Of a stretch of 64,000 nucleotides of DNA, positions 1 through 64,000 are shown one piece after another. The number at the start of each line of letters is the position of its first letter. Positions within the stretch are counted from its first letter, which is position 1. A model generated the notes under the pieces. That model did no database searches and was not told where the DNA came from. It saw only the letters and a program-made list of their open reading frames with translations. Source of the stretch: Nemophila menziesii (Eukaryota > Streptophyta > Magnoliopsida > Boraginales > Hydrophyllaceae); NCBI GenBank assembly GCA_029959085.1, contig JARWIR010000027.1, positions 558,001 through 622,000 of the forward strand, given 5' to 3'. A program made the position numbers and the translations under genes.

Positions 1-2914
1 TGATCAAATTTATAATTAATTATATTGAGAAAATTAGGTAGATTTTTCCTATATATATTTTACAGAATATCGAAATATACACCAACACCACAAGAGATGT
101 TTTTGCACTTAATTTGTTAGACCATCTATTCATAGTGGTTGGAGTATGTATGGAGAGTAGGGAAATAGATGTAAGAGAAATTAAATTAGGTTGTAAGACT
201 TGTTTGACACCTATTGGAGAAAGCATATTTTCAAACATCATATATGGTAGTCTACCATACATTCTTTTTATTTTATCTCCTTGTGGTTTACATATGTGAA
301 CGTATTTTTATTTAGGTTGAATAAATACATCATATCTTTTGTGGTCTTAGAAAATATGTGTATAAACTCATGATATTTTAAAAGTGTACAATGTCACCTT
401 ATGTTATTAGAATAGTACACACAGCCTATGAATTAAATGTTTATCTATTTGAATTATTTATTACATTTATTTTATATTTTTTGTGTTCATGTCCCCTTGG
501 TAAATGGTTGTTCTTTTTGTTAATTCTTATAGTCAAATTTTAATTTTAATTATATTTAATTTATTTTGATTATTACAGAATATGCTTCCTGGAATATCTT
601 GCAATAGACTATTACCAGATTCCAGACAATGGTGACAAATTCAAGATACAAATTAATAGTGTAATCCAATTCTATTTTATATTTTAAACATGAATATTAC
701 ACTTTTATTTGTTGTTGTCTATTATTTTTTTATGAACTAAATCATTTGTAGCTAGAGAAAGGGATAATGTATGAACCCTACATTTTGATTATGATGTTTC
801 ATTGTGTTTTGGGATATTACTATTCAAATGAATTGATTTAGCATTCATTATGTATTTATGATTTCTTCAGCCCTTATGAAGATAAAGTTGTAGGTGGTAT
901 TAGTAGACTAGACTGTCATCCGGGAGGGAGAGAGGGGGAGATCAGATTATAGAAAATAATATATAATAATTCAGTGTGTGTTATTGAGTTAGGAGATCTT
1001 GACTAACCGGATAGTCAATTAATTTAGAATTAATTACGTTTGAAAGTTTTGTAGGGGTCACTCGGGAGAGGTCCATAGAATTGTAGGATAACCCTCTATC
1101 TACCTGGGATGGAATTAAGGGATTTTAGAGTTTCGACTATTGCTAAAATAACAATTTACCATGATATCCATAAATGGGTAAATTCATAATTAGTGGAAAT
1201 TAGTAGCGACTCTCAAACTATCTTCTTATCTATATTCTCGTGTTGACTAGTATGTCCTTTGGTTAAAAATACATTACTAATCATATATTATTTATTTTGA
1301 CTTTAATCCTTACTTTTGAGAAACAAAAAATATATTTTATGTTTTAGTTAACTGTAATTTGTCCCCTCTACGCTTCCTGGAAAGACAAAAGAATTAACCT
1401 CCTAGTGCATATGGAGAACGATATTCCTAGTAATTATTTGTTACTTGTTAACGACTCATTCACTTGTGGGTAGTAGCTCCCCTAGGTGTTGATTTACCTA
1501 TCACACTCTAGGGGACAACAAAGGTAAATACACATTGTAACGATTTTGTCCCTATACTAACGACATGTAGAGAAACGACATGTAATACACTACCACAATG
1601 ATACTGAATGTATAGTTGCATACTTATCTTCAAACCTTTGACAATCTGGAATCTATCATATTTAGAAAATATGTACTTGGCGAACCCTATAGGATATAAG
1701 TTAATGTATTTTTCTTGCAATACTCTTAACACTCTAGTTCACTACTCTTATAAGCTTCATTTCACGACATCCAATTTAGATAATTTTACAGTTAACTTTA
1801 ACAATGTTTCATCAGAAGCATCCTCAATGGTGATATTAGCAATTTTTTTTTGTGGTAGTCACTACTAGCTCTAAAAGACCTTGAAGGATTTTAAAAGTTA
1901 TCTATGCTCGAACATTTTTATGAATGATATTTTGTTTTATTTATAACAACACTTATTTTAGTAAGAATAAGGGTAAAACTCATAAGCCATACTTTTCAGA
2001 ATGCAATTCATCAATGAATGTCGTAACACTACATTATAATTCATCATAATTTAACTTTGACAAAAATAATCATTTAACTAGCATCACAATGTCACCATCC
2101 TCTATTATTGGTAAATTCAAGGATATTTTAATTGATAAATTATCTTAGATTACTGTAAGAAGTCGAGTACATCTATTGAACAATTAACTATTTAAAAACT
2201 AAGTTTTTAAATAATTTGATTAAGTAGTAATAAATTAAAATATTAATTTTTAATTTTTTGCAGAGGTAATGTTCAATTTATAAACAATAACATATAAAGA
2301 CAATTAGGGGATTAAAACTCTATCGAACAAATATCAAAAGTATACAGTAGAAACAATTTTATTCATAGAAGTTAAATATAAAACTTTATTAGAAAATATA
2401 TAATAAGAAAAAAATAATTTCATGTTATTTATTAAAATTATAATTTTAAACTATAATTAAAATATTAATACAATTTAGGATCCACACTAATTTCACAAAC
2501 ACAATAAAAATAAACTACCCATTAAACCCTAATGTTGCCGCCTTTTCCTATACATATACATACATCTTCTTCCACTCTTAGTTTCAAACCTACTGTCAGC
2601 ATCCTCTTGATATTACGTCACTTTTACTATCTAACTCTAATGTCTAAATATTCGTTATCTTCTAATTTCAATCTTCTCTAATCGGAATTCATTTTTTCCA
2701 TCCAATCTACTTTTTTTCAATTTCTCTGTAGTATCTCCCTCTTCTTCCTTAATTATGATATTATCCTCAACTATTGTCTCCATCTAGATCTGCAGTCTTC
2801 TGTCTAAATACTATTTTTACATGCTAGTATCTTAGATCGTTGGCCATATCATTTCAATTTATAAATCTAAGGTACTTTTTTAATTTAAAAATTTGTTCTA
2901 CCAATGTGAATTAG

Positions 2915-2922
2915 TATAAATA
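2915..2922 (+). promoter_or_regulatory. TATA box of zipper copy 1
   Basis: TATAAATA lies 62 bp upstream of the proposed 5' UTR splice donor and 171 bp upstream of the zipper ATG position. The same octamer is kept at the same place in all copies except the one at 27663, which reads TATAAACA. It fits the plant TATA consensus; the start of transcription is not determined. Confidence 0.6.
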
Positions 2923-3085
2923 GAGTAAATCACCTTCCTCATTTGCTCATTTTGTAGTGTAAATCATTTAAAGGAGGTGAGATAGCAAATCTATGAATAG
3001 AATTTGGAATATAAAGGTATGTATACTAGTCTAAAACAAGTAAACTAACATTTTTTTCTTGTCTTTCAGGAACAAGAAGAAAGAG

Positions 3086-3258
3086 ATGGAAGAGAAAACG
3101 CAAGGCTATACTTAGCAAACTTGCAAATTGCTTTATAAAATGAAAGGCTAAGAAAGTTAGCCAAACAGCTCACTGGAGAGAAGCGGCACCTGGAAGCAAT
3201 GGTTGCTAGCTCATCCTCAATGAAAAATGAAGTGAATCCCAAAAAGACTGAGAAATGA
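3086..3258 (+). pseudogene. ZPR: LITTLE ZIPPER-type gene, copy 1, broken
   Basis: Zipper copy with two disabling changes. One A is missing after the start (ATGGAAGAG for ATGGAAAGAG), so translation from the usual ATG ends after nine residues. In the zipper frame the codon after LQIAL is TAA, inside the coiled coil. A further change turns the KKNE lysine codon AAG into ATG. The proposed 5' UTR intron is 2977-3069, from GTGAGA to TTTCAG. The same one-base deletion is seen at 47756 and 51740, so those copies and this one probably share an ancestor. Judged a pseudogene. Confidence 0.8.
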
Positions 3259-3431
3259 AGTATTTTTTTTGCTTGGAGAAATGAAGTATTTGATCCCATC
3301 ATGTTTTTCTTATTATTTAATAAATGTGTGTTTGTTTGATTACCCACAAGAGTTTATTTGATGAATAGCTTTGAGACAGTAAATGTAATGGTGTGATGTG
3401 TGTTTGTTGTTTGAATAATTGAATCTGCCTT

Positions 3432-3894
3432 TTAGCAATCTATTTTTAGTTTTTTATCTACGCTAGAGAACATTTCATAAAACGCCTTAAAGTAGTTGTA
3501 AGCAATCCCCACATCTTCCTTCCCACAAATCTCTCTCACACTGCAATTAAACAAAAACAAGCAAAGATCTTGAGAGTAATTGAGAAATCAAACTCGATAA
3601 TAAAATTAAAAAAAATATATATGTTCCAACCTGTGCATAGATTGTTGAGGAATACCACAATCAACAGTACGAATTCCAACTCCAGAAGCAAGAATTGGAC
3701 CAATAGTGGACCCACACCCCATATCATTTCTTACCACAAAGTCCTATAAAAAAACGAGTCTTCATTTCTGCCTCTTATATGAAGAAAATATAATAATATT
3801 TAATTACCTGAACTGGAAGATTATGAATTGTTGCAATTTTCTTAAAAAGAAAAGCAGTAATACCACTAGTGGCATATCGTTGATTAGCATTATG
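3432..3894 (-). pseudogene. Aspartyl aminopeptidase 3' fragment, copy 1
   Basis: Three-exon C-terminal remnant as described for the copy at 7408-7870. Specific to this copy is a Glu-to-Gly change in the DVEIAY segment of the last exon. The stop codon lies 173 bp from the end of the convergent zipper frame. No N-terminal exons or catalytic core are present. Confidence 0.8.
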
Positions 3895-3976
3895 TTCAAA
3901 AATTTGTTCTACTGTCGAGCAAATTGGGGTGTTTTTTCACATTGGTGTAAATTAATTTAAATGTTATTTTCATTTT

Positions 3977-6480
3977 TGATCAAATTTATAATTAATTATA
4001 TTGAGAAAATTAGGTAGATTTTTCCTATATATATTTTACAGAATATCGAAATATACACCAACACCACAAGAGATGTTTTTGCACTTGATTTGTTAGACCA
4101 TCTATTCATAGTGGTTGGAGTATGTATTGAGAGTAGGGAAATAGATGTAAGAGAAATTAAATTAGGTTGTAAGACTTGTTTGACACCTATTGGAGAAAGC
4201 ATATTTTCAAACATCATATATGATAGTCTACCATACATTCTTTTTATTTTATCTCCTTGTGGTTTACATATGTGAACGTATTTTTATTTAGGTTGAAGAA
4301 ATACATCATATCTTTTGTGGTCTTAGAAAATATGTGTATAAACTCATGAAATTTTAAAAGTGTACAATGTCACCTTATGTTATTAGAATAGTACAAACAG
4401 CCTATGAATTAAATGTTTATCTATTTGAATTATTTATTACATTTATTTAATATTTTTTGTGTTCATGTCCCCTTGGTAAATGGTTGTTCTTTTTGTTAAT
4501 TCTTATAGTCAATTTTAATTATATTTAATTTATTTTGATTATTACAGAATATGCTTCCTCGGATATCTTTCAATAGACTATTACCAAATTCCAGACAATG
4601 GTGACAAATTCAAGATACAAATTAATAGTGTAATCCAATTCTATTTTATATTTTAAACATGAATATTACACTTTTATTTGTTGTTGTCTATTATTTTTTT
4701 ATGATCTAAATCATTTGTAGCTAGAGAAATAGATAATGTATGAACCCTACATTTGGATTATGATGTTTCATTGTGTTTTTGGATATTACTATTCAAATGA
4801 ATTGATTTAGCATTCATTATGTATTTATGATTTCTTCAGCCCTTATGAAGATAAAGTTGTAGGTGGTATTAGTAGACTAGACTGTCATCCGGGAGGGAGA
4901 GAGGGGGAGATCGGATTATAGAAAATAATATATAATCATTCGGTGTGTCTTATTGAGTTAGGAGGTCTTGACTAACCGGATAGTCAATTAATTTAGAATT
5001 AATTATGTTTGAAAGTTTTGTACGGCTCACTCGGGAGATGTCCATAGAATTGTAGGATAACCCTCTATCTACCTGGGATGGAATTAAGGGATTTTAGAGT
5101 TTCGACTATTGCTAAAATAACAATTTACCATGATATTCATAAATGGGTAAATTCATAATTAGTGGAAATTAGTAGCAACTCTCAAACTATCTTCTTATCT
5201 ATATTCTCATGTTGACTAGTATGTCCTTTGGTTAAAAATACATTACTAATCATATATTATTTATTTTGACTTTAATCCTTACTTTTGAGAAACAAAAAAT
5301 ATATTTTATGTTTTAGTTAACTGTAATTTGTCCCCTCTACGCTTCCTGGAAAGACAAAAGAATTAACCTCCTAGTGCATATGGAGAACGATATTCCTAGT
5401 AATTATTTGTTACTTGTTAACGACTCATTCACTTGTGGGTAGTAGCTCCCCTATGTGTTGATTTACCTATCACACTCTAGGGGACAACAAAGGTAAATAC
5501 ACAGTGTAACGATTTTGTCCCTATACTAACGACATGTAGAGAAACGACATGTAATACACTACCACAATGATACTGAATGTATAGTTGCATCCTTATCTTC
5601 AAACCTTTGACAATCTGGAATCTATCATATTTAGAAAATATGTACTTGGCGAACCCTATAGTATATAAGTTAATGTATTTTTCTTGCAATACACTTAATA
5701 CTCTAGTTCACTACTCTTATAAGCTTCATTTCATGACATCCAATTTAGATAATTTTACAGTTAACTTTAACAATGTTTCATCAAAAGCATCCTCAATGGT
5801 GATATTAGCAATTTTTTTGTGGTAGTCACTACTAGCTCTAAAAGACCTTGAAGGATTTTAAAAGTTATCTATGCTCGAACATTTTTATGAATGATATTTT
5901 GTTTTATTTATCACAACACTTATTTTAGTAAGAATAAGGGTAATACTCATAAGCCATACTTTTCAAAATGCAATTCATCAATGAATGTCGTAACACTACA
6001 TTATAATTCATTAAAATTTAACTTTGACAAAAATAAACATTTAACTAGCATCACAATGTCACCATCCTCTATTATTGGTAAATTCAAGGATATTTTAATA
6101 GATAAATTATCTTAGATTACTGTAAGAAGTCGAGTACATCTATTGAACAATTAACTATTTAAAAACTAAGTTTTTAAACAATTTGATTAAGTAGTAATAA
6201 ATTAAAATATTAATTTTTAATTTTTTGCATAGGTAATGTTCAATTTATAAACAATAACATATAAAGACAATTAGGGGATTAAAACTTTATCGAACAAATA
6301 TCAAAAGTATACAGTAGAAACAATTTTATTCATAGAAGTTAAATATAAAACTTTATTAGAAAATATATAATAAGAAAAAAATAATTTCATGTTATTTATT
6401 AAAATTATAATTTTAAACTATAATTAAAATATTAATACAATTTAGGGTCCACACTAATTTCACAAACACAATAAAAAATA
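3977..6480. other. Non-genic part of the reference unit
   Basis: About 2.5 kb with no gene I can recognise. Short open frames of 60-90 codons recur here in every unit on both strands, but they overlap each other and match no family I know. A segment at 4544-4620 starts after a good acceptor (ATTACAG) and in the diverged copy at 19793 reads as an exon-like stretch (LPGISYNKGLPNSRQW), broken by stops here; its source is unknown. The block at 4950-5500 has the look of non-coding LTR-retrotransposon DNA, but no paired LTRs, primer site or polyprotein are seen, so this is a weak guess. Confidence 0.5.
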
Positions 6481-6491
6481 AACTACCCATT

Positions 6492-6500
6492 AAACCCTAA
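6492..6500 (+). promoter_or_regulatory. Telo-box in leader-like block
   Basis: AAACCCTAA followed by a pyrimidine-rich stretch (CTTCTTCCACTC) and, 390 bp further on, the zipper TATA box. Telo-boxes are known upstream of many plant translation-machinery genes. The block at 6480-6860 therefore resembles the promoter and leader of a housekeeping gene whose body is absent. It is conserved in all complete units except 56613-60507, where it is deleted. Confidence 0.45.
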
Positions 6501-6889
6501 TGTTGCCGCCTTTTCCTATACATATACATACATCTTCTTCCACTCTTAGTTTCAAACCTACTGTCAGCCTCCTCTTGATATTCCTTTTTTCGTCACTTTT
6601 ACTATCTAACTCTAATGTCTAAATATTCGTTATCTTCTAATTTCAATCTTCTCTAATCGGAATTCATTTCTTCGATCCAATCTACTTTTATTCAATTTCT
6701 CTATAGTATCTCCCTCTTCTTCCTTAATTATGATATTATCCTCAACTATTGTCTCCATCTAGATCTGCAATCTTCTGTCTAAATACTATTTTTACATGCT
6801 ATTATCTTAGATCGTTGGCCATATCATTTCAATTTATAAATCTAAGGTACTTTTTTAATTTAAAAATTTGTTCTACCAATGTTGATTAG

Positions 6890-6897
6890 TATAAATA
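6890..6897 (+). promoter_or_regulatory. TATA box of zipper copy 2
   Basis: TATAAATA, 62 bp before the proposed splice donor at 6952 and 171 bp before the zipper ATG at 7061. Confidence 0.6.
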
Positions 6898-7060
6898 GAG
6901 TAAATCAGCTTCCTCATTTTCTCATTTTGTAGTGTAAATCATTTAAAGGAGGTGAAATAGCAAATCTATGAATAGAATTTGGAATATAAAGGTATGTATA
7001 CTAGTCTAAAACAAGTAAACTAACATTTTTTTCATGTCTTTCAGGAACAAGAAGAAAGAG

Positions 7061-7234
7061 ATGGAAAGAGAAAACGCAAGGCTATACTTAGCAAACTTGC
7101 AAATTGCTTTAGAAAATGAAAGGCTAAGAAAGTTAGCCAAACAGCTCACTGGAGAGAAGCGGCACCTGGAAGCAATGGTTGCTAGCTCATCCTCAAAGAA
7201 AAATGAAGTGAATCCCAAAAAGACTGAGAAATGA
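7061..7234 (+). CDS. ZPR: LITTLE ZIPPER-type microprotein, copy 2 (reference)
   Basis: 57-residue protein opening MERENARLYLANLQIALENE. Leu8, Ile15, Leu22, Leu29 and Leu36 are exactly seven residues apart, giving one five-heptad leucine zipper. The rest is a Ser/Lys-rich tail (SSSSKKNEVNP) with no DNA-binding domain. The ENERLRK core and the short length match the plant LITTLE ZIPPER family, which is known to form inactive heterodimers with class III HD-ZIP transcription factors in shoot meristem and leaf polarity control. Start choice: splicing 6952-7044 (93 bp, ending TTTCAG) removes an upstream out-of-frame ATG and makes this the first AUG of the mRNA, as in short ZPR3-like members. This copy's donor is GTGAAA rather than GTGAGA. 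AATAAA follows the stop by about 60 bp. Family membership is from motif recognition, not a search. Confidence 0.85.
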   Translation: MERENARLYLANLQIALENERLRKLAKQLTGEKRHLEAMVASSSSKKNEVNPKKTEK

Positions 7235-7407
7235 AGTATTTTTTTTGCTTGGAGAAATGAAGTATTTGATCCCATCATGTTTTTCTTATTATTTAATAAA
7301 TGTGTGTTTGTTTGATTACCCACAAGAGTTTATTTGATGAATAGCTTTGAGACAGTAAATGTAATGGTGTGATGTGTGTTTGTTGTTTGAATAATTGAAT
7401 CTGCCTT

Positions 7408-7870
7408 TTAGCAATCTATTTTTAGTTTTTTATCTACGCTTGAGAACATTTCATAAAACGCCTTAAAGTAGTTGTAAGCAATCTCAACATCTTCCTTCCC
7501 ACAAATCTCTCTCACACTGCAATTAAACAAAAACAAGTAAAGATCTTGAGAGTAATTGAGAAATCAAACTCGATAATAAAATTTAAAAAAATATATATGT
7601 TCCAACCTGTGCATAGATTGTTGAGGAATACCACAATCAACAGTACGAATTCCAACTCCAGAAGCAAGAATTGGACCAATAGTGGACCCACACCCCATAT
7701 CATTTCTTACCACAAAGTCCTATAAAAAAACGAGTCTTCATTTCTGCCTCTTATATGAAGAAAATATAATAATATTTAATTACCTGAACTGGAAGATTAT
7801 GAATTGTTGCAATTTTCTTAAAAAGAAAAGCAGTAATACCACTAGTGGCATATCGTTGATTAGCATTATG
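7408..7870 (-). pseudogene. Aspartyl aminopeptidase (M18) 3' fragment, reference copy
   Basis: On the minus strand three exons join in frame: 7870-7784 (HNANQRYATSG to LPVQ), 7719-7607 ([17 protein letters not shown] to MHS) and 7516-7408 (VREICGKEDVEIAYNYFKAF to KIDC, stop TAA). Introns are 64 and 90 bp with GT..AG ends. Together about 102 residues match the C-terminal end of plant aspartyl aminopeptidases, zinc peptidases of roughly 480-500 residues that remove N-terminal Asp or Glu. The His of the MHS motif corresponds to the family's C-terminal zinc ligand. The first 75-80% of the enzyme, with the other metal ligands, is absent, and no promoter is seen on this strand, so no active enzyme is expected. 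It faces the zipper gene tail to tail, 173 bp between stops. Confidence 0.85.
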
Positions 7871-7952
7871 TTCAAAAATTTGTTCTACTGTCGAGCAAAT
7901 TGGGGTGTTTTTTCACATTGGTGTAAATTAATTTGAATGTTATTTTCATTTT

Positions 7953-10436
7953 TGATCAAATTTATAATTAATTATATTGAGAAAATTAGGTAGATTTTTC
8001 CTATATATATTTTACAGAATATCGAAATATACACCAACACCACAAGAGATGTTTTTGCACTTGATTTGATAGACCATCTATTCATAGTGGTTGGAGTATG
8101 TATGGAGAGTAGGGAAATAGATGTAAGAGAAATTAAATTAGGTTGTAAGACTTGTTTGACACCTATTGGAGAAAGCATATTTTCAAACATCATATATAAT
8201 AGTCACCATACATTCTTTTTATTTTATCTCCTTGTGGTTTACATATGTGAACGTATTTTTATTTAGGTTGAAGAAATACATCATATCTTTTGTGGTCTTA
8301 GAAAATATGTGTATAAACTCATGATATTTTAAAAGTGTACAATGTCACCTTATGTTATTAGAATAGTACACACAGCCTATGAATTAAATGTTTATCTATT
8401 TGAATTATTTATTACATTTATTTTATATTTTTTGTGTTCATGTCCCCTTGGTAAATGGTTGTTCTTTTTGTTAATTCTTATAGTCAAATTTTAATTTTAA
8501 TTATATTTAATTTATTTTGATTATTACAGAATATGCTTCCTGGGATATCTTGCAATACACTATTACCAAATTCCAGACAATGGTGACAAATTCAAGATAC
8601 AAATTAATAGTGTATTCCAATTCTATTTCATATTTTAAACATGAATATTACACTTTTATTTGTTGTTGTCTATTATTTTTTTATGAACTAAATCATTTGT
8701 AGCTAGAGAAATAGATAATGTATGAACCCTACATTTGGATTATGATGTTTCATTGTGTTTTTGGATATTACTATTCAAATGAATTGATTTAGCATTCATT
8801 ATGTATTTATGATTTCTTCAGCCCTTATGAAGATAAAGTTGTAGGTGGTATTAGTAGACTAGACTGTCATCCGGGAGGGGTAGAGGGGGAGATCTGATTA
8901 TAGAAAATAATATATAATCATTCGGTGTGTGTTATTGAGTTAAGAGGTCTTAACTAACCGGATAGTCAATTAATTTAGAATTAATTACGTTTGAAAGTTT
9001 TGTAGGGGTCACTCGGGAGAGGTCCATAGAATTGTAGGATAACCCTCTATCTACCTGGGATGGAATTAAGGGATTTTAGAGTTTCGACTATTGCTAAAAT
9101 AACAATTTACCATGATATCCATAAATGGGTAAATTCATAATTAGTGGAAATTAGTAGCGACTCTCAAACTATCTTCTTATCTATATTCTCATGTTGACTA
9201 GTATGTCCTTTGGTTAAAAATACATTACTAATCATATATTATTTATTTTGACTTTAATCCTTACTTTTGAGAAACAAAAAATATATTTTATGTTTTAGTT
9301 AACTGTAATTTGTCCCCTCTACGCTACCTGGAAAGACAAAAGAATTAACCTCCTAGTGCATATGGAGAACGATATTCCTAGTAATTATTTGTTACTTGTT
9401 AACGACTCATTCACTGGTGGTAGTAGCTCCCTTAGGTGTTGATTTACCTATCACACTCTAGGGGACAACAAAGGTAAATACACATTGTAACGATTTTGTC
9501 CCTATACTAACGACATGTAGAGAAACGACATGTAATACACTACCACAATGATACTGAATGTATAGTTGCATCCTTATCTTCAAACCTTTGACAATCTGGA
9601 ATCTATCATATTTAGAAAATATGTACTTGGCGAACCCTATAGGATATAAGTTAATGTATTTTTCTTGCAATACACTTAACACTCTAGTTCACTACTCTTA
9701 TAAGCTTCATTTCATGACATCCAATTTAGATAATTTTACAGTTAACTTTAACAATGTTTTATCAGAAGCATCCTCAATGGTGATATTAGCAATTTTTTTT
9801 TGTGGTAGTCACTACTAGCTCTAAAAGACCTTGAAGGATTTTAAAAGTTATCTATGCTCGAACATTTTTATGAATGATATTTTGTTTTATTTATCACAAC
9901 ACTTATTTTAGTAAGAATAAGGGTAATACTCATAAGCCATACTTTTCAGAATGCAATTCATTAATGAATGTCGTAACACTACATTATAATTCATCAAAAT
10001 TTAACATTGACAAAAATAAACATTTAACTAGCATCACAATGTCACCATCCTCTATTATTGGTAAATTCAAGGATATTTTAATAGATAAATTATCTTAGAT
10101 TACTGTAAGAAGTCGAGTACATCTATTGAACAATTAACTATTTAAAAACTAAGTTTTTAAACAATTTGATTAAGTAGTAATAAATTAAAATATTAATTTT
10201 TAATTTTTTGCATAGGTAATGTTCAATTTATAAACAATAACATATAAAGACAATTAGGGGATTAAACCTTTATCGAACAAATATCAAAAGTATACAGTAG
10301 AAACAATTTTATTCATAGAAGTTAAATATAAAACTTTATTAGAAAATATATAATTAGAAAAAAATAATTTCATGTTATTTATTCAAATTATAATTTTAAA
10401 CTATAATTAAAATTATAATTTTAAACTATAATTAAA
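7953..10436 (+). repeat. Tandem 4-kb unit 3, truncated
   Basis: First 2484 bp of a unit. It stops inside the AT-rich stretch before the telo-box, where a MITE-like element begins, so no zipper gene or aminopeptidase fragment is present. Just before the break it has a 27 bp tandem duplication (about 10384-10436), shared only with the unit at 20737. Confidence 0.9.
10384..10436. repeat. 27-bp tandem duplication, left flank
   Basis: The string AATTATAATTTTAAACTATA plus ATTAAAA occurs twice in tandem. Other units have it once. The only other doubled copy is at about 23167-23220. Confidence 0.8.
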
Positions 10437-10437
10437 A

Positions 10438-10616
10438 GGAAAATTCTTCCATCCAATATTGGATGATCCTACACCAATTACATTCATACACATACCCCAT
10501 GTTTTAAACTTGCAAAAGTAACTATCACATTAATCTAATTACATGTGTTTTGTTTTAATAATCAATGGCGGTGATTTAAATATTGGACCATCCAATATTG
10601 GATGGAAGTATTACCC
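10438..10616. mobile_element. MITE-like element
   Basis: 179 bp with 24 bp inverted terminal sequences, CTTCCATCCAATATTGGATG.. at 10446-10469 and its near-perfect inverse at 10585-10608 (one mismatch). The similarity extends loosely outward to GG..CC ends. Each arm is itself palindromic (ATCCAATATTGGAT). No coding capacity and no clear target-site duplication; the left edge coincides with the break of unit 3. Superfamily not determined. Confidence 0.65.
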
Positions 10617-10749
10617 AATAATAATTTATTAATAAGAACTAAATTTTAGATGGGCGGCAAAGGCAAATTTAACGCGCCATATTGAAAAGTTATTACTCTT
10701 TAAACCCGTTTCCTTTAGTCTTTGACACTCAAAACCCTTCATCAAATTA

Positions 10750-10952
10750 ATACCTTTCAATTTTTGCCGGCCATTATCATCCAATATCGGAGCACCATAA
10801 CCAGAATTCCAGCACCGACATCAAAGTAGCCAAGAGTCCCCGCTCCATCAAATGAGCCCAAAAACAGAGATACATCAAAGGAGCTCATCCGAGCCACCAC
10901 CACTGGCGGACCACTACCACTGCTCGCCACCACCACCATAATCCGAGCACAA
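10750..10952 (+). other. GC-richer exon-like segment, unrecognised
   Basis: A Pro/Ser/His-coding stretch of higher GC ending in a plausible donor (CACAAG/GTATAA at 10952/10953). It stands out from the AT-rich surroundings and may be a captured first exon. No family recognised and no clear start codon. The open frame on the opposite strand has no support. Confidence 0.3.
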
Positions 10953-11127
10953 GGTATAATCTTATCTTAAATATCAATTTCTATTTAATTTGCATAATTA
11001 AAACTATATATTAATTTGATTTTTAGGTTTTGGTGTATTGAATTCCTTTAGTTAACTACATCAGCAACTTTTGGAGGACATTTGATGGATCCTCTTGGGC
11101 TTTAAATTGAACCGGACCTAAGAATCG

Positions 11128-11790
11128 TTGGCGACAAAAGTTTGGACTCCCATTCTTACAAAAAACGTAGCGTCGAACGAGAAGGTACTTTCTAATTCCG
11201 ATTCCGATTCTGAATCTTCGCTACATGAGTCTGATAGTGATGTCTCTGCTAAATTCAAAGGCAAAATGCTTGCTCTTGACAATTGTTTTAAAAATTCTAA
11301 ACTTGTCCTTATAAATGCCGATTTGTTGATGATTCTAAAAAAATCCCGATATGTGTGTTAATGGCATTAATTTGGATAATAGGCCTCATTTGAGCGTTAA
11401 TAGCACTGATTTATATAATAATGCTGATATGAGTGATCCCTTAGAGTCCGTTTCAAATAATGCTATTAATGATAATAAATTGGACTTTGATTTGGATGAT
11501 GATGTTGTTAGTGAAACTTCAAGCGAATTTCTGTTAAAACTACAAATGCTAATGATTCTGCTATGCACTTTATTTCTAATCTGATGAAAAATACAGTTGA
11601 TGTTGTGAATGATTGTTTATCTAATTCAATTAATGTTATGGGAGATTACTACCCTAATTCAGTTGATGCTGTAGTTGAATCGTTTAGTAATATTGATAAA
11701 TGTGCTAATATTATTTCAGATGCTACAACTCCCTCTGAGAAGAACTACTTGGATATTACAAATAATACCTGTAATGAAGGGTTTCGATAG
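11128..11790 (+). pseudogene. Asp/Ser/Asn-rich coding remnant, frameshifted
   Basis: Three consecutive open stretches (11128-11361, 11351-11584, 11563-11790) change frame twice but keep one character: acidic and Ser/Asn-rich, for example SDSDSESSLHESDSD near the start and DFDLDDDVVSETSSE in the middle. This looks like one old low-complexity reading frame broken by small indels. No domain recognised. It runs into the plastid-factor remnant that begins at 11774. Confidence 0.4.
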
Positions 11791-12160
11791 GTTAAAAGTT
11801 AGAGATCATGAAGCATTGATGGTTAATGAGCATTTAAAGACTCCTCAAGAAGAAAAGACTGTAGAAGAAGATTCAGTGGAAGATAAGGATGCCATGGATG
11901 AGGTTGTTTTTTAGTTAAAAACTGTGAATTTTGATTTAATTTTATTATTATATTTGCTTACTTTTATTTTTTCACAGATTGTTCGAACCAAATACTTTGA
12001 CATGCCACCATTGACGAAGCAATTGAGCAGCTAGATTGTATGCTTTCTGTAATGAAGAAAAATAGGTAGTTTATTATCTTAGTTTTGAGTAAAACTTTGT
12101 TAACGTCTTTCAGTTGAAATTAACATTGTTTACAAGAGAAAAGTTGGAAGTGGAGGCTGA
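11774..12160 (+). pseudogene. PSRP1/HPF-type plastid ribosome factor fragment
   Basis: Exon 11774-11902 reads MKGFDRLKVR then an acidic linker ending AMDE. After an intron (11903-11977) comes IVRTKYFDMPPL. A short deletion between two TTGAC strings then shifts the frame, after which EAIEQLD is readable. After a second intron (12066-12113) EINIVYKRK follows, then a stop. This order matches the linker and C-terminal dimerisation domain of plastid long-type hibernation-promoting factor (PSRP1), which binds chloroplast ribosomes. The N-terminal ribosome-binding domain is absent. The intron borders show it was copied as genomic DNA, probably captured by the enclosing transposon. Confidence 0.7.
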
Positions 12161-12230
12161 GCAACACAGCCCATACTGGAATTAGTGCTCATGGACGAAC
12201 AACTTAGTGATGTAGAATTTTAACTTTATT

Positions 12231-12342
12231 TTATTTTGTAATATTTGATTTAGTCGACTTATTTTGTAATATTTGATTTAGTCGACTTATTTTGTAATAT
12301 TTGATTTAGTCGACTTGTTTTGTAATATTCGATTTAGTTGAC
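12231..12342 (+). repeat. Four tandem 28-bp repeats
   Basis: TTATTTTGTAATATTTGATT plus TAGTCGAC is repeated four times at 12231, 12259, 12287 and 12315. The first three are identical and the last has three changes. It lies between the plastid-factor remnant and the subterminal repeats. Confidence 0.9.
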
Positions 12343-12549
12343 TTGTTTTGACTTTTATTTCCATTGTATGACTTTTATGATTTTGATTTTTGTAATATTT
12401 TTACTTTAATCAAATTCTTTTAATTTTCTCAATTTATCGAGATTATGTAATAAAAAAACAAATAATACAAAATAAAAATTAAAACAAAAACTAAAACAAT
12501 GCATAATAATAATAGTAATTACAAAAAAATACTCAAAAAATCATTTTCC

Positions 12550-12870
12550 ATGAGGACATAATCCCTCACGATTACTACACCATTCGTGAGGACATAAACC
12601 TCATTCGTGAGGACATTAATCCTCACGATTCTTACACCTTTCGTGAGGACTGATGTCTTCACAAAAGGCTAACTTTTCGTGAGGACAAAATGACCTCACT
12701 AAAGACTAAACTTTACGTGAGGACACGTTAAAGTTGTCACGAAAACAATCTCTTGTGACGAACTATTAGTGAGGATCCTTTTGTGAGGACATGTTCTCAC
12801 TAATGGTTAAATCAGAGCTTTAGTGAGAATTTTGCTAGGCAAACATGAGGACATATGTCCTCACAAAAGC
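12550..12870. repeat. CACTA subterminal repeats
   Basis: At least eight GTGAGGACA-like motifs and several inverse TCCTCAC copies within 320 bp (for example near 12589, 12608, 12641, 12678, 12715, 12783 and 12844). Such clusters are transposase-binding regions in CACTA elements. Confidence 0.6.
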
Positions 12871-12887
12871 CAAAGATTGTTGTAGTG

Positions 12888-14134
12888 TATATTAGATTAG
12901 TATTTCGTTAGTTTTTAAAAAATATGTTAGCACAAGAACATGATCTGAAAAAATTCTATATTTTATTATGAATGTTAATTTTATTAGTATTGTGATCTTT
13001 TATACCTGTGAGATTGTCGTGTTATTTGATTTTAATTTAATAGAACATAAAATTCAGATAAGTATATTAGATGAGGTTGTTTTATAGATATGAATTGGAT
13101 AAAGGATGGATTCTACTAGCTAAGTAGGATTCTTGATAGGCACAAAGAAAAAGATACAAGTTTGATATACTTTTTTCTAAAAAAAATAATACATAGTTTT
13201 GAATATTTATACTACATGAATAGAAGAAAACAAAGTCACTGTACAAATCCTAAAAAAAATTATATTATTTAAATAATTTATCTAATAAATGGTTGAGTAT
13301 TTATAATTGTGAAATCAAATAAATTTGGTTAATAAAATAAAGTGTATAAGTGGAATTTAAAAAAATCATTTCATTAACAGTTAAATATAACTAACCATAT
13401 TAAAAAAATAATACCTATCAAAATAAAAAGAAAAACGGAGGGACCTGTCCAAATATAATAAACTTGAGGACTTAAGTGTCTTTTTCCCTTTAAAAAGTGT
13501 ACAATGTCACCTTATGTTATTAGAATAGTACACACCACATATGAATTAAATGTTTATCTAATTCAATTATTTATTACTTTTATTATTTATTTTTTGTAAT
13601 CATGTCCCCTTAGTTAATGGTGGTTCTTTTTGTTAATTCTTATCGTCGAATTTTAATTTTAATTATATTTAATTTATTTTGATTGTTACGAAATGTGCTT
13701 CCTGGGATATCTTACAATAAAGGATTACCAAATTCCAGACAATGGAGACAAATTCTAGATGCAAGACAAATGAATCTTTTTATTATTTATCATAATATTC
13801 TATTATTTTGTGATCAAGTTAAGGGTTAATTGCATAGTTGGTCCCTATATTAGACAAAATAGTTAAATAAGTAAAAAATATAATTTTACTTTATAAGATG
13901 TATATTTTCTATTTTTGGGTGTGCTGGAGCAGAAAAGACCTAAAGCATATGGGGTAATGTAGCCCAAGAAAAGAGGAAGAAGACCTAAAACAACTCGTTT
14001 CTATACCGGTGATGTAATGTGTTCTAAGGTGCATAGAATACCAAAGAAGCCAAGAAATGTAACCAGAAAATTGGGGAGCACAGAAAAATATGTTATTTAA
14101 TTGTATTATCTTTAAATGTCATAATCTAAATTTT
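12888..14134 (+). repeat. Large direct duplication, left copy
   Basis: Matches 18983-20235 with scattered substitutions and indels. It contains the 3' part of the Mutator-like element (to about 13489), the target string TTAAAAAGTG, a 270 bp piece of the 4-kb unit (13500-13770) and 360 bp of other DNA. Its left edge is cut by the CACTA-like terminus. Confidence 0.85.
13918..14100 (+). other. Possible coding remnant with basic motif
   Basis: One frame reads PKKRGRRPKTTRFYTGDV.. after an internal stop, and the duplicate at 20025-20200 keeps the same frame. The basic RGRRPK stretch resembles an AT-hook-like run. Too short and degenerate to name. Confidence 0.25.
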
Positions 14135-15764
14135 GACCTTATTAATGATGTTAAATCTAATATTTATGGGATGCTTACAAATTTGTAGCTTACCTAATTA
14201 TCTATAGCATGTGTTAGTGCAAATAGGCCGAATCTACTAATAGAAAGTAAGTAAGCATGTTTTCAAAAAGATGCCTCAAAAATCGCTATAGGTTGGGTGT
14301 GTAGCTGTAATATCTTTTAAATCTACTCATATACTATTTTATGTTTCTAATTATATACAGATACTTTTAAGGTTTTTTTGTTTTCCTATAAAAACTCGGA
14401 TATAGATATAACGAGGATATGCCAAATATCTATATTACAGACTTAAGAAATAAAAGTAATGAAGATCAATGGTTTGTCTAGTTGTTAGAAAACGAAAAGA
14501 TAATGGTTAACAAAATTATTCTTATTAACCTTTGATAATTTTGTCTTCTCTTTTATTTGAATATTTCTTCATTTTCGATATAAAACTATGATGTTTTTAT
14601 CACTCTCGTGTTTATATTTTTTCGTTTCTATATTTTTTCATTTCATTGTACAGTGAATATACTTCTATTAACATCATCTATATTATAGTAGTTGCATAAG
14701 GTAATGAGGATAGCCAGATGGATTAGAATTGTTTTTTATATTTAGAAGTATCTAGGTTTTATTTAATGTTATGAATATTACCGTCAAGTATTAAACATTT
14801 TTAAACATGTAGGTTAGAGAATCATACATTGTTTTGTTCGTAGTTAGTACTAGTATTATTAGTTGCTAAAATTGTATGTGCTAAATAGTAAATGTAATGA
14901 TCTAACCTATGTAATTTCACTTTCACGAATAGTAGTATATAAAAGTATAGTGCTTAGTTATTGTGTATAATAATTATAAATCTCCAAGGGCCAAATTTTG
15001 AAAGTGTTTCATCGATAAGCTTGCTTATAGGATATACTATTTTAAGTTCAATCCACTAAATATAGATTAATGTAGTAAAGATTTATTTACATTAACTTCT
15101 AATCTAATTATGGAAAGAGACTTATAAAGAAAATAGAGTACATCATGAATAATCAAATGCACGATGGCTTACAAGAATTTTACACAGAATTATGTGTAAC
15201 TTAATTTTATTTGGAATGCATTGAATTTGTTATTCCTTATTTTTCCAAGTTAATAAATAAAAAAATTTGAATTTTATAGGTATCACCAAACCTTTAATTT
15301 AATCTCTTGAACATTTATTATTCTTGTATTTTTATTTTTGTATGGGTATTCGGTTTATTTATCCGCCAAATGTTAAAACTCACGAATAATTACATAAAGT
15401 TAGTTTAATTTGAACAGAGAGAAAAAAATATTATTCATAAAAGAAAATAAAAGAAAATAACCATATATCCAATAAATAGATACAATGAGGGTAGCTGTTC
15501 TCCTTACAACTCAATCGCAAACACAATTTTTTTACTGCTAAATAACCTTACCCGCAAGAAAAGTAATATAAATATTTTTCTTCTTCCAAACCAGACGTGT
15601 AAAAATAAAAAGACCATTATTTTTTTTATTCTCCAAGTGCTTCAAACTAATTTAAAAACATTGTTTTTTTTTTGTTTAATTTTAATTAATAGGACCTTAA
15701 AAAATTATCTACACCCTGACTACTAGCCCCTTTCCCCGAAATAGCGAGTAAGAGGAACTTGAAC
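14135..15764. other. AT-rich stretch without recognisable genes
   Basis: About 1.6 kb with no open frame of note, no clear terminal repeats and no similarity to the 4-kb unit that I can see. Confidence 0.5.
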
Positions 15765-18040
15765 TTCACAAGGCTCGTTAGATAGCCAGATAGTCAATCG
15801 GGATAGGATTAATTACGTTTGAAAGTCTTGTAGGTTCACTCGGGAGAGATCCATAGAATTCTAGATATCTCTCAATCTACCAGGGACGGAATTAGGAAGA
15901 TTTAAGAGTTTCGACTATTGCTTAATTAACTATTCACCCTTACATTCATAAATATGTAAATTCATACCTAGTGAGTATTACTAGCGACACTCAAGTTATC
16001 TTCTCAACTATATTCTCGTATTTGTTAGTCTATCCTTTAGTTAATTAATTTTTAATCATATGTTATTTGTTTTGCACTTTAATCCTTACTTTTATAAAAT
16101 AAAAATATAGCTTTTATGTTTTAGTTAATTGCAACTCGACCCCTCTACGCTTCCTTAAAACATAAAAGAATTAACCTCGTACTGCATGTGGAGAAAGATA
16201 CTCTAATACTTATTTGTTACTCGTTTATGACCCCTAGACTTGCGGATAGTAGCTCCTCGTAGGTTTTGATTTATTTCTCACACTCTAGGGGACAACAAAT
16301 GTGAATACACGATGTAACAACTTTTTCCCTATACTAACAACAGGTAGAGAAACGGTCTTCAATACACTGCCAGAATGGTACGAAGTGTACAGTTGCATCC
16401 TTATCTTCAAACCTTGACAATCTGAGAGGTCGTCACATTTAGAAAATATGTACTTGGCGAACCTTATATGCTATAAGTTAATGTATTTTTCTTGCAATAC
16501 ACTTAACACAATAGTTCACTACTCTTATAAGCTTCATTCTTGAGATCATGTTAGGATAATTTTACCTTCGACATGAATAAAGTTTTATCAAAAGATTCCT
16601 CGATGGAGATATTAGCAATTATTCTTTTGAGGAAGACACTACTAGCTCCAAAAGGACTTTAAGAATTTAAAACTTATCTATGTGCGAAAAAATTTACAAA
16701 TGATATTTTGTTTTCTTTATAACAACAAATATTTTAGTAAACATAAGTGTGAAACTCATATACTATACTTTTGAGAATGCAATTCATCATTGAATGTCGT
16801 AACATGCATTATAATTCAGATATCATAATTTAACTTTGACAAAAATATTACATTTAACTAGCATCACAATGTAACCATCATCTGTTATTGGTAAATTCAA
16901 GGATATATTAACTGATAAATTATATTAGATTATTGTAAGAACCCAAGTTCATCTATTGAACAATTAACTATTTATTAAACTAATTTTTTAAACAATTTGA
17001 TTAATTAGTAATAAATAAAATATTAAATTTTAATTTTTCACATAGGTTATGTTCAATTAAAGACAATTAGGGGATTAAAACTTCTATACAACTTTATTAG
17101 AAAATATATAATAAGAAAAAAAATATTATATTATTTATAAAAATTTTAAGTTTAAATTATAATTAAAATATTAATACAATTTTAGGTCCACGCTAATTTC
17201 ACAAACTCAATAAAAAATAAACAGCCCATTAAAACCTAATGTTGCCGCCTTTTGCTATACATACACATACATATTCTTCCGCTCTTTCTTGCACTCTTGG
17301 TTTCAAACCTACTGCCAGCCTCCTTTTGATATTCCCTTTTTCGTCATTTTTACTATCAAACTATAATGTCTAAATCTTCGTTATCTTCTAATTTTCAATC
17401 TTTTCTAATCATAATTCATTTCTTCCATCCAATCTACTTTTTTCAATTTCTCTGTAATATCTCCCTCTTCTTCTTTCATTATGATGTTTTATCTCAATCT
17501 AGATCGGCATTCTTCTGTCTAAATACTATTTTTAAATGCTAGTATCTTAGATCGTTGGCCATATCATTTCAATTTATAAATCTAAGGTACTTTTTTAATT
17601 TCAAAATTTGTTCTGCATGTGTTTTTGCACTCTGGTGTAAATTAATTTGAGTTTTTCATTTTTTCTCAAATTTATAATTAATTATATTGAGGAAATTAGT
17701 TAGATATTTTCGGATTATATATTTTACAAAATAGCCAAATATACACCAACACCACAAGAGATATTTTTTCACTAAATTTTAGACCATCTATTCATAGTGG
17801 TTGGAGTATATATATGGAGAGTAGAGAAATAGAAGTAAGAAAAATTAAATTAATTTGTAAGACTTGATTGACACCTATTGGAGAAAGCATATTTTCGAAC
17901 AACATATATGATAGTCTAACGAAACATTCTTTTTATTTTATCTCCTTGTGATTTAGATATGTGAATGTATTTTTACTTAGTTTGAAAGATACATCATATC
18001 TTTTGTGGTCTTAAAAATATGTGTATAAACTCAGTGAGGT
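15765..18040 (+). repeat. Diverged 4-kb unit lacking the gene cassette
   Basis: Clearly alignable to the reference unit from about offset 990 onward, but with many substitutions and indels, so older than the array copies. The telo-box is mutated (AAAACCTAA near 17232). At 17602-17616 the sequence passes directly from the pre-TATA position to the post-cassette position, so zipper gene and aminopeptidase fragment are both missing. It continues after the Mutator-like insertion at 19601-19870. Confidence 0.85.
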
Positions 18041-18050
18041 TTAAAAAGTG
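18041..18050 (+). repeat. Target-site duplication, left
   Basis: TTAAAAAGTG immediately before the Mutator-like element, identical to 19591-19600. The array units have TTTTAAAAGTG once at this place. Confidence 0.9.
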
Positions 18051-19590
18051 GGAAAAGGACTCTCAGGTCCTCTAGTTTTTTATATTGGGACACATAAGTT
18101 CCTTAGTGCTTTTTATTCTCTTGATAAATAATATTTTTTAATGTAGTTAACTTTTTTTAACTTCAAGAGTAATTGACTTCTTTAAAATACCTTTTTTACC
18201 CTCTTCTTGATTCCTTTGTTAAAAATACAGATTTGGACAATTCACCTATATGGGCACCTCCAGAAATGGTACGGAAAAGAGGCATGCCAAAGGTTAATAG
18301 AATCAAAGAAGTTGGAGAAATTGCACCATCTCGTGATCAAAGATCAGTATATCATAGATGCTCGTTATGCAAAGCGTTGGGTCATAATAAATCTACATGC
18401 CATCTAAAGGATAGAAGAGCTAACACGAGTTTTGATAACAATATAGTACAACAGGTAATATTGTTTATATTTTTCTTTTATTGCACTATTGACACACCTT
18501 TTCTTTTTTCAAGAAAGAATAAGCATCTAATGTGATTTTTTCTGAGGTTATATGTAAAGTAGTGTACTGATATAGTATAAAATTTAAATTGATGAGTTCA
18601 AAGAAAAGTTGAAAATAAAATTTATGTGATCATATTGGACCATGGAAACTCGTTCATCCAAGATCGTATAAGCCACTTACATAGATGCAACTTATTTGTT
18701 ACTGTTGATTGTAATATCTTTAATTATTTTCAAGTATTGTTTTTACATTAATGGATACAATTAATCTAATTACTTATTATTATATTTGTATAGGTTGAAA
18801 ACCATAATATGGACATTAACCAGAATTATGTACATTGTGGGAGCTCTACTTGTAAAAGATCTAGCAACACATCTGACAAGGTTGCGTATTCTGGATAACT
18901 ATTTCTTATTATGAAAGTTACTTTTGTCATGTACTGTGAACATGTTATCGTATGCTCAGAATATACGTTTTGTTTTGTCTCATATATTAGATTACTATTT
19001 CGTTGGTTTTTAAAAAATATGTTAGCACAAGAACATGATCTGAAAAAATTCTATATATTATTATGGATATTAATTTTATTAGTATTGTGATCTTTTATAC
19101 ATGTGTGAGATTGTCATGTTATTTGATTTTAATTTAATAAAACATAAAATTCAGATAAGTATATTAGATGAGGTTGTTTTATAGATATGAATTAGATAAA
19201 GGATGGATTCTACTAGTTAAGTAGGATTCTTGATAGGCACAAAGAAAAAGATACAAGTTTGATATAGTTTTTTCTAAAAAAAAATGATACATAGTTTTGA
19301 AGATTTATACTACATGAATAGAAGAAAACAAAGTCACTGTACAAATCCTAAAAAAATTATATTATTTAAATAATATATCTAATAAATGGTTGAGTATTTA
19401 TAATTGTGAAATCAAATAAATTTGGTTAATAAAATAAAGGGTAGAAGTGGAATTTTAAAAAAATCATATCATTAACCGTTAAATATAACTAACCATGTTA
19501 AAAAATAGGACCTATCAAAATAAAAAGAAAAACAGAGGGACCTAAGTGTCCCAATATAATAAACTTGAGGAATTCAGTGTCTTTTTCCCC
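18051..19590 (+). mobile_element. Mutator-like element (MULE), 1540 bp
   Basis: Imperfect inverted termini of about 55 bp, beginning GGAAAAGGAC on the left and GGGGAAAAAGAC on the inverse right, with a common core ATATTGGGACAC. They are flanked by perfect 10 bp direct repeats, within the range for Mutator-family insertions. It contains the 3' end of a MULE transposase gene but not its catalytic part, so it is a deletion derivative. It is inserted in a diverged 4-kb unit. Confidence 0.85.
18231..18898 (+). pseudogene. MULE transposase C-terminal exons
   Basis: Exon 18231-18454 follows an acceptor (AAATACAG) and encodes WAPPEMVRKRGMPKVNRIK, then a zinc knuckle C-x2-C-x4-H-x4-C (RCSLCKALGHNKSTC, 18359-18400). 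After an intron (18455-18793) the exon 18794-18898 encodes a Ser/Asn-rich end and a stop (TAA 18896-18898). The basic RGxPK-type stretch followed by this knuckle is the usual C-terminus of plant MuDR-type transposases. The DDE domain and SWIM finger are missing, so it cannot drive transposition. Confidence 0.75.
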
Positions 19591-20235
19591 TTAAAAAGTG
19601 TACAATGTCACCTTATGTTATTAGAATAATACACACAACATATGAATTAAATGTTTATCTAATTCAATTATTTATTACTTTTATTTTTTATTTTTTGTAA
19701 TCATGTCCCCTTAGTTAATGGTGGTTCTTTTTGTTAATTCTTATTGTCGAATTTTAATTTTAATTATATTTAATTTATTTTGATTGTTACAGGATGTGCT
19801 TCCTGGGATATCTTACAATAAAGGATTACCAAATTCCAGACAATGGAGACAAATTCTAGATGCAAAATAACTGAATCTTTTTATTATTTATCATATATTC
19901 CATTATTTTGTGATCAAATTAAGGGTTAATTGCATAGTTGGTCCATATATTAGACAATATAGTTAAATAAGTAGAAAATATAATTTTACTTTATAAGATG
20001 TATATTTTCTATTTTTGGGTGTGCTGGAGTAGAAAAGACCTAAAACATATGGGGGTGATGTAGCCCAAGAAAAGAGGAAGAAGACCTAAAACAAATCGTT
20101 TGTATATCGGGGATGTAATGTGTTCTAGGGTGCATAGAATACTAAATAAGCCAAGAAATGTAACCAGAATATTGGGGAGCACAGAAAAATATGTTAATTA
20201 ATTGTATTATATTTAAATGTCATAATCTAAATTTT
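18983..20235 (+). repeat. Large direct duplication, right copy
   Basis: Counterpart of 12888-14134. Here the left part is continuous with the complete Mutator-like element, so this copy shows the arrangement before the CACTA-like insertion. The right edge is the junction with the resumed array. Confidence 0.85.
19591..19600 (+). repeat. Target-site duplication, right
   Basis: TTAAAAAGTG directly after the Mutator-like element, followed by TACAATGTCACC of the 4-kb unit. Confidence 0.9.
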
Positions 20236-20654
20236 CATAAAACGCCTTAAAGTAGTTGTAAGCAATCTCCACATCTTCCTTCCCACAAATCTCTCTCACA
20301 CTGCAATTAAACAAAAACAAGTAAAGATCTTGAGAGTAATTGAGAAATCAAACTCGATAATAAAATTAAAAAAAATATATATGTACCAACCTGTGCATAG
20401 ATTGTTGAGGAATACCACAATCAACAGTACGAATTCCAACTCCAGAAGCAAGAATTGGACCAATAGTGGACCCACAACACATATCATTTCTTACCACAAA
20501 GTCCTATAAAAAAACGAGTCTTCATTTCTGCCTCTTATATGAAGAAAATATAATAATATTTAATTACCTGAACTGGAAGATTATGAATTGTTGCAATTTT
20601 CTTAAAAAGAAAAGCAATAATACCACTAGTGGCATATCGTTGATTAGCATTATG
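20236..20654 (-). pseudogene. Aspartyl aminopeptidase fragment, truncated at junction
   Basis: The last 15 codons and the stop are lost at the junction. A Gly-to-Cys change makes MCCGST from MGCGST. The exon borders of the rest are kept. Confidence 0.75.
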
Positions 20655-20736
20655 TTCAAAAATTTGTTCTACTGTCGAGCAAATTGGGGTGTTTTTTCAC
20701 ATTGGTGTAAATTAATTTGAATGTTTTTTTCATTTT
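20236..20736 (+). repeat. Partial 4-kb unit at the array restart
   Basis: The array resumes in mid aminopeptidase last exon (CATAAAACGCC). Only the final 500 bp of a unit are present, without a zipper gene. Confidence 0.9.
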
Positions 20737-23700
20737 TGATCAAATTTATAATTAATTATATTGAGAAAATTAGGTAGATTTTTCCTATATATATTTTATA
20801 GAATATCGAAATATACACCAACACCACAAGAGATGTTTTTGCACTTAATTTGTTAGACCATCTATTCATAGTGGTTGGAGTATGTATGGAGAGTAGGGAA
20901 ATAGATGTAAGAAAAATTAAATTAGGTTGTAAGACTTGTTTGACACCTATTGGAGAAAGCATATTTTCAAACATCATATATGGTAGTCTACCATACATTC
21001 TTTTTATTTTATCTCCTTGTGGTTTACATATGTGAACGTATTTTTTTTAGGTTGAAGAAATACATCATATCTTTTGTGGTCTTAGAAAATATGTGTATAA
21101 ACTCATGATATTTTAAAAGTGTACAATGTCACCTTATGTTATTAGAATAGTACACAGCCTATGAATTAAATGTTTAGCTATTTGAATTATTTATTACATT
21201 TATTTTATATTTTTTGTGTTCATGTCCCCTTGGTTAATGGTTGTTCTTTTTGTTAATTCTTATAGTCGAATTTTAATTTTAATTATATTCAATTTATTTT
21301 GATTATTACAGAATATGCTTCCTAGAATATCTTGCAATAGACTATTACCGGATTCCAGACAATGGTGACAAATTCAAGATACAAATTAATAGTGTAATCC
21401 AATTCTATTTCATATTTTAAACATGAATATTACACTTTTATTTGTTGTTGTCTATTAATTTTTTATGAACTAAATCATTTGTAGCTAGAGAAAGGGATAA
21501 TGTATGAGCCCTACATTTGGATTATGATGTTTCATTGTGTTTTGGGATATTACTATTCAAATGAATTGATTTAGCATTCATTATGTATTTATGATTTCTT
21601 CAGCCCTTATGAAGATAAAGTTGTAGGTGGTATTAGTAGACTAGACTGTCATCCGGGAGGGAGAGAGGGGGAGATCGGATTATAGAAAATAATATATAAT
21701 CATTCGTTGTGTCTTATTGACTTAGGAGGTCTTGACTAACCGGATAGTCAATTAATTTAGAATTAATTACGTTTGAAAGTTTTGTACGGCTCACTCGGGA
21801 GAGGTCCATAGAATTGTAGGATAACCCTCTATCTACCTGGGATGGAATTAAGGGATTTTAGAGTTTCGACTATTGCTAAAATAACAATTTACCATGATAT
21901 CCATAAATGGGTAAATTCATAATTAGTGGAAATTAGTAGCGACTCTCAAACTATCTTCTTATCTATATTCTCGTGTTGACTAGTATGTCCTTTGGTTAAA
22001 AATACATTACTAATCATATATTATTTATTTTGACTTTAATCCTTACTTTTGAGAAACAAAAAATATATTTTATGTTTTAGTTAACTGTAATTTGTCCCCT
22101 CTACGCTTCCTGGAAAGACAAAAGAATTAACCTCCTAGTGCATATGGAGAACGATATTCCTAGTAATTATTTGTTACTTGTTAACGACTCATTCACTTGT
22201 GGGTAGTAGCTCCCCTATGTGTTGATTTACCTATCACACTCTAGGGGACAACAAAGGTAAATACACATTGTAACGATTTTGTCCCTATACTAACGACATG
22301 TAGAGAAACGACATGTAATACACTACCACAATGATACTGAATGTATAGTTGCATCCTTATCTTCAAACCTTTGACAATCTGGAATCTATCATATTTAGAA
22401 AATATGTACTTGGCGAACCCTATAGTATATAAGTTAATGTATTTTTCTTGCAATACACTTAACACTCTAGTTCACTACTCTTATAAGCTTCATTTCATGA
22501 CATCCAATTTAGATAATTTTACAGTTAACTTTAACAATGTTTCATCAAAAGCATCCTCAATGGTGATATTAGCAATTTTTTTTGTGGTAGTCACTACTAG
22601 CTCTAAAAGACCTTGAAGGATTTTAAAAGTTATCTATGCTCGAACATTTTTATGAATGATATTTTGTTTTATTTATAACAAAACTTATTTTAGTAAGAAT
22701 AAGGGTAAAACTCATAAGCCATACTTTTTAGAATGCAATTCATCAATGAATGTCGTAACACTACATTATAATTCATCATAATTTAACTTTGACAAAAATA
22801 AACATTTAACTAGCATCACAATGTCACCATCCTCTATTATTGGTAAATTCAAGGATATTTTAATAGATAAATTATCTTAGATTACTGTAAGAAGTCGAGT
22901 ACATCTATTGAACAATTAACTATTTAAAAACTAAGTTTTTAAACAATTTGATTAAGTAGTAATAAATTAAAATATTAATTTTTAATTTTTTGCATAGGTA
23001 ATGTTCAATTTATAAACAATAACATATAAAGACAATTAGGGGATTAAAACTTTATCTAACAAATATCAAAATTATACAGTAGAAACAATTTTATTCATAG
23101 AAGTTAAATATAAAACTTTATTAGAAAATATATAATAAGAAAAAAATAATTTCATGTTATTTATTAAAATTATAATTTTAAACTATAATTAAAATTATAA
23201 TTTTAAACTATAATTAAAATATTAATACAATTTAGGGTCCACACTAATTTCACAAACACAATAAAAAATAAACTACCCATTAAACCCTAATGTTGCCGCC
23301 TTTTCCTATACATATACATACATCTTCTTCCACTCTTAGTTTCAAACCTATTGTCAGCCTCCTCTTGATATTCCTTTTTTCGTCACTTTTACTATCTAAC
23401 TCTAATGTCTAAATATTCGTTATCTTCTAATTTCAATCTTCTCTAATCGGAATTCATTTCTTCCATCCAATCTACTTTTTTTCAATTTCTCTGTAATATC
23501 TCCCTCTTCTTCCTTAATTATGATATTATCCTCAACTATTGTCTCCATCTAGATCTGCAGTCTTCTGTCTAAATACTATTTTTACATGCTAGTATCTTAG
23601 ATCGTTGGCCATATCATTTCAATTTATAAATCTAAGGTACTTTTTTAATTTAAAAATTTGTTCTACCAATGTGAATTAGTATAAATAGAGTAAATCACCT

Positions 23701-23853
23701 TCCTCATTTGCTCATTTTGTAGTGTAAATCATTTAAAGGGGGTGAGATAGCAAATCTATGAATAGAATTTGGAATATAAAGGTATGTATACTAGTAGTCT
23801 AAAACAAGTAAACTAACATTTTTTTCATGTCTTTCAGGAACAAGAAGAAAGAG

Positions 23854-24027
23854 TTGGAAAGAGAAAACTCAAGGCTATACTTAGCAAACTTGCAAATTGT
23901 TTTAGAAAATGAAAGGCTAAGAAAGTTAGCCAAACAGCTCACTGGAGAGAAGCGGCACCCTGAAGCAATGATTGCTAGCTCATCCTCAAAGAAAAATGAA
24001 GTGAATCCCAAAAAGACTGAGAAATGA
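23854..24027 (+). pseudogene. ZPR: LITTLE ZIPPER-type gene, start codon lost
   Basis: The zipper frame is open, but the usual ATG is TTG (codon at 23854). Leu36 of the heptad series is Pro, and there are further changes (Ala6 to Ser, Ala16 to Val, Val40 to Ile). The next in-frame ATG lies beyond the zipper. The ATG at 23827 lies inside the predicted intron (23742-23837) and would be used only in unspliced RNA. TATA box at 23680-23687. With both start and zipper altered, it is probably inactive. Confidence 0.75.
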
Positions 24028-24200
24028 AGTATTTTTTTTGCTTGGAGAAATGAAGTATTTGATACCATCATGTTTTTCTTATTATTTAATAAATGTGTGT
24101 TTGTTTGATTACCCACAAGAGTTTATTTGATGAATAGCTTTGAGACAGTAAATGTAATGGTGTGATGTGTGTTTGTTGTTTGAATAATTGAATCTGCCTT

Positions 24201-24658
24201 TTAGCAATCTATTTTTAGTTTTTTAACTACGCTTGAGAACATTTCATAAAACGCCTTAAAGTAGTTGTAAGCAATCTCCACATCTTCCTTCCCACAAATC
24301 TCTCTCACACTGCAATTAAACAAAAACAAGTAAAGATCTTGAGAGTAATTGAGAAATCAAACTCGATAATAAAATTAAAAAAAATATATATGTACCAACC
24401 TGTGCATAGATTGTTGAGGAATACCACAATCAACAGTACGAATTCCAACTCCAGAAGCAAGAATTGGACCAATAGTGGACCCACACCCCATATCATTTCT
24501 TACCACAAAGTCCTATAAAAAAACGAGTCTTCATTTCTGCCTCTTATATGAAGAAAATATAATAATATTTAATTACCTGGAAGATTATGAATTTTTGCAA
24601 TTTTCTTAAAAAGAAAAGCAGTAATACCACTAGTGGCATATCGTTGATTAGCATTATG
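24201..24658 (-). pseudogene. Aspartyl aminopeptidase fragment, frameshifted
   Basis: A 5 bp deletion at the end of the first exon (LPVQ reduced to LP plus one base) breaks the frame into the middle exon. Otherwise as the reference copy. Confidence 0.75.
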
Positions 24659-27600
24659 TTCAAAAATTTGTTCTACTGTCGAGCAAATTGGGGTGTTTTT
24701 TCACATTGGTGTAAATTAATTTGAATGTTTTTTTTTCATTTTTGATCAAATTTATAATTAATTATATTGAGAAAATTAGGTAGATTTTTCCTATATATAT
24801 TTTACAGAATATCGAAATATACACCAACACCACAAGAGATGTTTTTGCACTTAATTTGTTAGACCATCTATTCATAGTGGTTGGAGTATGTATGGAGAGT
24901 AGGGAAATAGATGTAAGAGAAATTAAATTAGGTTGTAAGACTTGTTTGACACCTATTGGAGAAAGCATATTTTCAAACATCATATATGGTAGTCTACCAT
25001 ACATTCTTTTTATTTTATCTCCTTGTGGTTTACATATGTGAACGTATTTTTATTTAGGTTGAAGAAATACATCATATCTTTTGTGGTCTTAGAAAATATG
25101 TGTATAAACTCATGATATTTTAAAAGTGTACAATGTCACCTTATGTTATTAGAATAGTACACACAGCCTATGAATTAAATGTTTAGCTATTTGAATTATT
25201 TATTACACTTATTTTATATTTTTTGTGTTCATGTCCCCTTGGTTAATGGTTGTTCTTTTTGTTAATTCTTATAGTCAAATTTTAATTTTAATTATATTTA
25301 ATTTATTTTGATTATTACAGAATATGCTTCCTGGAATATCTTGCAATAGACTATTACCAGATTCCAGACAATGGTGACAAATTCAAGATACAAATTAATA
25401 GTGTAATCCAATTCTATTTCATATTTTAAACATGAATATTACACTTTTATTTGTTGTTGTCTATTAATTTTTTATGAACTAAATCATTTGTAGCTAGAGA
25501 AAGGGATAATGTATGAACCCTACATTTGGATTATGATGTTTCATTGTGTTTTGGGATATTACTATTCAAATGAATTGATTTAGCATTCATTATGTATTTA
25601 TGATTTCTTCAGCCCTTATGAAGATAAAGTTGTAGGTGGTATTAGTAGACTAGACTGTCATCCGGGAGGGAGAGAGGGGGAGATCGGATTATAGAAAATA
25701 ATATATAATCATTCGGTGTGTCTTATTGAATTAGGAGGTCTTGACTAACCGGATAGTCAATTAATTTAGAATTAATTACGTTTGAAAGTTTTGTACGGCT
25801 CACTCGGGAGAGGTCCATAGAATTGTACGATAACCCTCTATCTACCTGTGATGGAATTAAGGGATTTTAGAGTTTCGACTATTGCTAAAATAACAATTTA
25901 CCATGATATCCATAAATGGGTAAATTCATAATTAGTGGAAATTAGTAGCGACTCTCAAACTATCTTCTTATCTATATTCTCGTGTTGACTAGTATGTCCT
26001 TTGGTTAAAAATACATTACTAATCATATATTATTTATTTTGACTTTAATCCTTACTTTTGAGAAACAAAAAATATATTTTATGTTTTAGTTAACTGTAAT
26101 TTGTCCCCTCTACGCTTCCTGGAAAGACAAAAGAATTAACCTCCTAGTGCATATGGAGAACGATATTCCTAGTAATTATTTGTTACTTGTTAACGACTCA
26201 TTCACTTGTGGGTAGTAGCTCCCCTATGTGTTGATTTACCTATCACACTCTAGGGGACAACAAAGGTAAATACACATTGTAACGATTTTGTCCCTATACT
26301 AACGACATGTAGAGAAACGACATGTAATACACTACCACAATGATACTGAATGTATAGTTGCATCCTTATCTTCAAACCTTTGACAATCTGGAATCTATCA
26401 TATTTAGAAAATATGTACTTGGCGAACCCTATAGTATATAAGTTAATGTATTTTTCTTGCAATACACTTAACACTCTAGTTCACTACTCTTATAAGCTTC
26501 ATTTCATGACATCCAATTTAGATAATTTTACAGTTAACTTTAACAATGTTTCATCAAAAGCATCCTCAATGGTGATATTAGCAATTTTTTTTTGTGGTAG
26601 TCACTACTAGCTCTAAAAGACCTTGAAGGATTTTAAAAGTTATCTATGCTCGAACATTTTTATGAATGATATTTTGTTTTATTTATAACAACACTTATTT
26701 TAGTAAGAATAAGGGTAAAACTCATAAGCCATACTTTTCAGAATGCAATTCATCAATGAATGTCGTAACACTACATTATAATTCATCATAATTTAACTTT
26801 GACAAAAATAAACATTTAACTAGCATCACAATGTCACCATCCTATATTATTGGTAAATTCAAGGATATTTTAATAGATAAATTCTCTTAGATTACTGTAA
26901 GAAGTCGAGTACATCTATTGAACAATTAACTATTTAAAATAAGTTTTTAAATAATTTGATTAAGTAGTAATAAATTAAAATATTAATTTTTAATTTTTTG
27001 CATAGGTAATGTTCAATTTATAAACAATAACATATAAAGACAATTAGGGGATTAAAACTTTATCGAACAAATATCAAAAGTATACAGTAGAAACAATTTT
27101 ATTCATAGAAGTTAAATATAATACTTTATTAGAAAATATATAATAAGAAAAAAATAATTTCATGTTATTTATTAAAATTATAATTTTAAACTATAATTAA
27201 AATATTAATACAATTTAGGGTCCACACTAATTTCACAAACACAATAAAAAATAAACTACCCATTAAACCCTAATGTTGCCGCCTTTTCCTATACATATAC
27301 ATACATCTTCTTCCACTCTTAGTTTCAAACCTACTGTCAGCCTCCTCTTGATATTCCTTTTTTCGTCACTTTTACTATCTAACTCTAATGTCTAAATATT
27401 CGTTATCTTCTAATTTCAATCTTCTCTAATCGGAATTCATTTCTTCCATCCAATCTACTTTTTTTCAATTTCTCTGTAGTATCTCCCTCTTCTTCCTTAA
27501 TTATGATATTATCCTCAACTATTGTCTCCATCTAGATCTGCAGTCTTCTGTCTAAATACTATTTTTACATGCTAGTATCTTAGATCGTTGGCCATATCAT

Positions 27601-27833
27601 TTCAATTTATAAATCTAAGGTACTTTTTTAATTTAAAAATTTGTTCTACCAATGTGAACTAGTATAAACAGAGTAAATCACCTTCCTCATTTGCTCATTT
27701 TGTAGTGTAAATCATTTAAAGGAGGTGAGATAGCAAATCTATGAATAGAATTTGGAATATAAAGGTATGTATACTAGTCTAAAACAAGTAAACTAACATT
27801 TTTTTCTTGTCTTTCAGGAACAAGAAGAAAGAG

Positions 27834-28007
27834 ATGGAAAGAGAAAACGCAAGGCTATACTTAGCAAACTTGCATATTGCTTTAGAAAATGAAAGGCTAA
27901 GAAAGTTAGCCAAACAACTCACTGGAGAGAAGCGGCACCTGGAAGCAATGGTTGCTAGCTCATCCTCAAAGAAAAATGAAGTGAATCCCAAAAAGACTGA
28001 GAAATGA
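27834..28007 (+). CDS. ZPR: LITTLE ZIPPER-type microprotein (LHIAL, KKTEK)
   Basis: Intact 57-codon frame. Differs from the reference protein by Gln14 to His only, which leaves the heptad residues unchanged. Intron 27725-27817 (93 bp, donor GTGAGA). The TATA box is altered to TATAAACA (27663-27670), the only copy where it is, so its promoter may be weaker. Confidence 0.83.
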   Translation: MERENARLYLANLHIALENERLRKLAKQLTGEKRHLEAMVASSSSKKNEVNPKKTEK

Positions 28008-28180
28008 AGTATTTTTTTTGCTTGGAGAAATGAAGTATTTGATCCCATCATGTTTTTCTTATTATTTAATAAATGTGTGTTTGTTTGATTACCCACAAGA
28101 GTTTATTTGATGAATAGCTTTGAGACAGTAAATGTAATGGTGTGATGTGTGTTTGTTGTTTGAATAATTGAATCTGCCTT

Positions 28181-28642
28181 TTAGCAATCTATTTTTAGTT
28201 TTTTATCTACGCTTGAGAACATTTCATAAAACGCCTTAAAGTAGTTGTAAGCAATCTCCACATCTTCCTTCTCACAAATCTCTCTCGCACTGCAATTAAA
28301 CAAAAACAAGTAAAGATCTTGAGAGTAATTGAGAAATCAAACTCGATAATAAAATTAAAAAAAATATATATGTACCAACCTGTGCATAGATTGTTGAGGA
28401 ATACCACAATCAACAGTACGAATTCCAACTCCAGAAGCAAGAATTGGACCAATATTGGACCCACACCCCATATCATTTCTTACCACAAAGTCCTATAAAA
28501 AACGAGTCTTCATTTCTGCCTCTTATATGAAGAAAATATAATAATATTTAATTACCTGAACTGGAAGATTATGAATTGTTGCAATTTCCTTAAAAAGAAA
28601 AGCAGTAATACCACTAGTGGCATATCGTTGATTAGCATTATG
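28181..28642 (-). pseudogene. Aspartyl aminopeptidase fragment
   Basis: Frame open. Changes here: Thr to Asn in GCGSTIGPI, and VREICGKED reads AREICEKED. The first exon keeps FKEIA, the commoner family form, where the reference copy has FKKIA. Confidence 0.78.
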
Positions 28643-31600
28643 TTCAAAAATTTGTTCTACTGTCGAGCAAATTGGGGTGTTTTTTCACATTGGTGTAAAT
28701 TAATTTGAATGTTTTTTTTCATTTTTGATCAAATTTATAATTAATTATATTGAGAAAATTAGGTAGATTTTTCCTATATATATTTTACAGAATATCGAAA
28801 TATACACCAACACCACAAGAGATGTTTTTGCACTTAATTTGTTAGACCATCTATTCATAGTGGTTGGAGTATGTATGGAGAGTAGGGAAATAGATGTAAG
28901 AGAAATTAAATTAGGTTGTAAGACTTGTTTGACACCTATTGGAGAAAGCATATTTTCAAACATCATATATGGTAGTCTACCATACATTCTTTTTATTTTA
29001 TCTCCTTGTGGTTTACATATGTGAACGTATTTTTATTTAGGTTGAAGAAATACATCATATCTTTTGTGGTCTTAGAAAATATGTGTATAAACTCATGATA
29101 TTTTAAAAGTGTACAATGTCACCTTATGTTATTAGAATAGTACACACAGCCTATGAATTAAATGTTTAGCTATTTGAATTATTTATTACACTTATTTTAT
29201 ATTTTTTGTGTTCATGTCCCCTTGGTTAATGGTTGTTCTTTTTGTTAATTCTTATAATCAAATTTTAATTTTAATTATATTTAATTTATTTTGATTATTA
29301 CAGAATATGCTTCCTAGAATATCTTGCAATAGACTATTACCAGATTCCAGACAATGGTGACAAATTCAAGATACAAATTAATAGTGTAATCCAATTCTAT
29401 TTCATATTTTAAACATGAATATTACACATTTATTTGTTGTTGTCTATTAATTTTTTATGAACTAAATCATTTGTAGCTAGAGAAAGGGATAATGTATGAA
29501 CCCTACATTTGGATTATGATGTTTCATTGTGTTTTGGGATATTACTATTCAAATGAATTGATTTAGCATTCATTATGTATTTATGATTTCTTCAGCCCTT
29601 ATGAAGATAAAGTTGTAGGTAGTATTAGTAGACTAGACTGTCATCCGGGAGGGAGAGAGGGGGAGATCGGATTATAGAAAATAATATATAATCATTCGGT
29701 GTGTCTTATTGAGTTAGGAGGTCTTGACTAACCGGATAGTCAATTAATTTAGAATTAATTACGTTTGAAAGTTTTGTACGGCTCACTCGGGAGAGGTCCA
29801 TAGAATTGTAGGATAACCCTCTATCTACCTGGGATGGAATTAAGGGATTTTAGAGTTTCGACTATTGCTAAAATAACAATTTACCATGATATCCATAAAT
29901 GGGTAAATTCATAATTAGTGGAAATTAGTAGCGACTCTCAAACTATCTTCTTATCTATATTCTCGTGTTGACTAGTATGTCCTTTGGTTAAAAATACATT
30001 ACTAATCATATATTATTTATTTTGACTTTAATCCTTACTTTTGAGAAACAAAAAATATATTTTATGTTTTAGTTAACTGTAATTTGTCCCCTCTACGCTT
30101 CCTGGAAAGACAAAAGAATTAACCTCCTAGTGCATATGGAGAACGATATTCCTAGTAATTATTTGTTACTTGTTAACGACTCATTCACTTGTGGGTAGTA
30201 GCTCCCCTATGTGTTGATTAACCTATCACACTCTAGGGGACAACAAAGGGAAATACACATTGTAACGATTTTGTCCCTATACTAACGACATGTAGAGAAA
30301 CGACATGTAATACACTACCACAATGATACTGAATGTATAGTTGCATCCTTATCTTCAAACCTTTGACAATCTGGAATCTATCATATTTAGAAAATATGTA
30401 CTTGGCGAACCCTATAGTATATAAGTTAATGTATTTTTCTTGCAATACACTTAACACTCTAGTTCACTACTCTTATAAGCTTCATTTCATGACATCCAAT
30501 TTACATAATTTTACAATTAACTTTAACAATATTTCATCAAAAGCATCCTCAATGGTGATATTAGCAATTTTTTTTTGTGGTAGTCACTACTAGCTCTAAA
30601 AGACCTTGAAGGATTTTAAAAGTTATCTATGCTCGAACATTTTTATGAATGATATTTTGTTTTATTAATAACAACACTTATTTTAGTAAGAATAAGGGTA
30701 AAACTCATAAGCCATACTTTTCAGAATGCAATTCATCAATGAATGTCGTAACACTACATTATAATTCATCATAATTTAACTTTGACAAAAATAAACATTT
30801 AACTAGCATCACAATGTCACCATCCTATATTATTGGTAAATTCAAGGATATTTTAATAGATAAATTATCTTAGATTACTGTAAGAAGTCGAGTACATCTA
30901 TTGAACAATTAACTATTTAAAACTAAGTTTTTAAATAATTTGATTAAGTAGTAATAAATTAAAATATTAATTTTTAATTTTTTGCATAGGTAATGTTCAA
31001 TTTATAAACAATAACATATAAAGACAATTAGGGGATTAAAACTTTATCGAACAAATATCAAAAGTATACAGTAGAAACAATTTTATTCATAGAAGTTAAA
31101 TATAATACTTTATTAGAAAATATATAATAAGAAAAAAATAATTTCATGTTATTTATTAAAATTATAATTTTAAACTATAATTAAAATATTAATACAATTT
31201 AGGGTCCACACTAATTTTACAAACACAATAAAAAATAAACTACCCATTAAACCCTAATGTTGCCGCCTTTTCCTATACATATACATACATCTTCTTCCAC
31301 TCTTAGTTTCAAACCTACTGTCAGCCTCCTCTTGATATTCCTTTTTTCGTCACTTTTTCTATCTAACTCTAATGTCTAAATATTCGTTATCTTCTAATTT
31401 CAATCTTCTCTAATCGGAATTCATTTCTTCCATCCAATCTACTTTTTTTCAATTTCTCTGTAGTATCTCCCTCTTCTTCCTTAATTATGATATTATCCTC
31501 AACTATTGTCTCCATCTAGATCTGCAGTCTTCTGTCTAAATACTATTTTTACATGCTAGTATCTTAGATCGTTGGCCATATCATTTCAATTTATAAATCT

Positions 31601-31817
31601 AAGGTACTTTTTTAATTTAAAAATTTGTTCTACCAATGTGAATTAGTATAAATAGAGTAAATCACCTTCCTCATTTGCTCATTTTGTAGTGTAAATCATT
31701 TAAAGGAGGTGAGATAGCAAATCTATGAATAGAATTTGGAATATAAAGGTATGTATACTAGTCTAAAACAAGTAAACTAACATTTTTTTCTTGTCTTTCA
31801 GGAACAAGAAGATAGAG

Positions 31818-31991
31818 ATGGAAAGAGAAAACGCAAGGCTATACTTAGCAAACTTGCATATTGCTTTAGAAAATGAAAGGCTAAGAAAGTTAGCCAAACA
31901 ACTCACTGGAGAGAAGCGGCACCTGGAAGCAATGGTTGCTAGCTCATCCTCAAAGAAAAATGAAGTGAATCCCAAAACGACTGAGAAATGA
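31818..31991 (+). CDS. ZPR: LITTLE ZIPPER-type microprotein (LHIAL, KTTEK)
   Basis: Intact 57-codon frame with His14 and Thr54. The predicted protein is identical to those at 35800, 39782 and 63598. Intron 31709-31801, TATA box 31647-31654. One substitution in the 5' leader (AAGATAGAG) does not touch the frame. Confidence 0.85.
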   Translation: MERENARLYLANLHIALENERLRKLAKQLTGEKRHLEAMVASSSSKKNEVNPKTTEK

Positions 31992-32164
31992 AGTATTTTT
32001 TTTGCTTGGAGAAATGAAGTATTTGATCCCATCATGTTTTTCTTATTATTTAATAAATGTGTGTTTGTTTGATTACCCACAAGAGTTTATTTGATGAATA
32101 GCTTTGAGACAGTAAATGTAATGGTGTGATGTGTGTTTGTTGTTTGAATAATTGAATCTGCCTT

Positions 32165-32626
32165 TTAGCAATCTATTTTTAGTTTTTTATCTACGCTTGA
32201 GAACATTTCATAAAACGCATTAAAGTAGTTGTAAGCAATCTCCACATCTTCCTTCTCACAAATCTCTCTCGCACTGCAATTAAACAAAAACAAATAAAAA
32301 TCTTGAGAGTAATTGAGAAATCAAACTCGATAATAAAATTAAAAAAAATATATATGTACCAACCTGTGCATAGATTGTTGAGGAATACCACAATCAACAG
32401 TACGAATTCCAACTCCAGAAGCAAGAATTGGACCAATAGTGGACCCACACCCCATATCATTTCTTACCACAAAGTCCTATAAAAAACGAGTCTTCATTTC
32501 TGCCTCTTATATGAAGAAAATATAATAATATTTAATTACCTGAACTGGAAGATTATGAATTGTTGCAATTTCCTTAAAAAGAAAAGCAGTAATACCACTA
32601 GTGGCATATCGTTGATTAGCATTATG
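32165..32626 (-). pseudogene. Aspartyl aminopeptidase fragment
   Basis: Frame open. AREICEKED form as in the previous unit, and FKAF reads FNAF in the last exon, a variant shared with the next two copies. Confidence 0.78.
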
Positions 32627-35600
32627 TTCAAAAATTTGTTCTACTGTCGAGCAAATTGGGGTGTTTTTTCACATTGGTGTAAATTAATTTGAATGTTTTT
32701 TTCATTTTTGATCAAATTTATAATTAATTATATTGAGAAAATTAGGTAGATTTTTCCTATATATATTTTACAGAATATCGAAATATACACCAACACCACA
32801 AGAGATGTTTTTGCACTTAATTTGTTAGACCATCTATTCATAGTGGTTGGAGTATGTATGGAGAGTAGGGAAATAGATGTAAGAGAAATTAAATTAGGTT
32901 GTAAGACTTGTTTGACACCTATTGGAGAATGCATATTTTCAAACATCATATATGGTAGTCTACCATACATTCTTTTTATTTTATCTCCTTGTGGTTTACA
33001 TATGTGAACGTATTTTTATTTAGGTTGAAGAAATACATCATATCTTTTGTGGTCTTAGAAAATATGTGTATAAACTCATGATATTTTAAAAGTGTACAAT
33101 GTCACCTTATGTTATTAGAATAGTACACACAGCCTATGAATTAAATGTTTGGCTATTTGAATTATTTATTACATTTATTTTATATTTTTTGTGTTCATGT
33201 CCCCTTGGTTAATGGTTGTTCTTTTTGTTAATTCTTATAGTCAAATTTTAATTTTAATTATATTTAATTTATTTTGATTATTACAGAATATGCTTCCTAG
33301 AATATCTTGCAATAGACTATTACCAGATTCCAGACAATGGTGACAAATTCAAGATACAAATTAATAGTGTAATCCAATTCTATTTCATATTTTAAACATG
33401 AATATTACACATTTATTTGTTGTTGTCTATTAATTTTTTATGAACTAAATCATTTGTAGCTAGAGAAAGGGATAATGTATGAACCCTACATTTGGATTAT
33501 GATGTTTCATTGTGTTTTGGGATATTACTATTCAAATGAATTGATTTAGCATTCATTATGTATTTATGATTTCTTCAGCCCTTATGAAGATAAAGTTGTA
33601 GGTGGTATTAGTAGACTAGACTGTCATCCGGGAGGGAGAGAGGGGGAGATCGGATTATAGAAAATAATATATAATCATTCGGTGTGTCTTATTGAGTTAG
33701 GAGGTCTTGACTAACCGGATAGTCAATTAATTTAGAATTAATTACGTTTGAAAGTTTTGTACGGCTCACTCGGGAGAGGTCCATAGAATTGTAGGATAAC
33801 CCTCTATCTACCTGGGATGGAATTAAGGGATTTTAGAGTTTCGACTATTGCTAAAATAACAATTTACCATGATATCCATAAATGGGTAAATTCATAATTA
33901 GTGGAAATTAGTAGCGACTCTCAAACTATCTTCTTATCTATATTCTCGTGTTGACTAGTATGTCCTTTGGTTAAAAATACATTACTAATCATATATTATT
34001 TATTTTGACTTTAATCCTTACTTTTGAGAAACAAAAAATATATTTTATGTTTTAGTTAACTGTAATTTGTCCCCTCTACGCTTCCTGGAAAGACAAAAGA
34101 ATTAACCTCCTAGTGCATATGGAGAACGATATTCCTAGTAATTATTTGTTACTTGTTAACGACTCATTCACTTGTGGGTAGTAGCTCCCCTATGTGTTGA
34201 TTTACCTATCACACTCTAGGGGACAACAAAGGTAAATACACATTGTAACGATTTTGTCCCTATACTAACGACATGTAGAGAAACGACATGTAATACACTA
34301 CCACAATGATACTGAATGTATAGTTGCATCCTTATCTTCAAACCTTTGACAATCTGGAATCTATCATATTTAGAAAATATGTACTTGGCGAACCCTATAG
34401 TATATAAGTTAATGTATTTTTCTTGCAATACACTTAACACTCTAGTTCACTACTCTTATAAGCTTCATTTCATGACATCCAATTTAGATAATTTTACAGT
34501 TAACTTTAACAATGTTTCATCAAAAGCATCCTCAATGGTGATATTAGCAATTTTTTTTTGTGGTAGTCACTACTAGCTCTAAAAGACCTTGAAGGATTTT
34601 AAAAGTTATCTATGCTCGAACATTTTTATGAATGATATTTTGTTTTATTAATAACAACACTTATTTTAGTAAGAATAAGAGTAAAACTCATAAGCCATAC
34701 TTTTCAGAATGCAATTCATCAATGAATGTCGTAACACTACATTATAATTCATCATAATTTAACTTTGACAAAAATAAACATTTAACTAGCATCACAATGT
34801 CACCATCCTATATTATTGGTAAATTCAAGGATATTTTAATAGATAAATTATCTTAGATTACTGTAAGAAGTCGAGTACATCTATTGAACAATTAACTATT
34901 TAAAACTAAGTTTTTAAATAATTTGATTAAGTAGTAATAAATTAAAATATTAATTTTTAATTTTTTGCATAGGCAATGTTCAATTTATAAACAATAACAT
35001 ATAAAGACAATTAGGGGATTAAAACTTTATCGAATAAATATCAAAAGTATACAGTAGAAACAATTTTATTCATAGAAGTTAAATATAAAACTTTATTAGA
35101 AAATATATAATAAGAAAAAAATAATTTCATGTTATTTATTAAAATTATAATTTTAAACTATAATTAAAATATTAATACAATTTAGGGTCCACACTAATTT
35201 CACAAACACAATAAAAAATAAACTACCCATTAAACCCTAATGTTGCCGCCTTTTCCTATACATATACATACATCTTCTTCCACTCTTAGTTTCAAACCTA
35301 CTGTCAGCCTCCTCTTGATATTCCTTTTTTCGTCACTTTTTCTATCTAACTCTAATGTCTAAATATTCGTTATCTTCTAATTTCAATCTTCTCTAATCGG
35401 AATTCATTTCTTCCATCCAATCTACTTTTTTTCAATTTCCCTGTAGTATCTCCCTCTTCTTCCTTAATTATGATATTATCCTCAACTATTGTCTCCATCT
35501 AGATCTGCAGTCTTCTGTCTAAATACTATTTTTACATGCTAGTATCTTAGATCGTTGGCCATATCATTTCAATTTATAAATCTAAGGTACTTTTTTAATT

Positions 35601-35799
35601 TAAAAATTTGTTCTACCAATGTGAATTAGTATAAATAGAGTAAATCACCTTCTCATTTGCTCATTTTGTAGTGTAAATCATTTAAAGGAGGTGAGATAGC
35701 AAATCTATGAATAGAATTTGGAATATAAAGGTATGTATACTAGTCTAAAACAAGTAAACTAACATTTTTTTCTTGTCTTTCAGGAACAAGAAGAAAGAG

Positions 35800-35973
35800 A
35801 TGGAAAGAGAAAACGCAAGGCTATACTTAGCAAACTTGCATATTGCTTTAGAAAATGAAAGGCTAAGAAAGTTAGCCAAACAACTCACTGGAGAGAAGCG
35901 GCACCTGGAAGCAATGGTTGCTAGCTCATCCTCAAAGAAAAATGAAGTGAATCCCAAAACGACTGAGAAATGA
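35800..35973 (+). CDS. ZPR: LITTLE ZIPPER-type microprotein (LHIAL, KTTEK)
   Basis: Intact 57-codon frame, protein identical to the copy at 31818. Intron 35691-35783 with donor GTGAGA, TATA box 35630-35637. A one-base deletion in the leader (CACCTTCTC) lies outside the frame and is shared with the next unit. Confidence 0.85.
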   Translation: MERENARLYLANLHIALENERLRKLAKQLTGEKRHLEAMVASSSSKKNEVNPKTTEK

Positions 35974-36146
35974 AGTATTTTTTTTGCTTGGAGAAATGAA
36001 GTATTTGATCCCATCATGTTTTTCTTATTATTTAATAAATGTGTGTTTGTTTGATTACCCACAAGAGTTTATTTGATGAATAGCTTTGAGACAGTAAATG
36101 TAATGGTGTGATGTGTGTTTGTTGTTTGAATAATTGAATCTGCCTT

Positions 36147-36608
36147 TTAGCAATCTATTTTTAGTTTTTTATCTACGCTTGAGAACATTTCATAAAACGC
36201 ATTAAAGTAGTTGTAAGCAATCTCCACATCTTCCTTCTCACAAATCTCTCTCGCACTGCAATTAAACAAAAACAAGTAAAAATCTTGAGAGTAATTGAGA
36301 AATCAAACTCGATAATAAAATTAAAAAAATAATATATGTACCAACCTGTGCATAGATTGTTGAGGAATACCACAATCAACAGTACGAATTCCAACTCCAG
36401 AAGCAAGAATTGGACCAATAGTGGACCCACACCCCATATCATTTCTTACCACAAAGTCCTATAAAAAACGAGTCTTCATTTCTGCCTCTTATATGAAGAA
36501 AATATAATAATATTTAATTACCTGAACGGGAAGATTATGAATTGTTGCAATTTCCTTAAAAAGAAAAGCAGTAATACCACTAGTGGCATATCGTTGATTA
36601 GCATTATG
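36147..36608 (-). pseudogene. Aspartyl aminopeptidase fragment
   Basis: Frame open; AREICEKED and FNAF variants. A synonymous change in the LPVQ codons. Confidence 0.78.
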
Positions 36609-39600
36609 TTCAAAAATTTGTTCTACTGTCGAGCAAATTGGGGTGTTTTTTCACATTGGTGTAAATTAATTTGAATGTTTTTTTCATTTTTGATCAAATT
36701 TATAATTAATTATATTGAGAAAATTAGGTAGATTTTTCCTATATATATTTTACAGAATATCGAAATATACACCAACACCACAAGAGATGTTTTTGCACTT
36801 AATTTGTTAGACCATCTATTCATAGTGGTTGGAGTATGTATGGAGAGTAGGGAAATAGATGTAAGAGAAATTAAATTAGGTTGTAAGACTTGTTTGACAC
36901 CTATTGGAGAAAGCATATTTTCAAACATCATATATGGTAGTCTACCATACATTCTTTTTATTTTATCTCCTTGTGGTTTACATATGTGAACGTATTTTTA
37001 TTTAGGTTGAAGAAATACATCATATCTTTTGTGGTCTTAGAAAATATGTGTATAAACTCATGATATTTTAAAAGTGTACAATGTCACCTTATGTTATTAG
37101 AATAGTACACACAGCCTATGAATTAAATGTTTAGCTATTTGAATTATTTATTACATTTATTTTATATTTTTTGTGTTCATGTCCCCTTGGTTAATGGTTG
37201 TTCTTTTTGTTAATTCTTATAGTCAAATTTTAATTTTAATTATATTTAATTTATTTTGATTATTACAGAATATGCTTCCTAGAATATCTTGCAATAGACT
37301 ATTACCAGATTCCAGACAATGGTGACAAATTCAAGATACAAATTAATAGTGTAATCCAATTCTATTTCATATTTTAAACATGAATATTACACATTTATTT
37401 GTTGTTGTCTATTAATTTTTTATGAACTAAATCATTTGTAGCTAGAGAAAGGGATAATGTATGAACCCTACATTTGGATTATGATGTTTCATTGTGTTTT
37501 GGGATATTACTATTCAAATGAATTGATTTAGCATTCATTATGTATTTATGATTTCTTCAGCCCTTATGAAGATAAAGTTGTAGGTGGTATTAGTAGACTT
37601 GACTGTCATCCGGGAGGAAGAGAGGGGGAGATCGGATTATAGAAAATAATATATAATCATTCGGTGTGTCTTATTGAGTTAGGAGGTCTTGACTAACCGG
37701 ATAGTCAATTAATTTAGAATTAATTACGTTTGAAAGTTTTGTACGGCTCACTCGGGAGAGGTCCATAGAATTGTAGGATAACCCTCTATCTACCTGGGAT
37801 GGAATTAAGGGATTTTAGAGTTTCGACTATTGCTAAAATAACAATTTACCATGATATCCATAAATGGGTAAATTCATAATTAGTGGAAATTAGTAGCGAC
37901 TCTCAAACTATCTTCTTATCTATATTCTCGTGTTGACTAGTATGTCCTTTGGTTAAAAATACATTACTAATCATATATTATTTATTTTGACTTTAATCCT
38001 TACTTTTGAGAAACAAAAAATATATTTTATGTTTTAGTTAACTGTAATTTGTCCCCTCTACGCTTCCTAGAAAGACAAAAGAATTAACCTCCTAGTGCAT
38101 ATGGAGAACGATATTCCTAGTAATTATTTGTTACTTGTTAACGACTCATTCACTTGTGGGTAGTAGCTCCCCTATGTGTTGATTTACCTATCACACTCTA
38201 GGGGACAACAAAGGTAAATACACATTGTAACGATTTTGTCCCTATACTAACGACATGTAGAGAAACGACATGTAATACACTACCACAATGATACTGAATG
38301 TATAGTTGCATCATAATCTTCAAACCTTTGACAATCTGGAATCTATCATATTTAGAAAATATGTACTTGGCGAACCCTATAGTATATAAGTTAATGTATT
38401 TTTCTTGCAATACACTTAACACTCTAGTTCACTACTCTTATAAGCTTCATTTCATGACATCCAATTTAGATAATTTTACAGTTAACTTTAACAATGTTTC
38501 ATCAAAAGCATCCTCAATGGTGATATTAGCAATTTTTTTTTGTGGTAGTCACTACTAGCTCTAAAAGACCTTGAAGGATTTTAAAAGTTATCTATGCTCG
38601 AACATTTTTATGAATGATATTTTGTTTTATTAATAACAACACTTATTTTAGTAAGAATAAGAGTAAAACTCATAAGCCATACTTTTCAGAATGCAATTCA
38701 TTAATGAATGTCATAACACTACATTATAATTCATCATAATTTAACTTTGACAAAAATAAACATTTAACTAGCATCACAATGTCACCATCCTATATTATTG
38801 GTAAATTCAAGGATATTTTAATAGATAAATTATCTTAGATTACTGTAAGAAGTCGAGTACATCTATTGAACAATTAACTATTTAAAACTAAGTTTTTAAA
38901 TAATTTGATTAAGTAGTAATAAATTAAAATATTAATTTTTAATTTTTTGCATAGGTAATGTTCAATTTATAAACAATAACATATAAAGACAATTAGGGGA
39001 TTAAAACTTTATCGAATAAATATCAAAAGTATACAGTAGAAACAATTTTATTCATAGAAGTTAAATATAAAACTTTATTAGAAAATATATAATAAGAAAA
39101 AAATAATTTCATGTTATTTATTAAAATTATAATTTTAAACTATAATTAAAATATTAATACAATTTAGGGTCCACACTAATTTCACAAACACAATAAAAAA
39201 TAAACTACCCATTAAACCCTAATGTTGCCGCCTTTTCCTATACATATACATACATCTTCTTCCACTCTTAGTTTCAAACCTACTGTCAGCCTCCTCTTGA
39301 TATTCCTTTTTTCGTCACTTTTTCTATCTAACTCTAATGTCTAAATATTCGTTATCTTCTAATTTCAATCTTCTCTAATCGGAATTCATTTCTTCCATCC
39401 AATCTACTTTTTTTCAATTTCTCTGTAGTATCTCCCTCTTCTTCCTTAATTATGATATTATCCTCAACTATTGTCTCCATCTAGATCTGCAGTCTTCTGT
39501 CTAAATACTATTTTTACATGCTAGTATCTTAGATCGTTGGCCATATCATTTCAATTTATAAATCTAAGGTACTTTTTTAATTTAAAAAATTGTTCTACCA

Positions 39601-39781
39601 ATGTGAATTAGTATAAATAGAGTAAATCACCTTCTCATTTGCTCATTTTGTAGTGTAAATCATTTAAAGGAGGTGAGATAGCAAATCTATGAATAGAATT
39701 TGGAATATAAAGGTATGTATACTAGTCTAAAACAAGTAAACTAACATTTTTTTCTTGTCTTTCAGGAACAAGAAGAAAGAG

Positions 39782-39955
39782 ATGGAAAGAGAAAACGCAA
39801 GGCTATACTTAGCAAACTTGCATATTGCTTTAGAAAATGAAAGGCTAAGAAAGTTAGCCAAACAACTCACTGGAGAGAAGCGGCACCTGGAAGCAATGGT
39901 TGCTAGCTCATCCTCAAAGAAAAATGAAGTGAATCCCAAAACGACTGAGAAATGA
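39782..39955 (+). CDS. ZPR: LITTLE ZIPPER-type microprotein (LHIAL, KTTEK)
   Basis: Intact 57-codon frame, protein identical to the copy at 31818. Intron 39673-39765, TATA box 39612-39619. The left 15 bp cassette border is changed to AAAAAATTGTTCTAC, a variant shared with the next unit. Confidence 0.85.
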   Translation: MERENARLYLANLHIALENERLRKLAKQLTGEKRHLEAMVASSSSKKNEVNPKTTEK

Positions 39956-40128
39956 AGTATTTTTTTTGCTTGGAGAAATGAAGTATTTGATCCCATCATG
40001 TTTTTCTTATTATTTAATAAATGTGTGTTTGTTTGATTACCCACAAGAGTTTATTTGATGAATAGCTTTGAGACAGTAAATGTAATGGTGTGATGTGTGT
40101 TTGTTGTTTGAATAATTGAATCTGCCTT

Positions 40129-40590
40129 TTAGCAATCTATTTTTAGTTTTTTATCTACGCTTGAGAACATTTCATAAAACGCATTAAAGTAGTTGTAAGC
40201 AATCTCCACATCTTCCTTCTCACAAATCTCTCTCGCACTGCAATTAAACAAAAACAAGTAAAAATCTTGAGAGTAATTGAGAAATCAAACTCGATAATAA
40301 AATTAAAAAAAATATATATGTACCAACCTGTGCATAGATTGTTGAGGAATACCACAATCAACAGTACGAATTCCAACTCCAGAAGCAAGAATTGGACCAA
40401 TAGTGGACCCACACCCCATATCATTTCTTACCACAAAGTCCTATAAAAAACGAGTCTTCATTTCTGCCTCTTATATGAAGAAAATATAATAATATTTAAT
40501 TACCTGAACTGGAAGATTATGAATTGTTGCAATTTCCTTAAAAAGAAAAGAAGTAATACCACTAGTGGCATATCGTTGATTAGCATTATG
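40129..40590 (-). pseudogene. Aspartyl aminopeptidase fragment
   Basis: Frame open; AREICEKED and FNAF variants plus Ala to Ser in the GITAF segment of the first exon. Confidence 0.78.
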
Positions 40591-43500
40591 TTCAAAAATT
40601 TGTTCTACTGTCGAGAAAATTGGGGTGTTTTTTCACATTGGTGTAAATTAATTTGAATGTTTTTTTCATTTTTGATCAAATTTATAATTAATTATATTGA
40701 GAAAATTAGGTAGATTTTTCCTATATATATTTTACAGAATATCGAAATATACACCAACACCACAAGAGATGTTTTTGCACTTAATTTGTTAGACCATCTA
40801 TTCATAGTGGTTGGAGTATGTATGGAGAGTAGGGAAATAGATGTAAGAGAAATTAAATTAGGTTGTAAGACTTGTTTGACACCTATTGGAGAAAGCATAT
40901 TTTCAAACATCATATATGGTAGTCTACCATACATTCTTTTTATTTTATCTCCTTGTGGTTTACATATGTGAACGTATTTTTATTTAGGTTGAAGAAATAC
41001 ATCATATCTTTTGTGGTCTTAGAAAATATGTGTATAAACTCATGATATTTTAAAAGTGTACAATGTCACCTTATGTTATTAGAATAGTACACACAGCCTA
41101 TGAATTAAATGTTTAGCTATTTGAATTATTTATTACATTTATTTTATATTTTTTGTGTTCATGTCCCCTTGGTTAATGGTTGTTCTTTTTGTTAATTCTT
41201 ATAGTCAAATTTTAATTTTAATTATATTTAATTTATTTTGATTATTACAGAATATGCTTCCTAGAATATCTTGCAATAGACTATTACCAGATTCCAGACA
41301 ATGGTGACAAATTCAAGATACAAATTAATAGTGTAATCCAATTCTATTTCATATTTTAAACATGAATATTACACATTTATTTGTTGTTTTCTATTAATTT
41401 TTTATGAACTAAATCATTTGTAGCTAGAGAAAGGGATAATGTATGAACCCTACATTTGGATTATGATGTTTCATTGTGTTTTGGGATATTACTATTCAAA
41501 TGAATTGATTTAGCATTCATTATGTATTTATGATTTCTTCAGCCCTTATGAAGATAAAGTTGTAGGTGGTATTAGTAGACTAGACTGTCATCCGGGAGGA
41601 AGAGAGGGGGAGATCGGATTATAGAAAATAATATATAATCATTCGGTGTGTCTTATTGAGTTAGGAGGTCTTGACTAACCGGATAGTCAATTAATTTAGA
41701 ATTAATTACGTTTGAAAGTTTTGTACGGCTCACTCGGGAGAGGTCCATAGAATTGTAGGATAACCCTCTATCTACCTGGGATGGAATTAAGGGATTTTAG
41801 AGTTTCGACTATTGCTAAAATAACAATTTACCATGATATCCATAAATGGGTAAATTCATAATTAGTGGAAATTAGTAGCGACTCTCAAACTATCTTCTTA
41901 TCTATATTCTCGTGTTGACTAGTATGTCCTTTGGTTAAAAATACATTACTAATCATATATTATTTATTTTGACTTTAATCCTTACTTTTGAGAAACAAAA
42001 AATATATTTTATGTTTTAGTTAACTGTAATTTGTCCCCTCTACGCTTCCTGGAAAGACAAAAGAATTAACCTCCTAGTGCATATGGAGAACGATATTCCT
42101 AGTAATTATTTGTTACTTGTTAACGACTCATTCACTTGTGGGTAGTAGCTCCCCTATGTGTTGATTTACCTATCACACTCTAGGGGACAACAAAGGTAAA
42201 TACACATTGTAACGATTTTGTCCCTATACTAACGACATGTAGAGAAACGACATGTAATACACTACCACAATGATACTGAATGTATAGTTGCATCCTTATC
42301 TTCAAACCTTTGACAATCTGGAATCTATCATATTTAGAAAATATGTACTTGGCGAACCCTATAGTATATAAGTTAATGTATTTTTCTTGCAATACACTTA
42401 ACACTCTAGTTCACTACTCTTATAAGCTTCATTTCATGACATCCAATTTAGATAATTTTACAGTTAACTTTAACAATGTTTCATCAAAAGCATCCTCAAT
42501 GGTGATATTAGCAATTTTTTTTTTGTGGTAGTCACTACTAGCTCTAAAAGACCTTGAAGGATTTTAAAAGTTATCTATGCTCGAACATTTTTATGAATGA
42601 TATTTTGTTTTATTAATAACAACACTTATTTTAGTAAGAATAAGAGTAAAACTCATAAGCCATACTTTTCAGAATGCAATTCATCAATGAATGTCGTAAC
42701 ACTACATTATAATTCAACATAATTTAACTTTGACAAAAATAAACATTTAACTAGCATCACAATGTCACCATCCTATATTATTGGTAAATTCAAGGATATT
42801 TTAATAGATAAATTATCTTAGATTACTGTAAGAAGTCGAGTACATCTATTGAACAATTAACTATTTAAAACTAAGTTTTTAAACAATTTGATTAAGTAGT
42901 AATAAATTAAAATATTAATTTTTAATTTTTTGCATAGGCAATGTTCAATTTATAAACAATAACATATAAAGACAATTAGGGGATTAAAACTTTATCGAAT
43001 AAATATCAAAAGTATACAGTAGAAACAATTTTATTCATAGAAGTTAAATATAAAACTTTATTAGAAAATATATAATAAGAAAAAAATAATTTCATGTTAT
43101 TTATTAAAATTATAATTTTAAACTATAATTAAAATATTAATACAATTTAGGGTCCACACTAATTTCACAAACACAATAAAAAATAAACTACCCATTAAAC
43201 CCTAATGTTGCCGCCTTTTCCTATACATATACATACATCTTCTTCTACTCTTAGTTTCAAACCTACTGTCAGCCTCCTCTTGATATTCCTTTTTTCGTCA
43301 CTTTTACTATCTAACTCTAATGTCTAAATATTCGTTATCTTCTAATTTCAATCTTCTCTAATCGGAATTCATTTCTTCCATCCAATCTACTTTTTTTCAA
43401 TTTCTCTGTAGTATCTCCCTCTTCTTCCTTAATTATGATATTATCCTCAACTATTGTCTCCATCTAGATCTGCAGTCTTCTATCTAAATACTATTTTTAC

Positions 43501-43765
43501 ATGCTAGTATCTTAGATCGTTGGCCATATCATTTCAATTTATAAATCTAAGGTACTTTTTTAATTTAAAAAATTGTTCTACCAATGTGAATTAGTATAAA
43601 TAGAGTAAATCACCTTCCTCATTTGCTCATTTTGTAGTGTAAATCATTTAAAGGAGGTGAGATAGCAAATCTATGAATAGAATTTGGAATATAAAGGTAT
43701 GTATACTAGTCTAAAACAAGTAAACTAACATTTTTTTCTTGTCTTTCAGGAACAAGAAGAAAGAG

Positions 43766-43939
43766 ATGGAAAGAGAAAACGCAAGGCTATACTTAGCAAA
43801 CTTGCAAATTGCTTTAGAAAATGAAAGGCTAAGAAAGTTAGCCAAACAGCTCACTGGAGAGAAGCGGCACCTGGAAGCAATGGTTGCTAGCTCATCCTCA
43901 AAGAAAAATGAAGTGAATCCCAAAAAGACTGAGAAATGA
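43766..43939 (+). CDS. ZPR: LITTLE ZIPPER-type microprotein (reference type)
   Basis: Intact 57-codon frame, protein identical to the reference copy at 7061 although 36 kb apart. Intron 43657-43749 with the better donor GTGAGA, TATA box 43595-43602. AATAAA at 44000-44005 follows the stop by 60 bp. Confidence 0.85.
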   Translation: MERENARLYLANLQIALENERLRKLAKQLTGEKRHLEAMVASSSSKKNEVNPKKTEK

Positions 43940-44112
43940 AGTATTTTTTTTGCTTGGAGAAATGAAGTATTTGATCCCATCATGTTTTTCTTATTATTTA
44001 ATAAATGTGTGTTTGTTTGATTACCCACAAGAGTTTATTTGATATATAGCTTTGAGACAGTAAATGTAATGGTGTGATGTGTGTTTGTTGTTTGAATAAT
44101 TGAATCTGCCTT

Positions 44113-44575
44113 TTAGCAATCTATTTTTAGTTTTTTATCTACGCTTGAGAACATTTCATAAAACGCCTTAAAGTAGTTGTAAGCAGTCTCCACATCTTCC
44201 TTCCCACAAATCTCTCTCACACTGCAATTAAACAAAAACAAGTAAAGATCTTGAGAGTAATTGAGAAATCAAACTCGATAATAAAATTAAAAAAAATATA
44301 TATGTACCAACCTGTGCATAGATTGTTGAGGAATACCACAATCAACAGTACGAATTTCAACTCCAGAAGCAAGAATTGGACCAATAGTGGACCCACACCC
44401 CATATCATTTCTTACCACAAAGTCCTATAAAAAAACGAGTCTTCATTTCTGCCTCTTATATGAAGAAAATATAATAATATTTAATTACCTGAACTGGAAG
44501 ATTATGAATTGTTGCAATTTTCTTAAAAAGAAAAACAGTAATACCACTAGTGGCATATCGTTGATTAGCATTATG
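44113..44575 (-). pseudogene. Aspartyl aminopeptidase fragment
   Basis: Frame open but with several replacements: Ala to Val in GITAF, Gly to Glu in the ASGVGIR loop, Ile to Thr in DVEIAY. Such changes at normally conserved places suggest no constraint. Confidence 0.78.
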
Positions 44576-47500
44576 TTCAAAAATTTGTTCTACTGTCGAG
44601 CAAATTGGGGTGTTTTTTCACATTGGTGTAAATTAATTTGAATGTTATTTTCATTTTTGATCAAATTTATAATTAATTATATTGAGAAAATTAAGTAGAT
44701 TTTTCCTATATATAGTTTACAGAATATCGAAATATATACCAACACCACAAGAGATGTTTTTGCACTTAATTTGTTAGACCATCTATTCATAGTGGTTGGA
44801 GTATGTATGGAGAGTAAGGAAATAGATGTAAGAGAAATTAAATTAGGTTGTAAGACTTGTTTGACACCTATTGGAGAAAGCATAGTTTCAAACATCATAT
44901 ATGGCAGTCTACCATACATTCTTTTTATTTTATCTCCTTGTGGTTTACATATGTGAACGTATTTTTATTTAGGTTGAAGAAATACATCATATCTTTTGTG
45001 GTCTTAGAAAATATGTGTATAAACTCATGATATTTTAAAAGTGTACAATGTCACCTTATGTTATTAGAATAGTACACACAGCCTATGAATTAAATGTTTA
45101 TCTATTTGAATTATTTAATACATTTATTTTATATTTTTTTGTGTTCATGTCCCCTTGGTAAATGGTTGTTCTTTTTGTTAATTCTTATAGTCAAATTTTA
45201 ATTTTAATTATATTTAATTTATTTTTATTATTACAGAATATGCTTCCTGGAATATCTTGCAATAGACTATTACCAGATTCCAGACAATGGTGACAAATTC
45301 AAGATACAAATTAATAGTGTAATCCAATTCTATTTCATATTTTAAACATGAATATTACACTTTTATTTGTTGTTGTCTATTATTCTTTTTATGAACTAAA
45401 TCATTTGTAGCTAGAGAAAGGGATAATGTATGAACCCTACATTTGGATTATGATGTTTCATTGTGTTTTGGGATATTACTATTCAAATGAATTGATTTAG
45501 CATTCATTATGTATTTATGATTTCTTCAGCCCTTATGAAGATAAAGTTGTAGGTGGTATTAGTAGACTAGACTGTCATCCGGGAGGGAGAGAGGGGGAGA
45601 TCGGATTATAGAAAATAATATATAATCATTCGGTGTGTCTTATTGAGTTAGGAGGTCTTGACTAACCGGATAGTCAATTAATTTAGAATTAATTACGTTT
45701 GAAAGTTTTGTAGGGGTCACTTGGGAGAGGTCCATAGAATTGTAGGATAACCCTCTATCTACCTGGGATGGAATTAAGGGATTTTAGAGTTTCGACTATT
45801 GCTAAAATAACAATTTACCATGATATCCATAAATGGGTAAATTCATAATTAGTGGAAATTAGTAGCGACTCCCAAACTATCTTCTTATCTATATTCTCGT
45901 GTTGACTAGTATGTCCTTTGGTTAAAAATACATTACTAATCATATATTATTTATTTTGACTTTAATCCTTACTTTTGAGAAACAAAAAATATATTTTATG
46001 TTTTAGTTAACTGTAATTTGTCCCCTCTACGCTTCCTGGAAAGACAAAAGAATTACCCTCCTAGTGCATATGGAGAACGATATTCCTAGTAATTATTTGT
46101 TACTTGTTAACGACTCATTCACTTGTGGGTAGTAGCTCCCCTAGGTGTTGATTTACCTATCACACTCTAGGGGACAACAAAGGTAAATACACATTGTAAC
46201 GATTTTGTCCCTATACTAACGACATGTAGAGAAACGACATGTAATACACTATCACAATGATACTGAATGTATAGTTGCATCCTTATCTTCAAACCTTTGA
46301 CAATCTGGAATCTATCATATTTAGAAAATATGTACTTGGCGAACCCTATAGGATATAAGTTAATGTATTTTTCTTGAAATACACTTAACACTCTAGTTCA
46401 CTACTCTTTTAAGCTTCATTTCATGACATCCAATTTAGATAATTTTACAGTTAACTTTAACAATGTTTCATCAGAAGCATCCTCAATGGTGATATTAGCA
46501 ATTTTTTTTTTGTGGTAGTCACTACTAGCTCTAAAAGACCTTGAAGGATTTTAAAAGTTATCTATGCTCGAACATTTTTATGAATGATATTTTGTTTTAT
46601 ATATAACAACACTTATTTTAGTAAGAATAAGGGTAAAACTCATAAGCCATACTTTTCAGAATGCAATTCATCAATGAATGTCGTAACACTACATTATAAT
46701 TCATCATAATTTAACTTTGACAAAAATAAACATTTAACTAGTATCACAATGTCACCATCCTCTATTATTGGTAAATTCAAGGATATTTTAATAGATAAAT
46801 TATCTTAGATTACTGTAAGAAGTCGAGTACATCTATTGAACAATTAACTATTTAAAAACTAAGTTTTTAAATAATTTGATTAAGTAGTAATAAATTAAAA
46901 TATTAATTTTTAATTTTTTTCATAGGTAATGTTCAATTTATAACAATAACATATAAAGACAATTAGGGGATTAAAACTTTATCGAACAAATATCAAAAGT
47001 ATACAGTAGAAACAATTTTATTCATAGAAGTTAAATATAAAACTTTATTAGAAAATATATAATAAGAAAAAAATAATTTCATGTTATTTATTAAAATTAT
47101 AATTTTAAACTATAATTAAAATATTAATACAATTTAGGGTCCACACTAATTTCACAAACACAATAAAAAATAAACTACCCATTAAACCCTAATGTTGCCG
47201 CCTTTTCCTATACATATACATACATCTTCTTCCACTCTTAGTTTCAAACCTACTGTCAGCCTCCTCTTGATATTCCTTTTTTCGTCACTTTTACTATCTA
47301 ACTCTAATGTCTAAATATTCGTTATCTTCTAATTTCAATCTTCTTTAATCGGAATTCATTTCTTCCATCCAATCTACTTTTTTTCAATTTCTCTGTAGTA
47401 TCTCCCTCTTCTTCCTTAATTATGATATTATCCTCAACTATTGTCTCCATCTAGATCTTCAGTCTTCTGTCTAAATACTATTTTTACATGCTAGTATCTT

Positions 47501-47755
47501 AGATCGTTGGCCATATCATTTCAATTTATAAATCTAAGGTACTTTTTTAATTTATAAATTTGTTCTACCAATGTGAATTAGTATAAATAGAGTAAATCAC
47601 CTTCCTTATTTGCTCATTTTGTAGTGTAAATCATTTAAAGGAGGTGAGATAGCAAATCTATGAATAGAATTTGGAATATAAATGTATGTATACTAGTAGT
47701 CTAAAACAAGTAAACTAACATTTTTTTCTTGTCTTTCAGGAACAAGAAGAAAGAG

Positions 47756-47928
47756 ATGGAAGAGAAAACGCAAGGCTATACTTAGCAAACTTGCAAATTG
47801 CTTTAGAAAATGAAAGGCTAAGAAAGTTAGCCAAACAGCTCACTGGAGAGAAGCGGCACCTGGAAGCAATGGTTGCTAGCTCATCCTCAAAGAAAAATGA
47901 AGTGAATCCCAAAAAGACTGAGAAATGA
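47756..47928 (+). pseudogene. ZPR: LITTLE ZIPPER-type gene with codon-3 frameshift
   Basis: One A is missing in ATGGAAGAG, so the usual ATG yields nine residues only. The zipper frame itself is otherwise undamaged. If the alternative 5' site is used (exon from an ATG 24 bases before a GTATGT, then a 53-56 bp intron), the deletion puts an upstream MNRIWNI start in frame with the zipper and predicts about 70 residues. In this copy the base before that GTATGT is also changed. Main intron 47644-47739 (96 bp), TATA box 47582-47589. Called broken, with the alternative noted. Confidence 0.6.
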
Positions 47929-48101
47929 AGTATTTTTTTTGCTTGGAGAAATGAAGTATTTGATCCCATCATGTTTTTCTTATTATTTAATAAATGTGTG
48001 TTTGTTTGATTACCCACAAGAGTTTATTTGATGAATAGCTTTGAGACAGTAAATGTAATGGTGTGATGTGTGTTTGTTGTTTGAATAATTGAATCTGCCT
48101 T

Positions 48102-48564
48102 TTAGCAATCTATTTTTAGTTTTTTATCTACGCTTGAGAACATTTCATAAAACGCCTTAAAGTAGTTGTAAGCAATCTCCACATCTTCCTTCCCACAATT
48201 CTCTCTCACACTGCAATTAAACAAAAACAAGTAAAGATCTTGAGAGTAATTGAGAAATCAAACTCGATAATAAAATTAAAAAAAATATATATGTACCAAC
48301 CTGTGCATAGATAGTTGAGGAATCCCACAATCAACAGTACGAATTCCAACTCCAGAAGCAAGAATTGGACCAATAGTGGACCCACACCCCATATCATTTC
48401 TTACCACAAAGTCCTATAAAAAAACGAGTCTTCATTTCTGCCTCTTATATGAAGAAAATATAATAATATTTAATTACCTGAACTGGAAGATTATGAATTG
48501 TTGCAATTTCCTTAAAAAGAAAAGCAGTAATACCACTAGTGGCATATCGTTGATTAGCATTATG
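48102..48564 (-). pseudogene. Aspartyl aminopeptidase fragment
   Basis: Frame open. Keeps PQLSMHS, the commoner family form, where the reference copy has PQQSMHS. Ile to Asn in VREIC. Confidence 0.78.
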
Positions 48565-51500
48565 TTCAAAAATTTGTTCTGCTGTCGAGCAAATTGGGGT
48601 GTTTTTTCACATTGGTGTAAATTAATTTGAATGTTTTTTTCATTTTTGATCAAATTTATAATTAATTATATTGAGAAAATTAGGTAGATTTTTCCTATAT
48701 ATATTTTACAGAATATCGAAATATACACCAACACCACAAGAGATGTTTTTGCACTTAATTTGTTAGACCATCTATTCATAGTGGTTGGAGTATGTATGGA
48801 GAGTAGGGAAATAGATGTAAGAGAAATTAAATTAGGTTGTCAGACTTGTTTGACACCTATTGGAGAAAGCCTTATTTTCAAACATCATATATGGTAGTCT
48901 ACCATACATTCTTTTTATTTTATCTCCTTGTGGTTTACATATGTGAACGTATTTTTATTTAGGTTGAAGAAATACATCATATCTTTTGTGGTCTTAGAAA
49001 ATATGTGTATAAACTCATGATATTTTAAAAGTGTACAATGTCACCTTATGTTATTAGAATAGTACACACAGCCTATGAATTAAATGTTTATCTATTTGAA
49101 TTATTTATTACATTTATTTTATATTTTTTGTGTTCATGTCCCCTTGGTTAATGGTTGTTCTTTTTGTTAATTCTTATAGTCAAATTTTAATTTTAATTAT
49201 ATTTAATTTATTTTGATTATTACAGAATATGCTTCCTGGGATATCTTGCAATAGACTATTACCAAATTCCAGACAATGGTGACAAATTCAAGATACAAAT
49301 TAATAGTGTAATCCAATTCTATTTCATATTTGAAACATGAATATTACACTTTTATTTGTTGTTGTCTATTCTTTTTTTATGAACTAAATCATTTGTAGCT
49401 AGAGAAATGGATAATGTATGAACCCTACATTTGGATTATGATGTTTCATTGTGTTTTGGGATATTACTATTCAAATGAATTGATTTAGCATTCATTATGT
49501 ATTTATGATTTCTTCAGCCCTTATGAAGATAAAGTTGTAGGTGGTATTAGTAGACTAGACTGTCATCCGGGAGGGGGAGAGGGGGAGATCGGATTATAGA
49601 AAATAATATGTAATCATTCGGTGTGTGTTATTGAGTTAGGAGGTCTGACTAACCGGATAGTCAATTAATTTAGAATTAATTACGTTTGAAAGTTTTGTAG
49701 GGGACACTCTGGAGAGGTCCATAGAATTGTAGGAAATCCCTCTATCTACCTGGGATGGAATTAAGGGATTTTAGAGTTTCGACTATTGCTAAAATAACAA
49801 TTTACCATGATATCCATAAAAGGGTAAATTCATAATTAGTGGAAATTAGTAGCGACTCTCAAACTATCTTCTTATCTATATTCTCGTGTTGACTAGTATG
49901 TCCTTTGGTTAAAAATACATTACTAATCATATATTATTTATTTTGACTTTAATCCTTACTTTTGAGAAACAAAAAATATATTTTATGTTCTAGTTAACTG
50001 TAATTTGTCCCCTCTACGTTTCCTGGAAAGACAAAAGAATTAACCTCCTAGTGCATATGGAGAACGATATTCCTAGTAATTATTTGTTACTTGTTAACGA
50101 CTCATTCACTTGTGGGTAGTAGCTCCCCTAGGTGTTGATTTACCTATCACACTCTAGGGGACAACAAAGGTAAATACACATTGTAAATATTTTGTCCCGA
50201 TACTAACGACATGTAGAGAAACGACATGTAATACACTACCACAATGATACTGAATCTATAGTTGCATCCTTATTTTCAAACATTTGACAATCTGGAATCT
50301 ATCATATTTAGAAAATATGTACTTGGCGAACCCTATAGGATATAAGTTAATGTATTTTTCTTGCAATACACTTAACACTCTAGTTCACTACTCTTATAAG
50401 CTTCATTTCATGACATCCAATTTAGATAATTTTACAGTTAACTTAAACAATGTTTCATCAAAAGCATCCTCAATGGTGATATTAGCAATTTTTTTTTGTG
50501 GTAGTCACTACTAGCTCTAAAAGACCTTGAAGGATTTAAAAAGTTATCTATGCTCGAACATTTTTATGAATGATATTTTGTTTTATTTATAACAACACTT
50601 ATTTGAGTAAGAATAAGGGTAAAACTCAAAAGCCATACTTTTCAGAATGCAATTCATCAATGAATGTCGTAACACTACATTATAATTCATCATAATTTAA
50701 CTTTGACAAAAATAAACATTTAACTAGCATCACAATGTCACCATCCTCTATTATTGGTAAATTCAAGGATATTTTAATAGATAAATTATCTTAGATTACT
50801 GTAAGAAGTCGAGTACATCTATTGAACAATTAACTATTTAAAAACTAAGTTTTTAAACAATTTGATTAAGTAGTAATAAATTAAAATATTAATTTTTAAT
50901 TTTTTGCATAGGTAATGTTCAATTTATAAACAATAACATATAAAGACAATTAGGGGATTAAAACTTTATCGAACAAATATCAAAAGTATACAGTAGAAAC
51001 AATTTTATTCATAGAAGTTAAATATAAAACTTTATTAGAAAATATATAATAAGAAAAAAATAATTTCATGTTATTTATTAAAATTATAATTTTAAACTAT
51101 AATTAAAATATTAATACAATATAGGGTCCACACTAATTTCACAAACACAATAAAAAATAAACTACCCATTAAACCCTAATGTTGCCGCCTTTTCCTATAC
51201 ATATACATACATCTTCTTCCACTCTTAGTTTCAAACCTACTGTCAGCCTCCTCTTGATATTCCTTTTTTCGTCCCTTTTACTATCTAACTCTAATTTCTA
51301 AATATTCGTTATCTTCTAATTTCAATCTTCTCTAATCGGAATTCATTTCTTCCATCCATTCTACTTTTTTTCAATTTCTCTGTAGTATCTCCCTCTTCTT
51401 CCTTAATTATGATATTATCCTCAACTATTGTCTCCATCTAGATCTGCAGTCTTCTGTCTAAATACTATTTTTACATGCTAGTATCTTAGATCGTTGGCCA

Positions 51501-51739
51501 TATCATTTCAATTTATAAATCTAAGGTACTTTTTTAATTTAAAAATTTGTTCTACCAATGTGAATTAGTATAAATAGAGTAAATCACCTTCCTCATTTGC
51601 TCATTTTGTAGTGTAAATCATTTAAAGGAGGTGAGATGGCAAATCTATGAATAGAATTTGGAATATAAAGGTATGTATACTAGTCTAAAACAAGTAAACT
51701 AACATTTTTTTCTTGTCTTTCAGGAACAAGAAGAAAGAG

Positions 51740-51912
51740 ATGGAAGAGAAAACGCAAGGCTATACTTAGCAAACTTGCAAATTACTTTAGAAAATGAAAG
51801 GCTAAGAAAGTTAGCCAAACAGCTCACTGGAGAGAAGCGGCACCTGGAAGCAATGGTTGCTAGCTCATCCTCAAAGAAAAATGAAGTGAATCCCAAAAAG
51901 ACTGAGAAATGA
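51740..51912 (+). pseudogene. ZPR: LITTLE ZIPPER-type gene with codon-3 frameshift
   Basis: Same one-base deletion as the copies at 3086 and 47756. The zipper frame is otherwise open, with Ala16 to Thr. The alternative upstream ATG (MNRIWNIK) plus the intact GTATGT donor would give an in-frame product of about 70 residues. The short 53 bp intron this needs is below the usual plant minimum, so the product is doubtful. Main intron 51631-51723, TATA box 51569-51576. Confidence 0.6.
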
Positions 51913-52085
51913 AGTATTTTTTTTGCTTGGAGAAATGAAGTATTTGATCCCATCATGTTTTTCTTATTATTTAATAAATGTGTGTTTGTTTGATTACCCA
52001 CAAGAGTTTATTTGATGAATAGCTTTGAGACAGTAAATGTAATGGTGTGATGTGTGTTTGTTGTTTGAATAATTGAATCTGCCTT

Positions 52086-52549
52086 TTAGCAATCTATTTT
52101 TAGTTTTTTATCTACGCTTGAGAACATTTCATAAAACGCCTTAAAGTAGTTGTAAGCAATCTCCACATCTTCCTTCCCACAAATCTCTCTCACACTGCAA
52201 TTAAACAAAAACAAGTAAAGATCTTGAGAGTAATTGAGAAATCAAACTCGATAATAAAATTAAAAAAAAAATATATGTACCAACCTGTGCATAGATAGTT
52301 GAGGAATACCACAATCAACAGTACGAATTCCAACTCCAGAAGCAAGAATTGGACCAATAGTGGACCCACACCCCATATCATTTCTTACCACAAAGTCCTA
52401 TAAAAAAACAGAGTCTTCATTTCTTCCTCTTATATGAAGAAAATATAATAATATTTAATTACCTGAACTGGAAGATTATGAATTGTTGCAATTTCCTTAA
52501 AAAGAAAAGCAGTAATACCACTAGTAGCATATCGTTGATTAGCATAATG
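52086..52549 (-). pseudogene. Aspartyl aminopeptidase fragment
   Basis: Frame open; PQLSMHS form; Asn to Tyr in the HNANQRY motif (HYANQRY), shared with the next copy. One base is added in the first intron. Confidence 0.78.
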
Positions 52550-55500
52550 TTCAAAAATTTGTTCTACTGTCGAGCAAATTGGGGTGTTTTTTAACATTGG
52601 TGTAAATTAATTTGAATGTTTTTTTCATTTTTGATCAAATTTATAATTAATTATATTGAGAAAATTAGGTAGATTTTTCCTATATATATTTTACAGAATA
52701 TCGAAATATACACCAACACCACAAGAGATGTTTTTGCACTTAATTTGTTAGACCATCTATTCATAGTGGTTGGAGTATGTATGGAGAGTAGGGAAATAGA
52801 TGTAAGAGAAATTAAATTAGGTTGTAAGACTTGTTTGACACCTATTGGAGAAAGCATATTTTCAACATCATATATGGTAGTCTACCATACATTCTTTTTA
52901 TTTTATCTCCTTGTGGTTTACATATGTGAACGTATTTTTATTTAGGTTGAAGAAATACATCATATCTTTTGTGGTCTTAGAAAATATGTGTATAAACTCA
53001 TGATATTTTAAAAGTGTACAATGTCACCTTATGTTATTAGAATAGTACACACAGCCTATGAATTAAATGTTTATCTATTTGAATTATTTATTACATTTAT
53101 TTTATATTTTTTGTGTTCATGTCCCCTTGGTTAATGGTTGTTCTTTTTGTTAATTCTTGTAGTCAAATTTTAATTTTAATTATATTTAATTTATTTTGAT
53201 TATTACAGAATATGCTTCCTGGGATATCTTGCAATAGACTATTACCAAATTCCAGACAATGGTGACAAATTCAAGATACAAATTAATAGTGTAATTCAAT
53301 TCTATTTCATATTTTAAACATGAATATTACACTTTTATTTGTTGTTGTCTATTCTTTTTTTATGAACTAAATCATTTGTAGCTTGAGAAATGGATAATGT
53401 ATGAACCCTACATTTGGATTATGATGTTTCATTGTGTTTTGGGATATTACTATTCAAATGAATTGATTTAGCATTATTATGTATTTATGATTTCTTCAGC
53501 CCTTATGAAGATAAAGTTGTAGGTGGTATTAGTAGACTAGACTGTCATCCGGGAGGGGGAGAGGGGGAGATCGGATTATAGAAAATAATATATAATCATT
53601 CGGTGTGTGTTATTGAGTTAGGAGGTCTTGACTAACCGGATAGTCAATTAATTTAGAATTAATTACGTTTGAAAGTTTTGTAGGGGTCACTCTGGAGAGG
53701 TCCATAGAATTGTAGGAAATCCCTCTCTACCTGGGATGGAATTAAGGGATTTTAGAGTTTCGACTATTGCTAAAATAACAATTTACCATGATATCCATAA
53801 AAGGGTAAATTCATAATTAGTGGAAATTAGTAGCGACTCTCAAACTATCTTCTTATCTATATTCTCGTGTTGACTAGTATGTCCTTTGGTTAAAAATACA
53901 TTACTAATCATATATTATTTATTTTGACTTTAATCCTTACTTTTGAGAAACAATAAATATATTTTATGTTTTAGTTAACTGTAATTTGTCCCCTCTACAC
54001 TTCCTGGAAAGACAAAAGAATTAACCTCCTAGTGCATATGGAGAACGATATTCCTAGTAATTATTTGTTACTTGTTAACGACTCATTCACTTGTGGGTAG
54101 TAGCTCCCCTAGGTGTTGATTTACCTATCACACTCTAGGGGACAACAAAGGTAAATACACATTGTAACGATTTTGTCCCTATACTAACGACATGTAGAGA
54201 AACGACATGTAATACACTACCACAATGATACTGAATCTATAGTTGCATCCTTATCTTCCAACATTTGACAATCTGGAATCTATCATATTTAGAAAATATG
54301 TACTTGGCGAACCCTATAGGATATAAGTTAATTTATTTTTCTTGCAATACACTTAACACTCTAGTTCACTACTCTTATAAGCTTCATTTCATGACATCCA
54401 ATTTAGATAATTTTACAGTTAACTTAAACAATGTTTCATCAAAAGCATCCTCAATGGTGATATTAGCAATTTTTTTTTGTGGTAGTCACTACTAGCTCTA
54501 AAAGACCTTGAAGGATTTTAAAAGTTATCTATGCTCGAACATTTTTATGAATGATATTTTGTTTTATTTATAACAACACTTATTTTAGTAAGAATAAGGG
54601 TAAAACTCATAAGCCATACTTTTCAGAATGCATTTCATCAATGAATGTCGTAACACTACATTGTAATTCATCATAATTTAACTTTGACAAAAATAAACAT
54701 TTAACTAGCATCACAATGTCACCATCCTCTATTATTGGTAAATTCAAGGATATTTTAATAGATAAATTATCTTAGATTACTGTAAGAAGTCGAGTACATC
54801 TATTGAACAATTAACTATTTAAAAACTAAGTTTTTAAACAATTTGATTAAGTAGTAATAAATTAAAATATTAATTTTTAATTTTTTGCATAGGTAATGTT
54901 CAATTTATAAACAATAATATATAAAGACAATTAGGGGATTAAAACTTTATCGAACAAATATCAAAAGTATACAGTAGAAATAATTTTATTCATAGAAGTT
55001 AAATATAAAACTTTATCAGAAAATATATGATAAGAAAAAAATAATTTCATGTTACTTATTAAAATTATAATTTTAAACTATAATTAAAATATTAATACAA
55101 TTTAGGGTCCACACTAATTTCACAAACACAATAAAAAATAAACTACCCATTAAACCCTAATGTTGCCGCCTTTTCCTATACATATACATACATCTTCGTC
55201 CACTCTTAGTTTCAAACCTACTGTCAGCCTCCTCTTGATATTCCTTTTTTCGTCACTTTTACTATCTAACTCTAATGTCTAAATATTCGTTATCTTCTAA
55301 TTTCAATCTTCTCTAATCGGAATTCATTTCTTCCATCCATTCTACTTTTTTTCAATTTCTCTGTAGTATCTCCCTCTTCTTCCTTAATTATGATATTATC
55401 CTCAACTATTGTCTCCATCTAGATCTGCAGTCTTCTGTCTAAATACTATTTTTACATGCTAGTATCTTAGATCGTTGGCCATATCATTTCAATTTATAAA

Positions 55501-55720
55501 TCTAAGGTACTTTTTTAATTTAAAAATTTGTTCTACCAATGTGAATTAGTATAAATAGAGTAAATCACCTTCCTCATTTGCTCATTTTGTAGTGTAAATC
55601 ATTTAAAAGAGGTGAGATAGCAAATCTATGAATAGAATTATGAATATAAAGGTATGTATACTAGTCTAAAACAAGTAAACTAACATTTTTTTCATGTCTT
55701 TCAGGAACAAGAAGAAAGAG

Positions 55721-55894
55721 ATGGAAAGAGAAAACGCAAGGCTATACTTAGCAAACTTGCAAATTGCTTTAGAAAATGAAAGGCTAAGAAAGTTAGCCAA
55801 ACAGCTCACTAGAGAGAAGCGGCACCGGGAAACAATGGTTGCTAGCTCATCCTCAAAGAAAAATGAAGTAAATCCCAAAAAGACTGAGAAATGA
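55721..55894 (+). CDS. ZPR: LITTLE ZIPPER-type microprotein, most diverged intact copy
   Basis: Intact 57-codon frame. Gly31 to Arg, Leu36 to Arg and Ala38 to Thr (LTREKRHRETM). Leu36 is the last heptad position, so this copy has a shortened zipper of four heptads and may bind partners less well. Intron 55612-55704, TATA box 55550-55557. Confidence 0.78.
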   Translation: MERENARLYLANLQIALENERLRKLAKQLTREKRHRETMVASSSSKKNEVNPKKTEK

Positions 55895-56067
55895 AGTATT
55901 TTATTTGCTTGGAGAAATGAAGTATTTGATCCTATCATGTTTTTCTTATTATTTAATAAATGTGTGTTTGTTTGATTACCCACAAGAGTTTATTTGATGA
56001 ATAGCTTTGAGACAGTAAATGTAATGGTGTGATGTCTGTTTGTTGTTTGAATAATTGAACCTGCCTT

Positions 56068-56530
56068 TTAGCAATCTATTTTTAGTTTTTTATCTACGCT
56101 TGAGAACATTTCATAAAATTCCTTAAAGTAGTTGTAAGCAATCTCCACATCTTCCTTCCCACAAATCTCTCTCACACTACAATTAAACAAAAACAAGTAA
56201 AGATCTTGAGAGTAATTGAGAAATCAAACTCGATAATAAAATTAAAAAAAATATATATGTACCAACCTGTGCATAAATAGTTGAGGAATACCACAATCAA
56301 CAGTACGAATTCCAACTCCAGAAGCAAGAATTGGACCAATAGTGGACCCACACCCCATATCATTTCTTACCACAAAGTCCTATAAAAAAACGAGTCTTCA
56401 TTTCTGCCTCTTATATGAAAAAAATATAATAATATTTAATTACCTGAACTGGAAGATTATGAATTGTTGCAATTTCCTTAAAAGGAAAAGCAGTAATACC
56501 ACTAGTGGCATATCGTTGATTAGCATAATG
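56068..56530 (-). pseudogene. Aspartyl aminopeptidase fragment
   Basis: Frame open. Leu to Pro in AFLFKE and Ala to Glu in YFKAF, both at positions usually conserved; PQLSM form with the preceding Cys-Gly-Ile kept; HYANQRY as in the previous copy. Confidence 0.78.
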
Positions 56531-59500
56531 TTCAAAAATTTGTTCTACTGTCGAGCAAATTGGGGTGTTTTTTAACATTGGTGTAAATTAATTTGAATGT
56601 TTTTTTCATTTTTGATCAAATTTATAATTAATTATATTGAGAAAATTAGGTAGATTTTTCCTATATATATTTTACAGAATATCGAAATATACACCAACAC
56701 CACAAGAGATGTTTTTGCACTTAATTTGTTAGACCATCTATTCATAGTGGTTGGAGTATGTATGGAGAGTAGGGAAATAGATGTAAGAGAAATTAAATTA
56801 GGTTGTAAGACTTGTTTGACACCTATTGGAGAAAGCATATTTTCAAACATCATATATGGTAGTCTACCATACATTCTTTTTATTTTATCTCCTTGTGGTT
56901 TACATATGTAAACGTATATTTATTTAGGTTGAAGAAATACATCATATCTTTTGTGGTCTTAGAAAATATGTGTATAAACTCATGTTATTTTAAAAGTGTA
57001 CAATGTCACCTTATGTTATTAGAATAGTACACACAGCCTATGAATTAAATGTTTATATTTTTTGTGTTCATGTCCCCTTTGTTAATGGTTGTTCTTTTTG
57101 TTAATTATTATAGTCAAATTTTAATTTTAATTATATTTAATTTATTTTGATTATTACAGAATATGCTTCCTGGGATATCTTGCAATAGACTATTACCAAT
57201 TCCAGACAATGGTGACAAATTCAAGATACAAATTAATAGTGTAATCCAATTCTATTTCATATTTTAAACATGAATATTACACTTTTATATGTTGTTGTCT
57301 ATTATTTTTTTATGAACTAAATCATTTGTAGCTAGAGAAATGGATAATGTATGAACCCTACATTTGGATTATGATGTTTCATTGTGTTTTGGGATATTAC
57401 TATTCAAATGAATTGATTTAGCATTCATTATGTATTTATGATTTCTTCAGCCCTTTATGAAGATAAAGTTGTAAGTGGTATTAGTAGTCTAGACTGTCAT
57501 CCGGGAGGGGGAGAGCGGGAGATCGGATTATAGAAAATAATATATATAATCATTCGGTGTGTGTTATTGAGTTAGGAGGTCTTGACTAACCGGATAGTCA
57601 ATTAATTTAGATTTAATTACGTTTGAAAGTTTTGTAGGGGTCACTCGGGAGAGGTCCATAGAATTGTAGGATAACCCTCTATCTATCTGGGATGGAATTA
57701 AGGGATTTTAGAGTTTCGACTATTGCTAAAATAACAATTTACCATGATATCCATAAATGGGTAAATTCATAATTAGTGGAAATTAGTAGCGACTCTCAAA
57801 CTATCTTCTTATCTATATTCTCGTGTTGACTAGTATGTCCTTTGGTTAAAAATACATTACTAATCATATATTATTTATTTTGACTTTAATCCTTACTTTT
57901 GAGAAACAAAAAATATATTTTATGTTTTAGTTAACTGTAATTTGTCCCCTCTACGCTTCCTGGAAAGACAAAAGAATTAACCTCCTAGTGCATATGGAGA
58001 ACGATATTCCTAGTAATTATTTGTTACTTGTTAACGACTCATTCACTTGTGGGTAGTAGCTCCCCTAGGTGTTGATTTACCTATCACACTCTAGGGGACA
58101 ACAAAGGTAAATACACATTGTAACGATTTTGTCCCTATACTAACGACATGTAGAGAAACGACATGTAATACACTACCACAATGATACTGAATCTATAGTT
58201 GCATCCTTATCTTCAAACCTTTGACAATCTGGAATCTATCATATTTAGAAAATATGTACTTGGCGAACCCTATAGGATATAAGTTAATGTATTTTTCTTG
58301 CAATACACTTAATACTCTAGTTCACTACTCTTATAAGCTTCATTTCATGACATCCAATTTAGATAATTTTACAGTTAACTTTAACAATGTTTCATCAAAA
58401 GCATCCTCAATGGTGATATTAGCAATTTTTTTTTGTGGTAGTCACTACTAGCTCTAAAAGACCTTGAAGGATTTTAAAAGTTATCTATGCTCGACCATTT
58501 TTATGAATGATATTTTGTTTTATTTATAACAACACTTATTTTAGTAAGAATAAGGGTAAAACTCATAAGCCATACTTTTCAGAATGCAATTCATCAATGA
58601 ATGTCGTAACACTACATTATAATTCATCATAATTTAACTTTGACAAAAATAAACATTTAACTAGCATCACAATGTCACCATCCTCTATTATTGGTAAATT
58701 CAAGGATATTTTAATAGATAAATTATCTTAGATTACAGTAAGAAGTCGAGTACATCTATTGAACAATTAACTATTTAAAAACTAAGTTTTTAAACAATTT
58801 GATTAAGTAGTAATAAATTAAAATATTAATTTTTAATTTTTTGCATAGGTAGTGTTCAATTTATAAACAATAACATATAAAGACAGTTAGTGGATTAAAA
58901 CTTTAACAAACAAATATCAAAAGTATACAGTAGAAACAATTTTATTCATAGAAGTTAAATATAAAACTTTATTAGAAAATATATAATAAGAAAAAAACAA
59001 TTTCATGTTATTTATTAAAATTATAATTTTAAACTATAATTAAAATATTAATACAATTTAAGGTCCACACTAATTTCACAAACACAATAAAAAATAAACT
59101 ACCCATTCAAACCTACTGTCAGCCTCCTCTTGATATTCCTTTTTTCGTCACATTTACTATCTAACTCTAATGTCTAAATATTCGTTATCTTCTAATTTCA
59201 ATCTTCTCTAATCGGAATTCATTTCTTCCATCCAATCTACTTTTTTTCAATTTCTCTGTAGTATCTCCCTCTTCTTCCTTAATTATGATATTATCTTCAA
59301 CTATTGTCTCCATCTAGATCTGCAGTCTTCTGTCTAAATACTATTTTTACATGCTAGTATCTTAGATCGTTGGCCATATCATTTCAATTTATAAATCTAA
59401 GGTATTTTTTTAATTTAAAAATTTGTTCTACCAATGTGAATTAGTATAAATAGAGTAAATCACCTTCCTCATTTGCTCATTTTGTAGCGTAAATCATTTA

Positions 59501-59615
59501 AAAGAGGTGAGATAGCAAATCTATGAATAGATTTTGGAATATAAAGGTATGTATACTAGTCTAAAACAAGTAAACTAACATTATTTTCTTGTCTTTCAGG
59601 AACAAGAAGAAAGAG

Positions 59616-59789
59616 ATGGAAAGAGAAAACGCAAGGCTATACTTAGCAAACTTGCAAATTGCTTTAGAAAATGAAAGGCTAAGAAAGTTAGCCAAACAGC
59701 TCACTAGAGAGAAGCGGCACCTGGAAGCAATGGTTGCTAGCACATCCTCAAAGAAAAATGAAGTGAATCCCAAAAAGACTGAGAAATGA
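59616..59789 (+). CDS. ZPR: LITTLE ZIPPER-type microprotein (LTREK)
   Basis: Intact 57-codon frame with Gly31 to Arg and one Ser to Thr in the tail. All five heptad residues are kept. It sits downstream of the unit that lost its telo-box, so it is a natural test of whether that block matters for expression. Intron 59507-59599, TATA box 59445-59452. Confidence 0.83.
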   Translation: MERENARLYLANLQIALENERLRKLAKQLTREKRHLEAMVASTSSKKNEVNPKKTEK

Positions 59790-59962
59790 AGTATTTGTTT
59801 TGCTTGGAGAAATGAAGTATTTGATCCCATCATGTTTTTCTTATTATTTAATAAATGTGTGTTTGTTTGATTACCCACAAGAGTTTATTTGATGAATAGC
59901 TTTGAGACAGTAAATGTAATGGTGTGATGTGTGTTTGTTGATTGAATAATTGAATCTGCCTT

Positions 59963-60425
59963 TTAGCAATCTATTTTTAGTTTTTTATCTACGCTTGAGA
60001 ACATTTCATAAAACGCCTTAAAGTAGTTGTAAGCAATCTCCACATCTTCCTTCCCACAAATCTCTCTCACACTGCAATTAAACAAAAACAAGTAAAGATC
60101 TTGAGAGTAATTGAGAAATCAAACTCGATAATAAAATTAAAAAAAATATATATGTTCCAACCTGTGCATAGATTGTTGAGGAATACCACAATCAACAGTA
60201 CGAATTCCAACTCTAGAAGCAAGAATTGGACCAATAGTGGACCCACACCCCATATCATTTCTTACCACAAAGTCCTATAAAAAAACGAGTCTTCATTTCT
60301 GCCTCTTATATGAAGAAAATATAATAATATTTAATTACCTGAACTGGAAGATTATGAATTGTTGCAATTTTCTTAAAAAGAAAAGCAGTAATACCACTAG
60401 TGGCATATCGTTGATTAGCATTATG
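59963..60425 (-). pseudogene. Aspartyl aminopeptidase fragment
   Basis: Frame open, reference type; Gly to Arg in ASGVG. Confidence 0.78.
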
Positions 60426-63400
60426 TTCAAAAATTTGTTCTACTGTCGAGCAAATTGGGGTGTTTTTTCACATTGGTGTAAATTAATTTGAATGTTATTT
60501 TCATTTTTGATCAAATTTATAATTAATTATATTGAGAAAATTAGGTAGATTTTTCCTATATATATTTTACAGAATATCGAAATATACACCAACACCACAA
60601 GAGATGTTTTTGCACTTGATTTGTTAGACCATCTATTCATAGTGGTTGGAGTATGTATGGAGAGTAGGGAAATAGATGTAAGAGAAATTAAATTAGGTTG
60701 TAAGACTTGTTTGACACCTATTGGAGAAAGCATATTTTCAAACATCATATATAATAGTCTACCATACATTCTTTTTATTTTATCTCCTTGTGGTTTACAT
60801 ATGTGAACGTATTTTTATTTAGGTTGAAGAAATACATCATATCTTTTGTGGTCTTAGAAAATATGTGTATAAACTCATGATATTTTAAAAGTGTACAATG
60901 TCACCTTATTTTATTAGAATAGTACACACAGCCTATGAATTAAATGTTTATCTATTTAAATTATTTATTACATTTATTTTATGTTTTTTGTGTTCATGTC
61001 CCCTTGGTAAATGGTTGTTCTTTTTGTTAATTCTTATATTCAAATTTTAATTTTAATTATATTTAATTTATTTTGATTATTACAGAATATGCTTCCTGGG
61101 ATATCTTGCAATAGACTATTACCAAATTCCAGACAATGGTGACAAATTCAAGATACAAATTAATAGTGTATTCCAATTCTATTTCATATTTTAAACATGA
61201 ATATTACACTTTTATTTGTTGTTGTCTATTATTTTTTTATGAACTAAATCATTTGTAGCTAGAGAAATAGATAATGTATGAACCCTACATTTGGATTATG
61301 ATGTTTCATTGTGTTTTTGGATATTACTATTCAAATGAATTGATTTAGCATTCATTATGTATTTATGATTTCTTCAGCCCTTATGAAGATAAAGTTGTAG
61401 GTGGTATTAGTAGACTAGACTGTCATCCGGGAGGGGGAGAGGGGGAGATCTGATTATAGAAAATAATATATAATCATTCGGTGTGTGTTATTGAGTTAAG
61501 AGGTCTTAACTAACCGGATAGTCAATTAATTTAGAATTAATTACGTTTGAAAGTTTTGTAGGGTCACTCGGGAGAGGTCCATAGAATTGTAGGATAACCC
61601 TCTATCTACCTGGGATGGAATTAAGGGATTTTAGAGTTTCTACTATTGCTAAAATAACAATTTACCATGATATCCATAAATGGGTAAATTCATAATTAGT
61701 GGAAATTAGTAGCGACTCTCAAACTATCTTCTTATCTATATTCTCGTGTTGACTAGTATGTCCTTTGGTTAAAAATACATTACTAATCATATATTATTTA
61801 TTTTGACTTTAATCCTTACTTTTGAGAAACAAAAAATATATTTTATGTTTTAGTTAACTGTAATTTGTCCCCTCTACGCTTCCTGGAAAGACAAAAGAAT
61901 TAACCTCCTAGTGCATATGGAGAACGATATTCCTAGTAATTATTTGTTCCTTGTTAACGACTCATTCACTGGTGGTAGTAGCTCCCTTAGGTGTTGATTT
62001 ACCTATCACACTCTAGGGGACAACAAAGGTAAATACACATTGTAACGATTTTGTCCCTATACTAACGACATGTAGAGAAACGACATGTAATACACTACCA
62101 CAATGATACTGAATGTATAGTTGCATCCTTATCTTCAAACCTTTGACAATCTGGAATCTATCATATTTAGAAAATATGTACTTGGCGAACCCTATAGGAT
62201 ATAAGTTAATGTATTTTTCTTGCAATACACTTAACACTCTAGTTCACTACTCTTATAAGCTTCATTTCATGACATCCAATTTAGATAATCTTACAGTTAA
62301 CTTTAACAATGTTTTATCAGAAGCATCCTCAATGGTGATATTAGCAATTTTTTTTGTGGTAGTCACTACTAGCTCTAAAAGACCTTGAAGGATTTTAAAA
62401 GTTATCTATGCTCGAACATTTTTATGAATGATATTTTGTTTTATTTATCACAACACTTATTTTAGTAAGAATAAGGGTAATACTCATAAGCCATACTTTT
62501 CAGAATGCAATTCATCAATGAATGTCGTAACACTACATTATAATTCATCAAAATTTAACATTGACAAAAATAAACATTTAACTAGCATCACAATGTCACC
62601 ATCCTCTATTATTGGTAAATTCAAGGATATTTTAATAGATAAATTATCTTAGATTACTGTAAGAAGTCGAGTACATCTATTGAACAATTAACTATTTAAA
62701 AATTAAGTTTTTAAACAATTTGATTAAGTAGTAATAAATTAAAATATTAATTTTTAATTTTTTGCATAGGTAATGTTCAATTTATAAACAATAACATATA
62801 AAGACAATTAGGGGATTAAAACTTTATCGAACAAATATCAAAAGTATACAGTAGAAACAATTTTATTCATAGAAGTTAAATATAAAACTTTATTAGAAAA
62901 TATATAATAAGAAAAAAATAATTTCATGTTATTTATTAAAATTATAATTTTAAACTATAATTAAAATATTAATACAATTTAGGGTCCACACTAATTTTAC
63001 AAACACAATAAAAAATAAACTACCCATTAAACCCTAATGTTGCCGCCTTTTCCTATACATATACATACATCTTCTTCCACTCTTAGTTTCAAACCTACTG
63101 TCAGCCTCCTCTTGATATTCCTTTTTTCGTCACTTTTTCTATCTAACTCTAATGTCTAAATATTCGTTATCTTCTAATTTCAATCTTCTCTAATCGGAAT
63201 TCATTTCTTCCATCCAATCTACTTTTTTTCAATTTCTCTGTAGTATCTCCCTCTTCTTCCTTAATTATGATATTATCCTCAACTATTGTCTCCATCTAGA
63301 TCTGCAGTCTTCTGTCTAAATACTATTTTTACATGCTAGTATCTTAGATCGTTGGCCATATCATTTCAGTTTATAAATCTAAGGTACTTTTTTAATTTAA

Positions 63401-63597
63401 AAATTTGTTCTACCAATGTGAATTAGTATAAATAGAGTAAATCACCTTCCTCATTTGCTCATTTTGTAGTGTAAATCATTTAAAGGAGGTGAGATAGCAA
63501 ATCTATGAATAGAATTTGGAATATAAAGGTATGTATACTAGTCTAAAACAAGTAAACTAACATTTTTTTCTTGTCTTTCAGGAACAAGAAGAGAGAG

Positions 63598-63771
63598 ATG
63601 GAAAGAGAAAACGCAAGGCTATACTTAGCAAACTTGCATATTGCTTTAGAAAATGAAAGGCTAAGAAAGTTAGCCAAACAACTCACTGGAGAGAAGCGGC
63701 ACCTGGAAGCAATGGTTGCTAGCTCATCCTCAAAGAAAAATGAAGTGAATCCCAAAACGACTGAGAAATGA
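63598..63771 (+). CDS. ZPR: LITTLE ZIPPER-type microprotein (LHIAL, KTTEK)
   Basis: Intact 57-codon frame, protein identical to the copies at 31818, 35800 and 39782 although more than 23 kb from the nearest. This fits recent sequence transfer between units. Intron 63489-63581, TATA box 63427-63434. Confidence 0.85.
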   Translation: MERENARLYLANLHIALENERLRKLAKQLTGEKRHLEAMVASSSSKKNEVNPKTTEK

Positions 63772-63944
63772 AGTATTTTTTTTGCTTGGAGAAATGAAGT
63801 ATTTGATCCCATCATGTTTTTCTTATTATTTAATAAATGTGTGTTTGTTTGATTACCCACAAGAGTTTATTTGATGAATAGCTTTGAGACAGTAAATGTA
63901 ATGGTGTGATGTGTGTTTGTTGTTTGAATAATTGAATCTGCCTT

Positions 63945-64000
63945 TTAGCAATCTATTTTTAGTTTTTTATCTACGCTTGAGAACATTTCATAAAACGCAT
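63945..64000 (-). pseudogene. Aspartyl aminopeptidase fragment, cut by window end
   Basis: Only the last 18 or so codons and the stop are visible; the final bases show the FNAF variant of the 31818 subgroup. Confidence 0.7.

Follow-up and report, generated by a model that had tools for sequence, protein, structure and literature searches.

The window analyzed here, the whole 64,000-nucleotide stretch of Nemophila menziesii DNA, is a slice of a larger satellite array. The small leucine-zipper open reading frame (ORF) repeated in it is very probably a captured passenger gene that was copied by amplification of the satellite. The pickup of this gene by the satellite seems to have been accidental, and the copies seem to be unselected passengers, not a working gene family.

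Layout of the repeat unit in the window

The commonest spacings of repeated 20-mers in the window are 3982 and 3983 nucleotides, which bears out the 3.98-kb tandem repeat of the original prediction. When one unit (30001-33982, the reference) was used as a blastn query, head-to-tail copies were found at 96.0 to 99.5% identity, all on the plus strand. In the first 9,226 nucleotides (1..9226), the tail of a copy (1-1274) is followed by two full ones, at 1276 and 5245, with 97.8 to 98.7% identity. Contrary to the prediction, the array is not uninterrupted. The left part of copy 3 (9227..10419, unit positions 1-1193 by blastn) is followed by an interruption of older ∼6.1-kb satellite material and other sequence (10420..20232), within which 12888-14131 recurs at 18983-20232. 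The right part (20233..22007, unit positions 2206-3982) keeps most of an aminopeptidase gene piece, and because of the break copy 3 has no LITTLE ZIPPER (ZPR)-like ORF; nor does the interruption itself. The remainder (22009..64000) consists of ten full units, from 22009 to 61780 and including the reference at 30001, plus one partial unit; the other full units there are 96.0 to 99.5% identical to the reference.

Copies differ from one another by 0.4 to 2.3% and carry private variants, and copies 5 to 8 differ by only 0.4 to 0.6%, the homogenization that characterizes satellite DNA. Neither an Rfam family nor a tRNA was found in the window.

The ZPR-like ORF and its copies

The predicted LITTLE ZIPPER identity of the ORF holds by profile score and heptad register. 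A hidden Markov model was built from seven other ZPR-like proteins of the same genome, which were retrieved with an Arabidopsis ZPR3 query and some of which matched that query weakly (E 0.0005 to 0.003). Against this model, the array consensus scored 34.6 bits and the window ORFs 34 to 37 bits (up to 36.8), while the best of 1000 shuffles reached 13.8. The consensus heptads fall at L8, I15, L22, L29, and L36; the available portion of the tomato DTM report places L8 and I15 in the zipper (PMC6478692), and the remaining positions of that register were set by 7-residue spacing. At 57 amino acids (aa), the product is a small protein with subthreshold Pfam matches only; neither a homeodomain nor any other family is at its cutoff. 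A protein-database search with the 57-aa query gave no candidate, and a PDB search gave nothing relevant; since no ZPR model turned up in those searches, the misses were not counted against the assignment. The ZPR3/4-type gene of the same genome (C1:141631789) shows 40% aligned identity over 53 residues.

Like LITTLE ZIPPER 3/4 proteins (tomato DTM and Arabidopsis ZPR3/4), the product is small and consists of a leucine zipper alone, with Leu/Ile at positions 8, 15, 22, 29, and 36. Unlike them, it has a divergent C terminus and is present in many apparently neutral satellite copies. The same portion of the DTM report describes a 5′ noncoding exon (PMC6478692). That ZPR genes are normally few, as had been assumed, fits the eight of soybean (PMC6412583) and the five of tomato (PMC6478692) given in the available parts of those papers. 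No ZPR array was found in the LITTLE ZIPPER literature in an incomplete search that covered titles and the beginnings of abstracts.

Thirteen gene copies had been proposed; there are 13 ORF loci of the 57-codon leucine-zipper type on the plus strand, but 4 of them are disrupted. The 57-aa frame is intact in nine: the reference copy (31818..31991) and those at 7061..7234, 27834..28007, 35800..35973, 39782..39955, 43766..43939, 59616..59789, 63598..63771, and 55721..55894, the last full length with the zipper change L36R. Three are frameshifted by a common 1-nucleotide deletion (3086..3258, which also has a stop at codon 18; 47756..47928; and 51740..51912), and one (23854..24027) has TTG in place of the ATG start codon together with L36P. 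Gene signals had also been proposed for every copy. A GTATGT donor, a TTTCAG acceptor, and a downstream AATAAA are present in 13/13, and the TATA-like box falls one short: the exact TATAAATA lies upstream of the ORF in 12 of the 13 (31647..31654, plus strand, in the reference copy), the intact ORF at 27834..28007 being without it. The putative 5′ untranslated region intron measures only 53 nucleotides, which is short for a plant intron. Two other ORFs of the reference copy, one of 86 aa and a minus-strand one of 90 aa antisense to the ZPR-like ORF, were set aside, having no Pfam match above the cutoff.

The probable captured insert, its empty site, and a donor-type locus

Each young unit carries an insert of ∼1 kb that pairs the ZPR-like gene, tail to tail, with a truncated 3′ portion of an aminopeptidase gene. 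In the reference copy, this segment spans 31634..32629, with the left edge placed to within about 7 bp. It is bounded on the left by the 15-bp sequence AAAAATTTGTTCTAC (31619..31633, plus strand), the counterpart of which is single in old units, and on the right by a second 15-bp copy (32630..32644, plus strand) followed by ∼15 bp of filler. Because the insert edge precedes the TATA-like site by only ∼6 to 13 bp, the insert carries almost no upstream promoter. On the minus strand, an M18 aspartyl aminopeptidase gene is represented by three C-terminal exons (32168..32629), the first of them truncated, as open frames and Pfam and PDB matches indicate. The middle exon matches PDB M18 (4.1e−11) and Pfam PF02127 (1.1e−13), the first matches PF02127 below the cutoff (0.0033), and the last, for which there was no Pfam match, was placed by reading. 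The aminopeptidase match begins at 32629, abutting the right flank; the exon concerned extends farther at the C264 locus described below (profile 306-376).

A satellite of ∼6.1 kb in the same array is without the insert in all six copies examined, one in the window and five others. Old-type copies occur on the flanks of the array as well as in its interruption; the six are 79 to 93% identical to the unit over matched pieces. The copy in the window (15783..18050, plus strand; 81 to 88% identical to the young unit) is empty at about 17603-17619, the site of the ZPR-aminopeptidase insert in young units. Unit positions 1631-1640 are joined directly to 2661 in 6/6 old-type copies; the target sequence is present as one 14-bp form in the three old-type junctions read and as two 15-bp copies in young units.

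An alternative explanation for these data is that the insert is ancestral in the satellite and that old-type copies lost it. The 15-bp direct repeats that bound the segment in young units could have mediated such a deletion, which would likewise leave one repeat copy. The segment is nevertheless missing from every old-type copy examined, and the right-hand repeat is exactly where the aminopeptidase match starts. Furthermore, in two of the three old junctions read, the repeat continues with CAATGTG, the left-flank bases past the 15-mer, and then with right-flank bases, and these two junctions hold no trace of the filler that young units have on the right side of the 15-mer. We consider a loss of this kind quite unlikely.

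A candidate source of the insert lies on C264, where an M18 gene with four PF02127 exon matches (C264:42939846-42941277, minus strand) adjoins a 61-codon ZPR-like ORF that is 88.1% identical to the array over 303 bp. One of the exon matches is interrupted by a TGA, which may mean that the match runs into an intron. The ZPR-like locus was read for 300 bases only, at the place predicted by the array spacing, and the first base is that of the ATG of the ORF. The C264 gene is without codon N12 and has five codons that the array copies do not have, so it is not the exact donor. We infer that the source was this locus or a close allele of it. The array consensus differs from it by 8 synonymous and 7 nonsynonymous codons (dN 0.063, dS 0.364), 3 to 4 of the 7 adjoining an indel, in uncertainly aligned sequence. 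The M18 gene on C200, which could also have a ZPR-like gene beside it, has its last match to profile position 432, while the array and C264 end at 412-417. The empty site and the donor-type locus together point to the alternative that the original prediction had itself entertained, chance capture of a gene by a repeat.

Helitrons and Pack-MULEs are known for transduplication of gene pieces, and the insert is like their products in being a short piece with parts of two neighboring genes in a new place. Either the unit or the insert might thus be a gene-capturing transposon that forms head-to-tail arrays, and a MULE-like element is indeed present in the old unit (18051..19590, plus strand), with inverted ends 73% identical over ∼155 bp and a 10-bp flanking duplication, TTAAAAAGTG, at 18041-18050 and 19591-19600. 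However, this element is not in the young unit and holds none of the captured genes; a scan of its two ORFs gave no Pfam match. Unlike transduplicated pieces, the array insert has no inverted repeats linking its two ends at E values up to 10 (the unit matches itself, at E up to 0.01, only in three short palindromes), and its amplification is tandem, with no dispersal seen. Among 358 candidate ZPR matches, 150 were scored, and 150/150 of these are on C174, C57, or C36. A transposon origin is similarly improbable.

Selection on the copies

Neutral expectation, at a kappa of 2, is 0.70/0.25/0.05 for nonsynonymous, synonymous, and stop variants. The 13 window copies have 13 nonsynonymous, 3 synonymous, and 1 stop variant in addition to the common frameshift; among 30 copies, the corresponding counts are 16, 4, and 2. 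Per site, variants are no rarer within the ORF (17 in 174) than across the remainder of the unit (208 in 2985; P = 0.17). Nineteen of the 30 ORFs are intact and 11 are broken; 9 are frameshifted, and L36 is replaced by P or R in 3. By these counts, the in-array variants are as expected without selection, and the copies appear to drift neutrally. Stops occur in effect at the neutral frequency, which the original prediction had set beforehand as an outcome that would count against it. Because the purifying selection expected of a ZPR gene is not seen in the array, we refer to ZPR-derived copies, not ZPR genes.

A ZPR-like cluster on C24/C25 has a different profile, with 11 synonymous variants, 9 nonsynonymous variants, and no stops in the 8 copies compared. 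On small numbers, Fisher's test of the array variants gave P = 0.066 against the C264 divergence and P = 0.040 against the C24/C25 cluster. Both the cluster and the C264 divergence are richer in synonymous changes, and the former shows apparent signs of constraint.

The original prediction had proposed a working LITTLE ZIPPER cluster in which copy number could tune HD-ZIP III activity and thereby development. Such a cluster would account for the ZPR-like sequence with canonical heptads (L8 and I15 of DTM), for core gene signals in 12 to 13 of 13 copies, and for the 19/30 open ORFs. Arguing against it are the neutral pattern of nonsynonymous, synonymous, and stop variants, the frameshifts and the L36 replacements, and the near absence of sequence upstream of the TATA-like site in the insert. 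Moreover, the period belongs to a satellite that amplified without the gene too, and another ZPR-like cluster, the one with signs of constraint, exists elsewhere. We consider the proposal decidedly improbable. A counterpoint to the passenger reading is that the frame remains open in 9/13 ORFs of the window and in 19/30 of the larger block, with the core gene signals preserved; recent amplification explains this, and weak selection would as well.

Extent and higher-order structure of the array

The array extends far past the window on both sides, with contiguous copies over 144 kb, interruptions included. Of 40 short samples from C174, 18 contained the young unit (70 to 900 kb), 13 the old type (1 to 58 kb, 760 kb, and 930 kb to 1.03 Mb), and 9 were without either (from 1.06 Mb on). 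The total number of units is probably in the hundreds. The array thus consists, as satellites do, of near-identical tandem monomers over tens of kilobases to megabases. ORF variants at contig positions 613721 and 617616 are seen again at 645505 and 649400, and the break at unit position 1193 is found again 84 kb on. These block recurrences, at 31.8 and 84.3 kb, constitute a higher-order repeat, and the duplicated blocks are slightly diverged. The motifs TTTAGGG and CCCTAAA were absent from C174:1-600.

According to the available portions of two reports, plant satellites can have monomers of >5 kb and arrays of up to megabases (PMC7004042), and satellites form higher-order repeats and undergo unequal crossing-over (PMC5615363). 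The present array is like long-monomer plant satellites with higher-order repeats in its near-identical head-to-tail units, very long array, block duplications, and divergent edge units; it is unlike them in that its young monomer includes both a truncated neighbor gene and a small ORF that has core gene signals. An assembly artifact, in which the repeat was collapsed or falsely duplicated, is highly improbable: matches on C57 do run to 31.126 of 31.154 Mb, near the contig end, those on C36 begin at 17.6 kb, and old-type repeats on C174 begin at base 1, but the private variants and copy-to-copy differences, the old-young-old layering, and the slight divergence of duplicated blocks argue against it.

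Proposed origin and implications

In the origin that we favor, accidental capture by a satellite, the ∼6.1-kb satellite family would predate the insert, the old type being taken as ancestral. One unit would then have gained a ∼1-kb patch from a C264-type locus, where ZPR-like and aspartyl aminopeptidase genes lie tail to tail. The position of the patch between 15-bp target duplicates, with a little filler, suggests that staggered double-strand break repair placed it. The insert-bearing variant may subsequently have been shortened to 3.98 kb and amplified, with the ZPR ORFs carried along passively; the near-identical neighbors and higher-order blocks point to unequal crossing-over and block duplication as the probable mechanisms.

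On sequence grounds, the array ORFs most probably are silent or have no bearing on HD-ZIP III control, and dosage control by the array is unlikely. There is a small chance that the array is transcribed at times, for example, when heterochromatin is loosened, and then yields a copy-number-variable HD-ZIP III inhibitor or small RNAs acting in trans to silence the C264 ZPR-like gene. If the copies were transcribed, the array would be a natural system in which to test how dosage or small RNAs affect leaf polarity and the control of meristems.

A stepwise example of gene uptake by a satellite is offered here within one assembly: units of an older type without the gene, the site still empty, a locus of the donor type, and a young core that has been amplified. 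There is also a warning for gene annotation, which might yield very large numbers of false LITTLE ZIPPER genes at the array. In biological terms, the expansion that matters more may be the ZPR-like cluster on C24/C25, with its signs of constraint.

Repeat unit and the ORF that it carries

In the window, which belongs to an assembly of 1.52 Gb in 361 contigs, repeated 20-mers are most commonly spaced 3,982 to 3,983 bases apart, and the unit at 30001-33982 has head-to-tail copies at 96.0 to 99.5% identity, bearing out the tandem repeat of the original prediction. Thirteen gene copies had also been predicted. Thirteen leucine-zipper ORF loci were indeed found, all with splice-like signals and AATAAA, but the 57-residue product is intact in only nine, and the exact TATA-like site TATAAATA is present in 12; three ORFs have a one-base deletion in common, and another no longer has its ATG. 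At 53 nt, the inferred 5' UTR intron is short by plant standards. An interruption splits the array at 10420-20232. At its left edge lies a short MITE-like element (10442-10612) with a 28-bp inverted repeat (93%) at both ends, and further in, at 12231-12350, is a minisatellite with a 28-bp period (4.3 copies, 96% matches).

The ORF protein had no informative match in Pfam, PDB, or a protein database. An Arabidopsis ZPR3 sequence was used to query the genome; among the 150 scored of 339 candidates were a clear ZPR3/4-type gene (C1:141631789), a ZPR-like ORF (C1:65599678), and weaker ones at C193:2735614, C193:7472771, and C89:11680900 (E, 0.0005 to 0.007). Against a ZPR profile made from seven proteins found with this query, the array consensus scored 34.6 bits and the best window copy reached 36.8 bits, versus 13.8 bits for the best of 1,000 shuffles, so that the predicted family resemblance held. 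The array ORF has Leu or Ile at residues 8, 15, 22, 29, and 36; L8 and I15 match those of the tomato ZPR protein DTM, whose gene has a 5' noncoding exon (PMC6478692). Judged by sequence, the window ORF is ZPR-derived.

Footprint of an insertion

The unit also carries three C-terminal exons of an M18 aspartyl aminopeptidase gene, on the strand opposite the ORF and tail to tail with it. The middle exon matches strongly (PDB, 4.1e-11; Pfam, 1.1e-13), the first gives a weak match, which begins at 32629, and the position of the last was assigned by reading only. Within the interruption, an old-type copy (an older, ∼6.1-kb satellite repeat) can be aligned to the unit left and right of the ZPR-aminopeptidase segment but lacks precisely this segment; in all six old copies seen (the window copy and those in three further old-type stretches), unit position 1631-1640 is joined directly to 2661. 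In the young, 3.98-kb units, a 15-bp target sequence stands on each side of the segment, the right-hand one followed by ∼15 bp of filler, and each of the three old junctions read has a single 14-bp form of the target. Together, the empty site and the flanking target copies are the mark left by insertion of ∼1 kb into a satellite that was already there. The two insert ends, when compared, had no inverted repeat in common. Alternatively, the insert could be ancestral and lost from old-type copies by deletion, a reading that gains slightly, at the expense of capture, because the old-unit target is the 14-bp form in three copies and not the exact 15-mer in six; set beside the footprint, we consider it quite unlikely. 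The insert starts only about 6 to 13 bp upstream of the TATA-like site, which makes it unlikely that native regulation would have been carried along.

A MULE-like element at 18051-19590, with inverted ends and a 10-bp flanking duplication (TTAAAAAGTG), sits in an old satellite unit. An ORF in it had no Pfam match and contains a zinc-knuckle-like C-x2-C-x4-H-x4-C stretch.

A donor-type locus

A PF02127 search of the genome (97 scored of 341 candidates) matched four exons of one aminopeptidase gene at C264:42939846-42941277 (an internal TGA is reported in one of these matches) and a second such gene on contig C200. The place of a linked ZPR gene on C264 was predicted from the array spacing, and the 300 bases fetched there open with the ATG that starts a ZPR-like ORF of 61 codons, 88.1% identical to the array over 303 bp. 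Compared with the array consensus, it lacks one codon, has five extra, and differs synonymously in 8 codons and non-synonymously in 7; past its stop, the 114 bases read differ by three substitutions and one gap. On this comparison, the C264 locus appears to be the donor of the insert or a close relative of the donor. In the C264 gene (C264:42939300-42939482), the codon for N12 is missing, shifting the first heptad; N12 is present in the array consensus and in the ZPR3/4-type gene on C1, and the older heptad register is kept by the satellite.

The likeliest course is that a double-strand break arose in one of the old satellite units, that its repair drew on DNA of a C264-type locus, and that the patched unit was subsequently amplified by unequal exchange. 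Capture of a gene by the repeat, which the original prediction offered as its alternative, is thus the reading supported by the old copies without the insert and by the C264 locus.

Extent and layering

Contig C174, of which the window covers positions 558001-622000, was surveyed with 40 short samples. Young units (matches of 95% or more) were found in 18, from 70 to 900 kb, and old-type repeats in 13 (1 to 58 kb, 760 kb, and 930 kb to 1.03 Mb); the other nine, at 1.06 Mb and beyond, match neither. This layering, with old units toward the edges and a young core, is what satellite turnover is expected to produce. Adjacent copies 5 to 8 differ by 0.4 to 0.6% and other copies by up to 2.3%, and blocks reappear at distances of 31.8 kb and 84.3 kb. 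ZPR protein matches also occur on C57 (30.50 to 31.13 of 31.15 Mb) and on the 779-kb C36 (from 17.6 kb), where aminopeptidase-exon matches extend to 443 kb (97 scored of 341 candidates). Since there were 358 candidates and all 150 scored fall on C174, C57, and C36, a total in the hundreds is a reasonable, though unproven, estimate.

Probable lack of constraint in the array, and a separate cluster with signs of constraint

Compared with their consensus, the 13 window copies have 13 non-synonymous, 3 synonymous, and 1 stop variant plus the shared frameshift, where neutral fractions are 0.70, 0.25, and 0.05, respectively. Thirty copies in the surrounding 144 kb, 19 with an intact ORF, have 16, 4, and 2. 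Variants per site are not lower in the ORF (17 in 174) than elsewhere in the unit (208 in 2,985; p = 0.17).

The ZPR3 query (150 scored of 339 candidates) also found a ZPR-like cluster at C24:26400565-26567042 and C25:221773-222483 (loci L088 to L096 and L098), with 13 matches (11 on C24, 2 on C25) that contain no internal stop; six inverted pairs account for 12 of the 13. The proteins are 72 to 79 amino acids long in the 10 copies read, and the 8 compared have 11 synonymous and 9 non-synonymous differences. The synonymous share is higher in this cluster (Fisher p = 0.040) and in the C264 divergence (Fisher p = 0.066) than in array variants; the numbers are small and point to constraint on ZPR relatives and its absence from array copies. 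A functional ZPR array tuning dosage, possible only given expression, is very unlikely in light of these apparently unconstrained variants. The C24/C25 cluster resembles a constrained, lineage-specific expansion and could be a better lead than the array.
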